Shown here: one piece after another, positions 1 through 64,000 of the stretch
Numbering within the stretch: the stretch's first letter is position 1
Layout of the letters: each line of letters begins with the position of its first letter
Source: an uncultured Sphingomonadaceae bacterium
Lineage (GTDB): Bacteria; Pseudomonadota; Alphaproteobacteria; Sphingomonadales; Sphingomonadaceae
Direction of reading: 5' to 3'
NCBI GenBank assembly: GCA_947501325.1
Contig: CANMVC010000001.1
Location: 1,364,001 to 1,428,000, forward strand
DNA: 64,000 nt
Position numbers and translations under genes: made by a program
The notes under the pieces: generated by a model
Told to the model about the DNA's origin: nothing
Database searches by the model: none
What the model saw: the letters and a program-made list of their open reading frames with translations, nothing else

Positions 1-32
1 AAGAGAAGCTTGCAGAATCGGCTCACACAGCC

Positions 33-54
33 TATAGTTTCATTTGTAACTATA
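33..54. promoter_or_regulatory. Palindromic operator candidate upstream of hppD
   Basis: Seven-base arms TATAGTT and AACTATA match perfectly around an 8-base spacer, and the site ends 27 bases before the hppD start. The size and symmetry fit a dimeric winged-helix regulator such as a MarR-family protein, which control tyrosine-degradation genes in some proteobacteria. The regulator is not in the window, so its identity is inference. Confidence 0.5.
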
Positions 55-81
55 TTGCTCTCGCTTATAAGGAATGCGCAC

Positions 82-1185
82 ATGGCTGATCTTTTCGAAA
101 ACCCGGTGGGCCTTGATGGCTTTGAATTTGTCGAATTCTGCGCCCCTGAACGCGGGGTGCTCGAACCGGTTTTTGAAGTAATGGGCTTTACCCCTATTGC
201 ACAGCATCGATCCAAGGATGTTGACCTATGGCGGCAGGGCGGGATCAACCTCATCATCAATTATGAACCAAAATCAGCCGCCTGGTATTTTGCCAGAGAG
301 CATGGGCCATCGGCCTGCGGCATGGCATTCCGGGTCAAGGACGCGCGCAAGGCCTATGCGTATTTGCTCGAAAATGGCGCAGAACCTGTGCACGTTGAAA
401 CTGGGCCGATGGAACTGCACATCCCGGCGATCCGTGGCATTGGCGGCGCTATCCTCTATCTGGTCGACCGTTATGATGGCGGCGAGCGCGGCGAGTCCCT
501 CTCGATTTACGACATAGACTTTGAATATCTGCCGGGTGTTGACCGCAATCCGGTTGGTGCAGGTTTCAAGATTATCGATCACCTGACCCACAATGTTTAC
601 GGTGGCCGGATGAAATATTGGGCGGACTATTATGAGACGCTCTTTAATTTCCGCGAGATCCGCTTCTTTGACATCAAGGGCGAATATACCGGTCTGACAT
701 CCAAGGCGCTGACAGCCCCTGATGGCAAGATCAAGATACCGCTCAATGAAGAAGGCGAAGGCGGCAAAGGTCAGATTGAAGAATTCCTGCGCGAGTTTAA
801 CGGCGAGGGCATTCAACATATCGCGCTCATCTGCGACGATCTGATTGCCTGCTGGGATCGGCTCAAGAAACTGGGCGTCCCGTTTATGACGGCTCCACCC
901 AATACCTATTATGAAATGCTCGACGGACGGTTGCCCGGCCACGGCGAAGACGTTTCGGCCCTGCAGTCCCGCGGTATTCTGCTCGACGGTACAACCGAAG
1001 GCGGCGAACCACGGTTGCTTTTGCAGATTTTTGCAGAAGCGCAGGTGGGTCCGGTATTCTTTGAATTTATCCAGCGCAAAGGCGATGACGGTTTTGGCGA
1101 AGGCAATTTCAAGGCACTGTTTGAAAGCATTGAACGCGATCAGGTCGCACGCGGAGTACTTGATGTGAAAGAACCCGCAGAATGA
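82..1185 (+). CDS. hppD: 4-hydroxyphenylpyruvate dioxygenase
   Basis: Converts 4-hydroxyphenylpyruvate to homogentisate with Fe(II) and O2, the second step of tyrosine breakdown, in the cytoplasm. The 367-residue protein has the two-part VOC architecture of the family. The three iron ligands are visible: His in the DHLTH block near residue 167, His in IQHIAL near 246, and Glu in FFEFIQRKG near 328. The ATG at 82 is chosen because AAGGA lies just upstream; a longer TTG-initiated frame from position 10 runs through the palindromic site and is unlikely. Its last four bases overlap the next gene, so the two are probably translationally coupled. Length and motifs are standard for the family. Confidence 0.95.
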
Positions 1186-1733
1186 CCTCAGCCCCCAATC
1201 TTTCCGGCATTCATCATGTCGCCTATCGCTGCAAGGATGCGAAGGAAACGGCCGAGTTTTACAAGCGCGTCATGGGCATGGACTTTGACCTCGCCTTTGC
1301 AGAAAACGAAGTGCCGTCGACGGGCGAATATGACCCGTATATGCATATCTTCCTCGATGCCGGTGGCGGCAATATACTCGCCTTTTTCGAACTGCCCGAG
1401 CAACCGGAAATGGGCAAGGACCCCAACACGCCGACATGGGTGCAACATATTGCGTTCAAGGTGAATACGCTGGACGAATTGCTCGCCGCCAAGGCCAATG
1501 CAGAGGCCGAGGGGCTCGAAGTCCTGGGCCCCACCCATCATGGTATTTTCAAATCCATCTACTTTTTCGATCCCAACGGACACCGGCTGGAAATTGCTTG
1601 TGATATCGGGACGGACGAAGAGATGAAGGAACTGCGCCGGGTTGCACCTGAGATGCTCGAAGAATGGAGCCGCACCAAAAAGGCGCCACAACATGCCGCA
1701 TGGCTGCACGAAAAAGCGCGCGACGAACATTAA
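1182..1733 (+). CDS. VOC-family (glyoxalase/dioxygenase fold) protein
   Basis: A 183-residue single-module VOC protein. Likely metal ligands are His in GIHHVAY near residue 11, His in VQHIAFKV near 89 and Glu in HRLEIA near 136. The start overlaps the hppD stop by four bases (ATGA), so it is co-transcribed with hppD. Its reaction cannot be read from the sequence; the fold covers lyases, isomerases and extradiol dioxygenases. Position suggests a role in aromatic amino-acid degradation, for instance in handling homogentisate-pathway intermediates, but that is inference. No homogentisate 1,2-dioxygenase or maleylacetoacetate isomerase is seen in this window. Confidence 0.85.
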
Positions 1734-1798
1734 ACGCGCGTGTTGATTGTTGAAGCGTTCCGGCGCACTATCCGTTTTCAACAAAAGATGGGAACCCT

Positions 1799-2809
1799 AT
1801 GAAACTCGCGACGCTGAAAAATGACACACGCGATGGCCGGCTGGTCGTTGTCTCGAAAGATCTGACCCGTTGCTGCGAAGCGAATAATATAGCCCCCACT
1901 CTTCAAGCCGCTCTCGACCATTGGGAAGATTGCGCGCCGAAACTCGAAGCCTTGTACCGGGACGTCGAACATCAGGCCGTGCCTTGCGAGCGATTTCATG
2001 AGCGTGAAGCCCACTCCCCCCTTCCTCGCGCCTATCAATGGGCCGATGGCAGCGCCTATATCAACCATGTCGAGCTCGTCCGCAAAGCGCGCGGCGCCGA
2101 AGTTCCGGAGAGCTTTTACAGCGACCCGCTGATGTATCAGGGCGGCTCCGATGCGTTTTTAGGCCCGCGTGATCCGATCCCTCTGGGCGATCCGAAATGG
2201 GGCTGTGATATGGAAGGCGAAGTCGCCGTCATTACCGATGATGTACCAATGGGCGTCAGCGCCGAAGATGCGGCAGGCCATATCAAGCTGATCATGCTGT
2301 GCAACGACGTGTCCTTGCGCGGGCTGATCCCCGGAGAGTTGGCCAAAGGCTTCGGCTTCTTCCAGTCCAAACCGCCCAGCGCCTTTTCACCCGTCTGCGT
2401 CACACCCGATGAACTCGGCGAGGCATGGAAAGGATCTGTCATCCATTTGCCACTGCATGTTGACTATAACCGCGAGCCGTTTGGACGCGCCAATGCAGGG
2501 GTTAATGCGACCTTCAGTCTGGCTCAACTGGTCGCCCATGCCGCGAAAACCCGCCCCTTGTGCGCGGGCACGATTATCGGATCGGGCACCGTGTCTAATC
2601 AGGATGCAGACGGTGGGCCGGGCAAACCTGTTGCCGATGGCGGCCTTGGCTATAGCTGTATCGCCGAAATCCGGATGATCGAGACCATTGCCGATGGCGA
2701 AGCGAAGACGCCGTTTATGAGCGCTGGCGATACGGTCAAAATGCAGATGCTGGATGAAGATGGCCATTCGATCTTTGGCGCGATCCGGCAGGAAGTTGTA
2801 GCGGTTTAG
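1799..2809 (+). CDS. Fumarylacetoacetate hydrolase family protein
   Basis: A 336-residue FAH-fold protein, probably cleaving fumarylacetoacetate to fumarate and acetoacetate at the end of the homogentisate route. Visible family blocks include the acidic metal-site segment MEGEVAVITDD around residues 140-150, the NDVSLR block near 170, and GSGTVSN followed by GGLGYSCIAE near 260-290. It is shorter than the roughly 420-residue eukaryotic-type fumarylacetoacetase, so a related hydrolase of another acylpyruvate is possible. GGGAA precedes the ATG by five bases. It follows hppD and the VOC gene on the same strand after a 65-base gap, which supports the tyrosine-pathway reading. Confidence 0.85.
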   Translation: MKLATLKNDTRDGRLVVVSKDLTRCCEANNIAPTLQAALDHWEDCAPKLEALYRDVEHQAVPCERFHEREAHSPLPRAYQWADGSAYINHVELVRKARGAEVPESFYSDPLMYQGGSDAFLGPRDPIPLGDPKWGCDMEGEVAVITDDVPMGVSAEDAAGHIKLIMLCNDVSLRGLIPGELAKGFGFFQSKPPSAFSPVCVTPDELGEAWKGSVIHLPLHVDYNREPFGRANAGVNATFSLAQLVAHAAKTRPLCAGTIIGSGTVSNQDADGGPGKPVADGGLGYSCIAEIRMIETIADGEAKTPFMSAGDTVKMQMLDEDGHSIFGAIRQEVVAV

Positions 2810-2846
2810 CAGCCGATTTTGATGAGATGACGTGTTTGTCATAATT

Positions 2847-3026
2847 CTCTCCCCTTGAGGGAGAGAAAAGGCTTGGCTTGGCAGCTTGTTGCCTAGCAAG
2901 TCTTAGAGAGGGGGAGTGGGAGCCACGGAAGTTAGCGTTTGCCGCCTACCCCTCTCCAAGTTCCGCTAACGCCCCTGAGCAAGCCCAGGTGCGCAAGCTC
3001 CACTGTCCTCTCCCTCAAGGGGAGAG
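2847..3026. repeat. Intergenic folded element with 19-bp inverted ends
   Basis: This fills most of the 345-base gap between the fumarylacetoacetate hydrolase and the Lrp regulator. The ends CTCTCCCCTTGAGGGAGAG (2847-2865) and CTCTCCCTCAAGGGGAGAG (3008-3026) are exact reverse complements, and each is itself nearly palindromic. Further complementary pieces lie inside, for example GTTAGCG with CGCTAAC. It could fold as one long hairpin in RNA from either strand. It carries no convincing gene and resembles a dispersed intergenic palindromic element; it may also end transcription between two converging genes. Confidence 0.7.
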
Positions 3027-3154
3027 GAGGGAGAGGGCTGCCACTGCCGTGCTCCGCACTTGATGCGAGGGATTGCCCAAGCCAGAGACCATCGTCCGAG
3101 CGCAGCATGGCAAGCCAAGCGGGCGGATGCCCGCGCCCGGCGCCTGAGGTCGTA

Positions 3155-3613
3155 TCAAACAGGCACCGCTGTCTCGTACTTGATCCGCTCCATCGCAAAG
3201 CTTGCGGACACATCGGATAACGGTACTGCCTTGATCAACTTCTTGTACACGCGGTCATAATCGGCAACGTCACGCACCAGCAGCTTCAGCAAATAATCCA
3301 CCTCACCCGCCATCCGATAAAACTCCACCACCTCTTCCACCGACGAAGCCGCCGCCGCGAATTTCTCCAGCCATTTGTCGCTATGGTCGCTCGTCCGTAC
3401 CGCGACAAAGACGGTCATGCGCAGCCCGACCGCTTCAGGGTCCACAATCGCCACGCGCCGCGCGATAATCCCGTCGGCCTCCATCCGCTTGATTCGCCGC
3501 CAGCAGGCATTGGTCGACAGGCTGAGCTGCGCGGCCAGATTTTCGAGCGACAGGCTGGCGTCCCGTTGCAAAGCCTTCAGGATATTTCGGTCGTTATCAT
3601 CAATATTTTTCAT
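3155..3613 (-). CDS. Lrp/AsnC family transcriptional regulator
   Basis: About 152 residues. An N-terminal winged helix (DDNDRNILKALQRD, then LAAQLSLSTNACWRRIKRMEADG) is followed by an effector-sensing RAM domain (AVRTSDHSDKWLEKF to YDRVYKKLIKAVPLSD). Such proteins bind DNA as oligomers and respond to amino acids. The ATG at 3613 starts just before the conserved domain; an ATG at 3625 adds four residues and neither has a clear ribosome site. It is divergent from the cysteine-synthase-like gene across a very AT-rich spacer, the usual arrangement of an Lrp regulator with its target, so control of that neighbour is likely but inferred. Confidence 0.9.
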   Translation of the reverse strand: MKNIDDNDRNILKALQRDASLSLENLAAQLSLSTNACWRRIKRMEADGIIARRVAIVDPEAVGLRMTVFVAVRTSDHSDKWLEKFAAAASSVEEVVEFYRMAGEVDYLLKLLVRDVADYDRVYKKLIKAVPLSDVSASFAMERIKYETAVPV

Positions 3614-3727
3614 ATTTACATTCATAAATAGAATATTATCATATTTTATCGCCATTCCAAGAGAATAATGGCAAAGATATTTGACGAACTTGTTGATATT
3701 CCAATGCTTCAATCAGGGGGAACATCC

Positions 3728-4765
3728 ATGCTCGATCAAGTTGGCAGAAGCTGTGAAGACAAATTCCGGGCGCTATCCGGACTCATTGGCAATACGCCAA
3801 TGCTGCGGATCAATGCGCGCTGCGACGGGCAGGATGTTACCGTCTATGCCAAGGCCGAAATGTATAATTTCTCCGGCAGCATCAAGGACCGCATGGCGCT
3901 GTCCATCCTGCAAAACGCGACCCGCAGCGGCGCATTGAAACCAGGGCAGCGGATTGCCGAAGCAACCAGCGGTAACGCCGGGATCGCCATGGCGGCTCTC
4001 GGCACCGCTTTGGGCCACCCGGTGACCATTTTCATGCCGGATTGGATGAGCATGGAGCGCCGCGCCATTCTCGCCAGCCATGGCGCAGACGTGCGGCTGG
4101 TGTCCAAAGAAGAAGGCGGTTTTCTGGGCTCCATCGCGCTGGCCGAAAAAATGGGCGAAACCGAAGGCGCATTTTTGCCGCGACAATTTTCCAACGAAGA
4201 TAATTGCAATGCCCATTGCGCGGGCACCGCTCCGGAAATCTGGCGGCAGGTGCAAAGCGATGGCGCAGATCTCGGCGGCTTTGTTGCCGGCGTCGGGACG
4301 GGCGGAACGATCATGGGCGTCTCGCGCTATTTAAAGCAGATGGATGCAAATATTTCTTGCCACCCGGTGGAACCGGTCGAATCGCCCACGCTCTCCACGG
4401 GCTATAAAGTCGGCCATCACCGCATTCAGGGCGTGTCGGACGAGTTTATTCCCGAGATTGTCAAACTCGACCAGATTGATGACATTATCGATGTCAATGA
4501 CGGCGATGCGATTTTAATGGCGCAAAAGCTGAGCCGGCATTTCGGATTGGGCGTTGGCATTTCCAGCGGCGGTAATCTGGTCGCGGCCATCCGGCTGGCC
4601 ATGACGCAGGAGCCGGATGCAGACGGCAAACGCAAAGCCATCGCCACGGTTTTTTGCGACAGCAACGCAAAATATCTGTCGACCGATCTGGCGAGAGAGG
4701 AACCATGCCGCGATTGCTATCTGACACCCCGGGTCGAATTGCTGGAGATGCGGACAATCCGCTGA
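3728..4765 (+). CDS. PLP-dependent cysteine synthase family protein
   Basis: A 345-residue type II fold PLP enzyme of the O-acetylserine sulfhydrylase/cystathionine beta-synthase group. Lys53 in SGSIKDRMA is the predicted Schiff-base lysine. TSGNAGIA is the substrate-binding loop, GTGGTIMGV the PLP phosphate cup, and GISSGGN the C-terminal ring-contact block. The start at 3728 follows GGGGG at seven bases' spacing; an in-frame upstream ATG at 3668 lacks one. The tail carries CRDC, which I do not associate with housekeeping CysK. Divergence from an Lrp regulator suggests an amino-acid-responsive role such as cysteine breakdown or a specialised beta-replacement; the exact substrate is unknown. 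Confidence 0.85.
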   Translation: MLDQVGRSCEDKFRALSGLIGNTPMLRINARCDGQDVTVYAKAEMYNFSGSIKDRMALSILQNATRSGALKPGQRIAEATSGNAGIAMAALGTALGHPVTIFMPDWMSMERRAILASHGADVRLVSKEEGGFLGSIALAEKMGETEGAFLPRQFSNEDNCNAHCAGTAPEIWRQVQSDGADLGGFVAGVGTGGTIMGVSRYLKQMDANISCHPVEPVESPTLSTGYKVGHHRIQGVSDEFIPEIVKLDQIDDIIDVNDGDAILMAQKLSRHFGLGVGISSGGNLVAAIRLAMTQEPDADGKRKAIATVFCDSNAKYLSTDLAREEPCRDCYLTPRVELLEMRTIR

Positions 4766-4784
4766 TCGAAGACGCAGTCTGCAG

Positions 4785-4980
4785 GCAAAGTTCACACGGT
4801 TCACAGGGTGTTTCGGACGGCTTGGCGAATGGCTTTCATTGCAAAGTTCACACACATCACAGCTGGTCGTTGCCCGCTGTGGGTATGCGAACCGACCGCA
4901 AAGTTCACACAAGTCACAGCTGGTTTTGGCTCGCTGTGGATGGGGGGCCGGCCTCAAAGTTCACACAAATCACACGCCAT
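4785..4980. repeat. Four-copy tandem repeat, 56-57 bp period
   Basis: Copies of (G)CAAAGTTCACACNNNTCACA start at about 4785, 4841, 4898 and 4954. Segments between the second, third and fourth cores resemble each other (CTGGT, then CGCTGTGG), so the repeating unit is the full 56-57 bases rather than a short repeat with unrelated spacers. CACAG and CTGTG within a unit could form a hairpin. It lies in the 380-base gap between the convergent cysteine-synthase-like and sterol-desaturase genes. The rest of that gap (4981-5145) shows nothing recognisable. Confidence 0.75.
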
Positions 4981-5145
4981 TTGTGCCGACGGGGATTATC
5001 GGTTGGGATCAATATTCAGGGCTGAGAAAGAACGCATTTTGAATAGCATAAGCGGGGGGATGTAGGAAAGCAGCGCGCTCATTTTTTGGAAGAATTGCTT
5101 GAAAATTTTCTGCGCCATGTGCGGAGCGTCACCGCATAAACCGCC

Positions 5146-6045
5146 TTATTCAGCTGGCTCCAGCATCAACGCATATTTCGGGCAATCGCTGCGGCACACG
5201 CCATCATGCGACCATTCCGGTGGTTTCCAGAGATAGAGCAGCTTGTCCTGCCAGCGATCCGCGCAATCCATCCGCTCCTTAAGCTGTTTGATTCCCGCAA
5301 ATTGCGCGGTCAGCGGATTATTGTCATGGACCTGTTTGACCAGACCAACAACTGGGGTTTCCTCGTAACGCGCAAAGCTGCCGAATAAGCGGTCCCACAG
5401 GATCAGCACCTGCGAATAATTTTTATCAATATATTGCGGTTGGTTGGCATGGTGGATCATATGGTTACGCGGCGTGGCAAACAGCTTTTCGGCCAGACCG
5501 AGATCCCCGACATAGCTGGCATGGTTCCAGATACCCCAGATATTCTTGAGCGCCGAGACGCCCAGAAAGACAATTGGCGGTACGCCCAATAAGGCCGCGG
5601 TCGCATCCAGCGGTCCGCGCGGGATATTGTCCAGCACGAAACCACGTGCAGCCGTGCTGTGGTTGAATTCGTTGGAACTGTGATGGATCGAATGAAAAGC
5701 CCAGAGCAGACCAACCCGGTGCCCGAGACGATGGTCCCAATAATAGGCTAGCTCATGGATCACAAAGGCGGTGAGAACGGCAAGGGCCAGATTATCGATG
5801 GTGAACAATCGGAAATTTTCGAAAACCACAATGTAGAGGGCGAATGGCAGCACCAGCCCGACGACCAGCTTGATCGTGCTGCCGAGCAGATTAAGCCCGA
5901 TACTGCACAGCGCGTCGGCATTGTCATAACGACTGCCCTTCAGCAGATGATAGAGCCGCTCGGCAAAAACCATCCCGAAATAGGCACCCGCCATCCAGTA
6001 TATACCGCTTTCGCTGCCGAGCGTTTCAACGGCTTTTTCGATCAT
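5146..6045 (-). CDS. Sterol desaturase / fatty acid hydroxylase family membrane protein
   Basis: A 299-residue integral membrane di-iron oxygenase. The histidine clusters are present: HELAYYWDHRLGH near residues 120-132, HSIHH near 140, and HMIHH near 195. Several hydrophobic helices surround them, first at about residues 15-35 and 55-105. Family members hydroxylate or desaturate lipids, sterols or carotenoids, so a membrane-lipid or hopanoid-like substrate is likely but cannot be named. The C-terminal tail has CRSDCPKY. It lies 27 bases downstream of an alpha/beta hydrolase on the same strand and may share its transcript. Confidence 0.88.
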   Translation of the reverse strand: MIEKAVETLGSESGIYWMAGAYFGMVFAERLYHLLKGSRYDNADALCSIGLNLLGSTIKLVVGLVLPFALYIVVFENFRLFTIDNLALAVLTAFVIHELAYYWDHRLGHRVGLLWAFHSIHHSSNEFNHSTAARGFVLDNIPRGPLDATAALLGVPPIVFLGVSALKNIWGIWNHASYVGDLGLAEKLFATPRNHMIHHANQPQYIDKNYSQVLILWDRLFGSFARYEETPVVGLVKQVHDNNPLTAQFAGIKQLKERMDCADRWQDKLLYLWKPPEWSHDGVCRSDCPKYALMLEPAE

Positions 6046-6072
6046 GATGCCACTCCATTATCAGCCTGTTGC

Positions 6073-6945
6073 TTACAGAAAATCTCTCAGCGTCTCAACA
6101 AACTCGGCAAACTGGTCATGATGCAGCCAGTGACCAGCATTGGCGAATTCCTTTACCGTGACGTTATCGCCGAAATATTGCATCCGGCCATCCGTTTCCG
6201 GATTGCTTGCCCAACTGTCGGCGCCGTAATGCAGCTGTGTCAGGCAGCTGATATTTTTCCACAATTGCTGGATAGCATCCTGCGACAGGTCGATCGAATC
6301 CCAATGCTGCACATAGGGGTCGAATTTCCAGCTATAGCTGCCATCCTCGTTACGGATGACGGCATGGGTGGTCAGATGCCGGGCCTGCTCGTCGGACAGA
6401 TGGCCATTGGCGTCCTGCATCCGTTTCAGGGCATCTTCGAACGTGGGATAGCGCTTCACTTGCCGTCCGGCGGCCTTGCGTTTCTCCTCGATGCTGTTCC
6501 GCACCCGTTGCAGCTGACCGATTTTCTCGCGCTCCGCGAGCATTTCCGGCCCGGGCCCAAGCCCCTCAATCGCCACCAGCTTGCGCACTGTATCAGGATA
6601 GAGTCCGGTATAGCGTAGCGCGATATTCCCGCCCATGCTGTGGGCAACAATCGTCACGGGTGACAGGTCGAGCTGATGGATCAGTTGCGCCAGATCGGTG
6701 ACCATCGCCATCGTCGTATAATTGCCATCCGTGCTCCACTGGCTGTCGCCATGGCCGCGGACGTCTGGCGCAATAATATGCCAGTCGTCGCGCAGCTCCT
6801 GCGCCACCCAGTCCCAGTTGCGGCAATGATCCTTGCCGCCATGCAACAGGATTAACGGTGGTTTTTCCGCATTGCCCCAATCGGCGTAGTGCAATCTGAG
6901 CCGTTGGGAGAAATAACTGTGCGAGGCAGGGCCGACTAAGTCCAT
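6073..6945 (-). CDS. Alpha/beta hydrolase
   Basis: A 290-residue alpha/beta hydrolase fold protein. LLHGG is the oxyanion-hole loop, AHSMGG contains the nucleophile serine, and HWLHHD near the C-terminus carries the catalytic histidine. The ATG at 6945 has AAGGA seven bases upstream; longer versions up to 7038 lack such a site. No signal peptide is visible, so it is probably cytoplasmic. The substrate, an ester, epoxide or C-C bond, cannot be assigned. It is the first gene of a pair with the sterol-desaturase-like enzyme, which suggests joint work on a lipid. Confidence 0.88.
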   Translation of the reverse strand: MDLVGPASHSYFSQRLRLHYADWGNAEKPPLILLHGGKDHCRNWDWVAQELRDDWHIIAPDVRGHGDSQWSTDGNYTTMAMVTDLAQLIHQLDLSPVTIVAHSMGGNIALRYTGLYPDTVRKLVAIEGLGPGPEMLAEREKIGQLQRVRNSIEEKRKAAGRQVKRYPTFEDALKRMQDANGHLSDEQARHLTTHAVIRNEDGSYSWKFDPYVQHWDSIDLSQDAIQQLWKNISCLTQLHYGADSWASNPETDGRMQYFGDNVTVKEFANAGHWLHHDQFAEFVETLRDFL

Positions 6946-7285
6946 TTTTTGTTCCTTGCGGTCTAATATGTTTGGGCGGTCTATAAACGGTTGATGCCGC
7001 ATTTGTCGAAGGGAGATTATGGACCCGACCGCAACCAAAAACGTTAAGATTGGTAAACTGAGGGTTGACCACTATTCCTAACGATGAGTGAAAGAACTGC
7101 AGATAAACGTGGAAATCAGTTGTTTTTGGACCAGTGGACTAGGATGGGGATAAAATGCGGAAAATCGGGACTGATCCCACGAGATGTGTCGTCTGGCAAA
7201 AAGCAGACGTGGGCGCAACGCAATTACGTGGCAGACCGGCACTGTTTCGACGGATATGGTTAACCATCTTTCAAGGGAGTGACGC
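6946..7285. other. 340-base intergenic region without a recognisable gene
   Basis: This separates the divergent alpha/beta hydrolase and LuxR genes and should hold both promoters. I see no convincing palindrome, terminator or RNA gene. An open frame on the minus strand at 7078-7305 overlaps the LuxR start and has no family features, so it is not called. Confidence 0.5.
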
Positions 7286-8008
7286 ATGTTGACCTTTGAC
7301 GACATTAGCCAACTGGATCAATGCCATAGCCCAGCCAAACTATGGCAAAATGTGCTGAAAATTGCCCGGAAATACGGGTTTCGGTCGACCATTTATGCCT
7401 GCCCGCCGCCACATAAAAAGCCGACGCATCCCGACACCATAATCAGATATTCCGGAATATCTGACGGCGAATTCCAGAAATTTGCGATGGAAGGTTTGAT
7501 CAAACAAGGCCATTTAACGACTGATAACAGCCTGTTGAAAGTGGGAGCCTTCCGTTGGTCGGATATTGGAAATTTGACGGAGCAATCGCAATCCTTTGAA
7601 GATTTGAAGCAAGATGCCAATAAAATCGCGATTGATGAAGGCTGGATATTCCCTCTTTTCGGGCCCCAATCCCGCAACGGCCTCGCCTCTTACGGCAAAC
7701 CCAAAAATCAGGCTTTAATGGATCAAAAGACCGGGTCGCAGTTTTTTACATTTGCGCAAATGGCCCATTTGCGCCTGTGCCAGTTAACCCCCGATCTCTA
7801 TAAGATAGACAAGCCTCTATCCAAGAGAGAGATGCAGATTATTGCCTGGGCGGCCAAAGGGAAGTCGAATTCCGAAATCGGAGTGATATTGGGCTTATCT
7901 GCAAGCTCGATTGACAGTTATATGCGCAGAGCGTTCGTGAAATTAGAGGTGCATGATCGAACATCGGCATCGGTAAAAGCCATCAGCATGGACCTCGTGC
8001 GCACATAA
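7286..8008 (+). CDS. LuxR-family regulator with autoinducer-binding-type domain (LuxR solo)
   Basis: 240 residues. The N-terminal part resembles an acyl-homoserine-lactone-binding domain: FRWSDIG near residue 88, and GWIFPLFGPQSRNGLASYG near 118-136, the region forming the ligand pocket. The C-terminal part is a GerE/LuxR helix-turn-helix (LSKREMQIIAWAAKGKSNSE onward). AAGGGAG precedes the ATG at correct distance. No luxI-type synthase lies in the window, so it is a solo receptor here. The coding sequence looks more AT-rich than its neighbours. The ligand and targets are unknown. Confidence 0.85.
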   Translation: MLTFDDISQLDQCHSPAKLWQNVLKIARKYGFRSTIYACPPPHKKPTHPDTIIRYSGISDGEFQKFAMEGLIKQGHLTTDNSLLKVGAFRWSDIGNLTEQSQSFEDLKQDANKIAIDEGWIFPLFGPQSRNGLASYGKPKNQALMDQKTGSQFFTFAQMAHLRLCQLTPDLYKIDKPLSKREMQIIAWAAKGKSNSEIGVILGLSASSIDSYMRRAFVKLEVHDRTSASVKAISMDLVRT

Positions 8009-8057
8009 CACCGCCATCGGCCCAATCAATCCGCTGCCCGCCAGGTTCAAACCCGTC

Positions 8058-8462
8058 TCAGATTTGGGGCGCCTTGGTTAGACAGTCGGCCAGCCAGGCT
8101 GCAATTTCCCGCTTGCTTTTGTCACTCGTCAGAAAAGCAAATTTCGATGCTGTAAATTTGTTGTAATTGGCAAAAACCGCCTCCCGCTCGACAAGATAAT
8201 TAATGCATCTCTCACACAATGCCTGCGGTCTGTCCTGACGGTCTGAAATTGCCTCTAACGTGGTGGGACGATCGGAATTTTCCGACACATAGATGTCGAG
8301 CAAAATATCCCAAACCGGATCACCGATTTCCAGGCTTCTAAAATATTTGGATCGTTGTTTATTTTGCTCAGCAATATGGGCTGCAAAATAGATTGATGTG
8401 CGTTCCAAATGTTGCTGATCAGGTTCATCCAAAGAATTCTCAACGTGGTTCGTTGTTCGCAA
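8058..8462 (-). CDS. Small winged-helix-like protein, probable regulator
   Basis: About 134 residues. The pattern SLEIGDPVWDILLDIYVSE, then TLEAISDRQDRPQALCERCINYLVE, then FAFLTSDKSKREIAAWL recalls a MarR-like winged-helix family common in sphingomonads, in which GDPAWDMLLDL precedes the helix-turn-helix. The recognition region here has drifted, so DNA binding is uncertain. The TTG at 8462 is preferred because TAAGGA stands eight bases before it; an upstream GTG at 8537 has no clear ribosome site. It converges on the LuxR solo. Function is otherwise unknown. Confidence 0.6.
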   Translation of the reverse strand: MRTTNHVENSLDEPDQQHLERTSIYFAAHIAEQNKQRSKYFRSLEIGDPVWDILLDIYVSENSDRPTTLEAISDRQDRPQALCERCINYLVEREAVFANYNKFTASKFAFLTSDKSKREIAAWLADCLTKAPQI

Positions 8463-8612
8463 GATAATTTTCCTTATAAACGCAACAAAGATCTTTGTTG
8501 TTCTGGAAGTGTAGGACGTTACACATGCACTTGTCACGCCCCGAGACTACGTGGCAAATAGTCTCTCCCAAAATGAATATTATAAATAGCTGAAATTCTG
8601 TATAAATATTGG

Positions 8613-9437
8613 CTAATGCAAGGGCACTCCTGCCACCGTAATCCGGTTGAGATACCGCCGATGGCCCTGGTAATCATTCAGCGCATAATGCCAGGTCGAG
8701 CGATTGTCCCACATGGCGAGCATGCCCTCTTCCCATTGTAACCGGAAATGAAATTCGGACTGCGCTATATGCGCATATAGCGTGTCGAGCAGCGCCTTGC
8801 TCTCCTCTGCCTCCATGCCGACGATGTTGAGTGTGAAGCCGGGATTGACATAGAGACCTTTTACACCGGTTTCGGGGTGCCGCAGCACCACCGGATGAAT
8901 GGCCTCCTGTACCGCGGAATCCGTATTACCAAATCGCCCGCCAAATTTCTTTTGATAGGCGCTGTCCTTACCGAAAATATGGGCATTGCCGTGCCGGGCT
9001 GTCAGGCCTTCCAGTTTCGCCTTCATGCCCGCGTCCAGCGCGTCATAGGCCGCATGCATCCCGGCGAACAAAGTGTCGCCGCCGCTTGGAGGAATTTCCA
9101 GTGCATAGAGGATCGAACCCATGGCGGGAATTTCATCATAGCTGTGATCCGTATGCCAGCCGCCACCGATATTCACTTTCTGGTCGGGTTCTTTCAGCAC
9201 CTTTGCGATTTGCGGATAACCTTCCACGGGGGTAAAAAAGCGGTTGATGTCGATATCGTTCCAGCGTTCGGCAAAGGCGATATGGTCTTCGGGGGTCAGC
9301 TTCTGATCCCGGAAAAACAGCGCGCCGGAATCGAAAAAGGCGGTTCGCAGTTCAGCAAATTGCGCATCACTCAGGCATGTGAGATCAACATTATCGACGA
9401 TCGCACCCACGGCTTCGCTGGCTTTGAATATCTGCAT
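8613..9437 (-). CDS. TauD/TfdA family alpha-ketoglutarate-dependent dioxygenase
   Basis: A 274-residue Fe(II)/2-oxoglutarate oxygenase. The HTD metal motif is in GGWHTDHSYDE near residues 94-99, the distal His in WDNRSTWHYALND near 248, and the 2-oxoglutarate-binding Arg follows in the GHRRYLNR block. GGGGGAG stands five bases before the start. Relatives cleave taurine, alkyl sulfates, phenoxyacetates or other small acids; the substrate cannot be read here. It is divergent from a Tat-exported dehydrogenase, and the short shared spacer contains a palindrome. Confidence 0.9.
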   Translation of the reverse strand: MQIFKASEAVGAIVDNVDLTCLSDAQFAELRTAFFDSGALFFRDQKLTPEDHIAFAERWNDIDINRFFTPVEGYPQIAKVLKEPDQKVNIGGGWHTDHSYDEIPAMGSILYALEIPPSGGDTLFAGMHAAYDALDAGMKAKLEGLTARHGNAHIFGKDSAYQKKFGGRFGNTDSAVQEAIHPVVLRHPETGVKGLYVNPGFTLNIVGMEAEESKALLDTLYAHIAQSEFHFRLQWEEGMLAMWDNRSTWHYALNDYQGHRRYLNRITVAGVPLH

Positions 9438-9463
9438 AGTTCTCCCCCAAATCTTATTATGTA

Positions 9464-9480
9464 ATAGGTGTATATCCTAT
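9464..9480. promoter_or_regulatory. Palindrome in the TauD/SDR divergent spacer
   Basis: ATAGG-N7-CCTAT lies between the start codons of the TauD-type gene (9437) and the SDR gene (9526), in an AT-rich stretch. Position and symmetry fit a regulator site serving one or both genes. No regulator is assigned. Confidence 0.35.
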
Positions 9481-9525
9481 TTTTATGATATTATGACAGA
9501 CGAAATAGATAAGGAACAATTCCCG

Positions 9526-10515
9526 ATGACCGATATGAAAATGAACCGCCGCCAGATGCTTGCCGCAGGTGCGGCCACCGGGATCGCGCTAACCGCTTCT
9601 CGGTCCGTTGCTGCAGAAGACGAGCCGGCGAGCCTCAAAGGCAAGTCGGTCCTGATCACCGGTTGCTCCTCCGGCTTCGGCTATCTCGGCGCGCTCCATT
9701 ATGCGGAACGCGGCGCAAAGGTTTTTGCGACCATGCGCAATATGCCGCGCCCGGAGGCTGGCCAGCTGTCAGCAGCGGTCAAGGATGGCGGCGATCTGAC
9801 CATAATCGAACTGGATGTCTTGTCGGATGACTCGGTGACCAAGGCTATTGCCGAGGCGGAACGATTGAACGGCGGCGCGCTGGATGTCGTCATCAACAAT
9901 GCCGGAATCGGCACGGGCGCGCCGGTCGAACTGCAGGACATGGAAGCAATGCAGCTGCTCTTTGACACCAATGTCATGGGTCCGCAGCGCGTTGCCCGCG
10001 CCGCACTCCCCGCCATGCGGGCGAAGAAATCGGGCGCAATCATGAATGTATCGTCCCAGCTTGGGCGCGTTATGGTTCCGGGCATGGGGCTCTATTCCTC
10101 GACCAAATTCGCGCTGGAATCGATGAGCGAACAAATGGCTTACGAACTCGTACCGCACGGTATTGATGTGACCATTGTGCAGCCGGGCGGCTTTCCAACG
10201 GAAATTTGGGACAATGGCAACAAGCTGACTGCGCCGATGCTGGAACGGGCGGAGGATGAACGCAAGGCGGCCTATCCGGAACTGGTCGCGGGCGCTCTGC
10301 GTGACGGTGGCGGGTCGACCGATCCGATGGACGTGCCGCGGGCCATGGCCGGTGTCATGGCCATGGCACCAGGCAAACGGCCTTTGCGCCTCCCTGTCCA
10401 TCCTGGCCGCAAGCCGCAAATGGCGATTAACGAGGTCAGCGCAAAGACACAGGTTGCCATGCTCGGCGGCTCACCCTTTGGCCCATGGGTCAAAGACGTC
10501 AACGAGCGCGCCTGA
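9526..10515 (+). CDS. Tat-exported short-chain dehydrogenase/reductase
   Basis: 329 residues. The N-terminus (NRRQMLAAGAATGIALTASR, then SVAA near residue 30) has a twin-arginine pair at residues 8-9, a hydrophobic stretch and an AxA-like end, so export by the Tat pathway is predicted. The rest is a classical SDR: TGCSSGFG at 45-52 for the nucleotide, NNAGIG, and catalytic YSSTK. A cofactor-binding SDR would have to fold with NAD(P) before export, as known for some Tat substrates. AAGGA precedes the ATG at 9526 by ten bases; a start at 9493 would bury the signal. The substrate is unknown. Its stop abuts the stop of the convergent membrane-protein gene. Confidence 0.82.
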   Translation: MTDMKMNRRQMLAAGAATGIALTASRSVAAEDEPASLKGKSVLITGCSSGFGYLGALHYAERGAKVFATMRNMPRPEAGQLSAAVKDGGDLTIIELDVLSDDSVTKAIAEAERLNGGALDVVINNAGIGTGAPVELQDMEAMQLLFDTNVMGPQRVARAALPAMRAKKSGAIMNVSSQLGRVMVPGMGLYSSTKFALESMSEQMAYELVPHGIDVTIVQPGGFPTEIWDNGNKLTAPMLERAEDERKAAYPELVAGALRDGGGSTDPMDVPRAMAGVMAMAPGKRPLRLPVHPGRKPQMAINEVSAKTQVAMLGGSPFGPWVKDVNERA

Positions 10516-10953
10516 TCAGGCGGTGACCGTTGCGCTCGTCTGTTTGACCAGCATCAAGGGCGCCAGATAAACGACCAGGAAGACCAGGTTCGGGATCACA
10601 TTGGGCGCATTGCCTGATGCAATCGATGCACCGCTGTCGATCACAAACCAGGTTAAAAAGACATAGATGCTGCCCTTGCGGATCAGCTCATTGCCTTGTT
10701 CTATGCCCGGTGCGCTAATGAACAGATACATGGCGCCAAGGCCGCCAAACACGCCGCCGGCAATCGCCATGGCGAGCTTTGATTCTGGTGTGTTCAGGCC
10801 CGCGACGCCTTCGCTGCCCGATGATGCCAGATTGAAAAAGACATCATTGGCACCGGTAAAATCGTTGACGCCAGCCAGTGCGAATATAACCGCAGTGAGG
10901 ATGGAAATAATGCCGATAATCCGTATGGAACGGGCAGCTATTGTGGGTGACAT
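10516..10953 (-). CDS. Small four-helix membrane protein
   Basis: 145 residues with about four predicted membrane helices, at roughly 10-28, 55-80, 88-105 and 115-135. No catalytic motif is recognisable; it resembles the many small uncharacterised inner-membrane proteins in this group. AAGGAG lies seven bases before the ATG at 10953. It is divergent from an XRE regulator, which may control it. Nothing else can be said about its function. Confidence 0.72.
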   Translation of the reverse strand: MSPTIAARSIRIIGIISILTAVIFALAGVNDFTGANDVFFNLASSGSEGVAGLNTPESKLAMAIAGGVFGGLGAMYLFISAPGIEQGNELIRKGSIYVFLTWFVIDSGASIASGNAPNVIPNLVFLVVYLAPLMLVKQTSATVTA

Positions 10954-11008
10954 GATCAATCTCCTTGTTGTTTGTCAGCATCAAAGCCGATTGCGATAGC
11001 GAAAACAA

Positions 11009-11023
11009 TTACCTCGTGGGTAA
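11009..11023. promoter_or_regulatory. Palindrome between membrane-protein and XRE genes
   Basis: TTACC-N5-GGTAA is a perfect-arm palindrome in the 127-base divergent spacer. It is a candidate site for the neighbouring XRE regulator acting on itself and on the membrane-protein gene. This is inferred from position only. Confidence 0.35.
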
Positions 11024-11080
11024 GTGCGCTGCTTGTGCTGTGCTGGCATGATGCGATAGCTTGGAGCACGGGAGGAAGTG

Positions 11081-11857
11081 ATGGCATCAGAATTAGCGCG
11101 ATCAGAATTTGGCAACATATTGAAAGAATGGCGCAAGGTTCGCCGGTTCAGCCAGCTTGACCTGTCGCTGGAGGCCGATATGTCGGCGCGTCATCTCAGT
11201 TTTCTCGAATCAGGCCGCTCCAATCCCAGCCGCGCCATGGTATTGCGTCTGTCCGAAGCCCTGCAACTCCCCCGTCCCATGGCCAATCAGGCGCTTCATG
11301 CCGCCGGTTTTGCGTCCATTTATCCCAGCCTGCCCGACGATGCGCCCGAACTCGCGCCGGTGCATCAGGCCATTGCCACCATGCTCGACCGTCATGACCC
11401 CTATCCCGGCATAGCGGTTGACCGGCACTGGAATGTCGTGCGTTCCAACAAGGGCGCGGAAATGCTGCTGGCGCTCGCCGATCCGGGCGAGACAATCAAC
11501 CTGATGGATATATTGATCAAAAGCGCCGAAATGGACCTTATTGAGAACTGGGACGAGGTGGCGATGCTTTCGCTGGCCCGGCTGCGCACCGAAATTCTCG
11601 AACTGGGCGGGGACGAAAAACTGGCGGCGCTGATGCAGCGCGTCGCCGATCTCGACCGGGCGAAAAATGTCGATATGGCATCCATCAATCTCAACCAGGC
11701 GGTCATCCCGACGATCTTGCGCATCGGGGAAAACCGCCTGTCGCTGTTCTCGACCATCGCGCAATTCGGATCGGTGCAGGATACGCAGGCGGGCGAAACA
11801 CGGATCGAACTGATGTTCCCCATGGATGAGGAAACCATTCAGTTTTTTGAAAGGTAG
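11081..11857 (+). CDS. XRE-family regulator with MmyB-like ligand-binding domain
   Basis: 258 residues. An N-terminal helix-turn-helix (ILKEWRKVRRFSQLDLSLEA, then SARHLSFLESGRSNPSRAMV) is followed from about residue 95 by an MmyB-type PAS-like ligand-binding domain (PYPGIAVDRHWNVVRSN). Proteins of this architecture usually govern adjacent oxidoreductase or transport genes and may bind lipids or other small hydrophobic compounds. GGAGGA precedes the ATG at 11081; a GTG three bases upstream is the alternative. The metallo-beta-lactamase-fold gene follows 49 bases downstream on the same strand. Confidence 0.88.
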   Translation: MASELARSEFGNILKEWRKVRRFSQLDLSLEADMSARHLSFLESGRSNPSRAMVLRLSEALQLPRPMANQALHAAGFASIYPSLPDDAPELAPVHQAIATMLDRHDPYPGIAVDRHWNVVRSNKGAEMLLALADPGETINLMDILIKSAEMDLIENWDEVAMLSLARLRTEILELGGDEKLAALMQRVADLDRAKNVDMASINLNQAVIPTILRIGENRLSLFSTIAQFGSVQDTQAGETRIELMFPMDEETIQFFER

Positions 11858-11906
11858 CGGCAGGCATCTGGCGGCGGAGGGTTTGTCGGAGAGTGGGGAA
11901 TTGAAC

Positions 11907-12848
11907 ATGAAGATGATGCCCTTTTTGGCCCCGCCGCTCTTGGCCTTCGCCGCCTGCGCGCCTAGCTCCGATATTGCCGAAACGCCTAATGCTATTGCGG
12001 AGAATAACGTCAGCGCTGAACATCTGGCCAAATGGCGCAAGGATAATCCGAGCTGGTACGCAGTGGTCGAGCCCTTTCAACTGGTTGGCGAGCAAGGCGC
12101 TGGCATATATTATGTCGGAACCGAAGGGCTTGGCATGTTCTTCATTCCAACAGCGGATGGTCATATTGTCATCGACGGCGGCATGCCGGACCAAGCCCCC
12201 ATGGTGGCCGATGCGATCAGAAAATTGGGCTATGACCCCAAGGACATAAAAATCCTGCTGAACAGCCACGCGCATCTCGATCACTCGGGCGGACTGGCTG
12301 ACCTCAAGGCGATGAGCGGCGCACAGATGACTGCCAGCGAAGGGGACCGGTCGGCATTGGAAGGTGGTTTCTATCTCGGTTCGGAAGACGAGGATTTTCT
12401 CAACGCGCCGCCGGTCAAGGTGGATCGGATCATTACCGATGGTGAAACCGTCAGCCATGGCGGCGTGACGTTGACCGCCCATATCACGCCGGGCCATACG
12501 CGGGGCTGTACCTCCTGGAGCCTGGATGTCGAGCAAGGCGGGAAGATATATGACGTGCTGGTTTTCTGTTCCGCGACGGTGGCCGCGAACCGGCTTGTCA
12601 ATCCGCCGCAATATGAGGGCATAGTGGATGATTATCGCAGCACTTTTGCCAAAACACGCGATTGGACACCGGATGTCTTTCTTGCCAATCATCCGGGCTT
12701 TTTTGGCATGGCCAAAAGACGCGAAAAGCAAAAAGCGGGCGATGCTTTGGCCTTTGTCGACGATCAGGCCTTTGGTAAATTCATCACAACCGCGGAGGGT
12801 TGGTTCCAGGATAGCCTGCGGAAACAGACAGCGGCTGAAAAGCCCTGA
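11907..12848 (+). CDS. Exported metallo-beta-lactamase-fold hydrolase, subclass B3-like
   Basis: 313 residues. A hydrophobic leader ends in LAFAAC (Cys17), a weak lipobox, so it is probably a periplasmic or lipid-anchored protein. The zinc site is complete: HAHLDH at 121-126, His197 in TPGHTRG, and His262 in ANHPGFFGM, in the spacing of subclass B3 enzymes. B3-like sequences include true carbapenemases and many enzymes of unknown substrate, so a resistance role should not be assumed. GGGGAA lies six bases before the ATG. It follows an XRE regulator and precedes an NTF2-fold protein. Confidence 0.85.
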   Translation: MKMMPFLAPPLLAFAACAPSSDIAETPNAIAENNVSAEHLAKWRKDNPSWYAVVEPFQLVGEQGAGIYYVGTEGLGMFFIPTADGHIVIDGGMPDQAPMVADAIRKLGYDPKDIKILLNSHAHLDHSGGLADLKAMSGAQMTASEGDRSALEGGFYLGSEDEDFLNAPPVKVDRIITDGETVSHGGVTLTAHITPGHTRGCTSWSLDVEQGGKIYDVLVFCSATVAANRLVNPPQYEGIVDDYRSTFAKTRDWTPDVFLANHPGFFGMAKRREKQKAGDALAFVDDQAFGKFITTAEGWFQDSLRKQTAAEKP

Positions 12849-12925
12849 CGCTAGTCAAAACGGGACTTGCCGAAAGGCCCGCTCCACCCGTACCTTAAAT
12901 ACATCAGAGCATGGAGTTAACGGAT

Positions 12926-13273
12926 ATGGCGACTGCAAGACAGGTTATCGAGCAATTCTGGGAAATTCAGAATGACCATGATTATACCAAATTAAGCCCG
13001 TTATTTGCCGACGAAGCGGTGTTCGAAGACCCCGCCATTGGCCGTATCGAAGGGAAACCAGCGATAGAAAAGCTGCTCGCTGGACTGACCAAGGAACTGG
13101 CCGACAAGAAAATGCATTTCGAGGTGCTGGAAATTGCCGGCGACGAACATGTTGCCTGGTCCCGCTGGCTGTGGAAACGGCCCGAGGGCGATATTGAAGG
13201 TGTTGGCCTGTATAAGGTCGCCGATGGTCAGTTGGTGTCCTATCGCGATTTTTATGCGGTGCCGGAGGGTTAG
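12926..13273 (+). CDS. SnoaL-like / NTF2-fold protein
   Basis: 115 residues of the SnoaL/NTF2 cone fold: an N-terminal helix (ATARQVIEQFWEIQNDHDYTK), FADEAVFEDP, then a sheet ending VADGQLVSYRDFYAVPE. Members are small isomerases, hydrolases or ligand-binding proteins; the reaction cannot be assigned. The ATG at 12926 is chosen because GGAG stands nine bases upstream; the ATG at 12911 lacks a site. It lies on the same strand as the B3-like hydrolase but 77 bases away. Confidence 0.75.
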   Translation: MATARQVIEQFWEIQNDHDYTKLSPLFADEAVFEDPAIGRIEGKPAIEKLLAGLTKELADKKMHFEVLEIAGDEHVAWSRWLWKRPEGDIEGVGLYKVADGQLVSYRDFYAVPEG

Positions 13274-13331
13274 CGAAGAAACCTGCGTCGCAGTTTGTAC
13301 CAGCGAACGGTATAATCAGAACGCTCAGACC

Positions 13332-13661
13332 TTAATCCTTCGGCTGGATGTCTTCCGGAAAAGGATTCCGGGAAATCAGTCCCCAACTGCTATTATTGGA
13401 CAGGCTCTGCCGCGCATCTATTTCGAGCAGCAACTCTTTTGTCTTGATAATATCTGCCCCGACGGCAGATGATAATGTCTCAATATCGCGCCACTTATAT
13501 TTCTCTCCGCGCAGCAACAGGATCAGCCGCTCCTTACGTTTGTCATCCAGCCGATATTCGCGCCGTTTGGAAAGCCAATGGGTCAGACATACGGTTGCGA
13601 GAGAGGCGATAGCGCCCACCACAGCTCCGATAAGAACAGCGATTTCCGCGCTAACGGTCAT
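13332..13661 (-). CDS. Small single-helix membrane protein
   Basis: 109 residues. One N-terminal membrane helix (EIAVLIGAVVGAIASLATVCL) is followed by a strongly charged stretch (SKRREYRLDDKRKERL) and a soluble tail. AGGGAG stands six bases before the ATG at 13661, so two upstream ATG codons are not used. It is not recognised as a named family. The neighbouring small SDHAF4-like gene lies 22 bases upstream on the same strand, so the two may be co-transcribed. Confidence 0.6.
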   Translation of the reverse strand: MTVSAEIAVLIGAVVGAIASLATVCLTHWLSKRREYRLDDKRKERLILLLRGEKYKWRDIETLSSAVGADIIKTKELLLEIDARQSLSNNSSWGLISRNPFPEDIQPKD

Positions 13662-13683
13662 TTCCATCTCCCTGAGCATAGAC

Positions 13684-13881
13684 CTAAAAATCTATCGCCA
13701 GACCCTTATGCTCCCAATCACCGTAGCGGGTTGGCCCGTCTTTTTCCAAAATCTCGTCCGCCTTTTCGAGCGGGTCGGGTTCCGGCACGGGCGGACTTTT
13801 GGAGAGATGCGCGGGCGGTTTGACATGAGCAGGGCGTTTGCCGGGTTGCTTGGCATCTGCTTTTCTATCGTTTTGCGCCAT
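13684..13881 (-). CDS. SDHAF4-like (DUF1674) protein
   Basis: 65 residues. A basic, proline-rich N-terminus leads to the family signature PTRYGDWEHKGLAIDF at the C-terminus. This is the hallmark of DUF1674, whose mitochondrial members help assemble succinate dehydrogenase by binding the flavoprotein subunit. A similar role in complex II maturation is expected here by family knowledge. No sdh gene is in the window. The ATG at 13881 is chosen over an upstream GTG/ATG because the extra residues have no family counterpart. Confidence 0.78.
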   Translation of the reverse strand: MAQNDRKADAKQPGKRPAHVKPPAHLSKSPPVPEPDPLEKADEILEKDGPTRYGDWEHKGLAIDF

Positions 13882-13964
13882 AATTTCTATTTCCCATATA
13901 TTTGAAAAAGCCCGCCTCACCCCTATATTGAGAGAGAAATGATGATAATCAAGCGAGTAAGCGC

Positions 13965-14864
13965 ATGAATTTTCTAAAGACGACGATGTTATTGGCCGCC
14001 CTGACGGCTTTGTTCATGGTTATGGGATTCTCGCTCGGCGGTCCGCGCGGGGCGATTCTGGCGCTATTGGTGGCTGCAGGGATGAACCTGTTCACCTATT
14101 GGAATGCCGATAAAATTGTTCTCAAAATGCATAAAGCGGTTGAAGTGGATGCTAGCAGCCATCCCGAATTTTATACAATGGTCCAGCGATTGGCGCAGCG
14201 CGCGCAGCTGCCGATGCCGAAAGTCTATATTGTCGACCAGCCGCAGCCCAATGCCTTTGCCACGGGACGCGATCCTGAACATTCTGCCGTCGCGGCCACT
14301 ACGGGCCTGCTCAATATGCTCAGCTATGACGAGATTGAAGGCGTTATGGCGCACGAACTCGGCCATGTGAAGAACCGCGATACACTGATCATGACCATGG
14401 TGGCGACGATTGCCGGTGCGGTGTCGATGCTCGCCAATTTCGGCCTGTTCTTCCGCGATAATCGCGGTATTGCCGGTATCCTGGCGGTCTTTATCGCCCC
14501 CTTTGCAGCGATGATCGTGCAGATGGCGATTAGCCGGACCCGCGAATATGGCGCGGACAAAGCGGCGGCTGAAATTAGCGGTAAGCCTCTGGCACTGGCC
14601 TCGGCGCTCCACAAGATTTCCGGGCAAGCCAAACGCATCGCCAATCCGGTAGCACAGCGCAATCCGGCAGCGGCGCAGCTTTATATTGTTCCGTCCGGCG
14701 TCAAACAGATGTTCTCCACCCATCCCGCAACGGAAGACCGCATCGCGGCGCTACAGGACATGGCGTCAGGCGGGGGATCGGACGGCTGGTCCCATAATAG
14801 CGATGAAATTGGCGACATGGGCCGCCTAAAACCCAGACGCAGTGCGCTTGATCCAACCCGATAG
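13965..14864 (+). CDS. htpX: Zinc metalloprotease HtpX
   Basis: A 299-residue inner-membrane M48 peptidase that degrades misfolded membrane proteins. Two N-terminal membrane helices (residues about 7-50) are followed by the zinc motif HELGH near residues 131-135, two further helices near 145-185, and the third ligand Glu in [10 protein letters not shown]. The length is normal for alphaproteobacterial HtpX. It is transcribed away from the SDHAF4-like gene. The rsmB gene follows after a palindromic repeat. Confidence 0.95.
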
Positions 14865-14892
14865 TATTGATTCATTCGCATAAATAGCGCAA

Positions 14893-14981
14893 GTGCTCGC
14901 GCGAAGGCGGGAGCCCATCTCCCGTATTATGGTCTTGATACGGCGGGAGATGGGTTCCTGCCAGTGCAGGAACACCGTTAT
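14893..14981. repeat. Palindromic repeat between htpX and rsmB
   Basis: CCCATCTCCCGTA pairs with TACGGCGGGAGATGGG across about 14 bases, and flanking GAAGGCGGGAG and TTCCTGCCAGTGCAGGAA add further stems. This looks like the dispersed ATTCCCGC-type intergenic palindromes seen in many proteobacteria. It lies exactly where the rsmB start should be, and the rsmB frame is open through it. Confidence 0.65.
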
Positions 14982-16263
14982 TTCTAACAATCAAAGTTCA
15001 TCCAAAATTCCCGGCCTTCCAGCGCGGACCGCGGCTCTGCGCCTGCTCGACGCTGTATGCCATCGCGGGGAAACGCTCGATCAGGCGCTACCCGTTGCGA
15101 CCGCGAAGCTCGCCAATCCGTCGGATCGGTCGCTGGCCCATAATATCGCAGCCAGTGCCTTGCGCTGGATGACGGCGCTCGATGCCATGATCGACAGCGC
15201 GACCAAGAAGCGCTTGCCCGACGATGCCAAGGCGCGGATGGCACTGCGTATTGCCTTGGTGCAAGTATTGGTTCTCGAAACTCCGCAACATGCCGCGATC
15301 GCGACCGCTTTGCCCTTGGTACATGGCGGCCCGAGGCGGCTGGTCCATGGTGTATTTTCGACCGTAATGCGCGGCCTGGAATCGGGCGCGCTTGCGCTGC
15401 CCGCCACGCCCGAAATTCCCGGCGAGACGCTGGATCGCTGGACTGATCGCTGGGGCGAAGATGTAGCGGTTGCGGCGGGGCACGCCTGGGCCAAGTCTCC
15501 GCCACTTGATCTGAGTTTCAAAGATGATAATGCAGGACCACTGGAAGGCGAAAGGCTCGCGCCCCGTCATCTGCGGTTGCAGCCTGATAACCCTGTCACC
15601 GCATTGCCCGGCTTTGATGACGGGACGTTCTGGGTACAGGATCTGGCGGCCTCTCTACCAGCCCGCTTGCTGGGTGAAGGCGACGGCAAAACCGTGCTCG
15701 ACCTCTGCGCAGCGCCGGGCGGCAAGACCATGCAGCTCGCCGCGGCTGGCTGGAAAACAATCTCGGTCGATAATAGCGAAAAACGGATGGAGCGGTTCAA
15801 GGATAATCTGGCGCGCACGAAACTCGATGCGCAAATCGTTATTGCCGATCTGATGACATGGGAACCGTCCGAACCGGCTGATGCAATCCTGCTCGACGCG
15901 CCGTGCAGCGCAACCGGCATTTTCCGCCGCCATCCTGATGTGCTGCATTGCATTGGATCCCGTCAGATTGCGGACCGCGCGGAGGTACAAGCCGCGCTCC
16001 TCAACCGGATCGCGCCCTGGCTCAAACCCGGCGGTACACTCGTCTATGCCGTCTGCTCGCTCGAGCCCGAAGAGGGAGAGGAGCAAATCGAGCAGTTTCT
16101 GGAAAATCATGCGGAATTTGCAATAATTCCGGCGACCGATAATATGCTTCCTGAAGGCATCCGTCCGACCGAAAATGGTTGCGTGCGGACGTTGCCGAAC
16201 ATGCTGTCCGACAAGGGGCATGTTGACGGGTTTTTCATTGCAAAGCTGCAACGAAAAGGCTGA
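14950..16263 (+). CDS. rsmB: RsmB-type 16S rRNA (cytosine-5-) methyltransferase
   Basis: Methylates C5 of a cytosine in 16S rRNA (C967 in E. coli numbering). An N-terminal NusB-like RNA-binding domain (LPARTAALRLLDAVCHRGET on) is followed by a Rossmann methyltransferase domain: SAM-binding VLDLCAAPGGKTMQLA, catalytic block LLDAPCSATGIFRRHPD, and second cysteine in YAVCSLEPEEGE. The start is doubtful. Conserved homology begins near 15000, yet the nearest upstream ATG codons (14950, 14929) lie in a palindromic repeat and none has a clean ribosome site. The gene heads a plus-strand run with rpe, a heparinase-like gene and purH. Confidence 0.9.
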   Translation: MGSCQCRNTVISNNQSSSKIPGLPARTAALRLLDAVCHRGETLDQALPVATAKLANPSDRSLAHNIAASALRWMTALDAMIDSATKKRLPDDAKARMALRIALVQVLVLETPQHAAIATALPLVHGGPRRLVHGVFSTVMRGLESGALALPATPEIPGETLDRWTDRWGEDVAVAAGHAWAKSPPLDLSFKDDNAGPLEGERLAPRHLRLQPDNPVTALPGFDDGTFWVQDLAASLPARLLGEGDGKTVLDLCAAPGGKTMQLAAAGWKTISVDNSEKRMERFKDNLARTKLDAQIVIADLMTWEPSEPADAILLDAPCSATGIFRRHPDVLHCIGSRQIADRAEVQAALLNRIAPWLKPGGTLVYAVCSLEPEEGEEQIEQFLENHAEFAIIPATDNMLPEGIRPTENGCVRTLPNMLSDKGHVDGFFIAKLQRKG

Positions 16264-16381
16264 CACAAGCGTAAAATTCAGCCTGTCCCCAAATTGTCCA
16301 CAGGCCATTGGGAGTGCGGGCGAATCGCGCCTTGCAGGCAGGATGCAAAAATCCTAGACGCGGCCATGTAAAGGAACCGCC

Positions 16382-17044
16382 ATGACCAGCTCTGTTCGTA
16401 TTGCCCCGTCTATTCTTTCCGCCGATTTCGCGCGGCTGGGCGAAGAAGTTCGCGCGATTGATGAGGCCGGTTGCGATTGGGTACATGTCGATGTGATGGA
16501 CGGGCATTTTGTTCCGAACATCACAATCGGTCCCGCCGTCGTGAAAGCATTGCGCCCACATAGCGCCAAGCCGTTTGATGTCCATTTGATGATTTCACCG
16601 GTTGACCAGTATCTGGAAGCTTTTGCCGATGCTGGCGCGGATATTATTTCCTTCCATCCGGAAGCAGGCGCCCATCCCCACCGAACGGTGCAAACCATCC
16701 ATACGCTCGGCAAGCAGGCCGGACTGGTCCTCAATCCGGCAACGCCGCTTGAGACGCTCGATTATCTGATCGACGACCTTGATCTGATTTTGGTAATGAG
16801 CGTCAATCCTGGCTTCGGTGGGCAGAGTTTTATCGACACCCAGCTGCGCAAGATCGAGGCTATTCGCAAGCGGATCGATGCGACCGGCAAAGACATCCGG
16901 CTGGAGGTTGATGGCGGTATTGATATGAACACAGCGCCCCAGGCGATTGCAGCCGGTGCCGATACGCTGGTCGCTGGTACCGCGACATTCCGCGGGGGAC
17001 CTGACAAATATGCGGCCAATATTAGCGGCCTGAGGGGTGAATGA
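16382..17044 (+). CDS. rpe: Ribulose-phosphate 3-epimerase
   Basis: A 220-residue TIM-barrel enzyme interconverting ribulose-5-phosphate and xylulose-5-phosphate in the pentose phosphate pathway. Visible motifs are IAPSILSADFARLGEE, HVDVMDGHFVPN with metal-binding His and Asp, HLMISP, MSVNPGFGGQ and EVDGGI. The length is standard. Its stop overlaps the start of the heparinase-like gene by four bases (ATGA), indicating coupled translation. Confidence 0.96.
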   Translation: MTSSVRIAPSILSADFARLGEEVRAIDEAGCDWVHVDVMDGHFVPNITIGPAVVKALRPHSAKPFDVHLMISPVDQYLEAFADAGADIISFHPEAGAHPHRTVQTIHTLGKQAGLVLNPATPLETLDYLIDDLDLILVMSVNPGFGGQSFIDTQLRKIEAIRKRIDATGKDIRLEVDGGIDMNTAPQAIAAGADTLVAGTATFRGGPDKYAANISGLRGE

Positions 17045-18828
17045 GCGCTGGCGATCCCAAGACTGACGATCCCGCCGATGATCCGGGCAGCGGCGTGGAT
17101 CGCTATAGTGGCGAGGAAAGCACCGCGCCTGAAGGCCAAAGCCTGACGCTACGCGCAGACGGCGACCGCGGGCAATCGCTGGCTGAACAAACCGCGCTGC
17201 TTTACTATCGCATGACTTGGCGGATGCCGCTCCACCGATTGCGACTATCGGGCAAATTGCCGCTGCGATTGCTGGCCGTACCCGTTGACCCTGTCGACGG
17301 TGACCGCGTTCAAGGAACGGCTGTTCGCGCCGGCCATTTCCTGTTTCGCGGCCTCAAGAAAAAGCTCGACGGCATCGATTTTGCCGATCTGAAACTGCCC
17401 CCCGCCTTTGAAGACTATGTGCATCGCTTCCTGTGGTTGCGCGATCTAGACACCGCAGCGTCCCGCGATCAGGCCTTACCCGTTGCTGAAAAGCTGATGG
17501 AAGAATGGCTCGATGCCAATGGCAAGAAAATCCGGCAGCCAGCCTGGCGCCCGGACAATTGCGGCTGGCGACTGCTGATCTGGGCGAGTCATGCGCCGCT
17601 CATCCTGTCGTCCGGTGATCTCATTTACCGGTCGAAGGTGCTCAACAATATTGCTCGCACCGCACGCCATCTGGATCGCACCGCAGACAAGGCGACGTCC
17701 AGTCTTGGCCGGCTGGTTGCGTGGAGCGGCGTGGTTGCGGCATCATTGCTAATCCCCGAAGGCCGGGTACGCCGCATTGTCGGTGAAGCGGGTCTTGAAA
17801 AGGCCATGGGCGAATTTTTCCATGCGGACGGGGGGTCGGTTTCCCGATCTCCGCTTAATCAGATGGATGCCGTGATCCTGCTATCGATGCTGAAGCAAGT
17901 CTATATCGCGCGGGATGAAGATATACCGGAATTTGTTGAAAATGCCTTGGCGCTGGCCGTGCCGCCACTCACGGGCTTAACGCATTTTGACGGTAGCATG
18001 GGCAATTGGCAGGGCGGCGGAGCCACTTCTGCCGAACAGGTCGGGCAGGTTATCGAGGCCAGCGGCATTCGGGCCCGTCCGCTGCGCCAAGCGCGCGATT
18101 GGGGGTATCAGCGGGTATCCTCCGGACGCTCTGTATTGATCCTTGATGCCGCTCCGCCGCCGATTGCACGGATGGCGGTGGCCGGTTGCGCGTCCACGCT
18201 GGCATTTGAATTTTCCAATGGAGACAACCGGATCATCGGCAATTGCGGTGGCGCAGGGTTGGTTGGCGCAACAATTCCCGCATCGCTGGCGCGTGGATTG
18301 CGTTCCACGGCGGCCCACAGCACCTTGTGTATCGATAATAGCAACAGCACGTCGATCCTGCCTGATGGCAAACTGGGCCGCGGCGTCAACGAGGTGGAGC
18401 TGTTCCGTCGCGATGTCGAGAATGCGACCCGGCTGGAAGCCAGCCATGATGGCTATGCCCGGAGGTTCGGGCTGATCCATAAGCGGCTTTTGCTGATGCG
18501 ATCCGACGGATTGGAATTGCGTGGCGAGGATATGCTGATCCCCAATGGCCGCAAACGGCGGAAGAAAAAAGACGTGGAATATGCGCTGCGTTTCCATCTG
18601 GGGCCCGATATCGAAAGCGATCTCATATCGGACGGCAAGGGCGTTTTGCTGCGCCTGAAAGACGGCAATTTATGGCAATTCCGCTCAACCGGCGGGACAA
18701 TCGAGCTTGAAGATAGTGTCTGGGTTGACGGCATGGGCATACCCCATGGCGTCATGCAGATGGTGATCACGGATATTGTAGGCAGCGGCGGCGGAGCGAC
18801 CGGATGGCTGCTCAAACATATGGGATAA
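17041..18828 (+). CDS. Heparinase II/III family protein
   Basis: 595 residues. An N-terminal alpha-helical region includes RLPLRLLAVPVDPVDGD and CGWRLLIWASHAP, and a beta-rich Hepar_II_III domain (QRVSSGRSVLILDAAPPP onward) forms the C-terminal half. Characterised relatives are polysaccharide lyases. This conserved alphaproteobacterial form sits between rpe and purH and has no signal peptide, so its substrate is unknown and may be an intracellular or envelope glycan. It is coupled to rpe by a four-base overlap, and purH starts nine bases after its stop. Confidence 0.85.
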   Translation: MSAGDPKTDDPADDPGSGVDRYSGEESTAPEGQSLTLRADGDRGQSLAEQTALLYYRMTWRMPLHRLRLSGKLPLRLLAVPVDPVDGDRVQGTAVRAGHFLFRGLKKKLDGIDFADLKLPPAFEDYVHRFLWLRDLDTAASRDQALPVAEKLMEEWLDANGKKIRQPAWRPDNCGWRLLIWASHAPLILSSGDLIYRSKVLNNIARTARHLDRTADKATSSLGRLVAWSGVVAASLLIPEGRVRRIVGEAGLEKAMGEFFHADGGSVSRSPLNQMDAVILLSMLKQVYIARDEDIPEFVENALALAVPPLTGLTHFDGSMGNWQGGGATSAEQVGQVIEASGIRARPLRQARDWGYQRVSSGRSVLILDAAPPPIARMAVAGCASTLAFEFSNGDNRIIGNCGGAGLVGATIPASLARGLRSTAAHSTLCIDNSNSTSILPDGKLGRGVNEVELFRRDVENATRLEASHDGYARRFGLIHKRLLLMRSDGLELRGEDMLIPNGRKRRKKKDVEYALRFHLGPDIESDLISDGKGVLLRLKDGNLWQFRSTGGTIELEDSVWVDGMGIPHGVMQMVITDIVGSGGGATGWLLKHMG

Positions 18829-18837
18829 AAGACGATC

Positions 18838-20430
18838 ATGACGGAAAATATTGCAATCAAGCGGGCCTTATTGTCCGTGTCGGACAAAAGCGGCTTGGCG
18901 GAACTGGGCAAAGAACTGGCGGCCATGGGTGTGGCTTTGATCTCCACCGGCGGCACGGCCAAGGCACTCCGCGATGCGGGGCTCGAAGTCGCCGATATTT
19001 CCGATGTCACCGACTTCCCCGAGATGATGGATGGGCGCGTGAAAACGCTCCACCCCAAGGTCCATGGCGGCCTGCTCGCACGCCGTGATGACGCGGGGCA
19101 TGTCGCGTCGATGGAAGAGCATGACATTGCCGGAATCGATCTGGTAGTCGTCAATCTCTATCCCTTTGCCCAGACCGTCGCCAAAGGTGCGGCACGCGAC
19201 GAGATTATCGAGAATATCGATATTGGCGGACCCAGCATGGTGCGCAGCGCGGCGAAAAACCATGATTTCGTGACCATAGTTACCGACCCGTCAGATTACG
19301 ACACATTGCTGGCGGAACTGAAGGAAAGCGGCGGCGCTACCAGCATCGCTTTCCGCAAAAAAATGGCGGCAAAGGCTTTTGCCGCGACGGCCAGCTATGA
19401 TGGCATGATCGCGCAATGGTTCGGCTTTGCCGATCAGGGCCAGATGTTCCCGCCAACCCTGCCGCTCACGATGAGCCAGCCGACCGAATTGCGCTATGGC
19501 GAAAACCCGCACCAGATGGCGGCGCTCTATTTGCCCGATGGTCCGTCGACCAAAGGCATTGCGCAGGCCGAACAATTGCAGGGCAAGGCGCTGAGCTATA
19601 ATAATTATAACGACGCGGACGCCGCGCTGGAACTGGTCAGCGAGTTTCGCGATGGCCCGCCGACAGTGGTAATTGTCAAACATGCCAATCCCTGTGGCGT
19701 GGCCAGTGGTGACAGCATTTTGGAAGCATACAAAGCCGCTCTCGCCTGCGATAGCGTCTCGGCCTTTGGCGGGATTATCGCGGTGAACCGGCCGCTCGAC
19801 GGGCCAACAGCCGAAGCGATAACCGGTATTTTCACCGAAGTCGTCTGCGCGCCCGATGCTGACGCAGACGCGCGTGCCATATTCGCGAAGAAGAAGAATT
19901 TACGGCTATTGCTCACCGGCGAGCTGCCTGATCCGGCGCGGCCCGGCATGGGCGTCAAATCGATTGCGGGCGGTTACCTGCTGCAGTCACGCGACAACGG
20001 TCAGATTGCGCCAGATGATCTGAAATGCGTCACCAAGCGCGCGCCTAGCGCACAGGAAATGGCGGACTGCCTGTTTGCATGGACGGTCGCCAAGCATGTC
20101 AAATCCAACGCGATTGTCTATGCTAAAGACGGTTCAACCGCTGGCGTGGGAGCGGGTCAAATGAACCGGCTGGAGTCCGCTCGGATAGCGGCGTGGAAAG
20201 CGAAGGACGCGGCGGAAAAAGCAGGCTGGAGCGAAGCGCGAACCATCGGTTCAGCCGTGGCCTCCGATGCGTTTTTCCCCTTTGCCGATGGCTTGATGGC
20301 GGCGGTTGAAGCGGGCGCGACGGCGGTGATTCAACCCGGCGGATCGATCCGCGATGACGAGGTGATTACAGCCGCAGACGAGGCTGGTCTGGCGATGCTG
20401 CTTACCGGGATGCGGCATTTCCGGCATTGA
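18838..20430 (+). CDS. purH: Bifunctional AICAR transformylase / IMP cyclohydrolase
   Basis: 530 residues carrying out the last two steps of purine synthesis. The N-terminal MGS-like cyclohydrolase domain ([42 protein letters not shown]) spans about residues 1-200. The AICAR transformylase domain follows, with [24 protein letters not shown] and a C-terminal [11 protein letters not shown] block. The length is typical. It ends the rsmB-rpe-heparinase-purH run. Confidence 0.97.
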
Positions 20431-20535
20431 TAGGAGCGGGTTTTAAAAGATAATAAAATATAGAGATGTGGTTACACATGTTCAGAATAATTCCTTTTCT
20501 TCTCAATCAAAAAGAACGTCGTTACTGTCACTAGG

Positions 20536-21123
20536 ATGTTTGGATTTTCAAAACTCTACGAGCGTAAGTTCGAGCCTTATGATACTGGATACTCATATCA
20601 AGCATTGACAGGGACCAAATTTGTATCGCCGGAGGAACGCGATAAGCTTGTTTCTAGTTATCGCGACAGTCTTAAGATTGACTTCTTAGGACTCTTCAAA
20701 GCTATATTAGTTGCGCTGGCTATCATCGCCGCAGCGGCGTTAGCGACCGTTCTGTTTGTTCTTCCAGAGTCGGTGTTAGATGCAGCGACGTATATAGGAA
20801 CGCTTCCAATTTTTATCATTGCATTTAGATCAACTTGGAAACACTTAAAGAAATCGCATCAAATATTATCCTTGGCACCCGCTTTGCAGCGCGAAGGTTC
20901 TTGGTTCGACAGGTTAGGGACTAGCTGGCATTATATTTCCTGGATGAGAATTGTAATTGTCCTGCCCATCTTTGGTTTCTTATTTTTTCTGTTGGTTAGC
21001 GGAGTGTGGGCGTCGCCGACAAATTGGCTATTAGTATCTTTAGCAATCGTTCTTGGACTCGGTCTGATCAATCTGTGTTTCGCCGCCATTTGGAAGATTG
21101 TAAAACGCCCTAGAGTGAAGTGA
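20536..21123 (+). CDS. Unrecognised AT-rich membrane protein
   Basis: 195 residues with about four predicted membrane helices: roughly residues 50-75, 80-97, 138-158 and 163-185. The N-terminus is soluble and basic (YERKFEPYDTGYSYQ). I recognise no family. Base composition is clearly more AT-rich than the neighbouring purH and SDR genes, with many TTA, AGA and ATA codons, which suggests recent acquisition. ACTAGG directly precedes the ATG and is only a weak ribosome site. Function is unknown. Confidence 0.65.
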   Translation: MFGFSKLYERKFEPYDTGYSYQALTGTKFVSPEERDKLVSSYRDSLKIDFLGLFKAILVALAIIAAAALATVLFVLPESVLDAATYIGTLPIFIIAFRSTWKHLKKSHQILSLAPALQREGSWFDRLGTSWHYISWMRIVIVLPIFGFLFFLLVSGVWASPTNWLLVSLAIVLGLGLINLCFAAIWKIVKRPRVK

Positions 21124-21205
21124 ATCCAAAGCAGTCTCCGCGATACCAACCACATAAGAGCAAGCCCCCTATACAATCGCCCTCCATTCGGCCAAACTCA
21201 CCCAC

Positions 21206-21979
21206 ATGAAACTGAACCTTGAAAACAAAACCGTCCTTGTCACCGCTGGTAGCAAGGGCATTGGCTTGGCGACGGCCCTGGGCTTCCACGAATGCGGCGC
21301 GAAGGTTGCGATTTGTGGGCGGTCTCAGGATACGCTGGATGCCGCCGCTGCACAGATGCCCGGTTGTCTGGCGATAACTGGGGATGTTTCAAAGTCGGAA
21401 GATATCGACCGGGTCGTACAGGCAACAACGGATAAATTTGGCGGTATCGACATATTGGTGAACAATGCCGGCGGTCCCCCGCCCGGGCTTTTTGAACAGC
21501 TGGCCGATGATGCCTGGGACGAAGCGGTGCAACTGACCCTGATGTCGGTCATCCGCGCAACGCGGCTCGTCTTGCCGCATATGCGCGCGCAAAAATGGGG
21601 CCGCATTATTACGATTTCGTCATCGGGGGTGAAGCAACCGGTACCGGGTCTTACCCTGTCCAACTCTATTCGAATGGCGGTATTGGGCTGGGCCAAGACG
21701 CTCGCTAATCAGGTGGCGGGCGATAATATATTGGTCAATACGGTTTGCCCCGGCTTTACCAATACCGACCGGGTCACCCAGATATTGGAATCGCAATCCA
21801 AAGCCTCCGGCAAAAGCACCGAAGAAATTGCCGCCGGTATCGCTGCCCAGATTCCGATGCAACGGATCGGCGAACCGGAAGAAATCGCCAATCTGGCGGT
21901 TTTCCTGGGATCAGAGGCGGCGAGCTATATTACCGGCACCGCCATTCAGGTGGATGGCGGCTCGGTACAGGGTTTCTGA
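21206..21979 (+). CDS. SDR-family oxidoreductase with altered active site
   Basis: A 257-residue Rossmann SDR. The nucleotide motif TAGSKGIG (residues 13-20), NNAGG near 88, ITISSSG and the C-terminal ITGTAIQVDGG are all present. The usual catalytic YxxxK is absent: where it should be, the sequence reads LTLSNSIRMA, so Tyr is replaced by Ser/Asn and Lys by Arg. A group of annotated 3-oxoacyl-ACP reductase-like SDRs shares this SNxxR form, so it is probably a real subfamily rather than a damaged gene. Its activity is uncertain; a binding or different catalytic role is possible. Confidence 0.85.
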   Translation: MKLNLENKTVLVTAGSKGIGLATALGFHECGAKVAICGRSQDTLDAAAAQMPGCLAITGDVSKSEDIDRVVQATTDKFGGIDILVNNAGGPPPGLFEQLADDAWDEAVQLTLMSVIRATRLVLPHMRAQKWGRIITISSSGVKQPVPGLTLSNSIRMAVLGWAKTLANQVAGDNILVNTVCPGFTNTDRVTQILESQSKASGKSTEEIAAGIAAQIPMQRIGEPEEIANLAVFLGSEAASYITGTAIQVDGGSVQGF

Positions 21980-22015
21980 GAAGCGAGCGACAAAACGCCG
22001 GCTGCTAGAAGGAAA

Positions 22016-22423
22016 TTATTCCGGCGTAGCGGCCTGCGCGTTTTGGCCATCGCCTTCGGGAGCCGCGATAATGTCGCGGGTCACGCTGCCTTTATCGACA
22101 GTAAACGTATCGGCATCACCCACGGAAGAGCGGATACCGGCATCGGCTTCACCCGCCTGGCCGACAATCGCGGATTCGGTGACGCTGCGCGCCTGCGCTC
22201 CGCCAAACATGGCTTCCAGCGTCTGCTGCTGCGCACCGCCGGTTTGTGGGCGGGGCTGACCGGGCTGGGGCGGGGTCAGAGCGAAATCGGGTGGAATAAC
22301 CAGCGGTGCCTGGCGCGATACGGCAAATTCGTCGGGACGGTCACGGTCAAAAAGCCCGCTGGAACCGCAAGCAGACAGTCCGACAAGCGAGACGAGGCTG
22401 ATACCTACCATTGATTTACGCAT
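22016..22423 (-). CDS. DUF3035 lipoprotein (BamF-like)
   Basis: 135 residues. A signal peptide ends in the lipobox LSAC, predicting an outer-membrane-directed lipoprotein. The mature part contains RPDEFAVSRQAPLVIPPDFAL, the recognisable DUF3035 core, a family called BamF in some alphaproteobacteria. The remainder is Gln/Gly/Ala-rich and low in complexity. AAGGAAG lies just before the ATG at 22423. It follows lspA, fitting a shared envelope role, since LspA matures lipoproteins. Confidence 0.82.
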   Translation of the reverse strand: MRKSMVGISLVSLVGLSACGSSGLFDRDRPDEFAVSRQAPLVIPPDFALTPPQPGQPRPQTGGAQQQTLEAMFGGAQARSVTESAIVGQAGEADAGIRSSVGDADTFTVDKGSVTRDIIAAPEGDGQNAQAATPE

Positions 22424-22476
22424 ATTCACTTCCTTAAATCTCTTTGAAGAGCCTTTGGAGGGCTCTTTGCCATGGG

Positions 22477-22998
22477 TCAACTGTCGCCAAGCTGAATATT
22501 ATCTTCGTCCGGCTTTTCGCGTATTAACAGCGCGCGTGCAAGCAGGATTACGACCCCGATGGAAATGCACGCATCCGCGACGTTGAAAATCAGGAACGGA
22601 CGGAAATCACCAATGTGCAAATCCGCAAAATCAGCAACATAACCGAGCCGCGCGCGATCCAGGATATTGCCCATCGCACCGCCGAGAACGAAGGACAAAG
22701 CGATAATATCCCACTTCGCCTTTTCCCGCCACATCCAGATCAGCACCGCAATCGCGATCAAGCCGGTCAACGCGACCAAGGCCCAGCGCTGGAAATCTGT
22801 CGAAGCGGTCAGGAAACCCATCGAAACGCCGTAATTTTCCGCCCAGGTCAGGTTGAAAAATGGCAGCAACTCAATCTGACCCCTGGCTTTCAGGTCGAGC
22901 GGAAACATCACCATATATTTGGTGAACTGGTCCGCGATGAAGATTGCGAAAGCAACGATCAGGCCGGTAATCCGGTATTTTGTTGTGCTGTCGTTCAT
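22477..22998 (-). CDS. lspA: Lipoprotein signal peptidase (signal peptidase II)
   Basis: A 173-residue, four-helix inner-membrane aspartyl protease that cleaves lipoprotein signal peptides. Helices lie near residues 10-28, 65-90, 95-115 and 135-160. The catalytic aspartates are in GNILDRARLGYVADFADLH and FNVADACISIG, and NLTWAENYGVSMGF is the usual periplasmic block. Its start overlaps the ileS stop by four bases, a common ileS-lspA coupling. Confidence 0.95.
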   Translation of the reverse strand: MNDSTTKYRITGLIVAFAIFIADQFTKYMVMFPLDLKARGQIELLPFFNLTWAENYGVSMGFLTASTDFQRWALVALTGLIAIAVLIWMWREKAKWDIIALSFVLGGAMGNILDRARLGYVADFADLHIGDFRPFLIFNVADACISIGVVILLARALLIREKPDEDNIQLGDS

Positions 22999-25973
22999 GC
23001 ATTCAAAACCTTTTCACAACGACCACAAAGCGCGCCATCTTCCGATACATCGGGCAGCAAGCGCCAACAGCGGCCGCATTTGTGGTGTTCGGTTTTGGTG
23101 ACTGTGATCTCGGCCGCGTCTTTTACGTCTGCCACAATGCAGATTTCAGTAAACTCTTCGGTGGATAGCGACAGTTCGGACAATGGATAGGTGACTTCTG
23201 CTTCCAGACTGGAGCGGATTGTCTTTTCCCGACGCAGGGGTTCTATCGCTTCGGTAATTGCCGAGCGTTGTGCTGCCACAATATCCCATTTGCTGGATAA
23301 TTCGACATCGTCCCAACCGCGATCCATCTCTGGCCATTCTTTCAAGTGGATCGAGTCATTCTCATCCGGGAAGCGGCTCTGCCAAATTTCCTCTGCGGTG
23401 AAGACCAACACCGGTGCGATATACCGGGTTAGGGCGTGAAACAGGATATCCATGACTGTCCGGTACGCCATGCGTTTCGGATCGTCGGCTGCATCGCAAT
23501 AGAGACAGTCTTTACGAATATCGAAGAAGAAGGCGCTAAGATCATCATTCACGAAATCACTAAGTGCTCGCATATAAGGACCGAAGGCGAAATTATTAAC
23601 ATGCTCACGTAGGTCGGCATCGAGACGATATAGCTTGTGCAGCACATAACGCTCCAGCTCCGGCATATCCGCCACAGCCACCCGCTCGCTATCCTGAAAA
23701 TCGCTCAGCCCGCCGATCATATAGCGGAAGGTGTTACGCAGCTTCCGATAGCTGTCGGTGACGCCTTTGATAATTTCATCGCCGATCCGGTGATCTTCGG
23801 TGAAATCGACGCTCGCGGCCCACAGGCGCAGGATATCCGCGCCATTGACGTTGATAATTTTTTGCGGGTCGAGCGTATTGCCGAGGGACTTCGACATTTT
23901 CTTGCCGTTTTTGTCGAGCGTCATGCCATGGGTTAGCACGGCTTTGTAGGGCGCATGTCCGCGTGTGCCGCATGATTCTAACAAGCTAGACTGGAACCAG
24001 CCGCGATGCTGGTCGCTGCCTTCGAGATAGAGGTCGGCTGGCGTCTGGTGATCCGGCCATTTGCCGCTTTCCAGCACGAAAGCGTGGGTGCAGCCGCTGT
24101 CAAACCAGACATCGAGAATATCGGTGATCACTTCATAGTCATCGAGGCTGTACTTGTTGCCCAGAAATTCCTGATGATCGGCATTAAACCAGGCATCTGC
24201 GCCACCGGTTTTAAAGGCGGCAATAATCCGTTCGTTAACGGCGGGATCGTTGAGATAGTCGCCGGTCTTTCGATCAACATAAAGCGCAATCGGCACGCCC
24301 CAGGCGCGCTGGCGGCTAAGCACCCAGTCCGGGCGGCCTTCGACCATGGATTCCAGACGGCGTCTGCCGCGTTCCGGTACGAAGCGCACTTTGTTGCGGA
24401 TTTCGTCGAGAGCGACCTCACGCAGGGTAGCGGCGACGCCTTCGGCATGGCCGACCTTGAAATCCGTTCGTCCTGAGCTTGTCGAAGGATCGTTCGCGTC
24501 TGCCAGCTGTGCTTCGACAGGCTCAGCACGAACGGTTTCTGGTGCCTTGAGCGGTTCGTCCATCGGCACGAACCATTGCGGGGTACAGCGATAGATGATT
24601 TTCGCCTTGGACCGCCAGCTATGCGGATAGCTATGCTGGAAATCGTCGCTGGCCGACAGCAACGCACCTGCTGCGCGCAGGTCTTCGCAAATCGGGCCGG
24701 TGCTACTGACAAATTTCTTGTTGATCACCCCGCCTGCACGTTCATCACCGCGTGGCAGCCATGCCCAATCCTCGCGATAAACACCGTCCGCATCGACGGC
24801 GAAAACCGGGTTGATACCATTGGCCTTGCACAGCTCGAAATCATCTTCGCCATGATCGGGGGACATATGGACAAGGCCGGTGCCGGCCTCGGTGGTGACG
24901 AAGTGGGAACCGTCAAGGAACGGGCGCGGCTTGGTGTAGAATTCGCTGTCCGGGAATGTATCGGCCATGGGATGCTTGGCGATGGCGCCGGCGAGTTGGG
25001 CGCCTGGCCCACACCACATCACCCAATCGGCCTCAAATTCAAATGCCGTTTGATCAGTCGCTGCCATGCTAAGTGCTATGCGAAGAGCATTTATGTCTTC
25101 TAGATCTAAATTCAGTTCCGCACGGTCGTTAAACTCTTTGAGCAGTTCTACGGCGCAAAGTACGACCCCTTTGTCGGTCTTCACCGCAGCGTAACCAACA
25201 TCCGCCCCATAGGCGAGCGCCTGATTGACCGGAATCGTCCAGGGCGTCGTCGTCCAGATCACCGCATGCGCGCCAACCAGCTCCGGCGCATTCGGCGCTT
25301 CGACAATCTCAAACGCCACATCAATTTGCGTCGATGTAATATCTTCATATTCCACCTCGGCCTCGGCCAGGGCGGTTTTCTCGACCGGCGACCACATCAC
25401 CGGCTTTGCGCCGCGATAAAGCTGTCCCGCTTCCGCAAACTTCAACAGCTCCGCAACAATCGCCGCTTCGGCATCATAATCCATCGTCAGATAGGGCTTG
25501 TCCCACTGCGCCAAAATGCCGAGCCGCTTGAATTCCTCGCGCTGCACATTGACCCATTTGTCCGCATATTCGCGGCATTCGGCGCGAAACTCGCTGGCCG
25601 GGACCTCGTCCTTGTTGCGCTTTTTCTTGCGATATTGCTCCTCGATCTTCCACTCGATCGGCAGGCCGTGACAATCCCAGCCGGGAACAAACGGGGCGTC
25701 CTTGCCGAGCATATTCTGTGACCGGACGACCAAATCCTTGAGCGTCTTGTTGAGGCTGTGACCAATATGGATATTGCCATTGGCATAAGGCGGGCCATCG
25801 TGAAAAATAAACTTTTCACGGCCAGCACGCGCTTCGCGGAGCTTTTCATAAAGCCCAATTTTCTGCCAACGCTCCAGAATCGCCGGTTCCTTATTCGCAA
25901 GGCCGGCTTTCATGGGGAAATCGGTTTTCGGCAGGAAAACCGTATCTTTATAATCTGGTGTATTATCGGTCAT
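22995..25973 (-). CDS. ileS: Isoleucyl-tRNA synthetase with a translated palindromic-repeat insert
   Basis: 992 residues. The class I motifs are HIGH in GNIHIGHSLNK near residue 70 and KMSKS in KNGKKMSKSLGNT near 680. The editing domain is inserted between them, and a zinc site (CGRCWRLLP, then CGRCEKVL) lies at the C-terminus. After CTPQWFVPMDEPLK the protein has an extra segment of about 25-35 residues (around 480-504) reading VRAEPVEA and PSTSSGRTD. This is the translation of a palindromic repeat at 24464-24536. The frame is kept, so the enzyme is probably functional and tolerates the insert on a surface loop. It is coupled to lspA downstream. Confidence 0.96.
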   Translation of the reverse strand: MTDNTPDYKDTVFLPKTDFPMKAGLANKEPAILERWQKIGLYEKLREARAGREKFIFHDGPPYANGNIHIGHSLNKTLKDLVVRSQNMLGKDAPFVPGWDCHGLPIEWKIEEQYRKKKRNKDEVPASEFRAECREYADKWVNVQREEFKRLGILAQWDKPYLTMDYDAEAAIVAELLKFAEAGQLYRGAKPVMWSPVEKTALAEAEVEYEDITSTQIDVAFEIVEAPNAPELVGAHAVIWTTTPWTIPVNQALAYGADVGYAAVKTDKGVVLCAVELLKEFNDRAELNLDLEDINALRIALSMAATDQTAFEFEADWVMWCGPGAQLAGAIAKHPMADTFPDSEFYTKPRPFLDGSHFVTTEAGTGLVHMSPDHGEDDFELCKANGINPVFAVDADGVYREDWAWLPRGDERAGGVINKKFVSSTGPICEDLRAAGALLSASDDFQHSYPHSWRSKAKIIYRCTPQWFVPMDEPLKAPETVRAEPVEAQLADANDPSTSSGRTDFKVGHAEGVAATLREVALDEIRNKVRFVPERGRRRLESMVEGRPDWVLSRQRAWGVPIALYVDRKTGDYLNDPAVNERIIAAFKTGGADAWFNADHQEFLGNKYSLDDYEVITDILDVWFDSGCTHAFVLESGKWPDHQTPADLYLEGSDQHRGWFQSSLLESCGTRGHAPYKAVLTHGMTLDKNGKKMSKSLGNTLDPQKIINVNGADILRLWAASVDFTEDHRIGDEIIKGVTDSYRKLRNTFRYMIGGLSDFQDSERVAVADMPELERYVLHKLYRLDADLREHVNNFAFGPYMRALSDFVNDDLSAFFFDIRKDCLYCDAADDPKRMAYRTVMDILFHALTRYIAPVLVFTAEEIWQSRFPDENDSIHLKEWPEMDRGWDDVELSSKWDIVAAQRSAITEAIEPLRREKTIRSSLEAEVTYPLSELSLSTEEFTEICIVADVKDAAEITVTKTEHHKCGRCWRLLPDVSEDGALCGRCEKVLNA
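24464..24536. repeat. Palindromic repeat (VRAEPVEA type) inside ileS
   Basis: The arms CGTTCGTCCTGAGC...TCGAAGG and GCTTCGACAGGCTCAGCACG are inverted copies. The element is about 73 bases and is read through in frame by ileS. The same family occurs in intergenic positions at 33058, 34029 and 44626. Confidence 0.8.
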
Positions 25974-26067
25974 GATTGGCGGGGATTAGGCGAGGGAGGG
26001 CCGCTGCGCAAGCGGGATTTAAAACGCATCACAGCAGGCAGATAAGCCAACGAAAACAGCTTTTTCT

Positions 26068-26988
26068 TCATGCAAGCAGGGCTCGGGCCTTGTCGCAATC
26101 TTTCGCCATCTGCACCATCAGACCGTCGAGATCGTCAAATTTCGCCTCGCCGCGCAGGAAATGGTGCAGCTCGACTTCAATGGTCTGGCCGTAAAGATCT
26201 TCGGCAAAATCGAAGAAATGGGGTTCGAGCAATTCTTTGGGCGGGTCAAAGGTCGGGCGAATACCAAGGTTCGCGGCTCCATTGACCACGCGCCCATCCG
26301 GCAAGCGGCCTTTTACGGCGTAGATGCCATATTGGGGGCGCAGATAATGGTCGATATCAATATTGGCGGTGGGATAGCCGAGCTTGCGGCCATTTTTGTC
26401 CCCGTGAATGACCGGACCTTCAATGGCAAAAGGCCGAGTCAACAGGGCGGTCGCGGTTTCACAGTCGCCAGCTTTCAGGGCATCGCGGATGCGGCTGGAA
26501 GAGATCACCTCTGTGCCGTCGCTGACCGGGCCAACGGCCTTCGTGGAGAGACCTAGCGGCGCACCCAGTTGTTTCATCACCTCGACATTGCCAGCGCGGC
26601 CCTTGCCAAAGGTGAAATCTTCACCTGTCACAATGCCCGCCGCTCCAAAGCGCTCAACGAGCAATTTTTCGACAAAATCCTCCGCCGTGGTGCCAGCGAG
26701 TTCCGCGCCAAATTCGAATACCAGCATCGCATCAGCGCCAGCCGCTGTGAACAAGCGCTCGCGCTGGTCGAGACTGGTTAGGCGAAAGGGCGGCGCATCG
26801 GGCTGAAAATGACGTACGGGATGCGGATCAAAGGTTGCGATTATCGCGGGTCGATCCTCGGCCTTGGCCCAGTCGATTGCCGTCTGCGCCACCGCTTGGT
26901 GGCCTTTGTGAAAGCCATCAAAATTGCCCAGCGCAATAATTGCACCGCGTAGCTCTTCCGCTATCCTGTTTTGCCCACTTAGCCGCAT
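26068..26988 (-). CDS. ribF: Bifunctional riboflavin kinase / FAD synthetase
   Basis: 306 residues making FMN and FAD from riboflavin. The N-terminal nucleotidyltransferase domain has LGNFDGFHKGHQAV near residues 17-30 and the ISSSRIRDAL block near 160. The C-terminal riboflavin kinase domain (GPVIHGDKNGRKLGYPTANI, then YGIYAVKG and GAANLGIRPTFD) fills the last 125 residues. The length is standard. It follows the dipeptidase gene by eight bases and precedes ileS, the common ribF-ileS order. Confidence 0.95.
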   Translation of the reverse strand: MRLSGQNRIAEELRGAIIALGNFDGFHKGHQAVAQTAIDWAKAEDRPAIIATFDPHPVRHFQPDAPPFRLTSLDQRERLFTAAGADAMLVFEFGAELAGTTAEDFVEKLLVERFGAAGIVTGEDFTFGKGRAGNVEVMKQLGAPLGLSTKAVGPVSDGTEVISSSRIRDALKAGDCETATALLTRPFAIEGPVIHGDKNGRKLGYPTANIDIDHYLRPQYGIYAVKGRLPDGRVVNGAANLGIRPTFDPPKELLEPHFFDFAEDLYGQTIEVELHHFLRGEAKFDDLDGLMVQMAKDCDKARALLA

Positions 26989-26996
26989 GTCCGAGG

Positions 26997-28211
26997 CTAT
27001 TGGCCAGTTTCGCTGGTTTGTTCAACCGCTTGTTTGGGTAAATCTTTAAGCGGGATAAGCCCCTGCTTCAAAACCCGCAGCGCATTGCCGCCCATGACTG
27101 CGCGAATTTCTGCTTCGGTAAAACCCGCGTCCATCAAGGCCTGCGTAACATGCACAATGCCGCTGGTGTCGAAGCGGGTGGTAACGGCCCCGTCAAAATC
27201 TCCGCCGAGCGCGATATGGTCTATCCCCACCAGATCGCGGACATATTTTGCGGCCTTGGCGATGGTTTTAGGGTCCGTGTCACACATGGCGCCGTCCCAA
27301 TAGCCCAAGCCAATGACTCCGCCAGTTGCGGCAACGCCCTTAATCTCTTCGTCATTCAGGTTGCGATTGACGGCACAAACCGCTTGCACGCCACCATGGC
27401 TCGACACGACCGGGCGGCGGGCTATTTTCAAGACATCGGCGACCGTGTCACGGCTGCTATGGGCAATATCGACGATCATGCCCTTATCTTCCATATCGCC
27501 GACAATCAGCCGGCCAAAATCGGTCAAACCACCTTTTTCTTCCCCATGCATCGACCCGGCCAGTTCGTTGTCGAAAAAATGAACAAGCCCCGCCATGCGC
27601 ATACCGGCATCGTAAAGCTTGCCGAGATTTTCGCGTTTTCCTTCTAGTGTTTGCAACCCTTCTGCGGAAAATATCACCCCGATCATCTTCTCGCTTTTGG
27701 ACCGGGCCGAAACCAGACCATCAATATGGGACGGGGTGCTGATCGCCACCATCGCGCCGTCGGAAGCGGTGACTGCGCGATCGAGCTTGGTGGCGTGCCA
27801 CAATTGTCGCTCGAGCAAAGAGGTCCATGTGCGAATCGGCTGTAACTGCGCGATGGCTAACATCGTAACATTGTCCGTTTCCGCGCTATTGCTATCGTAA
27901 TTCTGGCCTCTTGGCGTTTTGGTCACGCTCGAGAATATTTGCAGGCCGACGTTGCCTTGCTGCATCCGTTTGAGATCGACATGGCCATAATCGACGCTGT
28001 CGGTAATCTTGCGCTTCCATAGCAACGTGTCGCTATGGAGATCGACGATCATCAAACTGTCATGCAGCTTTTGCGCTTCGGCGGAGATTTCCGGCAAGGG
28101 CTGGCCGTCAATCTGGTTGTTCTGCTTTTCAAACAGGCTTGGTGCAAAGATAAAAAACCCAATGGCCAGGACAATGATGAATGTCAGGACGGCCACCAAA
28201 ATTTTCTTCAT
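26997..28211 (-). CDS. Membrane-anchored dipeptidase (peptidase M19)
   Basis: 404 residues. An N-terminal membrane helix (residues 3-25) anchors a periplasmic renal-dipeptidase-type domain. Zinc-site residues are visible in DLHSDTL near 58, SAEG near 180, DIAHSS near 250, SSHGG near 273 and GGDFDG near 341. Family members cleave L-D or L-L dipeptides, so a role in peptidoglycan peptide recycling or peptide use is likely. Its start overlaps the folA stop by four bases and its stop lies eight bases before ribF. Confidence 0.9.
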   Translation of the reverse strand: MKKILVAVLTFIIVLAIGFFIFAPSLFEKQNNQIDGQPLPEISAEAQKLHDSLMIVDLHSDTLLWKRKITDSVDYGHVDLKRMQQGNVGLQIFSSVTKTPRGQNYDSNSAETDNVTMLAIAQLQPIRTWTSLLERQLWHATKLDRAVTASDGAMVAISTPSHIDGLVSARSKSEKMIGVIFSAEGLQTLEGKRENLGKLYDAGMRMAGLVHFFDNELAGSMHGEEKGGLTDFGRLIVGDMEDKGMIVDIAHSSRDTVADVLKIARRPVVSSHGGVQAVCAVNRNLNDEEIKGVAATGGVIGLGYWDGAMCDTDPKTIAKAAKYVRDLVGIDHIALGGDFDGAVTTRFDTSGIVHVTQALMDAGFTEAEIRAVMGGNALRVLKQGLIPLKDLPKQAVEQTSETGQ

Positions 28212-28702
28212 CCATCTTTCCTTTTCAGAGTTACAAAGGAGAAGCCCGGCCTTCCGTTGGCGGCATCGTGGCTTTCCCGATCACTTTCCTGCCAAATATC
28301 GGGATCAAAGCCATCCATTTTTGTGTCACCATCGGCATCAATATGCACTTCGGTCAGTGCAATGCGGTCCGCCTTGGGTAGAAAGAGCCGGTAAATCTCA
28401 GCCCCGCCAATGATTGCGATGTGCGGGGCATTGGCAATTTTCAGGGCTTCCTCAACGCTGCCGGCAACTTCAGCATCTTCCGCTTCCCATTCTTTGTCGC
28501 GGGTCAGGACGATATGGCGGCGACCCGGTAACAGGCCTGGCAAGCTGTCAAAAGTCTTGCGCCCCATGATCATCGGTTTGCCCTGCGTCAGCGATTTGAA
28601 ATGGCGCAGGTCGGCAGGCAGGTGCCAGGGCAGACGTCCGTCTTTGCCAATCACGCCATTGTCGGCGCGCGCCAGGATCAGGATGATTTCAGGATGGTTC
28701 AT
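28208..28702 (-). CDS. folA: Dihydrofolate reductase
   Basis: 164 residues reducing dihydrofolate to tetrahydrofolate with NADPH. Motifs are ILARADNGVIGKDGRLPWHLPADLRHFK at the N-terminus (substrate Asp and Trp of the LPWHLPxDL loop), the NADPH-binding MGRKTFDSLPG, and IIGGAEIYRLFLP. The length is typical of a chromosomal enzyme. It is translationally coupled to the dipeptidase downstream. Confidence 0.95.
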   Translation of the reverse strand: MNHPEIILILARADNGVIGKDGRLPWHLPADLRHFKSLTQGKPMIMGRKTFDSLPGLLPGRRHIVLTRDKEWEAEDAEVAGSVEEALKIANAPHIAIIGGAEIYRLFLPKADRIALTEVHIDADGDTKMDGFDPDIWQESDRESHDAANGRPGFSFVTLKRKDG

Positions 28703-28737
28703 GAGATGCGCCTAGCCGAGATAAAATCCTGTGCAAA

Positions 28738-29808
28738 TCAGAAAAATAATTTCGTGACATGACCCATTTTCCGGCCCCAGCGGCTTTCGCCTTTTCCATA
28801 TAGATGAAGGTGGTTGGCCGGATCGGAAAGCAACGCCTGCCACTGGCCTGCATCGCCACCAATAAGGTTAGTCATCGCGACCTTCTCAGCCGCCAGTCCG
28901 GTGTCGCCCAGCGGCAATCCGCAAATGGCGCGGATGTGGTTTTCAAACTGGCTGGTGATCGCACCCTCGATTGTCCAATGCCCACTATTATGGACGCGGG
29001 GGGCCATTTCATTGAATACCGGTCCGTCGGCAGTGGCAAAAAATTCGCACGTCAACACGCCGACATAGCCCATCGCCTCTGCCATTTTGGCGGCTAGGGA
29101 GCGGGCAGCTTGCTCCTGTTCGGCAATTTCGCATGGCGCGGGAACCAGAGATTCTGCCAATATACCATCTTCATGGATATTATGCGGCGTATCCCAATAG
29201 CGGATCGCGCCATCTTGCCCGCGCACCAATATCACCGAAAATTCATGCGTGAAGGTGACAAAGCCCTCTGCCACGCAGGGCTGATGATTGACCGAATCCC
29301 AATGGGGGCCAAGATCATCCCCCTGTTTGATGCGTGCCTGCCCTTTTCCGTCATAGCCCATGCGAATGGTCTTCAGGATGGCGGGCGCGCCCACCGTCTT
29401 GATGGCGCTGTCCAGCGACGCGCGATCCGTGACTTCAGCAAAAGGGGCGGTGATGCCGCCATGGGTGCGGGCGAAATTCTTTTCCGCAATCCGGTTCTGC
29501 GCAATATCAAGCGCGGCTACCGGCGGATATAATGGCACGCGATCGGCTATTATTCTCAGCGGAGCGACCGGCACATTTTCAAATTCAAAGGTAATGACAT
29601 CGCAGGCATCTGCAAATTTTCCCAAAGCCTTGATGTCGTCATCTTCGGCGCAGGTAAATTCCGCAGCGACATCCGCAGCGATGCTGGCTTCATCCGGGGC
29701 ATATATGTGACAGCGATAGCCGAGCTGCGCAGCGGCCATGGATAACATTCGGCCGAGTTGGCCACCGCCCAATATACCAATTGTCGAGCCGGGAGGAAGC
29801 GGAGTCAT
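28738..29808 (-). CDS. purK: N5-carboxyaminoimidazole ribonucleotide synthase
   Basis: A 356-residue ATP-grasp enzyme that carboxylates AIR in purine synthesis. GILGGGQLGRMLSMAA is the N-terminal nucleotide fold, KTIRMGYDGKGQ the ATP-grasp loop, and FFATADGPVFNEMAPRVHNSGHWT the metal/substrate site. It starts nine bases after the purE stop, so purE and purK form an operon, as is usual. Confidence 0.96.
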   Translation of the reverse strand: MTPLPPGSTIGILGGGQLGRMLSMAAAQLGYRCHIYAPDEASIAADVAAEFTCAEDDDIKALGKFADACDVITFEFENVPVAPLRIIADRVPLYPPVAALDIAQNRIAEKNFARTHGGITAPFAEVTDRASLDSAIKTVGAPAILKTIRMGYDGKGQARIKQGDDLGPHWDSVNHQPCVAEGFVTFTHEFSVILVRGQDGAIRYWDTPHNIHEDGILAESLVPAPCEIAEQEQAARSLAAKMAEAMGYVGVLTCEFFATADGPVFNEMAPRVHNSGHWTIEGAITSQFENHIRAICGLPLGDTGLAAEKVAMTNLIGGDAGQWQALLSDPANHLHLYGKGESRWGRKMGHVTKLFF

Positions 29809-29817
29809 CGCAGCCGA

Positions 29818-30309
29818 TTATTCCGGCTGCTCTGCAACGGCATCGCTTTGTGCCGCGCGCCATGCATCAAGGCGTTCTGCTAGTGCTGCATCTTCATTCG
29901 CGATGATCGCCGCGGCCAGCAAGGCGGCATTTTTTGCGCCTGCATCACCTATCGCCAGAGTACCAACCGGAATGCCGGCCGGCATTTGCGCGATGGACAA
30001 GAGGCTATCGACCCCGTTCAGTGTGCGGGATTGGATCGGCACGCCCAGCACAGGAACCCGCGTCATCGCCGCGGCCATGCCGGGCAAATGCGCAGCACCG
30101 CCGGCGCCGGCAATAATCACCTTCAATTTTCGCGATACAGCCGCCTTGGCATAATCGTAAAGCCGGTCCGGGGTCCGGTGGGCCGATACGATTTTGACTT
30201 CATGGGCAATATCAAGCCGTTCAAGTATCTCGGCGGCAAGCCGCATCGTGGCCCAGTCGGATTGACTGCCCATGATAATTCCAATTTTCGGAGTGGCTTC
30301 GTCGGTCAT
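29818..30309 (-). CDS. purE: N5-carboxyaminoimidazole ribonucleotide mutase
   Basis: 163 residues. Converts the PurK product to 4-carboxy-AIR. Motifs are [25 protein letters not shown] and [19 protein letters not shown], standard for class I PurE. The ATG at 30309 begins the conserved part; an upstream start at 30339 adds ten residues without support. It is the first gene of purE-purK and lies divergent from the diguanylate cyclase gene. Confidence 0.95.
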
Positions 30310-30452
30310 GCTTGCACCTGAATAGTGTCGCGGAAGCAAAACCGTTTAGCCATGAAATGATGATCACGCAATGCACCAGTGATACCAAGCGCGCTTTTCC
30401 GGTAGCAGCTTTACAATAGAGGACTCATAACAATCCTATCGGATCAATTTTG

Positions 30453-30482
30453 TTGACTACACTTGCTTTTATCAACTAAAGA
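30453..30482 (+). promoter_or_regulatory. Possible promoter of the diguanylate cyclase gene
   Basis: TTGACT and TAAAGA are separated by 18 bases, about 55 bases before the start codon. The same segment has GTTGA and TCAAC as inverted arms 15 bases apart, so a regulator could also bind here. Support is by eye only. Confidence 0.3.
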
Positions 30483-30535
30483 ACAATAAAGCGTAAATAC
30501 TAGTAAACAAGAGTATCGCGCTTGGGGGTAGAAAG

Positions 30536-31117
30536 TTGATTAGTGAAGCTATCAATAGCAATGAAAGCAAGCAAACATGCGCCAATTGTGCTGCTCTTCA
30601 TGCAGAAAATATGCGATTGAAAGAAGAGCTTGTTGAAATGGAGCAACGCGCCAATCACGATGTTTTAACCGGACTTCCCAATCGGCGCTATTTTATCGAA
30701 AGCCTTGAGAAGCGGATCAAGCGGTGTCAGCGCTATGGCGATAATACCGCCCTGCTCTTCCTGGATGTCGACGATCTCAAGATGATTAACGACGCCCATG
30801 GCCATGCCGCCGGTGATATTTTGCTAACCCACCTCGCCAAGCTATTGAAAGATAATATCCGGGTTTGTGACATGGTCGCCCGGATCGGTGGCGACGAATT
30901 TGCCCTGCTGCTCGATAATCTTGATGCGGATCAGGTGGAAAACAAGATCCTCTCCTTGATAGATCTCATCAAGACGAGCAATCTCGCTTATGAAGGACAG
31001 ACCCTGAAATTTGGCGCGGCTATCGGATATAGTTTTGTCGGCCCGGCAGACACGGTGGCCGACCTGATGTCACGGGCCGATGAAGCCATGTATCAATCGA
31101 AAAATGACGGCGGCTAA
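30536..31117 (+). CDS. Diguanylate cyclase (GGDEF domain)
   Basis: 193 residues. A short N-terminal helix (CANCAALHAENMRLKEELVEME, likely coiled coil) leads into a complete GGDEF domain: DVLTGLPNRR, FLDVDDLKMINDAHGHAAGD and the active-site GGDEF. RVCD five residues before it is an intact inhibitory I-site for c-di-GMP. It should therefore make c-di-GMP under product inhibition; no sensor domain is visible and dimerisation would come from the helix. The start is a TTG with GGGGG seven bases upstream. Confidence 0.9.
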   Translation: MISEAINSNESKQTCANCAALHAENMRLKEELVEMEQRANHDVLTGLPNRRYFIESLEKRIKRCQRYGDNTALLFLDVDDLKMINDAHGHAAGDILLTHLAKLLKDNIRVCDMVARIGGDEFALLLDNLDADQVENKILSLIDLIKTSNLAYEGQTLKFGAAIGYSFVGPADTVADLMSRADEAMYQSKNDGG

Positions 31118-31129
31118 GCGCGTGCTGCT

Positions 31130-31816
<687 letters not shown>

Positions 31817-32097
31817 AAAGGGTCCTTAATCATTAGTGATGCATCCTTAGCGGCGAAGGCTTTTCCCGCCAAGCAGGATATTTGTTCATATTGGAGCCGA
31901 GAAAGATAAAGATTCTACAGCTTCGACACAGAATCACGCTAAAAATTTGTCGCCTCATGGCCAAAGCGGTCGGCCAAAAGGGGCAAGGCATGGGCGGATA
32001 AAAGAGGATGGAGAGTGACCATGGCGAGCAGCATAAGAAAAGCGCTTCATGTAGGAAAGCTGTTTTTCAAAGCCCTCCTATTCGCCAGCCATCGCTG

Positions 32098-33186
32098 TCA
32101 CAATATCCGGCTCAGGGTATAAAAGGCACCCAGACCACCGACCAGATAGAGCGCGGGTCTCTCTACCCATCTCCGTTGATCCATCGATATCCGTCCTACC
32201 AACCAAAGCAAGGCGAGCGCCAGCGCGACAAATAGTATCTGTCCGATTTCAACACCGAGGTTGAACAATAGCAAGGCCCATATTTCTTCGCCTTTCGGCA
32301 AGCCGATATCCGCCAGCGCGCCAGCAAAGCCGAGGCCGTGGAGCAAGCCAAAGCCCAGTGCGATCAGCCAGGGTTTGCGAATGGTCAGGCTCGTCTTGCC
32401 CGCCCATTTGCGCACCACTTCGACGGCGAGGAAAAATATCGACAGCGCGATGAGTAGCTCCACCGGTTCACTGGGCAAGGTGAACAGGCCGAGCGCGGTG
32501 ATGGCCAGCGTGACACTATGGCCGACAGTGAAGGCGGTGATGACCCACAAAAGCTGCCTTGGCGCTGTCAGCAGCAGCAGTCCAAGAACAAACAGCAAAT
32601 GGTCCCAGCCGAAGAGCATATGCTCTGCACCAATCCGCAGATAGGCGCCGGTCGGGGAACCAGCCGGATCGCCCAGGGCAAAGGACGCGCTGGCGGGGCG
32701 CAAGATATGAGTGCTTTCTTCGCCGCTTGCCGTGCGGAGGCGGACAAACACATCGGTCAGGGTGCGGTCGAGGCCTTCTATGGAAACGTCGCCACTATCG
32801 AGCCGGCACGGCACCTGCCAGCTTTCGACAATCGCATCGCCGGATATAACCTGGCGGGTGGTCTCTGGCTCGGGGCACTGATCCGGCAGTACGGGTCGCA
32901 TTTTGAGCTTGCGGCCAGACAGGATCGGTTGTTTCCAGACAACCGCGACGGTGCCATCCGATTGTGCGGTCAGTTCGAGAGCGGCGGGACGAATTTCATG
33001 GGCGCTGGCGGGGAGGGCAAATACAAACGCCAACAAACAAAAAGCCAAACCCAAAATCCGTTCGGGCTGAGCCTGTCGAAGCCAGTCCCTTGTTTCAAAC
33101 GTTCCGCGCGCTAGGTCCTTCGACAGGCTCAGGACGAACGGGGTGTGGGATTTCGCGTTTCCGCTATTCACCCTTGCCACCCTCAA
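32098..33186 (-). CDS. HupE/UreJ-type membrane protein
   Basis: Up to 362 residues. After a hydrophobic leader ending ALPASAHEIRPA comes a periplasmic beta-rich region of about 130 residues. A six- to seven-helix membrane part follows, containing AEHMLFGWDHLLFVLGLLLL, TAFTVGHSVTLA and GFGLLHGLGFAGAL. Histidine-bearing helices of this type are linked to nickel or cobalt transport in HupE and UreJ. The first 44 codons of the longest frame are mostly a translated palindromic repeat (FVLSLSKD, RQAQPER), so true initiation may be a TTG at 33054 just before the leader; the longer form overlaps the parvulin-like gene by 23 bases. Last gene of the DUF3604 cassette. Confidence 0.8.
   Translation of the reverse strand: MRVARVNSGNAKSHTPFVLSLSKDLARGTFETRDWLRQAQPERILGLAFCLLAFVFALPASAHEIRPAALELTAQSDGTVAVVWKQPILSGRKLKMRPVLPDQCPEPETTRQVISGDAIVESWQVPCRLDSGDVSIEGLDRTLTDVFVRLRTASGEESTHILRPASASFALGDPAGSPTGAYLRIGAEHMLFGWDHLLFVLGLLLLTAPRQLLWVITAFTVGHSVTLAITALGLFTLPSEPVELLIALSIFFLAVEVVRKWAGKTSLTIRKPWLIALGFGLLHGLGFAGALADIGLPKGEEIWALLLFNLGVEIGQILFVALALALLWLVGRISMDQRRWVERPALYLVGGLGAFYTLSRIL
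33058..33143. repeat. Palindromic repeat (VRAEPVEA type) at the HupE-like gene start
   Basis: Arms CGTTCGGGCTGAGCCTGTCG and CGACAGGCTCAGGACGAACG are inverted, 30 bases apart. It lies between the parvulin-like gene and the signal sequence of the HupE-like protein and is open in the latter's frame. Confidence 0.8.
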
Positions 33187-34015
33187 TCACCACATCATAG
33201 CCGCTGACCAATTCTTGCAGCGCCGCTTGCTTGGCCTTGCTGCTCTGGTCTTCCTGCCAGGCGGCGGCGACTTCGGCTTTGATCGGTTCGAAATTTGCCT
33301 CGGCTGCGTCGTCGATGGTTTCGATGCGCACCAGATGCAGTCCGAAAGCAGACCCTATAGGCGGGCTCCATTGTCCCGCCTCCAGCTTGAAAATGGCGCT
33401 CGCAAAATCCGGTCCGAACAGCCGGGTCACTTCGCTTTCCGGTAGCGCGGCATAGCTGCGTTTCTGAATGAACGGATCGCCCAGACTTTTCCAGTCGGCG
33501 CCCGATTTTGCAGCATTCAGGGCGCTGGCCGCAACCGTCTCAATTGCGCCACCATGTTTTTCGGGGCTGAGATAGATATGGACAAAACTCCGCCGTTCGG
33601 GCGCGGCAAATTTATCGCGATTTTGTTCAAACCATGTCTTCAGCTCTGCATCGGAAGGATTGGCCGCCTTGCTTTCACCGCTGACCAGAAAATCCATTTT
33701 TTGCGCCAGACGGCGCTGGATGATGGTGTCTTCATCGCCGAGGCCCAGCCGCTCCGCCTCGCGAACCAACACCTGCTGCTGCACATATTGGTCGATAATC
33801 TGCTGTCTGTCCTCACCGGTGGGCAGGCGGCCAGCGGTATTGGCCCATAGCGCGCTGAGGCGGTCCATCTCGGCGGCACTGACGGTTATCGTCCGGCCCT
33901 GTTCGCCCTGATAATTTGACCATATGTGGTTGATGGCAACCAGTGCCAGTCCGATCAGAACAAAATGCGTGATCGGGTCACGGAAGGCTTTTTTCAAAAT
34001 AGTTATGGCTTTCAC
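33164..34015 (-). CDS. Membrane-anchored parvulin-like peptidyl-prolyl isomerase
   Basis: 283 residues. One N-terminal membrane helix (FVLIGLALVAINHIW) is followed by a SurA/PpiC-like chaperone region (QIIDQYVQQQVLVREAERLGL) and a rotamase-like domain from about residue 130. That domain has RRSFVHIYLSPEKHGG, AIFKLEAGQWSPPIGSAFGLHLVRI and a C-terminal helix. It would face the periplasm and could assist folding of an exported partner, most simply the DUF3604 lipoprotein or the nearby receptors. That link is inferred from order: the DUF3604 gene lies 107 bases upstream on the same strand. Confidence 0.85.
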   Translation of the reverse strand: MKAITILKKAFRDPITHFVLIGLALVAINHIWSNYQGEQGRTITVSAAEMDRLSALWANTAGRLPTGEDRQQIIDQYVQQQVLVREAERLGLGDEDTIIQRRLAQKMDFLVSGESKAANPSDAELKTWFEQNRDKFAAPERRSFVHIYLSPEKHGGAIETVAASALNAAKSGADWKSLGDPFIQKRSYAALPESEVTRLFGPDFASAIFKLEAGQWSPPIGSAFGLHLVRIETIDDAAEANFEPIKAEVAAAWQEDQSSKAKQAALQELVSGYDVVIEGGKGE

Positions 34016-34028
34016 GATGATCTTAAAA

Positions 34029-34099
34029 CCCGTTCGTCCTGAGCTTGTCGAAGGATATTCTACTATTGGAAATGGCTTCGACAGGCTCAGCCCGAACGG
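34029..34099. repeat. Palindromic repeat (VRAEPVEA type) between DUF3604 and parvulin-like genes
   Basis: Arms CGTTCGTCCTGAGCTTGTCG and CGACAGGCTCAGCCCGAACG are inverted with about 25 bases between. It occupies the 107-base gap and could act as an RNA hairpin affecting the relative amounts of the two products. Confidence 0.8.
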
Positions 34100-34122
34100 T
34101 AAAGGGAACGGGTGGCAGGAAC

Positions 34123-36030
34123 TTAAACCGTTGGCACATACCAGATCGGCGAAGACCAGGCGCGTTCCTGAATGGTTTTCTGCAAGGCCGGGTTAGGCGG
34201 CACACCTGCGCGTATCGCATCCCATGTCGACCAGCGGCAAACCGGATTTTCCAGCACACGGACATAATAGGATGCACGCTGCCCCGGCTTATGCTCGGGA
34301 TCGCGCCAGAAGGTTTTGAGTTCCGGTGCGCCTTTGTCGGTCGAGATGGAGCAATCGGACAGATTGACCGTCGCGCCATTGTCGGGACAGCGCGCGGTGG
34401 CCGGATCGACCATGCCGCCATCGGAACAGGCGACATCGAAGACTTTCTCATTGGTCTTGCCGCTATCGGTCCAGACTTTGACAATCTGCACCCGCTGCAA
34501 CGGCGCGCTCATCGCATCGCGCATCGCCCAGACGATGAAGCCGGGGGCCTTGCCCTGACCAACCAGATCGCCGCCCATGGTCACGCCATTTTTATAGGCC
34601 TTGGACACCATGTCGGGATCATCCAGCATGGCGGCGTCAAAACCAAAGCCGCCAAAGAAGCGCAATTTGATCCGCGTGCCGGTGGTTGCATAGGTTTCCT
34701 TGCGCCGCATCGCGTCAAATATCGCCTCGCGGGTATTTTCCTCCGCCCAAACCGCTGCATAACCTGATGCACCCCAGCGGGAGAACCAGCTCGCCGCGCG
34801 CGGATCGACAGTCACGCCCTCCCAGCTTTTCTTGCCGCCGGGTGGAATGGAACCACGGGCTTCTGCCGTGCCATCGACAACACCGATTTTCGACCAGAAG
34901 AATTTTTCGTCGAACGAGCCGCCAGCAACATGGGTGTCGGTGGACCCGATCAGGCCGAATTTATAGGGATTGTTGCCGATTTTATCCTCGAGCATCAGAC
35001 CATTGGCATAAGCCTGCCGGACATAGTCGCCGCTGACGGTTTTGGATTTGATCTGCGAGGACAGCAGATATTCGTAAATTCCGAAATCGGCCCATTCATC
35101 ATTGGGGGAAAGCGACGGATGGGTTTCCGATGTGCCTTTAACCTGCGTAATTTCGACAATCGGCTCGTTGCGCATGCGCTGATCGGCATAGGCCTTGGTC
35201 AGCGGCTGGCCATTATAGGTTTCCAGCTTGAACATCTCGCCGTCGGACACATTGCTGTTATGCGGAATCGAAAGCCCGTCATTTCCGGCCGCGCGCTGTT
35301 CGTCCATCCAGTTCCACAAATCTTCGGGATTGGTCGAATCCAGCGTTCCGAAAGGCATATCGGGGGCGGAGCCCCTGAATACGACGTTACGGTGGAGATT
35401 GCCCCCGGCAAAACCACCGCCTTCGCCCTGGGTCACGCGCGTCGCGGTATATTCATAGGCGGAGAAGGTCGTGAACTTGCCGGGCTTATAATATTTGTCC
35501 GCTGCATCGATGGTGGCTTTCCAGACGTCTCCGACAATTTTCGGGTCATAGACACCGTCCATCTTGCGGCCATCGCGGACGGCGCCGCCGATCAGCTGGA
35601 ACGCCGCGATGATCTTGTCGGGATCCGCGCTGAACATGTCCCGGGCCATTTCCAGCTTGGAAATTTCGGTGCCCTCGGTATCCATCGCGGGCAAGTGGCC
35701 CAGATAGGCCGCATGATCGGTGACTGCCATAAAGTCGAGCGCCGGGCCTTCGAGTTTCAGGTCATAGCCGGAGGGGTGGGTAATGCCTTCGCCCATGCCG
35801 AATTTATACGCATCTTCCGGCGTGGTTCGGACGTTGAATATATAGGCGTCAAAACTATTGCGGGTATGGATATGCAGGTCGCCGAAATAGACATTGCGAT
35901 CCGGATTGGGTTGTTCGGCCGTCTCGCCCGGTGCCAGCGCGATATCGCTTTGGTCCTCAGCTGCATTCCCGCCCGTACAGCCAACCATCAGCGCGCCAAT
36001 CGCGGCCAGACTCAAATAATTGCGCATCAT
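34123..36030 (-). CDS. DUF3604 lipoprotein (PHP-like metal-dependent hydrolase fold)
   Basis: 635 residues. A short signal ends in the lipobox MVGC (Cys18), so it is a predicted lipoprotein. The DUF3604 signature is strong: VYFGDLHIHTRNSFDAY near residue 50, FMAVTDHAAYLG near 100, IPHNSN near 250, ITQVKGTSETHP near 295 and GLIGSTDTH near 360. His and Asp residues in these blocks look like a PHP-type metal site. The family has no reaction I can name; hydrolysis of a phospho- or sulfo-ester is plausible but inferred. First gene of a three-gene cassette with the parvulin-like and HupE-like genes, divergent from a TonB receptor. Confidence 0.9.
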   Translation of the reverse strand: MMRNYLSLAAIGALMVGCTGGNAAEDQSDIALAPGETAEQPNPDRNVYFGDLHIHTRNSFDAYIFNVRTTPEDAYKFGMGEGITHPSGYDLKLEGPALDFMAVTDHAAYLGHLPAMDTEGTEISKLEMARDMFSADPDKIIAAFQLIGGAVRDGRKMDGVYDPKIVGDVWKATIDAADKYYKPGKFTTFSAYEYTATRVTQGEGGGFAGGNLHRNVVFRGSAPDMPFGTLDSTNPEDLWNWMDEQRAAGNDGLSIPHNSNVSDGEMFKLETYNGQPLTKAYADQRMRNEPIVEITQVKGTSETHPSLSPNDEWADFGIYEYLLSSQIKSKTVSGDYVRQAYANGLMLEDKIGNNPYKFGLIGSTDTHVAGGSFDEKFFWSKIGVVDGTAEARGSIPPGGKKSWEGVTVDPRAASWFSRWGASGYAAVWAEENTREAIFDAMRRKETYATTGTRIKLRFFGGFGFDAAMLDDPDMVSKAYKNGVTMGGDLVGQGKAPGFIVWAMRDAMSAPLQRVQIVKVWTDSGKTNEKVFDVACSDGGMVDPATARCPDNGATVNLSDCSISTDKGAPELKTFWRDPEHKPGQRASYYVRVLENPVCRWSTWDAIRAGVPPNPALQKTIQERAWSSPIWYVPTV

Positions 36031-36185
36031 ATCTTTCCCCTCCCGTGCGTCTCATTGACTGGACGCATCTGTCTTATACCCCATTTTACACCGCGCTACC
36101 ATATGGCTTTACAGCGCCGAGAAGTACCTGTTTCTCTAATGGCACAAAGCTTTTTTATCTGCGCTTTATCCCACTTCTCCGGTTG

Positions 36186-36205
36186 ATTTAATGGCCCAGT
36201 TAAAT
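36186..36205. promoter_or_regulatory. Shared palindrome, copy 1 (upstream of TonB receptor 1)
   Basis: ATTTAATGGCCCAGTTAAAT, a 20-base inverted repeat, lies 117 bases before the receptor ATG and within the spacer shared with the divergent DUF3604 cassette. The same half-site recurs at 39013, 43425 and 59015. Confidence 0.6.
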
Positions 36206-36302
36206 GACTTATGCAAGCGTAGCTGCAGCAGATAAGACCATTCCCCACCAACCCCACCCAAAATGGCGACGCTGTGGTTACATTCAACTGGAGAGAATGA
36301 TT

Positions 36303-38783
36303 ATGAAGAGTATGAATCGCGTCCTCATGGCGGCTCTGTGCAGCACTGCCCCTATCGCCGCAATCACCCCCGTTCATGCGCAGGATCAGGGTGCCGACGA
36401 CACAGTCGACGATAATATCATCATCGTGACGGCGACCCGCCGGGCACAGGATGTGCAGGATATTCCGCTCGCTGTGACGGCGGTCAGTCCAGTTCAGCTG
36501 GAACGGCAAGGCGTGGTCAACGTCCAGGATATCACACAGGTTTCATCAAGCTTTTCAACCTCAAACGCCCAGGCGGCGTCGGGCAGCGTCGTGCTGCAAA
36601 TCAGGGGCGTCGGCACGACATCCAACAATATCGGTTTTGAAAGCGCCGTCGGCATTTTCATTGACGGCGTTTATCAGTCCCGCCCCGGCATTGCCCTTTC
36701 CGAATTTGTCGATGTGGAACGGGTGGAAGTCCTGCGCGGACCGCAGGGCACATTGTTTGGGCGCAATACCTCTGCCGGGGCGTTGACGATCACCAATGTG
36801 CGGCCTGATGTCAGTGAGTTTGGCGGTTTCGTGAACGCAACCTATGGCAATTATGACCTGATCAATGTGCAGGGTGCGATTAACGTCCCGATTGTTCAGG
36901 ATACTCTGGCGCTGCGCCTGACCGGTGCCTATCGTGAGCGCGATGGCTTTATCGATGTGGTTGATGAAACCGGCAAAATTGGCGAGTCCAACGAGAAAGA
37001 CCAATATCTTATCCGCGGTCAGCTCGGCTATGAAGGTGATAGCGGCCTGACCGTGCGGGTGATTGGTGATTTTTCGAAGAGCACTGCCAATTGCTGTTCG
37101 GCGGTGGAATTGCTGGCATCGCCGCTCGAAACAGCAGGCTTGTTTGAGGCGGTTGGCCTTGGGCCCCGTGGCGGACAGTTCCAGCCAAACACCGGCCAGG
37201 AAGCGGCCGATGACCGCATCGCGTCGGCCAATTTTGCGCCTCGTGGCGACCTCGAACAATGGGGCGTTACGGCAGAGGTGGAACATCCGATCAGCGACAG
37301 CGCCGACATCATCTATATCGGCTCCTATCGGGAGTTTGACAGTTTAGAAAGGTACGACTCCGATTTCACCGCGCTGGATATTTTCGATGTCGATCGGGCA
37401 CGGGCCAATATCAACACTATGACCCATGAACTGCGGGTGCAGGGTGAGGCGTTTGACGGCGCGCTCAACTGGCTCGTCGGTGGCTATTATTCCGACGAGG
37501 ATATCAAGCAGGATGTCAGCTTCTCACTCGGTGAAGACTATGACGCGCTGGTCGGCGCGCTGTTGCAAGGGGCGCTGGGCGCCAATCCGCTGGAGCAATT
37601 GTCCGGCGGTGTTGATCCTTCTGTAGTGACCGCGACCAACAGCTATACGCAAAACAGCAAAAGCTGGTCGCTTTTCACCCATAACACGCTGGAAGTGATT
37701 GACGGTTTGAAATTGACTGTTGGTTTGCGCTACTCGGATGAGAGCAAGGATGGTGGTTTTGAACAAACCGCAAGCAACAATCCGCTTTGCACCAGTATCC
37801 GCGCGGCGTTTATCAACAACCCGGCCGCCGTACCTCCGGCCGCCGTGTCCTTGGGATGCTTTGCCTTTCTTGCTCCGGCGACCGGATCAGATGCGACGGA
37901 TGCAGAAATTCCATTCGCCTTTCTGCCGCGTCCCTTTGAAGGCGAGTTTAACGACAGCGAGCTTATCTACACCGGCAAGATCGCTTATGAATTTGCCGCA
38001 CCGGTGAATATCTATGCGAGCTTCACCCACGGTTATAAATCCGGTGGCTTCAACCTCGACTCAACCGCGGCGGCCGGAGGCGGCGACCCGCGTTTCGATT
38101 CCGAAGAGGTTGATGCCTATGAGGTGGGCTTGAAAGCCAAGTTTCTCGATAATCGCGTCACTTTGAATGTTGCGGGTTTCCATGAGGAATTTACCAATTT
38201 CCAAATTCTTGAATTTACCGGCGCCCAGTTCCAGACGTTCAACGTCCCCAAAGCGAAAACCACGGGCGTCGAAATTGAAACCGTCATTCGTCCGGATGAC
38301 AATTTCACCCTGAACGCCGGCCTTACTTATACGGATGCACGCTATCCCAATGACTGCGCCGGTGATTTGACCGATAATCAGGTTCTCAACCTGTGCGGCG
38401 CCTCGCTCACCAACGCGCCAGACATTGTTGCCATTGCGGGCGCGACCTGGGAAAAGGATATCGGCAATAATCTCGATTTCTTCCTGAACGGGCAAATTCG
38501 CATGGAAAGTGACCGCCGGACATCGACTCAGCCATCTAACCCCAATGATCTCGATGATCAGACACCGCTTCCCTTCGATATTCAGGACGGAAACACGAAA
38601 ATCAACTTGCGCGCCGGCATCGGCAGTCAGGATGATGTCTGGGGCATAGAGGCGTGGGTCAATAACCTGACCAATGAAGTCACCCGCGGGGTGACCTTTA
38701 ACACCGTCCTGCGGTCTGGGTCCCGGTCAGCCTATCTGCAGGAACCTCGCACATTTGGTGTTACGCTGCGCGGAAAATTCTAA
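36303..38783 (+). CDS. TonB-dependent receptor 1
   Basis: 826 residues. A signal peptide ends near AITPVHAQ, followed by a TonB-box-like start to the plug (DNIIIVTATRRAQDVQDIPL). The plug has RGVGTTSNN and VEVLRGPQGTLFGRNTSAGA, and the 22-strand barrel ends in VTLRGKF with terminal Phe. This type imports scarce nutrients across the outer membrane using TonB energy; no siderophore-specific feature is visible, and the proteobacterial class with VTATRRAQ boxes often handles carbon compounds. GGAGAG stands seven bases before the ATG at 36303. It is about three-quarters identical by eye to the next gene. Confidence 0.93.
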   Translation: MKSMNRVLMAALCSTAPIAAITPVHAQDQGADDTVDDNIIIVTATRRAQDVQDIPLAVTAVSPVQLERQGVVNVQDITQVSSSFSTSNAQAASGSVVLQIRGVGTTSNNIGFESAVGIFIDGVYQSRPGIALSEFVDVERVEVLRGPQGTLFGRNTSAGALTITNVRPDVSEFGGFVNATYGNYDLINVQGAINVPIVQDTLALRLTGAYRERDGFIDVVDETGKIGESNEKDQYLIRGQLGYEGDSGLTVRVIGDFSKSTANCCSAVELLASPLETAGLFEAVGLGPRGGQFQPNTGQEAADDRIASANFAPRGDLEQWGVTAEVEHPISDSADIIYIGSYREFDSLERYDSDFTALDIFDVDRARANINTMTHELRVQGEAFDGALNWLVGGYYSDEDIKQDVSFSLGEDYDALVGALLQGALGANPLEQLSGGVDPSVVTATNSYTQNSKSWSLFTHNTLEVIDGLKLTVGLRYSDESKDGGFEQTASNNPLCTSIRAAFINNPAAVPPAAVSLGCFAFLAPATGSDATDAEIPFAFLPRPFEGEFNDSELIYTGKIAYEFAAPVNIYASFTHGYKSGGFNLDSTAAAGGGDPRFDSEEVDAYEVGLKAKFLDNRVTLNVAGFHEEFTNFQILEFTGAQFQTFNVPKAKTTGVEIETVIRPDDNFTLNAGLTYTDARYPNDCAGDLTDNQVLNLCGASLTNAPDIVAIAGATWEKDIGNNLDFFLNGQIRMESDRRTSTQPSNPNDLDDQTPLPFDIQDGNTKINLRAGIGSQDDVWGIEAWVNNLTNEVTRGVTFNTVLRSGSRSAYLQEPRTFGVTLRGKF

Positions 38784-38821
38784 AACTATAGTGGTTTAGG
38801 GGGCATTTCGTCAGCATGATT

Positions 38822-38847
38822 GGGGCCGGTCTTCCGGCCCCTTTTTT
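38822..38847 (+). terminator. Rho-independent terminator of TonB receptor 1
   Basis: A perfect eight-pair stem, GGGGCCGG-TCTT-CCGGCCCC, is followed by six T. It lies about 40 bases after the stop codon, so each receptor is probably transcribed separately. Confidence 0.9.
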
Positions 38848-39012
38848 GTGCCACCATCCTTTTTGGTACACGTCAGATAGTGTATCGATAGCATCATATA
38901 TACCACAAATTGTGTTTATGGCCTCCCATGAATCGCAGATTTACGCTGTTTTCAATGTAACATTTTTACCACGGCTGGCCATATTCTGCACAGATATGCG
39001 CATATCCTCTTG

Positions 39013-39032
39013 ATTTAACGGTCCGATTAATC
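39013..39032. promoter_or_regulatory. Shared palindrome, copy 2 (upstream of TonB receptor 2)
   Basis: ATTTAACGGTCCGATTAATC keeps the copy-1 spacing and lies 119 bases before the receptor ATG, almost the same distance as copy 1. Confidence 0.55.
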
Positions 39033-39131
39033 GACCTAGGCCGATGAAACCAATGCAATGAGATCATTATCCTTCCCCAAATTACAGGGACAAATGACAA
39101 GCGGCGGCAAGTTCAACGGGAGAGAATGTTT

Positions 39132-41714
39132 ATGAAAAGTTTGAATCGCGTCTTTATGGCAGCACTGTGTACCAGTGCCATGACCGCCCCCGCCTACGCA
39201 CAAGATGCCGGTGCTGAAGAGGTTGATGACAATGTCATCATCGTGACCGCCACCCGCCGTGCCCAAGATGTCCAGGATATTCCGCTTGCTGTGACGGCCG
39301 TTAGCCCAGTCCAGCTGGAGCAACAGGGCGTCGTTAATGTTCAAAATATCGGAAGCGTATCCCCAAGCTTCTCGACCTCTAATGCGCAAACCGCATCGGG
39401 AACCGTCGTTCTTCGTATTCGCGGCGTTGGTACAACTTCCAATAATATCGGCTTTGAATCAGCCGTCGGCATCTTCGTGGACGGTGCTTACCAGTCCCGT
39501 CCAGGTGTTGCACTTGGCGAGTTTGTCGATGTGGAACGTGTCGAGGTTCTGCGTGGCCCACAAGGCACATTGTTCGGACGCAACACATCAGCGGGCGCAC
39601 TGAACATCACCAACAAGCGCCCTGACCTTGATGAATTTGGCGGTTTTGTGAATGCAACATATGGCAATTTTGACCATATGAGCGTGCAAGGCGCGATCAA
39701 CGCTCCAATTATTGAGGATACATTGGCACTGCGCGTAACCGGTGCGTATCGGAAACGTGACGGCTTTGTGGATATTATCGACAGCGCAGGAAACAGTGTT
39801 GGCGATTCTAACGACACAGATCAGTATCTCGTTCGTGGCCAACTTGGTTACGAAAGCGATGGCGGCATTCAGGCGCGTTTGATCGTGGACTATTCAAAGA
39901 GCACGGCAAGTTGTTGTGCGGCTGTAGAGGTCCTTCAATCCGGAATTGAAACAGCAGGTCTCTTTGGCGCGGTCGGCCTTGGCGCACGTGGCGGCATGGC
40001 TGCTCCCGACGTTGCGTTGACCCCGTTTGATACCACGGCAGCGCAACAGGCTGTGGACAATCGCATCGCCACCTCTGATCTGAGAGCCGATCCTTCCAAC
40101 GATCAATGGGGCATTACTGGCGAGATCGAATTTCCGATCGGTGACAGTGCTGACCTGATTTACATCGGTTCATACCGCGAATTCCGGGCAGAAGAAGCTT
40201 ATGATTCGGATTTCTCAGGCCTTGATATCTTCAACGTCCTGCCCGGCAGCGATACAGCCATCGACACAATGACCCATGAACTTCGTCTGCAAGGCGAAGC
40301 CTTTGGTGGTGCACTCGACTGGTTGGTTGGTGCTTATTATTCTGATGAAGATATCACTCAGTCCACCAACTTCGGTCTGGGCCAGGATTATGACCGTCTT
40401 GTCGGCGCTCTTTTGGCAGCTGGTACGGGCGGCGCGACGCTGAACCCGGCTAGCCCACTTTTCGCCGGCGCAACACCACTGCAAACATTGACTGGTATCG
40501 ATCCTGCAACGGTTCGGACCACCAATGCTTATACACAAAGCAGCAAAAGCTGGTCGGTGTTCACGCACAACACGCTGGAAGTTGCTCAAGGACTTAAACT
40601 GACACTTGGTCTGCGCTATTCAGATGAAAGCAAAGACGGTTCATTCAGCCAGCCGGCGATCAGCAACGATCTCTGCCCCGCAACGCTGGGTCAGATTTTT
40701 GCTGGTGGTCTCCCAGGTGGTGCTGGTAGTCCTCTGACCAACAGCTACTTTGGACTGGGTTGTTTTGCGTTTGTCGCGCCAGCAATCGGAACAGATGCAA
40801 ACCCGTTCCCACTGCCGCGGCCTTTCGTCAGCGAATTTAGCGATGAAGAACTGATCTATACCGGTAAAGTGAGCTATGAATTTGCCGATCCTGTAACCGT
40901 TTATGCCAGCTTTACGCATGGTTATAAATCCGGTGGTTTCAACCTCGATTCCACGGCAGCATCCGGCGGCGCTGATCCGCGCTTTGCTTCGGAAGAAGTC
41001 GATGCGTATGAAGTTGGTCTGAAAGCCAAATTCCTCGATAACGCTGTGACCTTGAATGTTGCAGGTTTCCATGAGGAATTTACAGACTTCCAGGTTCTGG
41101 AATTCACTGGCGCTCAGTTCACCACGTTTAATGTTCCAAGTGCGAAATCAACCGGTATTGAAATTGAGACAGTCATTCGTCCGGATGACAATTTCACAAT
41201 CAACGGCGGTCTGACTTACACCGATGCAAGATATCCAAGTGACTGTGCCGGTACGCAAACCGACTCTGCCAATGTGGTAAGTCTTTGCGGCAATTCGCTA
41301 ACCAACGCTCCGAAATGGGTTGGTATCATGGGTGCGACTTATGATCGTGACCTTGGCGACAGCCTGAAGTTCTTCCTCAATGGTCAGCTGCGCATGGAAA
41401 GCGATCGTCGGACTTCAACTCAAGCCACTACGGTCCCTAGTGCTGCACAAATTGCAGCAGCTGGGAGCGTTCAGGCAGCAGTTGATGCAGCTCCGCTCGT
41501 TCCATTCGATGTTCAGGATGGCACAATCAAAATCAACATGCGGGCTGGTATCGGTGATATCGATGACGCATGGGGCATCGAGGCTTGGGTTACAAACCTG
41601 ACCAATGAAGTGACCCGCGGGGTGACCTTTAATACGGTGCTGCGCTCTGGCTCTCGGTCAGCGTTCATCCAGGAACCACGCATGTTTGGTGTGACCCTTC
41701 GCGGCAAGTTCTAA
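39132..41714 (+). CDS. TonB-dependent receptor 2
   Basis: 860 residues, paralogous to receptor 1 along its whole length, including plug motifs VEVLRGPQGTLFGRNTSAGA and the VTLRGKF end. It is about 34 residues longer, mainly from insertions near residues 300-320, 430-460 and 755-775, likely extracellular loops. Its leader (GGGAGAGAATGTTT before ATG 39132) matches that of receptor 1. Third-position choice looks different by eye, with more CGT and CTT codons, suggesting stronger expression or a different history. Substrate is unknown; the pair may take up related but different molecules. Confidence 0.93.
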   Translation: MKSLNRVFMAALCTSAMTAPAYAQDAGAEEVDDNVIIVTATRRAQDVQDIPLAVTAVSPVQLEQQGVVNVQNIGSVSPSFSTSNAQTASGTVVLRIRGVGTTSNNIGFESAVGIFVDGAYQSRPGVALGEFVDVERVEVLRGPQGTLFGRNTSAGALNITNKRPDLDEFGGFVNATYGNFDHMSVQGAINAPIIEDTLALRVTGAYRKRDGFVDIIDSAGNSVGDSNDTDQYLVRGQLGYESDGGIQARLIVDYSKSTASCCAAVEVLQSGIETAGLFGAVGLGARGGMAAPDVALTPFDTTAAQQAVDNRIATSDLRADPSNDQWGITGEIEFPIGDSADLIYIGSYREFRAEEAYDSDFSGLDIFNVLPGSDTAIDTMTHELRLQGEAFGGALDWLVGAYYSDEDITQSTNFGLGQDYDRLVGALLAAGTGGATLNPASPLFAGATPLQTLTGIDPATVRTTNAYTQSSKSWSVFTHNTLEVAQGLKLTLGLRYSDESKDGSFSQPAISNDLCPATLGQIFAGGLPGGAGSPLTNSYFGLGCFAFVAPAIGTDANPFPLPRPFVSEFSDEELIYTGKVSYEFADPVTVYASFTHGYKSGGFNLDSTAASGGADPRFASEEVDAYEVGLKAKFLDNAVTLNVAGFHEEFTDFQVLEFTGAQFTTFNVPSAKSTGIEIETVIRPDDNFTINGGLTYTDARYPSDCAGTQTDSANVVSLCGNSLTNAPKWVGIMGATYDRDLGDSLKFFLNGQLRMESDRRTSTQATTVPSAAQIAAAGSVQAAVDAAPLVPFDVQDGTIKINMRAGIGDIDDAWGIEAWVTNLTNEVTRGVTFNTVLRSGSRSAFIQEPRMFGVTLRGKF

Positions 41715-41753
41715 GGTTTAAATATTTGGGGGGCATTTCGTCACCACCAAGAA

Positions 41754-41782
41754 GGGGCCGGTTTTTCCGGCCCCTTTTTTTT
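41754..41782 (+). terminator. Rho-independent terminator of TonB receptor 2
   Basis: GGGGCCGG-TTTTT-CCGGCCCC is followed by eight T, the same stem as after receptor 1. A matching GGGGGCATTTCGTCA lies just upstream at 41729-41743. Confidence 0.92.
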
Positions 41783-41836
41783 GCCCCCCAATCAATGCCG
41801 GTTGCGCGCACGCATGATCGGTGCAAAAGTCCGGCC

Positions 41837-42997
41837 ATGAACAGCTATAGTTTTCAAACCGTGCCGGTCCTGCATTTTGGCGAGGGTTGCCTTGCGATGC
41901 TGGCCGATCAAATCGCCGCCCTGGGCGGGACCCGACCGCTGATCGTTACCGACAAAGGCATTATCGCCGCGGGCCTGATTGCCCCGGTCGAACAGGCGTT
42001 ATCCAACGCGGGTTTATCCGCACAGATATATGATGCGGTCATTGCTGATCCACCCGAAGCTGTGGTGCAGCAAGCCATTGATATGGCGAAAGCGGCTGCG
42101 GTCGATATCGTCATTGGTCTGGGCGGCGGCAGTTCGCTGGACACCTCCAAGGTGGTCGCCGCGCTGGCGATAGATGGCGCGCAAGGTCTTTCCGAAATCT
42201 ATGGTGTCGGCCAATTGGCGCGCAAAGGCCGTCCGACCATATTAATCCCGACGACATCGGGAACGGGCTCCGAAGTCACCGCTATTTCGATCCTGACCAC
42301 GGGCGAGACGACGAAGGCGGGCATTGTGTCCCCGCATCTCTTTGCCGATGCTGCGATCCTGGACCCTGCATTGACGCTGGGCCTGCCCGCTGACGTCACC
42401 GCGGCCACGGGTATCGATGCGATGGTTCATGCGATCGAGGCCTACACTGGCCGCCATGCGAAAAACCCGCTGTCCGATATGCTGGCGATAGAGGCGCTGA
42501 AACTGCTCACCGCCCATATCGAAACCGCCTGTTCGGACGGCACCAATATGGTGGCACGCGAAGCCATGCTGCGTGGCTCGATGCTCGCCGGGCAGGCTTT
42601 TGCAAATTCTCCGGTTGGCGCGATCCATGCGCTCGCTTATCCGCTTGGCGGGATTTATCATATCCCGCACGGCCTCTCCAATGCGCTGGTGATGCCGCAT
42701 ATCATGCAGTTTAATCTCGACGCAGCGGCGCCGCTTTATGCAGAATTGGCTGATGCTTTGGATGTGCCGAAAACCGGTCCCAATAGTGCCGAAGCCCGCG
42801 CGCAGGAATTGATCGACTATCTTGAAGGCCTGGCCGTAAAGGTAAAAGCGCCCCGCCGCTTGCGCGAAGTCGGAATAGCCGAAGATGCGGTGGATGCGCT
42901 GGCTGAGGCTGCCATGTTGCAGACCAGACTGCTCGTCAACAATCCCAAAGAGCTGGACCTCGCCGACGCCAAACGGATCTATGCCGATGCCTGGTAA
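41837..42997 (+). CDS. Iron-containing (group III) alcohol dehydrogenase
   Basis: A 386-residue NAD(P)-dependent dehydrogenase of the Fe-ADH family. The cofactor motif GGGSSLDTSK lies near residue 99 and PTTSGTGSE near 138. The metal ligands lie in DAMVHAIEAY near 195, AIHALAYPLGG near 262 and HIPHGLSNALVMPH near 275. The start is the ATG at 41837 because the conserved N-terminus begins there; its ribosome site is weak. The thioesterase gene overlaps its end. Family members oxidise or reduce short alcohols and aldehydes; context with an acyl-CoA dehydrogenase suggests catabolism of an alcohol-derived acid. Confidence 0.93.
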   Translation: MNSYSFQTVPVLHFGEGCLAMLADQIAALGGTRPLIVTDKGIIAAGLIAPVEQALSNAGLSAQIYDAVIADPPEAVVQQAIDMAKAAAVDIVIGLGGGSSLDTSKVVAALAIDGAQGLSEIYGVGQLARKGRPTILIPTTSGTGSEVTAISILTTGETTKAGIVSPHLFADAAILDPALTLGLPADVTAATGIDAMVHAIEAYTGRHAKNPLSDMLAIEALKLLTAHIETACSDGTNMVAREAMLRGSMLAGQAFANSPVGAIHALAYPLGGIYHIPHGLSNALVMPHIMQFNLDAAAPLYAELADALDVPKTGPNSAEARAQELIDYLEGLAVKVKAPRRLREVGIAEDAVDALAEAAMLQTRLLVNNPKELDLADAKRIYADAW

Positions 42998-43430
42998 AGA
43001 GCGCACCCCGCCGCCAATGTGGGATGATTATCGCGATGGCTCATCGATCACCACGCGCTGGAACGACAATGATCCCTATGGTCACGTCAATAATGCGGTC
43101 TATTATTTCTGGTTTGATAGTGCGGTGAACCGCTATCTGATCGAGCAGGGCGCGCTCGACATTGAAAAGAGCGATGTCATCGGGTTGGTGGTCCAGACGT
43201 CTTGCGAATATTTTGCTCCTATCGCCTTTCCCGATCTGGTCGAGGCGCGCATCCGGGTCGAGAAGCTCGGCCGGACCAGCGTGACCTATGGTGTGGGCCT
43301 GTTTCGGGGTGAAGAAAAAACCGCATCGGCGGCGGGCAGCTTCACCCATGTCTATGTGGATCGGGAGAGCCGGCGGCCGACACCCCTGTCCGCGCCCTTG
43401 CGTTCTGCGCTGGAATTGATAACCCTTTAA
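42987..43430 (+). CDS. Hot-dog fold acyl-CoA thioesterase
   Basis: About 147 residues of the 4-hydroxybenzoyl-CoA thioesterase-like group. TRWNDNDPYGHVNNAVYYFWFD is the signature, with the catalytic Asp in the NDPYGHVNN turn. It probably hydrolyses an acyl-CoA in the cytoplasm. The start is unsure: ATG 42987, 42981 and 43017 are all in frame. The first two overlap the dehydrogenase stop and imply coupling. Its stop codon lies within the palindrome that precedes the acyl-CoA dehydrogenase. Confidence 0.85.
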   Translation: MPGKERTPPPMWDDYRDGSSITTRWNDNDPYGHVNNAVYYFWFDSAVNRYLIEQGALDIEKSDVIGLVVQTSCEYFAPIAFPDLVEARIRVEKLGRTSVTYGVGLFRGEEKTASAAGSFTHVYVDRESRRPTPLSAPLRSALELITL

Positions 43431-43444
43431 CTGAGCAGTTAAAG
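43425..43444. promoter_or_regulatory. Shared palindrome, copy 3 (upstream of acyl-CoA dehydrogenase)
   Basis: CTTTAACTGAGCAGTTAAAG is palindromic except for the central two bases. It covers the thioesterase stop codon and part of the AAAGGA ribosome site of the next gene, whose ATG is at 43455. Its half-site matches the other three copies. Confidence 0.5.
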
Positions 43445-43454
43445 GACCAGGACC

Positions 43455-44597
43455 ATGCGCCACGCCGAGGATACCGAAGAACGCCAGCAATTTCGGGAAA
43501 TGACCCGGCGTTTTATCGAAACCGAGTTGCAGCCTCATGCCAATGCGTGGGACGAAGCGGGAGAAATTCCGTGGGAGGTCCATCAAAAAGTGGGCGCGCT
43601 GGGCACCTGGGGCTTTGGTGTGGCCGAGCAATATGGCGGTCTTGGTTTTGACGATATGTATATGCGCTGCATCTGGGGCGAAGAGGCGGCCCGGGCCCAT
43701 AATGGCGGCACGTTGGCGGCACTGGGCGGGCGCAGCATCTCCATTGGGCCGATCGAGAAACTGGCGTCTCAGGAGATCAAGGACCGTATTCTCAAGGACA
43801 TCGTCCAAGGGCGGGTCGGTTCCAGTCTCGGCGTGACGGAGCCCGGCGGCGGCTCCGATGTAGCCAATATGAAAACAACCGCGCGGCAAGACGGCAATCA
43901 CTGGATCATCAACGGGTCCAAGACATTCATTACGGGTGGTATGACTTCCGACTATTTTGTCGTCGGTGCGCGAACCGGTGGGGAGGGGCTGAACGGAATT
44001 TCCCTCTTTCTGGTCGAGAAGGATATGGAGGGTTTTTCCCGCACCGCGCTCGACAAGAAAATGGGCTGGTGGGCGTCGGATCAGGCTACTTTATATTTCG
44101 ATGATGTCCGGGTTCCGGCAGGGAATATGCTGGGTGATGAAGGGCGTGGCTTCATTCAGATCATGCATAATTTCAACTATGAACGGCTCGGCATGGTCGC
44201 CCAGTGCCTTGGCATGATGCGGGTATTGCTGGAGGAATCCATCGCTTATGCGCAGCAACGCGAAACCTTCGGCAAACCGCTCAGCCAGCATCAGGTGATC
44301 CGCCACAAAATCGCGGAAATGTCGGCCCGTGTCGATGCGACCGAGGCGTGGGTGAACCAGATTTGTTTTCTGACGGAATATGGCCAGATGCCGGTCGATC
44401 AAATCTGCAAAGCCAAGTTTTTCAGCACCAAGAATCTCGAATATTGTGCCAGCGAAGCCATGCAAATCTGGGGCGGGGCCGCCTATTTGCGCGGCAATGT
44501 CGTGGAGCGTTTTTACCGCGAGGTGAAAGTCATGGCGATTGGCGGTGGGTCAGAGGAGATCATGCGTGATCTGGCGGTGCGGCAAATGGGGCTTTAA
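43455..44597 (+). CDS. Acyl-CoA dehydrogenase
   Basis: A 380-residue FAD enzyme introducing the alpha-beta double bond into an acyl-CoA. LGVTEPGGGSDVANMKTTA is the FAD/substrate signature near residue 125, INGSKTFITGG follows, and MQIWGGAAYLRGNVVERFYREVK and GGSEEIMRDL are the C-terminal blocks. Substrate length cannot be told. It follows the alcohol dehydrogenase and thioesterase genes, which together could carry an alcohol through aldehyde and acid to beta-oxidation, though no aldehyde dehydrogenase or CoA ligase is present locally. Confidence 0.93.
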   Translation: MRHAEDTEERQQFREMTRRFIETELQPHANAWDEAGEIPWEVHQKVGALGTWGFGVAEQYGGLGFDDMYMRCIWGEEAARAHNGGTLAALGGRSISIGPIEKLASQEIKDRILKDIVQGRVGSSLGVTEPGGGSDVANMKTTARQDGNHWIINGSKTFITGGMTSDYFVVGARTGGEGLNGISLFLVEKDMEGFSRTALDKKMGWWASDQATLYFDDVRVPAGNMLGDEGRGFIQIMHNFNYERLGMVAQCLGMMRVLLEESIAYAQQRETFGKPLSQHQVIRHKIAEMSARVDATEAWVNQICFLTEYGQMPVDQICKAKFFSTKNLEYCASEAMQIWGGAAYLRGNVVERFYREVKVMAIGGGSEEIMRDLAVRQMGL

Positions 44598-44625
44598 CTG
44601 CCCTGTCAATAGGTCTAACCCCATT

Positions 44626-44697
44626 CCGTTAACCCCGAGCCTGTCGAAGGGTGTTTCGCAATCGATAGACGTCCTTCGACAGGCTCAGGACTAACGG
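44626..44697. repeat. Palindromic repeat (VRAEPVEA type) before the DMT transporter gene
   Basis: Arms CCGTT..GAGCCTGTCGAAGG and CCTTCGACAGGCTCAGGACTAACGG are inverted over about 72 bases. The left arm has diverged, so this is an older or degenerate copy. It fills the gap between the acyl-CoA dehydrogenase and transporter genes. Confidence 0.75.
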
Positions 44698-44706
44698 GAA
44701 TTGGTT

Positions 44707-45630
44707 ATGGCATTACCGGGTTCCAGTCCAAATAATGTTAGCGACGGCCCGCCGATATTGCCGATAAGTTCGGTGCTCATCGGACTGGCGTTTTTTTGCC
44801 TGATGGATGTCGCAATGAAGAGCCTGAGCATCTCGCTCGGCGCTTATAATGCGATATTCTGGCGGGTGCTGCTGGCGCTGCTTTTGGTAAGCGCATTCCA
44901 TTTCGCGCGACGCCCCAGATGGCCGGCCATGCCCACCTTGAAAATCCATTTGCAGCGCGGCATTATTACCGTCTTCATGGCCTATCTGTTCTTCTGGGCG
45001 CTTGTGCGCGTGCCCATTGCCGAAGCCGTAGCGCTATCGTTTATCGCACCGATTATCGCGCTTTATCTGGCCGCGGTTTTTCTGGGTGAGACTATCCACC
45101 GCAATGCGATTTTCGCGTCTGTCCTTGGCCTTGCCGGCGTTGTCGTCATCGGCTGGGGCAAAATGAGAGGGGGTTATACCCATGATGAGCTGCTCGGTTT
45201 CGGAGCCGTGCTTCTATCAGCGCTGCTCTATGCGGCCAATCTGGTGATCCAGCGCAGCCAGGCGCTGCTGGCGGATCCCATAGAAATCAGCTTCTTCCAG
45301 AATCTTGTGGTGGGCGTCAGCTATGCGCTGGTCGCGCCGTTTTTCGCTGTCGTTCCCGATATCCAATATGCACCGGAATTTCTGGCCGCCGCGCTGCTGT
45401 CGATCATCTCGGCGCTGTTCATCGCCTGGGGCTATGCCCGGGCCCAGGCGCAGGTTCTGATCAATCTGGAATATAGCGCCTTTATCTGGGCGGCGATATT
45501 CGGGTGGATATTCTTTTCAGAGCCCGTCACTCTGCCGACCATATTCGGCACAGTGCTGATCGTGACCGGCTGCATATTAGCCACCCGTCGCGGTAGAACC
45601 GTCGCCCATATCGAAACCACCGCTATCTGA
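44707..45630 (+). CDS. EamA/DMT-superfamily transporter
   Basis: 307 residues with about ten predicted membrane helices in two EamA repeats. The first runs from PISSVLIGLAFFCLMDVAMK to VVIGWGK; the second from GFGAVLLSALLYAANLVIQR to IFGTVLIVTGCILATRR. DMT carriers export or import metabolites and the substrate cannot be predicted. The ATG at 44707 has GGGAA eight bases upstream. The YcaQ-type gene starts one base after its stop, so the two share a transcript. Confidence 0.88.
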   Translation: MALPGSSPNNVSDGPPILPISSVLIGLAFFCLMDVAMKSLSISLGAYNAIFWRVLLALLLVSAFHFARRPRWPAMPTLKIHLQRGIITVFMAYLFFWALVRVPIAEAVALSFIAPIIALYLAAVFLGETIHRNAIFASVLGLAGVVVIGWGKMRGGYTHDELLGFGAVLLSALLYAANLVIQRSQALLADPIEISFFQNLVVGVSYALVAPFFAVVPDIQYAPEFLAAALLSIISALFIAWGYARAQAQVLINLEYSAFIWAAIFGWIFFSEPVTLPTIFGTVLIVTGCILATRRGRTVAHIETTAI

Positions 45631-45631
45631 T

Positions 45632-46798
45632 ATGGCGCTGCGGATCAGAAACCGTGATGCGCGGCGCTTATGGCTGGATCGCCAGGGTCTGGCTCGCGCG
45701 CCGACCGGACCGCTTGACCTGTTAGAGGTCATCACGGATTTGGGATTTGTCCAACTCGATACCATCCGCAACGTGACCCGCGCTCATCATCACATCTTGT
45801 GGAGCCGTAACCAGAATTACCGCGAGCCGATGTTGAACGACTTGCTGGCCAAAGAGCGAGCGGTATTTGAACATTTCACCCATGATGCGTCGGTCTTGCC
45901 GATGGCGTTTTATCCCCTCTGGCAGCGCCAGTTTCGGCGGCTTGGCGCACGTGCCGGTAAGCATAAAGCCATGGATGCGAAGGATGTCGCGGCGATCAAG
46001 GCGCGCATATCCGTTGAAGGACCCCTATCGACCCATGCGTTCGATACCAAGATCGTCGGCAAAAAAGAAATGTGGGCCCGTCCCCCGCACAAACGCGCTC
46101 TGGATCAGCTGTGGTATGCCGGAGAACTGACAACCTCTCACCGCGAGAAATTTATCAAATATTACGATCTGACAGAAAGGGTCGTCCCGCCCCAATATCA
46201 GAACATGACGCATAGCGACGAGCATCAGATGGATTGGCTGTGCAAAGCTGCTCTCGATCGGCTGGGCTTCGCGACATTGGGAGAGATTCAGAGATTTTGG
46301 GCGGCATTGGACGCGCGCGAAGTCAAAACATGGGCCGACGCCGCGTCGGACCATTGGGTTCCGGTTGAACTGGAAACGGTGAATGGTGACTGGATCAACA
46401 TGGTCGCTCCGCCTGATATTGAAATGCTGTTGGAGAAGGCCTGCGCGCCGACATCGCGGCTGCGGATATTAAGCCCCTTTGACCCGGCTGTTCGAGATCG
46501 CACACGGCTCTCTCGACTCTTTGGCTTTGACTATCGCATCGAGATTTTCGTGCCCGCGGCCAAGCGCCGCTGGGGCTATTATGTCTATCCGCTGCTCGAG
46601 CGCGACCGGTTCGTCGGCCGTATCGAACTAAAGGCCGATCGCAAGGCGGGAATTGTGAAGGTCATTCAAATATGGCCTGAGCCGGGCGTCAAATGGACCG
46701 CGGATCGCGCAGAGAAACTCGACGCCGAACTGGGCCGTTTGGCGCGACTTATTGGCGCTGCGGTTGTGGAATGGGAATGCGGTCGTCCAGGCCTCTAG
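45632..46798 (+). CDS. YcaQ/AlkX-type DNA interstrand crosslink glycosylase
   Basis: A 388-residue HTH_42 family (tandem winged-helix) protein. GFVQLDTIRNV at residues 39-49 contains the Q-hydrophobic-D active-site motif (Gln41-Leu-Asp43) that marks the YcaQ branch, against QxQ in AlkZ. YcaQ removes alkylated bases, including both sides of nitrogen-mustard crosslinks. Other family blocks are HAFDTKIVGKKEMWARPPHK and LRILSPFDPAVRDRTRLSRLFGFDYRIE. It follows the DMT transporter gene by one base. Confidence 0.9.
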   Translation: MALRIRNRDARRLWLDRQGLARAPTGPLDLLEVITDLGFVQLDTIRNVTRAHHHILWSRNQNYREPMLNDLLAKERAVFEHFTHDASVLPMAFYPLWQRQFRRLGARAGKHKAMDAKDVAAIKARISVEGPLSTHAFDTKIVGKKEMWARPPHKRALDQLWYAGELTTSHREKFIKYYDLTERVVPPQYQNMTHSDEHQMDWLCKAALDRLGFATLGEIQRFWAALDAREVKTWADAASDHWVPVELETVNGDWINMVAPPDIEMLLEKACAPTSRLRILSPFDPAVRDRTRLSRLFGFDYRIEIFVPAAKRRWGYYVYPLLERDRFVGRIELKADRKAGIVKVIQIWPEPGVKWTADRAEKLDAELGRLARLIGAAVVEWECGRPGL

Positions 46799-46807
46799 GT
46801 GCAGAGG

Positions 46808-47374
46808 CTATTTTACAGCGCCGCTAAAGCGCAACTCCCCAGAAGCACGCGCAGCAATAGCCTTATCGAAAGCCCAGCGAACATGAGTCACGTCGCCAGG
46901 TTGTGCAGCCCGGGTGATGGTTGCGCCCTTTGCTTCTGCGCTATCATCGGTGGTTTCGGTAATGGTAAGCTCGCCCAGTTTGCCGAAATTCTTGCCGCCA
47001 TCGACAGACACCATGGCCCAATCCTCCCGCACGCCGCTAAAGGCGACTGCGGAGTGAACGGGGTTATTTACGACAAAGCCTGTGACGTCGGTCGCGCCGG
47101 TGTTGCGATAGCTGTTCACAAAGACCAACTTGTCACCGGGGACGACTTTGACTTCACTCGGGCTGTATAATTTGGTTACTGCTTGCCCCGCATTATTTTG
47201 TTCCGTCCGCTCGACCAGCACCTCGCTTTCAATTTTGACATTGGCGCGCGGGTCAGCGGCCTGGATAGCGGCTTGCAGCGGAGCAGCATGGGCAGCCTTC
47301 GCCGTAGCCATGCCAGCGGTCAAAACACCTACGACCAGAGCCGCCTCAATCCATATGGTCCATTTACTAGCCAT
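46808..47374 (-). CDS. Exported DUF11-like repeat protein
   Basis: 188 residues. A signal peptide (IEAALVVGVLTAGMATAKAAHA) is followed by one beta-sandwich unit, PSEVKVVPGDKLVFVNSYRN to a tail ending RASGELRFSGAVK. The VPGDxLvFxNxYrNtG pattern recalls DUF11-like domains found in surface and periplasmic proteins. It has no catalytic residues I recognise and is probably structural or an adhesin part. It converges on the YcaQ-type gene. The 241 bases upstream towards tamA hold no clear feature. Confidence 0.75.
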   Translation of the reverse strand: MASKWTIWIEAALVVGVLTAGMATAKAAHAAPLQAAIQAADPRANVKIESEVLVERTEQNNAGQAVTKLYSPSEVKVVPGDKLVFVNSYRNTGATDVTGFVVNNPVHSAVAFSGVREDWAMVSVDGGKNFGKLGELTITETTDDSAEAKGATITRAAQPGDVTHVRWAFDKAIAARASGELRFSGAVK

Positions 47375-47615
47375 GATCTTATATTCCCACTTGATTTAGA
47401 GCCCGATACGCAGGGCTATTCTCATTACCAAGCAAATATGAGCGAGCTTGGTTAACAACTGGTTAAAATAGCCAGCTTTATGCCCATCACCATGCTCCCA
47501 ATGGATGAGCTTATGACCATGATTTTTGTCCGATTATCTTTCTATTTCAAACATCTACCGGAAACATGGCCAAATTCATTGGCTTCCGACAATCGGAGGG
47601 TCTAGAGAATTGGTT

Positions 47616-49778
47616 ATGGGCCTGATCGCGTATAGTTGCCGCCTGTTGATGTTGCGGGCTGACCTAGTTCTTGTAGCTTTAGCCCTAATTCTGTCGTCCC
47701 CGCTACTCGCCCAAAATACGGATGAGGACAGTGCTGCCGATCAATTGGACCAGGCCATTGCGAGTGATACGACCCCTGACGCAGAGCCCCTCGACCCCGA
47801 CCAGCCGCTAACCGACTTTCCCGATTTTGGTGTCGACTGGCCAGACCTTACCGCGCCACCACCCATAAGTGTCGAGCCGCAAGCGTCCGCCCAGGAAGAT
47901 GCGCGGGATTTGGAGATGGATCGCCGTCTTGGCACCGATGAGGAGAGCGAAGGTGAGGGAGATGCTGGCGGAGCGGAGTTCGCAGCAGAACGTCCAGACA
48001 GCAGCTCTGTCAATTTTCAACCACTCGATGCCTTGGCTGAGCGCGGTTATGAGCTAAGCTTTTCCGGTTTGCCGAACAATCTGGGCGACACGTTCAGCGC
48101 GCGCTTTCAAGCCTTATCCGCATTGGAAGAATATAAAGGCGCGGAAGCCAATTTCGCTCAGATCAAACGACGCGCCGAAACCGATCGCGAGCTGGTGGAG
48201 CGGTTGTTGCGTTTCGAAGGCTATTATGACGCGGTCGTCCGTAACCGCTTTTCAGCAGGTCAGGGTAACGACATTGCGGTGGTAATATCGGTGACTGCCG
48301 GGCCGCAATATCGTCTGGATGATATCGCATTGGATGGTGTTGAAAAGGCGGAAGGCAATGATCCTGAACAATTTCGGGAGCTGTTCGGGCTGCAATCAGG
48401 CGACATTATCAACAGCGACGCCATTATCGACGCGCAAAACAGGCTCGACGAGGCTCTGGCCGAAAGCGGCTATGCTTTTGCCGAAACCGACCAGCCTGCA
48501 TTGGTGATAGACCATGCCGAGCGCGCCGGGGATCTCGATATCCTGGTCACGCCCGGCAGAAAATATTTCTTCGGCGCGATAGTGATGGAGAACACCGATC
48601 TGTTTGGGCCTGATCATGTGCAGCTCATTGCACGATTTGATAAAGGTGATCTCTACCAGCAATCCGAAGTCGATGATCTTCGCCGGGCGCTTGTCGCAAC
48701 AGGTCTGGTATCAACCGTCACGCTGCAACCGGTCGCATCAGAAGAAGAACCTGGCGTTGTCGACCTTGCAGCCAATGTGACGCCGGCGCCCTTGCGGACC
48801 ATATCGGGCGCACTGGGCTATGGTACTGGCGAAGGTCTGCGCTCCGAAATTAGCTGGGAACATCGCAACTTTTTTCCGCCAGAAGGCCTCATCCGATTGA
48901 CCGGGGTGTTGGCGACGCAGGAACAATCGGGCAGCGTCACCTACCGCCGCAATAATTTTCGCCGAAGGGACAATGTCCTCAACGGGCAGGTCGCGTTGAG
49001 TAATATCGATAATTCGGCCTTTGAGGCACGGACTTTTGCGGTCTCGGCGAATATCGAACGCCAAAGCAATCTGATATTCCAGAAGAAATGGAACTGGTCA
49101 GCGGGTGTCGAGCTGCTCGCATCGCAGGAACGCGATATTGACGGAGAGAACCAGACCACCTCGCGCGAAACATTTTTCATCGGGGCGCTGCCTGCAACGC
49201 TATCCTATGATGCCAGCGACGACCTGCTCGACCCGACGACCGGATTTCGCCTGAGCGCCCGATTGTCGCCAGAGGCTTCGTTGCAGTCCGGCAGCTTCTT
49301 CTATGTGCGCAGCCAGCTTGATGGCAGTGCCTATTTCCCGGTTTCGGAAAAAATCGTGCTCGCCGGACGTGCCCGATTTGGCTCTATCGTTGGCGCTGGC
49401 AGCAACCGGATTGCGCCGTCTCGCCGGCTCTATTCCGGTGGCGGCGGTTCGGTGCGCGGCTTTGGTTTCCAGAGGATCGGCCCGCGCGATGTGAATAATG
49501 ACCCTGCCGGTGGGCGTTCGCTGATAGAATTTTCGCTGGAAGCCCGAGTACGGCTGGATGCTTTTGGCGGTAATTTCGGCATTGTGCCCTTTATCGATGC
49601 CGGCAACGTGTACACCCAATCGCTGCCTGACTTTACCGGGATCCGGTACGGGACGGGTCTGGGCTTGCGCTATTATAGCGACTTTGGCCCCATTCGCGTG
49701 GACGTTGGCACGCCGATTAATCCGCAACCGGGCGATTCCCGGATCGCTGTCTATGTGTCTCTTGGGCAGGCGTTCTGA
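47616..49778 (+). CDS. tamA: TamA-like outer-membrane assembly protein (Omp85 family)
   Basis: 720 residues. A signal peptide ends LSSPLLAQ, followed by an acidic low-complexity stretch of about 90 residues, POTRA domains (about 150-390) and a 16-strand barrel with the VRGF motif in GGSVRGFGFQRIGPRD near residue 610. TamA with TamB moves lipids or outer-membrane proteins between membranes. The start is chosen at ATG 47616, which gives a clean signal; an upstream TTG at 47610 is possible. Its stop overlaps the tamB start by one base. The acidic insertion before the first POTRA is longer than I expect for TamA. Confidence 0.9.
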   Translation: MGLIAYSCRLLMLRADLVLVALALILSSPLLAQNTDEDSAADQLDQAIASDTTPDAEPLDPDQPLTDFPDFGVDWPDLTAPPPISVEPQASAQEDARDLEMDRRLGTDEESEGEGDAGGAEFAAERPDSSSVNFQPLDALAERGYELSFSGLPNNLGDTFSARFQALSALEEYKGAEANFAQIKRRAETDRELVERLLRFEGYYDAVVRNRFSAGQGNDIAVVISVTAGPQYRLDDIALDGVEKAEGNDPEQFRELFGLQSGDIINSDAIIDAQNRLDEALAESGYAFAETDQPALVIDHAERAGDLDILVTPGRKYFFGAIVMENTDLFGPDHVQLIARFDKGDLYQQSEVDDLRRALVATGLVSTVTLQPVASEEEPGVVDLAANVTPAPLRTISGALGYGTGEGLRSEISWEHRNFFPPEGLIRLTGVLATQEQSGSVTYRRNNFRRRDNVLNGQVALSNIDNSAFEARTFAVSANIERQSNLIFQKKWNWSAGVELLASQERDIDGENQTTSRETFFIGALPATLSYDASDDLLDPTTGFRLSARLSPEASLQSGSFFYVRSQLDGSAYFPVSEKIVLAGRARFGSIVGAGSNRIAPSRRLYSGGGGSVRGFGFQRIGPRDVNNDPAGGRSLIEFSLEARVRLDAFGGNFGIVPFIDAGNVYTQSLPDFTGIRYGTGLGLRYYSDFGPIRVDVGTPINPQPGDSRIAVYVSLGQAF

Positions 49779-52700
49779 TGGACGACGAGCAGCCAGATCG
49801 CGACATTCAGCCAGTGAAACGCCGCAGGGTGCGTCGCCTTTTGCTGACTGTTTTCGCAGGGCTATTGGTCCTGATTGCTGTGGCGCTTGCCGCTGGCGCC
49901 TATTGGCTGGACAGTGATAGCGGCCATAAATTTATCATCCGCGAGATTGAAGCGCTCGAACCCGATGATGGTTTGCGCATCCGGATGCAGGCTATTGAGG
50001 GATCAATCTATGATGAGATGGAGATTGTCGATCTCACGCTGGCAGACCCCAAGGGCGTGTTTTTCAGAGCTGGCAGCGTCACGGTAGACTGGAATCCGTT
50101 GGCATGGATTTTCAACGAGCTGAACATATCCGATGCTGTTATTGCCAAAGCGCGGCTCGAGCGACTGCCCGAACTGATCGACACGCAAAAAGATACACCG
50201 CTGCTGCCGGATTTCGATATCTATCTCGGCGCTTTCCGGGCCGACAATCTGGCTCTGGCTAAGGCTGTTGTCGGTGAAGAGCAGCGCGCGGACCTCGCCG
50301 GAGCAGCGGATATCCGTTCAGGCCGGGTCATGATTAATCTGGATGCCGCCACCACACGCAGCGGTGACAAGATCACGCTCAACCTCAACGCGGAACCGGA
50401 TCGAGAAAAGCTCGACCTTGATGCGGAAATCATTGCGCCAGCCACCGGCATCATCGCACGCCAACTCAGCTTGCCGCGCGATTATGTGATCACGCTTGGC
50501 GGCGAAGGCGATTGGGAAAAGTGGGACGGTGATCTGCTTGTCGCCAGCGCAGATGAGTTGCTTGCCGAACTAACGCTGGAGGCGCGCGACGGCTTATTTG
50601 GATATGACGGAAACATAGAAGCGGGTCTTTTACCGAGCGGTCTTGTGTCGAAAATGGGTGCGCCCCGGCTGGCTGTCAATGGCACCGCATCTGTCGAAGA
50701 CCGGTTGGTCCAGCTCGATACGACAGCACGATCCCGAGCCGTTAGCCTGACGGCGAAGGGCGGTATTGATCTTGCTCGCAATGCGTTTGACGCGATGCGC
50801 ATTGAGTTTGATGTACGCGATCCATCCGCTCTAGCGACCAATATGAAGGCGCAGGATCTGGAGCTGAAAGCGCTGCTCAACGGAAAATTTTCGGAACTGC
50901 GCTATCAATATTTGCTGACAGCGCCGCAACTGGCCATTGGCAAAAGCTTGTTGACGGGCGTTCGGGCCGCTGGCGAAGGACGGCGAGACACGGCAGGGTT
51001 CGACATTCCGGTCGAGCTGAGCGTCGCGACGCTCATCGGCAATGGAGACCTTCTCAAACAGCTGCTGTCGGGTTTCAACGGCAAGGCGTTATTGCGATTG
51101 GAGGACGGGCGTCTGTTTGCGGACAATGCAGCCATCACGACAGATAGCATCAGGGGCACGGCCGATATTGATGCCAGTCTCGCCACCGGAGATTTTATGA
51201 TTGCACTGGATGCGCAAGCGTCCGGCTTTGCCATGAAGGGGGTTGGCATTACCGACATACTCGCCGACCTGGAAATCGGGCCGGGCCCTGCTGGCATATC
51301 GCTCGATGGCACAGTGAAGGCCAATCTGCGGCGGTTTGATAATGCGTTTCTTCGCGAACTGGGCGGTGGTCTTCCCGTGATCAAGACCGGGCTTGCACTG
51401 GGCGCGGATCGCAAGTTGCGCTTCCCCAATTTGAATATTACCGCGCCGAAGCTGCGCTTTAATGGCAGCGGGGTGCAACAAACCGCCACAATATTTGAAT
51501 TTAGCGGGCGCGGTGCGCATGATCAATATGGCGAATTTGATCTCGATCTCAACGGCCCCTTGGCGCGTCCAGAGATTGCGGTGCTACTCGACAGCCCGCT
51601 GCCTGCTGCTGGACTGTCTGCGGTCCGGCTTGATCTTGATCCAGCAGAAAATGGCTTTGCCTTTACCGCTGCGGGTGGCTCCACCCTTGGACCCTTTAAC
51701 GGCAATGGCGCGATCATCGCCATTGCGGGGCAAGAGGCCCGCGTCCGGGTTGATCAGCTGAAACTATCGGATACGCTCGCCACGGGGGTTATTCGGCCAA
51801 CCGCTCAAGGGCTGGCCGGAACCCTTGCGATTAGTGGCGGTGGCGTCAACGGGAATGTCCTGTTTGAACCCGGGCAGAACCGCCAGTTGATTCGCGCGAA
51901 CCTGAAGGCCCAAAATGCGCGCTTTGATGGTACGCCGCCCATCCTCATTCGCACAGGCGCGCTTGATGCGGATATCGTGCTGGTCGAAGGGCAGTCAAAT
52001 ATTGATGTGACGGTTCGGGCACAGGGAATTAGTCGCGGTGAATTGATGGTTGGTCGCATCGCTGGCAATGCAAAATTAGTCAACGGCACCGGCAATGCGA
52101 CATTCTCCGTCGCGGGGACGCGAGGCAGCACCTTTAATTTCCAAGCACAAGCGGATGTTACGCCGGATCGCTATGTGATGACCGGCGACGGATTATTTGA
52201 AGGCCGCAATTTGCGGCTCGTCCAACCGCTGGAATTGCGCCGGATCAGTGACGGCTGGTCCGTGTCACCGACAACGTTAAGCTATGGCAGAGGCCGCACG
52301 CGTTTTTCCGGCCAATGGGGTAGCGGGACGTCGCGGCTCGATATGACGCTTACCAACATGCCGCTAAGCTTGGCAGATATCGTAGCAGATGGCCTTGGTC
52401 TCGGCGGGGAAGCCAACGGTACCATAAAATTGACCCAGACCGGCTATCAGATGCCGGTGGGCGAAGCGAAACTGAATATCAAGGGGCTGACCCGGTCTGG
52501 CTTGATCCTGACGTCAATCCCGATTGATCTCGGCCTGAATATCGCCATTTCGAATCGTAACGCTGCGGCACGAGGGATTATTCAGTCGCAGGCCAAAACC
52601 ATCGGTCGCTTTCAGGGCCGGGTTACCGGCTTTGGTGGTGGCAACTGGAAAGATGAATTGACGCGCAGCCCGCTATTCGCGCAAGCCCGGTTCAATGGCG

Positions 52701-53956
52701 CAGCCGATGCCTTGTGGCGGCTCACGGGAGTGGAAACATTTGATTTGACTGGCCCGGTAAACCTGAGTGCCGATGTGCGGGGAACTTTGGCCAATCCGCA
52801 GATCAACGGGCAAATGCGAACAAACAATGCCCGCCTGGAAAGCGGCCTCACCGGAACTGTGATTTCCGGGATCAAGGCACAGGGCCAATTTGACGGATCG
52901 CGATTGGTGCTGCCCAATATCACAGGCTCTACCAGGGGTGGCGGATCGATCAGCGGCAGCGGCAGTTTCAACTTTGCGGTCGGTCCCGGCGAAGGCGTTG
53001 GCATCATGCTTGACATGAATGCCCAGAAAGCACGTCTGATCGCGCGTGACGACTTTGCCGCGACAGTGACCGGACCGATCCAGATACGCAGCTCTGCGGA
53101 CGGTGGGCTCATATCGGGCGACCTCGTTCTGAACCGCAGTTTTTTCCAGTTCGGCAATGCCAGTGAAACCGTCGCGCTGCCGAAAATTAAGATCACCGAA
53201 ATTAATCGCCGCGCCGATGAACGCCCGGCTGTCATCCGCAGCCGGCCGTGGCGTTTTGCGCTTAATGCCGAGGCACCGGACCGGCTGCAGGTAAAGGGAC
53301 TGGGCCTCGACAGTGAATGGCGCGCCAGTTTGAAAGTATCTGGCCCCGTTGATAATTTCGCAATGACCGGCAGCGCGGATCTGGTTCGAGGCAATTACAC
53401 ATTTGCTGGTCGGCGGTTTCAGCTCGAACGCGGTCGAATCCGCTTTGTGGGCAATCAGCCGCCTAACCCGATATTGGATATTGAAGCCGAAGCCAATCTG
53501 ACCGGCCTCAATGCCACAATCAACGTGACCGGTCGCGGTAACAGTCCGGAAATCGCCTTTAACAGCGTGCCAGCCCTGCCAGAAGATGAATTGCTATCCC
53601 GCGTCCTGTTCGGAGCATCCATATCCGATTTGTCTGCACCAGAGGCGGTGCAATTGGCCGCCGCCGTCGCGTCGCTTAATAGCGGCGGCGGACTTGACCC
53701 GATCAACCAGCTGCGCAAGGCTGTTGGCCTCGACCGGCTGCGCATTCTGCCATCCGATGTTGACAGCGGCCAAGGCACGTCTATTGCTGCGGGCAAATAT
53801 ATCACCCGCCGCGCTTATGTAGAGCTCATCACGGATGGCAAAGGCTATAGCGCGACCACTCTGGAATTCCAGATCACCCGCTGGCTCTCGATATTATCGA
53901 GCATCTCCACCATCGGGCGGCAAAATGTGAATGTGCAGGTGTCGAAGGATTATTGA
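49778..53956 (+). CDS. tamB: TamB-like translocation and assembly module protein
   Basis: A 1392-residue AsmA-like lipid-bridge protein. One N-terminal membrane helix (LLLTVFAGLLVLIAVALAAG) anchors it in the inner membrane. A long beta-taco region of repeated strands follows, and the C-terminal TamB domain (DUF490; IRFVGNQPPNPILDIEAEAN, then PALPEDELLSRVLFG) meets TamA. The start shares a base with the tamA stop, so synthesis is coupled. The length is at the usual upper range for the family. Confidence 0.93.
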   Translation: MDDEQPDRDIQPVKRRRVRRLLLTVFAGLLVLIAVALAAGAYWLDSDSGHKFIIREIEALEPDDGLRIRMQAIEGSIYDEMEIVDLTLADPKGVFFRAGSVTVDWNPLAWIFNELNISDAVIAKARLERLPELIDTQKDTPLLPDFDIYLGAFRADNLALAKAVVGEEQRADLAGAADIRSGRVMINLDAATTRSGDKITLNLNAEPDREKLDLDAEIIAPATGIIARQLSLPRDYVITLGGEGDWEKWDGDLLVASADELLAELTLEARDGLFGYDGNIEAGLLPSGLVSKMGAPRLAVNGTASVEDRLVQLDTTARSRAVSLTAKGGIDLARNAFDAMRIEFDVRDPSALATNMKAQDLELKALLNGKFSELRYQYLLTAPQLAIGKSLLTGVRAAGEGRRDTAGFDIPVELSVATLIGNGDLLKQLLSGFNGKALLRLEDGRLFADNAAITTDSIRGTADIDASLATGDFMIALDAQASGFAMKGVGITDILADLEIGPGPAGISLDGTVKANLRRFDNAFLRELGGGLPVIKTGLALGADRKLRFPNLNITAPKLRFNGSGVQQTATIFEFSGRGAHDQYGEFDLDLNGPLARPEIAVLLDSPLPAAGLSAVRLDLDPAENGFAFTAAGGSTLGPFNGNGAIIAIAGQEARVRVDQLKLSDTLATGVIRPTAQGLAGTLAISGGGVNGNVLFEPGQNRQLIRANLKAQNARFDGTPPILIRTGALDADIVLVEGQSNIDVTVRAQGISRGELMVGRIAGNAKLVNGTGNATFSVAGTRGSTFNFQAQADVTPDRYVMTGDGLFEGRNLRLVQPLELRRISDGWSVSPTTLSYGRGRTRFSGQWGSGTSRLDMTLTNMPLSLADIVADGLGLGGEANGTIKLTQTGYQMPVGEAKLNIKGLTRSGLILTSIPIDLGLNIAISNRNAAARGIIQSQAKTIGRFQGRVTGFGGGNWKDELTRSPLFAQARFNGAADALWRLTGVETFDLTGPVNLSADVRGTLANPQINGQMRTNNARLESGLTGTVISGIKAQGQFDGSRLVLPNITGSTRGGGSISGSGSFNFAVGPGEGVGIMLDMNAQKARLIARDDFAATVTGPIQIRSSADGGLISGDLVLNRSFFQFGNASETVALPKIKITEINRRADERPAVIRSRPWRFALNAEAPDRLQVKGLGLDSEWRASLKVSGPVDNFAMTGSADLVRGNYTFAGRRFQLERGRIRFVGNQPPNPILDIEAEANLTGLNATINVTGRGNSPEIAFNSVPALPEDELLSRVLFGASISDLSAPEAVQLAAAVASLNSGGGLDPINQLRKAVGLDRLRILPSDVDSGQGTSIAAGKYITRRAYVELITDGKGYSATTLEFQITRWLSILSSISTIGRQNVNVQVSKDY

Positions 53957-53976
53957 GTTTCCGGGTTACGGAAAGA

Positions 53977-54606
53977 CTATCTGGATTGCGCTTGATCGAT
54001 CTGTTGCAGGAGCAAGTCACGAGCATGGGGATTGTGAAGAAGAATTTGTGGCGAGGTTCGGGGACCGCATAGAACGCGGAGAGTCTGTCCGTCTTCTTTG
54101 ATCTGGCCATTCACGTTCATAGGCTTTTTCTTTGAAGAATAGCGTGAGAGACCCTGCGCTGTATCGGTGTTCGCCTCAAGTGCGTGGGTTTTGCTCATCT
54201 TGTTCATGAACGCAGCACAATCAGGAAAACTGTGGTGGACCCAAGGCGCTTCGTTGGAATAAAGTCGCGCCGAAACAACAACAAGCCGGTCGATAAAAGG
54301 CATGAAGTTGACAAGTAAATGGCCCCGCTCGGTCTCGTAGCGAAGCTCGCTAGTCGTGTCATACAATCGAAACTTTTCGGGATTCATTTTTTTGGCGGAA
54401 ACCAGATCCTGGAAGGTCTGAGCATATTTTAACCCGTCGTCTTTGTCTTCTCCGGCTATGATATTGCCTCTGGCTCGCATCGCCGCGCGCACTTGGTCGG
54501 CAGTCATGTCGAGGCTGATCCCCTCGAGTTGAAGCAATTCGGGTTCTTTTGCCGCAGCAAAGCTACCGGAGAGTAATAGCGCTATTGCAGTGAAAAAGAC
54601 CGTCAT
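53977..54606 (-). CDS. Exported protein of unknown function
   Basis: About 209 residues with a signal peptide (VFFTAIALLLSGSFAAAKEP). The mature part begins LLQLEGISLDMTADQVRAAM, like small exported proteins in which a short domain senses a ligand. It has two cysteines (FPDCAAF and VLCGPR) that may pair in the periplasm. I recognise no named family. GAGG lies nine bases before the ATG at 54606; starts at 54618 and 54648 are possible. It converges with tamB. Confidence 0.65.
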   Translation of the reverse strand: MTVFFTAIALLLSGSFAAAKEPELLQLEGISLDMTADQVRAAMRARGNIIAGEDKDDGLKYAQTFQDLVSAKKMNPEKFRLYDTTSELRYETERGHLLVNFMPFIDRLVVVSARLYSNEAPWVHHSFPDCAAFMNKMSKTHALEANTDTAQGLSRYSSKKKPMNVNGQIKEDGQTLRVLCGPRTSPQILLHNPHARDLLLQQIDQAQSR

Positions 54607-54695
54607 GTTCCGTCGCATCCTCACTACTCCCGCAATTCTCATACGCATGCGAAGCCTGTCGGGATGCTGAACCTGACGATTTCGGAGATGGACTT

Positions 54696-54735
54696 AAAAA
54701 AAACCCGGAGCAATCGCTTGCCCCGGGTTTTTAAA
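54696..54735 (-). terminator. Terminator of the glnB-glnA operon
   Basis: AAAAACCCGG and CCGGGTTTTT are inverted around 14 bases with A and T runs on both sides, so it can act in both directions. It lies 18 bases after the glnA stop. Confidence 0.85.
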
Positions 54736-54752
54736 TTCTACAGTCGCCTGCT

Positions 54753-56165
54753 TTAGGACGAATAATACATGTCAAATTCAACCGGGCTTGGTGTTGTTTC
54801 CAAACGGCTGACTTCTTCCCATTTCAGTTCGGCATAGGCGTCGATCTGATCTTTGGTGAACACATCGCCTTTGAGCAGGAATTCATGATCTGCTTCCAGC
54901 GCCTCGAGCGCTTCGCGGAGCGAACCACAAACGGTAGGCACATCAGCCAATTCTTCCGGTGGCAGGTCATAGAGGTTCTTGTCCATCGCGTCACCGGGAT
55001 GGATTTTATTCTCAATGCCATCAAGGCCAGCCATTAACAGCGCTGATGCACTGAGATACGGATTGGCCAGTGCATCCGGGAAACGGAATTCCACGCGCTT
55101 GGCTTTGTCGCCTGCACCGTACGGAATGCGGCAAGAGGCAGACCGGTTACGGCTGGAATAAGCCAGCAACACAGGCGCTTCAAAACCGGGAACCAAACGC
55201 TTGTAGCTATTGGTCGTGGCGTTGGTGAACGCGTTACACGCCTTGGCATGTTTAATAACGCCGCCAATATAATGCAGACACATTTCCGACAGACCAGCAT
55301 ATTCATTGCCCGCGAAAAGCGGTTTGCCGTCTTTCCAGATCGACATATGCGTGTGCATGCCGGAGCCGTTATCGTCCTTAATCGGTTTGGGCATGAAGGT
55401 CGCGGTTTTGCCATAGGCGTGAGCCACCTGCTGCACGACATATTTATAAACCTGCGTACGGTCAGCGGTTTCAACCAGCGTCCCAAAGGTAATGCCCAGC
55501 TCATGCTGCGCCGCGGCCACCTCGTGGTGGTGCTTGTCCATCGGCAGGCCCATTTCCATCATAGTGGCCACCATTTCACCGCGAATGTCGACGGCGCTAT
55601 CCACTGGCGCTACCGGGAAATAGCCGCCCTTGGCGCGGGGACGATGGCCCATATTGCCAATCTCATAGTCACGGCCAGTATTGGTTGGCAGCTCGACATC
55701 ATCCAGTTTGAACCCGGAACGGTCATAACCATCTTCAAATTTCACATCATCAAACATGAAAAATTCTGGTTCCGGTCCAACGTAAACCGTGTCGCCAATG
55801 CCGGTGGACTTTAGATAGGCCTCTGCCCGAACGGCGGTCGACCGTGGATCGCGTTTGTAAAGCGAGCCATCGCCGGGTTCCACAATGTTGCAGACCAGGA
55901 TCATCATAGGCGTGGCTGAAAACGGATCCATATAGACGGCATCGAGATCGGGACGCAGGATCATGTCGGATTCGTTAATCGCCTTCCAGCCTTCGATGGA
56001 CGAACCGTCAAACATGAAGCCTTCTTCGAGAACATCTTCGTCAATCACTTCGGCACACATGGACAGATGCTGCCATTTACCGCGCGGATCGGTGAACCGA
56101 ACATCGACCCACTCGATCTCATGTTCCTTGATCATTTTCATGACGTCTGCAGGTGTATTGCCCAT
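54753..56165 (-). CDS. glnA: Glutamine synthetase, type I
   Basis: 470 residues. Makes glutamine from glutamate, ammonia and ATP as a cytoplasmic dodecamer. Motifs are [26 protein letters not shown], the ATP block [16 protein letters not shown], and the adenylylation loop [10 protein letters not shown] near residue 398, whose Tyr is modified by GlnE. The length fits the GSI-beta form. It lies downstream of glnB, 84 bases away on the same strand, the classic glnB-glnA nitrogen operon. Confidence 0.97.
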
Positions 56166-56249
56166 TATTTTGTCCCTTGGTTTGTATTGAAATTTAAGTT
56201 TACTGGAATTTGAATATGAAACTGCACCGCCTTGTTTGAAGGCGCTGTC

Positions 56250-56708
<459 letters not shown>

Positions 56709-56810
56709 TTAAACTGCTAAAGCCAAACGATGACAGATTCAATGCCGCCCAAAAAACAGGCATTTTTAGGCGGTATAGCTTAAATTTTAGGCAGCCGCTC
56801 TTTACGCGGA

Positions 56811-58970
56811 CTAACGCGCAATCGGAGCGGTGTCCTCTGCAACATTGGCCTTCGTCCAGTTGGAACGGTCGATGACATAATGGCGAATGGCTTCCACTTC
56901 ACCCGTATCAAGCTGTGAGGCGAAGCTCACCATACCATGTTGTTTCAACGCGCCGCCGGTGATGATCGAAGCCCAGGCTTCCTCACTCGCCAAGGTGCCA
57001 GATATGCGCAGGTCAGGGGTAAAGCCGTTACCGACCGCGCTGTCGCCATGACAGACGAGGCAGTTGCGGCCATAAAGTGCCTTACCTTCGGCAATCTGCT
57101 CAGGTGTCCCGGTCGGCTCCGGTGGATCCCAGACGACTTCGCTTTTTTCTGGCAGCGCAGGTAGCTGTGTTTTCCCGCCGAGTTTCATGACCACCAGCCG
57201 GGGAATATTCGGCACTTGCCGTGACGCGCCACCCGCTACTCCAGCGACCAGCGGGAACGCCCCGCCTTTGCTGGTCAGAAACGCAATATATTGCTCTCCA
57301 TCAATCATGTAGGTTGATGGCGCGCCGACGATGCCAGACTGCATATCGAGGCTCAACAGCTCTTCTCCGCTATCAGCAGTATAGGCCTTGAACAGGCCAA
57401 CGCTGGTGCCTTGAAAAACCAAATTGCCAGCCGTTGTCATCGTGCCGCCATTCCAGGCCGCCGGATGATCGACAGACCAGGCGACTTTACCCGCTTTGGG
57501 GTCAAACGCGACGAGCTTGCCAGTGGTGGCCGCGATAGCAGCCTTGTAAATGGCCGGATCATCAGGCAGCTGACCAATGGCCCATGCAATCCCGACATTA
57601 AAGCCGAGCCGCTCGCGTTTCTTGTCAATGTCGGAAGTTGGTACATCATAGCCCTGCGGGATTTGCTGAGCGGGGATGTAAACCAGACCGCTTTTGGGAT
57701 TATAGCTCATCGGGTGCCAGTTATGCGCACCTAAAGCGCCGGGGATCGAAACAAAGGGCTTGCCCGTTTTATAGAAACGCGCTTCCGGATTTTCGATCGG
57801 ACGACCGGTTTCCAGATCATAGCCTTCGGCCCAGTTGATGCCGTCAACAAATGGCTCTGCGCTCATCAAACGCCCATTGGTGCGATCAATAACGAAGAAA
57901 AACCCGTTCTTGGGCGCATGGAAAAGCACTTTGCGCTTTTCCGTCAACGCAGAAGTCTCGCCCTCTTCAGTGCTGACCGGCCAATCGATTTCTGCGATTA
58001 TGATATGCTGGGTCGCCGTATAATCCCAGGTTTCTGCAGGCGTTTCCTGATAATGCCAGAGATATTTACCCGTGTCGGGGTTTACCGCAACAATCGAGGA
58101 AAGGAACAGATTGTCGCCCTCTCCGCCGGAGCGCAGGCCGTGATTCCAAGGGTTGCCATTACCAACGCCGAAATAAAGTTGATCGAGTTCTTCATCATAG
58201 ACGATGCTGTCCCAGACAGTACCGCCGCCGCCGGATTCTTTCCACTCGCCATCGCTCCAGGTTTTATTCGCAGCCTTGGCGAATATCTCGTCACTCGCCG
58301 CCCCGTCGGCTTTGCCTTCAGGATTGGGCACAGTGTAGAAACGCCATTTTTGGGAGCCGTCAGACACACTATATGCAGTCACATAGCCGCGAACACCAAA
58401 TTCCGCGCCGCCATTGCCGATGATGACCATATTTTTGACGACCCGCGGTGCGCCGGTAATCGTATAGGGTTTGCTATTGTCTGTAGTCTGGGTTTCCCAA
58501 AGCCGAGCACCGGTATTGGCATCCAGCGCGATCAGGCGGCCGTCAATGGTGCCGAAAAACAATTTGCCGCGGGATATGGCGACACCGCGATTGACGACAT
58601 CACAGCATGCATCAACAGCCTTGTCACCGGGTACTTCCGGATCATAGGACCACAGCTCTTCACCCGTCTTTGCATCATAAGCAAAAACTTTGGACCAGGC
58701 GGTCGAGATGTAGAGCTTGCCATCAACAACAATTGGTGTTGCTTCCTGACCGCGCGCGTCCGGCAAATCTTTAAACCAGGCTATACCCAGTTCGCCGACA
58801 TTGCTTTCGTTAATCTGGTCGAGGGGGCTGTGCCGCTGTTCCTTGGCGTTAAAGCCGATATTATTCCATTCAGCGTTGACGATCTCAGTCGATACGCTGT
58901 TCTCGTCAGCGGTCTGATTCTGGCAAGCGGCCAGCAAACATGTTGCAAAAAATAGTCCCAAACGACGCAT
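56811..58970 (-). CDS. PQQ-dependent alcohol dehydrogenase with cytochrome c domain
   Basis: 719 residues. A signal with lipobox LLAAC (Cys16) suggests a lipid-anchored periplasmic enzyme. An eight-bladed PQQ propeller follows, with the vicinal disulfide Cys122-Cys123 (DACCD) over the cofactor and the catalytic Asp in ETWDYTATQ. A C-terminal cytochrome c has CLVCH (637-641) and a likely Met680 ligand. This is the type II quinohemoprotein layout, oxidising alcohols and passing electrons to the respiratory chain. WDYT, not WDxD, argues for calcium rather than a lanthanide. GGGAG precedes the ATG at 58970, and a shared palindrome lies 45 bases upstream of it. Confidence 0.92.
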   Translation of the reverse strand: MRRLGLFFATCLLAACQNQTADENSVSTEIVNAEWNNIGFNAKEQRHSPLDQINESNVGELGIAWFKDLPDARGQEATPIVVDGKLYISTAWSKVFAYDAKTGEELWSYDPEVPGDKAVDACCDVVNRGVAISRGKLFFGTIDGRLIALDANTGARLWETQTTDNSKPYTITGAPRVVKNMVIIGNGGAEFGVRGYVTAYSVSDGSQKWRFYTVPNPEGKADGAASDEIFAKAANKTWSDGEWKESGGGGTVWDSIVYDEELDQLYFGVGNGNPWNHGLRSGGEGDNLFLSSIVAVNPDTGKYLWHYQETPAETWDYTATQHIIIAEIDWPVSTEEGETSALTEKRKVLFHAPKNGFFFVIDRTNGRLMSAEPFVDGINWAEGYDLETGRPIENPEARFYKTGKPFVSIPGALGAHNWHPMSYNPKSGLVYIPAQQIPQGYDVPTSDIDKKRERLGFNVGIAWAIGQLPDDPAIYKAAIAATTGKLVAFDPKAGKVAWSVDHPAAWNGGTMTTAGNLVFQGTSVGLFKAYTADSGEELLSLDMQSGIVGAPSTYMIDGEQYIAFLTSKGGAFPLVAGVAGGASRQVPNIPRLVVMKLGGKTQLPALPEKSEVVWDPPEPTGTPEQIAEGKALYGRNCLVCHGDSAVGNGFTPDLRISGTLASEEAWASIITGGALKQHGMVSFASQLDTGEVEAIRHYVIDRSNWTKANVAEDTAPIAR

Positions 58971-59014
58971 CGTCACTTCTCCCGAGCCGGCTTGACCTTC
59001 ATGGGTTCCACCTG

Positions 59015-59034
59015 ATTTAACTGACTAGCTAAAT
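59015..59034. promoter_or_regulatory. Shared palindrome, copy 4 (upstream of PQQ dehydrogenase)
   Basis: ATTTAACTGACTAGCTAAAT is palindromic at 16 of 20 positions and has the same ATTTA-N10-TAAAT frame as copy 1. It lies in the 94-base spacer between map and the dehydrogenase gene, about 45 bases before the latter's ATG. Confidence 0.6.
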
Positions 59035-59064
59035 TTGGGCGCTGCGGTCAAGGCTGATGCTTAT

Positions 59065-59892
59065 TTATGTATAAGGCGGGCAGTCGAGGTCAGCCGGACT
59101 TTTCGTGAATATTTCACAGCCGGTTTCGGTAATTCCGATGCTATGTTCAAATTGCGCTGACAAAGACCGATCGCGCGTAACGGCCGTCCAGCCATCTTCG
59201 AGCATTTTGACAGCATATTTTCCGATATTGATCATCGGCTCGATGGTGAAGAACATGCCAGGACGCAATTCCGGGCCAGTGCCTGGGCGTCCGGCATGGA
59301 CAACCTCTGGAGCATCATGGAACATCTGTCCGAGGCCATGACCGCAAAAATCGCGGACAACGCTATAGCGGTTGCCTTCGGCATGCGTCTGGATCGCGTG
59401 GGCGACATCGCCCATCCGGTTGCCCGGCTTCGCCTGTTCGATACCCAGCATCAAACATTCATAGGTATTTTGCACCAGTCTGGTCGCCTTGACCGGTGTT
59501 TTGCCAATCGTGAACATGCGGCTGGTATCACCATGCCAGCCATCGACGATCACGGTCACGTCAATATTGACGATATCGCCTTCCTTGAGCTTCTTGTCGC
59601 CGGGAATGCCGTGGCAAACCACATGGTTGATCGAGGTGCAGCAGCTATGCGTGAAACCGCGGTAGCCCAGTGTTGCGGGCACGGCGCCCTCACGGAACGC
59701 ATGCTGGCGAACCATGTCATCCAGGAAGCCTGTCGTTACGCCCGGCTCAACATGCGGGACCAAGGCGTCGAGAATTTCGGCGGCCAGCCTTCCGGCTTTG
59801 CGCATACCCTCAAAACCTTCCGGCCCATGGAGTTTGATCGCGCCGGTCCGGCTTTGCGGGGTGGTGTCTTCTACTGTCATATAATCCGTCAT
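59065..59892 (-). CDS. map: Methionine aminopeptidase, type I
   Basis: 275 residues removing N-terminal methionine from new proteins. The five metal ligands are in NIDVTVIVDGWHGDTSRMF (two Asp), GHGLGQMFHDAPEV (His), FTIEPMI (Glu) and QFEHSIGIT (Glu). The N-terminal extension before GPEGFEGMRKAG is about 24 residues. Start at 59892; ATG 59880 is an alternative. Confidence 0.96.
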   Translation of the reverse strand: MTDYMTVEDTTPQSRTGAIKLHGPEGFEGMRKAGRLAAEILDALVPHVEPGVTTGFLDDMVRQHAFREGAVPATLGYRGFTHSCCTSINHVVCHGIPGDKKLKEGDIVNIDVTVIVDGWHGDTSRMFTIGKTPVKATRLVQNTYECLMLGIEQAKPGNRMGDVAHAIQTHAEGNRYSVVRDFCGHGLGQMFHDAPEVVHAGRPGTGPELRPGMFFTIEPMINIGKYAVKMLEDGWTAVTRDRSLSAQFEHSIGITETGCEIFTKSPADLDCPPYT

Positions 59893-59974
59893 AGCGCTTA
59901 TATAACGGCTTCGGCTCGATTTGGCGATACCCGAAATATCCGTGTTCTTCGGTCAAAATTAACCCCGCTAGCCT

Positions 59975-61732
59975 ATGTCCAAATCACTATATTTGAGCAT
60001 TTCCGGGACTTTGATGCGCAACACGTTGAAACTCTTTCTAATTCTGTTTTCGGTGCTGCTGGGCGGTATGGAAGTGGTGCGGCGGGTCCAGACACTGACC
60101 AGCCCCGATATCCAAATTCCGGGATTGGCGGCCTATGCCGTGCTGTTTCTGCTTTGCGTGATCAGCGCGATAGGCGCGGGCTTTTTTGTCCGCGCGTGGC
60201 TGCGCTGGTTCCTGGCCATATTATTCGCCTGCGCGGCCTGGCTTGTAGACGGCTATCAGTGGGTTGTCGGTGATTTTATGACTTATGATGGCTTTGTGAC
60301 CATGACCCAAAGCGCCGGCGATCTCGGCAGTGTGTTTGATCAGCAGGCCGCGATCATGCTGTTGGCCGTCGGTAAAGCAGCGTTGCTCCTGTGTGGGATG
60401 GGGCTGCGGCCTGCATTGCCCATTCCGTGGACTGGGCGAGTTGCCAAAATGACTTCCCTTCCCATCATAGCGCTGTTGATCCTGTTGCTCTACGTCCGCG
60501 GTGGCGAGGGCGCGAGTGGATTGCCATCCGCCCATAGCGGCCTCAGCTTCAGCATTCTGCAGGGCTATGAGCGGATCCGCTATCCCGATGGTGAACGAAA
60601 ATCGGTGACGCTTGCCAAGAGCGGGGCAAAACCGTCCGGTGACATAGTCCTGATCATCGATGAGAGTATCGCCGGTGCCTATCTGGATATCAATGATTCC
60701 AACGGCGTCCATTCCGGATTAGACCGCCCGGAATCACCGGTGCCGATTCACAATTACGGTCTGGCAGCTGCGATTACCCATTGCAGTGTCGGGTCCAATA
60801 TGTCGCTGCGCTATGGCGGGACGCGCTCCAATTATCTGGAGATGGCGCGCTTTGGCCCCTCGATTTGGTCCTATGCGCGAACAGCGGGACTGGAGACGGT
60901 GTATATCGACGCGCAGCGTGCGGGCGGCGCCTATCAGAATCAAATGAACGAAACGGAACGGCAAGGGATCGATCATTGGGATCAATTTGATAATGTCGCC
61001 GTCAGGGACCGTGATCAGGCGGTTGCCGAACGGCTTTCGCGCTATCTCAATGACGGCAAGGCGCAATTTATTCTGATCAATAAAGTCGGCGCGCATTTTC
61101 CGGTCAATGATAAATTTCCAGACAGTCATGCCCGCTACAGACCCATGTTGGAACGTGACCAATATGCGGATGTTACCGACATGGCCGCTCCTGACGAGCT
61201 ATACGGTCGCGCAGGAAACTGGCTTTTATATCGCAATAGCTACCGGAATACATTGTCCTGGAATGTCGGTGCCTTTTTCGATTATCTGTTCGATCAGGCC
61301 AAGCTCAATGGCGCGACGATCATCTATACGGCCGACCACGGCCAGCATTTACACGAACAGCCAGGTAGCGGAGCCGCGACCCATTGCACTCCGAACCCGG
61401 AGATTGAAGAAGGGGTTGTCCCACTGGTGGTGATCGACGGATCCGGAAGCGCAAATAAAAGCTGGCAACGGGCGGCAAGGGCTCACCATGACGGGATGAG
61501 CCACTATCGAATCTTCCCGACCCTGCTGTCCCTGATGGGTTATGAATCACAAGATATAGAGGCGATTTATGGCCCGGATCTGCTGTCAACCGAAGCGGAC
61601 CCGTTCACGTTCAATATACGCTATAATGCGCGTTTGGGCAGCAGCCCCGTCTGGAAACGTATTCCGGTGGAGGAAGTCGCGCGGCCACCGCCATCCGACC
61701 ATGATAATTCGACCCGTGTCGCGGCACAATAG
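59975..61732 (+). CDS. Sulfatase/phosphoethanolamine-transferase-like membrane protein
   Basis: 585 residues. Four or five N-terminal membrane helices (about residues 15-35, 47-70, 72-92, 115-135, 150-170) lead to a periplasmic alkaline-phosphatase-fold domain. Metal-site blocks are IVLIIDESIAGAYLD near 225, IIYTADHGQHLHE near 450 and a His-bearing ATHCTP loop. The block that normally holds the nucleophile Thr in EptA-type enzymes (SCGTATAxS) reads THCSVGSNMS here, so the nucleophile is uncertain. It may modify lipid A or an envelope glycan. It stands alone on the plus strand. Confidence 0.82.
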   Translation: MSKSLYLSISGTLMRNTLKLFLILFSVLLGGMEVVRRVQTLTSPDIQIPGLAAYAVLFLLCVISAIGAGFFVRAWLRWFLAILFACAAWLVDGYQWVVGDFMTYDGFVTMTQSAGDLGSVFDQQAAIMLLAVGKAALLLCGMGLRPALPIPWTGRVAKMTSLPIIALLILLLYVRGGEGASGLPSAHSGLSFSILQGYERIRYPDGERKSVTLAKSGAKPSGDIVLIIDESIAGAYLDINDSNGVHSGLDRPESPVPIHNYGLAAAITHCSVGSNMSLRYGGTRSNYLEMARFGPSIWSYARTAGLETVYIDAQRAGGAYQNQMNETERQGIDHWDQFDNVAVRDRDQAVAERLSRYLNDGKAQFILINKVGAHFPVNDKFPDSHARYRPMLERDQYADVTDMAAPDELYGRAGNWLLYRNSYRNTLSWNVGAFFDYLFDQAKLNGATIIYTADHGQHLHEQPGSGAATHCTPNPEIEEGVVPLVVIDGSGSANKSWQRAARAHHDGMSHYRIFPTLLSLMGYESQDIEAIYGPDLLSTEADPFTFNIRYNARLGSSPVWKRIPVEEVARPPPSDHDNSTRVAAQ

Positions 61733-61864
61733 ATGCGTGTAAGGGCAGATTACTGGGTCAGCCGATAGAGTAGAAACTTGCAAGGGTTTGCAGGCGCTAT
61801 CATTTATGACCCATTGATCATGAAATCGTTGATGATTCCCGCAACTGCTCTATATCCGGATGCC

Positions 61865-62623
61865 ATGAGCAAACCCCGCATTTACACCGCCGCCCTTATC
61901 GTCATTGGTGACGAAATTCTCTCCGGACGCACGCAGGACAAGAATATCGCGCAGGTGGCCAAATGGCTGAATGTGCAGGGCATCAGGCTGGGCGAAGTGC
62001 GGGTGATTGCCGATGATATGGACGCGATTGCCGAAGCCGTGAATATCCTGCGCGCGCGCAATGATTATCTCTTCACAACCGGCGGTATTGGCCCGACCCA
62101 TGATGATATTACGGTGGACGCTATCTCCAAGGCGCTGGGTGTAGATGTGGTCATCCACCCGACGGCTCGGGCGATCTTGGAAAAATATTATGTAGATAAG
62201 GGCGGTATCAACGAAGGCCGCTTGCGCATGGCGCGGGTCCCTGATGGCGCGGAGCTGATCGAAAACCGCATGTCCGGCGCACCGGGTATCAAGATCGATA
62301 ATCTATTCCTGATGGCGGGCGTCCCGCATATCACTGCGGGTATGCTCGATGCACTGACCGGAACACTGGAAGGCGGTGCGCCGCTGCTGTCCGCAACACT
62401 CGGCGCCTGGGCGCCGGAAAGCGAAATTGCCGATGTCTTAAGCGCGGCTGAAAAGGCGCACGAAGGATGTCAGATTGGCAGCTATCCGTTTTTCCGCAAT
62501 GGCACGGTAGGGGCGAATTTTGTTGTACGCTCAACGGATGCGAATGATTTGGCGACCTGTACGGCAGTGTTGAAATCCGGTTTGGAGGCGGCAGGTTACG
62601 AGGTTACCGACGGCGGTATCTAG
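61865..62623 (+). CDS. CinA-type molybdopterin-binding-domain protein
   Basis: 252 residues of the MoCF_biosynth (MogA/CinA N-terminal) fold: AALIVIGDEILSGRTQDKN at the start, FTTGGIGPTHDDIT near 75, and AGVPHITAGML near 155. It lacks the C-terminal nicotinamide-nucleotide amidase domain of full CinA, as many alphaproteobacterial versions do. CinA N-terminal domains act as ADP-ribose pyrophosphatases; that role is likely but not certain. The ATG at 61865 starts the conserved sequence. Confidence 0.88.
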   Translation: MSKPRIYTAALIVIGDEILSGRTQDKNIAQVAKWLNVQGIRLGEVRVIADDMDAIAEAVNILRARNDYLFTTGGIGPTHDDITVDAISKALGVDVVIHPTARAILEKYYVDKGGINEGRLRMARVPDGAELIENRMSGAPGIKIDNLFLMAGVPHITAGMLDALTGTLEGGAPLLSATLGAWAPESEIADVLSAAEKAHEGCQIGSYPFFRNGTVGANFVVRSTDANDLATCTAVLKSGLEAAGYEVTDGGI

Positions 62624-62666
62624 CTTTGTGGCCCTCCTTTGAAGCGGCGCGCGAACCTGCCGACGT

Positions 62667-64000
62667 TCACATCAGAACCGCATGATTGCGTTTGCCATCC
62701 GAGGTGATCATCACCTTCTCGCCGATCAGATCGGTGTTTTCCGGAGGGTTTTCGAGAAGACCGATGCATGGCACCCCGTTTTCATCCTGCAGCCACAAAG
62801 TTGCGGCTCCGGCGACACCCTTCACATAAGGCAAGGCGTAGCTTTTGATCATCCCGTTGCCCGACGCGAAATGGTCGGGTTTTGTGCCTTCATCCGGCGG
62901 TATATAATTGGGCGCAGCGATTCGGTCTGGTGACCAGCCGCCGGCCAAGGGCTGCGCGGCATAAATGCCCACCGATTCCTTGTTGATCGCGCCGCCATTG
63001 GCGGAAATCATGCCGGGTTTGCTGCCATCCTTGCGCAACGCCTGCACCAGAGCAACTATCGCGTGGGTGCTATAACTGTTACCGGGACCGCCAAAGAAAC
63101 TCAGTCCGCCAGTCAGCGTATAGCTCGACAGGGGCCGATCCGGCTGATCCAGCGCCTCCATCACCAGAGACACCGCGACCGGGAAGCAGCTGTAAATATC
63201 AATCGGACCGATATCGCTCGCCTGCTGCTCGGCAAGCTCCAGCGCCTTGCCCACAGCCCATTCGACGGCGGGAGACCGCGACAGATCCATCTGCTGGCTG
63301 ATGATCGGAATACTGGCGTCCGCACCGCTGTGGAGATAGATCATCTTGTCCTCGGCCACACCCAGATCGGCTGCATGGCCAGCCGTTGTGACGATCACAG
63401 CGCCGCCCAAAGCCACGGCATCTTGCGCCACCATCCAGCGGCGATAGGGGTCGTTGAGCTGATAATTGCCGCCGCTATCTTGCAGCAATTCCTCCGCGCT
63501 CCAGTCCTTGGCAAATTGGGCATGCTCGCGCGTGGAAGCGACGGAAGAGAATGCTGACCACAGCTCTGCCATATCTTGCGCATAGCTGGCCCGATCCATT
63601 TCCAAGCGACTGCGGCGCGCATTTTCCAGCAGGCCATAAGCCATGGGCATGGAGATAATCCCGTGGCGAAATTCATACATGGTGAGCACCGGAAACTCTG
63701 TGCGCTTGTCGATAAAGTCGCGATCTGATGGCTGGTTCCAGTCCATCTCATGGCCCGCTTTCTTGGCGCGCTTGACCGTACCAATGGATTCTGAACCACA
63801 GAGAAGGGCGGCTTTGATTTTGCCTTCATGCAGCTGGACCGCGAGCTCGTTCAAATGTTTTTGCGGGCTTTGGCCACCAACATCGCCGTAGATCAGCTGC
63901 GCCGGATTGAGGCCAGCCGCCTGCGCAATCGCATCGGGAAAATTTTCCGGAGAGCCATAGGCATGTTGCACGCCGCTGTCGTGGAAGAGCCGGATCGCGA
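62667..64000 (-). CDS. Thiolase-superfamily protein (acetyl-CoA acetyltransferase-like), 5' end beyond window
   Basis: At least 444 residues are visible and the frame stays open to the window edge, so the N-terminus is missing. The sequence GDVGGQSPQKHLNELAVQLHEGKI, ALLCGSESIG, DIYSCFPVAV and LTGGLSFFGGPGNSYSTHAI fits the long (about 500-residue) SCP-X-like thiolase group. IYSCFPVA and GLSFFGGPGN blocks resemble condensing-enzyme loops. These proteins cleave or condense acyl-CoAs. The N-terminal nucleophile region cannot be judged. It converges with the CinA-type gene. Confidence 0.8.
   Translation of the reverse strand, partial: AIRLFHDSGVQHAYGSPENFPDAIAQAAGLNPAQLIYGDVGGQSPQKHLNELAVQLHEGKIKAALLCGSESIGTVKRAKKAGHEMDWNQPSDRDFIDKRTEFPVLTMYEFRHGIISMPMAYGLLENARRSRLEMDRASYAQDMAELWSAFSSVASTREHAQFAKDWSAEELLQDSGGNYQLNDPYRRWMVAQDAVALGGAVIVTTAGHAADLGVAEDKMIYLHSGADASIPIISQQMDLSRSPAVEWAVGKALELAEQQASDIGPIDIYSCFPVAVSLVMEALDQPDRPLSSYTLTGGLSFFGGPGNSYSTHAIVALVQALRKDGSKPGMISANGGAINKESVGIYAAQPLAGGWSPDRIAAPNYIPPDEGTKPDHFASGNGMIKSYALPYVKGVAGAATLWLQDENGVPCIGLLENPPENTDLIGEKVMITSDGKRNHAVLM

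Follow-up and report, generated by a model that had tools for sequence, protein, structure and literature searches.

Genes and palindromic sites at the locus

The window analysed here is a 64-kb stretch (64,000 nucleotides) from the 3.58-Mb genome of an uncultured Sphingomonadaceae bacterium, referred to below as G000. It carries two genes for TonB-dependent receptors, tandem paralogues with 68% identity, and behind them in the same direction genes for an iron-containing alcohol dehydrogenase, a thioesterase and an acyl-CoA dehydrogenase (ACAD). A PQQ-dependent alcohol dehydrogenase with a C-terminal cytochrome c domain (PF13442) is encoded further along on the opposite strand (Table 1). The first-pass annotation of this DNA had described four palindromic sites upstream of these genes and assigned them a common centre. 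All four are present and align on one centre as copies of an 18-bp palindrome, TTTAAYYGNNCRRTTAAA, in an 8-2-8 layout. A divergent gene for a DUF3604 protein starts 156 bp from site 1, and site 3 lies 11 bp 5′ of the ACAD start and overlaps the thioesterase stop codon.

Table 1. Coordinates of genes and operator sites, in window numbering unless stated otherwise
Feature	Position	Strand	Remarks
DUF3604 protein	34123..36030	-	Pfam PF12228; divergent from site 1
Operator site 1	36187-36204	.	TTTAATGGCCCAGTTAAA; 5′ of TonB receptor 1
TonB-dependent receptor 1	36303..38783	+	PF00593/PF07715; start set by eye at ATGAAGAGTATG
Operator site 2	39014-39031	.	TTTAACGGTCCGATTAAT; 5′ of TonB receptor 2
TonB-dependent receptor 2	39132..41714	+	paralogue of receptor 1; start set by eye
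Iron-containing alcohol dehydrogenase	41837..42997	+	PF00465; start set by eye
4HBT-type thioesterase	42936..43430	+	PF03061/PF13279; start set by eye
Operator site 3	43426-43443	.	TTTAACTGAGCAGTTAAA; perfect palindrome
Acyl-CoA dehydrogenase (ACAD)	43455..44597	+	PF00441/PF02770/PF02771
PQQ-dependent methanol/ethanol-type alcohol dehydrogenase	56811..58976	-	TIGR03075, 627.8 bits (cut-off 480)
Operator site 4	59016-59033	.	TTTAACTGACTAGCTAAA; 39 bp 5′ of PQQ dehydrogenase start
tetR (candidate repressor)	G000:C1:1430392-1431063 (~66392-67063 in window coordinates)	-	2.4 kb past window end

The four-site observation was confirmed by several scorings of the 64-kb window. A plain match to TTTAACTG halves returned three of the sites as its top three and the site at 39014 as sixth. 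Matrix (i), built from 91 distinct sites that all come from genomes other than G000, ranked the four first to fourth (25.7, 20.2, 17.1 and 15.2, with the fifth match at 4.5), and is not wholly independent because the first matrix, used to choose its sites, had learned from G000 sites among which were the four. The same ranks were given by matrix (ii), trained on 20 G000 sites without the four (23.6 to 16.6; fifth, 10.1). Matrix (iii) used no prior motif and was made from the most symmetric 18-mer 5′ of thiolase at 69 loci (31 distinct, some plainly non-operator); it placed the four at ranks 1, 2, 3 and 6. When the window was shuffled 300 times with dinucleotides preserved and scored with matrix (i), matches of at least 15.2 averaged 0.07 per shuffle; 19 of the 300 shuffles had one or more, none had four, and the top shuffle score was 20.05. 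By these counts the weaker sites are not significant singly and the set of four is. The upstream regions of the two tandem paralogous receptors align as homologous promoters, and sites 1 and 2 count as one event. The earlier argument that random recurrence is unlikely stands for the set as judged against shuffles, with the correction that this pair are duplicates.

Sites in the genome of origin

Pattern searches of G000, each with a backward-motif control, gave no excess for TTTAACTGNNCAGTTAAA with 3 mismatches (17 against 17 backward), and 25 against 10 for TTTAATCGNNCGATTAAA. With a shorter core and 1 mismatch allowed, G000 had 26 matches against 10, and G089, a genome of the same genus, had 33 against 1. 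Matrix scoring above 15 found 30 sites, a count that covers the stretches fetched around pattern matches rather than a whole-genome matrix scan and excludes the match at C3:46801 and lower scorers; the matrix behind it was trained partly on G000 sites, matrices (i) and (ii) being the less dependent tests. The gene calls rest on a simple longest-ORF rule, and some are false. Just 5′ of genes lie 28 of the 30 sites: a called start is at most 260 bp away for 26, and two more (L042 and L049) were reassigned from intragenic to upstream once a later start codon was taken. The two weakest of the 30 are intragenic. This placement bears out the proposal that one operator is common to a regulon, and the possibility raised earlier, that a genome scan might find no enrichment upstream of genes, did not materialize.

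Genes for ACADs, thiolases, CoA-transferases, enoyl-CoA hydratases (ECH), a CoA ligase or TonB receptors stand behind 17 of the 28 upstream sites, and several beta-oxidation operons share the operator. The Pfam tally of the targets, taken without two divergent neighbours (in L023 and L052), comprises seven acyl-CoA dehydrogenases, two thiolases, two CoA-transferases III, two enoyl-CoA hydratases, an AMP-dependent CoA ligase, a propionyl-CoA carboxylase-type carboxyltransferase and two nitronate monooxygenase-like proteins. It also holds an aldehyde dehydrogenase, an FMO-like monooxygenase, an SDR, an aldo-keto reductase, an alpha/beta hydrolase, an amidohydrolase, a metallo-beta-lactamase-fold protein, a molybdopterin oxidoreductase, three TonB receptors, DUF3604 and the PQQ dehydrogenase. 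Poorer fits are an AIRS-domain protein, whose site overlaps the first bases of its longest reading frame, and an FMN reductase. Nine sites are gathered in the 55 kb between window site 1 and C1:1455176. The core cluster encodes a P450 closest to 3tkt and P450-terp, with an aldehyde dehydrogenase and a FadD4-like ligase alongside. An alkylsulfatase gene was seen nearby. The pathway proposed in the first-pass annotation, which would import and degrade one alcohol or lipid, is not supported in that form; the targets reach wider and suggest a general programme of acyl-CoA (fatty or branched acyl) catabolism, to which uptake and alcohol/aldehyde oxidation are joined.

The candidate regulator

The gene order beyond the window end is operator, thiolase, SDR, ECH, TetR, with a strong site at the head, the TetR gene last and the ECH reading frame seen between SDR and TetR. 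Operons in which an operator is followed by thiolase, SDR, often ECH, and TetR were read in seven genomes (G000, G060, G132, G087, G131, G059 and G095), false ORF calls having masked the thiolase in G059 and the middle genes in G095. No site above 11.8 lies within about 1.5 kb of any of the 16 TetR genes in G000; the link there runs via the operon head and was recognised from the gene order in relatives. The check proposed earlier, for a TetR-family gene preceded by a site, comes out positive for the operon, which a site heads, and negative for the TetR genes of G000 themselves, which have no strong site directly before them.

In the G000 protein, TetR_N (PF00440) scores 24.7 bits, barely over the cut-off of 24, and is unlisted at E 1e-5; the C-terminal domain matches TetR_C_9 (E 1.3e-49), and the recognition-helix region, SALVKYYFGNK, is identical in 7 orthologues. 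The predicted structure has 9 helices, is all-helical (pLDDT 86.8) and has 2qtq as its best match. As modelled, an N-terminal HTH and an all-helical fold with a putative ligand-binding C-terminal domain place the candidate in the TetR family. The nearest solved structure is that of Saro_1072 from Novosphingobium aromaticivorans (2qtq and 2rha; 2ras is Saro_0558), which we take as the orthologue (phmmer E 7.6e-79; Foldseek 60-62% identity, TM 0.81-0.86). Likeness to the fold of Bacillus FadR, which binds acyl-CoA, is weak (TM 0.62-0.68), behind EthR2 and RutR. We considered orthology to PsrA and to FadR and rejected both, as the NCBIfam PsrA model gave 23.6 bits (cut-off 300) and the FadR model 22.6 bits (cut-off 200); the match to 2fbq, which we take to be PsrA, has an E of 0.0056.

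Regulator and sites across relatives

Of 149 family genomes, 15 have exact copies of TTTAAYYGNNCRRTTAAA, 2-7 per genome and 59 in total; the other 134 have none, and the exact backward motif is absent from all 149. The same kinds of gene recur in 40 stretches fetched from the motif-positive genomes. A protein search found a TetR orthologue (51-100% identity) in 15/15 motif-positive genomes against 2/134 of the others, six further genomes having 31-38% relatives only. Fisher's test gave p 9e-19 for this co-occurrence and, by genus (9/9 against 1/87), p 8e-12; both values are uncorrected for phylogeny and overstate independence because the genomes and genera are related. Together with the site-headed operon, this distribution upholds the original guess of a TetR-type regulator. 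The two exceptions, G069 and G138, belong to one genus (g70); in each, a single degenerate site (16.1 and 13.9) heads an SDR-TetR pair.

A collection of named relatives was also searched, 80 of 270 being kept: Sphingorhabdus, Parasphingorhabdus, Novosphingobium, two assemblies labelled Sphingopyxis and others named to family, order or phylum only. At least one site was found at 73 of the 80 loci (125 sites, against 7 with a backward matrix). Wherever a thiolase start and its upstream DNA were visible (69/69 loci), an operator lies 18-37 bp 5′ of the thiolase, and at four of the 80 loci (L175, L176, L177 and L202) a site stands directly 5′ of the TetR gene too. Seven loci have no site, four of them short (L172, L180, L184 and L219) and three full length (L211, L227 and L228). 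The last three, from Novosphingobium, have the TetR gene without the thiolase and without a site above 14, and a weak site (10.7) lies beside TetR in two of them.

Homologues of four query genes were surveyed at a threshold of 12, at best-match loci only, and sites precede 28 of 60 homologue rows from motif-positive genomes against 0 of 48 from others; the negatives include G069 and G138 (TetR present, exact site absent), with two rows and no site. In G089 the ACAD, the PQQ dehydrogenase and one TonB receptor have their sites, and the second receptor has none within 400 bp. The closest PQQ homologue has a site in G023, G137, G068, G095 and G001 as well as G089 (6/15 motif-positive rows), and the closest TonB homologue in G132, G068, G001, G095, G137 and G089 (6/11). 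The loss of the sites in close relatives, which had been named as grounds for abandoning the idea, is thus not what we see, and conservation reaches five further genomes for each of these two genes. Close ACAD homologues (at least 45% identity) have the site in G089 only (1/7); most ACAD rows at 33-36% identity represent paralogues. Receptors of matched identity differ, those at 73% and 71% (G005 and G002) lacking a site and those at 72% and 69% (G132 and G068) having one. At matched identity the site tracks the TetR gene rather than gene closeness, though some close homologues in motif-positive genomes have none. Altogether 32 of the 60 motif-positive rows have no site, including PQQ homologues at 69% (G108) and 68% (G087) and receptors at 70% (G089) and 61% (G060). 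Sixteen genes with at least 69% identity carry sites in G000 and G089 alike; no target was called for 5 of the 30 G089 sites, and the count leaves out one pair, a molybdopterin oxidoreductase at 26% identity.

Promoter layout

In a pool of 110 promoters, filtered at 75% identity, 37 have a TTGACA-like box 20-21 bp 5′ of the operator, against a mean of 0.6 per position elsewhere. Nearly all of these boxes come from TetR-operon loci and so speak for that operon and not for the whole regulon; the operator there would lie across the -10 region, as required of a repressor. The implied -35/-10 spacing of 14-15 bp is short. The four window sites have no such box, and a -10 overlap is accordingly not claimed for them. 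A single -35/-10 layout around all operators, which we considered, was rejected, the -35 being fixed in the TetR-operon loci and missing at the window's four sites.

Discussion

Regulators of fatty-acid breakdown are known in the gamma- and betaproteobacteria, and sphingomonads degrade oil, steroids and aromatics. A search of the open-licence literature found no described fatty-acid-breakdown regulator for sphingomonads, nor a functional study of Saro_1072 (searched by locus tag and by Pfam C-terminal domain). One crystallography-methods paper mentions 2rha and 2qtq, and a DAP-seq study of N. aromaticivorans covers 44 factors, Saro_1073 (the neighbour by number) included and Saro_1072 not (PMC12352068).

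We consider it very probable that a TetR-family repressor has the four sites as its operators and governs acyl-CoA catabolism genome-wide in this sphingomonad, which its relatives place in the Sphingorhabdus/Parasphingorhabdus group. A dimer of the candidate would bind the 18-bp palindrome over or beside the promoter and is predicted to block transcription, in its own operon as well. Genes kept silent in this way would be those for ACADs, thiolases, enoyl-CoA hydratases, CoA-transferases and the CoA ligase with the P450 and aldehyde dehydrogenase, and also those for the propionyl-CoA carboxylase-type subunit, the TonB receptors and the periplasmic PQQ alcohol dehydrogenase. By analogy with other TetR lipid regulators, an acyl-CoA intermediate may release the repressor. 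Repression rather than activation is assumed here, and both it and the acyl-CoA inducer are suggested by the protein family and the targets.

The readings that compete with this one differ in what they dispute. If the sites were chance AT-rich palindromes that happen to precede genes, the duplication behind sites 1 and 2, the 10 to 17 backward matches in G000 at loose thresholds and the 19 of 300 shuffles that reach the weakest site's score would all be expected; the top four ranks with a matrix trained without the four, the 59 exact sites against 0 controls in 149 genomes and the way in which sites before homologues track TetR have already refuted this, and we give it next to no weight. It is also improbable, if less so, that the operator belongs to another transcription factor of the same distribution and that TetR is a mere passenger in one operon. 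Such a passenger would explain why strong sites are missing directly 5′ of the TetR genes of G000 and why three loci hold TetR with a weak site at best, and a phyletic match cannot tell apart two co-inherited genes. Against this, TetR lies in an operator-headed operon in all seven positive genomes that were read, the thiolase is operator-headed at every testable locus, the genus g70 keeps the SDR-TetR pair with a site, and four loci have a site directly 5′ of TetR. The length and symmetry of the half-site fit a TetR dimer as well.

A third reading contests the breadth of the explanation that we prefer and not its regulator: the regulon might serve one substrate class (terpenoid, steroid or hydrocarbon), with a specific CoA thioester as inducer, as with KstR. 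We regard this as unlikely, though a good deal less so than a passenger TetR. The core cluster, with its P450 like 3tkt and P450-terp, its aldehyde dehydrogenase and its FadD4-like ligase, would suit such a role, as would the sites at FMO-like monooxygenase and CoA-transferase III genes and the alkylsulfatase nearby, whereas sites at the propionyl-CoA carboxylase-type subunit and at several ACADs, and at fadA-like thiolases in other genera, point to the general acyl-CoA catabolism favoured above.

The regulon is real and conserved and its TetR regulator strongly supported; the system is new in detail and of a kind already known. PsrA, FadP and Bacillus FadR are TetR regulators with many fatty-acid degradation genes per regulon, and PsrA, FadR and FadP regulons have been described in Proteobacteria, according to the excerpted text of PMC5343134; unlike them, the candidate has a regulon that takes in TonB receptors and a PQQ dehydrogenase. 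FadP, which the same excerpts give as unique to betaproteobacteria within that study, is set apart from the candidate by this description. In mycobacteria, KstR and KstR2 are likewise TetR repressors with large lipid-catabolism regulons (excerpts of PMC3068626 and PMC1995591); they belong to another phylum, and no KstR was among the profile and phmmer matches of the candidate. EdcR of Caenibius tardaugens, a TetR repressor from another sphingomonad, was considered as the regulator and rejected, since its operator as given in the excerpts of PMC8700777, TnnCnnTACnAnTnGTAnnGnnA, differs from the 18-bp motif. The same excerpts describe a local estradiol cluster for EdcR, and its C-terminal domain is TetR_C_11 against TetR_C_9 in the candidate.

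More tentatively, with the balance somewhat against it, one repressor may couple outer-membrane import to beta-oxidation: TonB receptors under an acyl-CoA-sensing TetR would replace FadL as importers of lipids or hydrocarbons, and the periplasmic PQQ dehydrogenase would feed alcohols in. A FadL/Toluene_X match is absent from 11 of the 15 motif-positive genomes, the window's own included; against such a replacement, it is absent too from 12 of 16 other genomes searched, and G089, of the same genus, has the regulon together with a FadL-family match. The analysis yields a named candidate protein whose structure is solved, together with a precisely defined operator and a list of about 28 target sites, and with these the TonB receptors and enzymes such as the DUF3604 and nitronate-monooxygenase-like proteins become testable as one catabolic programme.

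Genes associated with the predicted operator

The genes for TonB receptor 2, Fe-ADH, thioesterase and acyl-CoA dehydrogenase (ACAD) lie in the same strand direction with close spacing (window 39126-44597), and all four may be driven from predicted site 2, in which case site 3 would be an operator inside the run. An additional predicted site (score 18.4) is located 210 bp beyond the window end, at G000:C1:1428210 of the genome containing the window (window coordinate 64210), and a CoA-transferase III gene is downstream of it. Elsewhere in this genome, a ThiL-like (AIRS) gene has a site lying across its start (L019:5711). A whole-genome search for the FadL/Toluene_X family gave zero matches, despite which beta-oxidation genes are numerous.

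Locations of further genes
Feature	Position	Match
Alkylsulfatase	L016:14801-16765	PF14863/PF14864
Cytochrome P450	L016:7778-9112	very close to 3tkt, E 3.6e-195
AlkZ-like DNA glycosylase	window 45632-46798	PF06224

The P450 gene is flanked by two predicted operators; 3tkt is presumably CYP108D1 of N. aromaticivorans. Within the cluster of the candidate TetR regulator, the alkylsulfatase gene adjoins ECH and acyl-CoA dehydrogenase genes. Look-alikes, judged by eye with no domain scan, are close to sites in the same-genus genome G089 (L124) and in the motif-positive G068 (L125). The alkylsulfatase gene and these look-alikes hint at alkyl sulfates as one source of substrate.

TetR loci with weak or degenerate sites in relatives

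In two Novosphingobium loci (L211:7881 and L228:7873) TetR is present without the thiolase, and the sole site adjoining it is weak (10.7); at L211 a ThiL-like gene is divergent. Genus g70 retains just an SDR-TetR pair and a degenerate site (L357:7225, L358:8097), which is an ancestral or shrunken form of the regulon.
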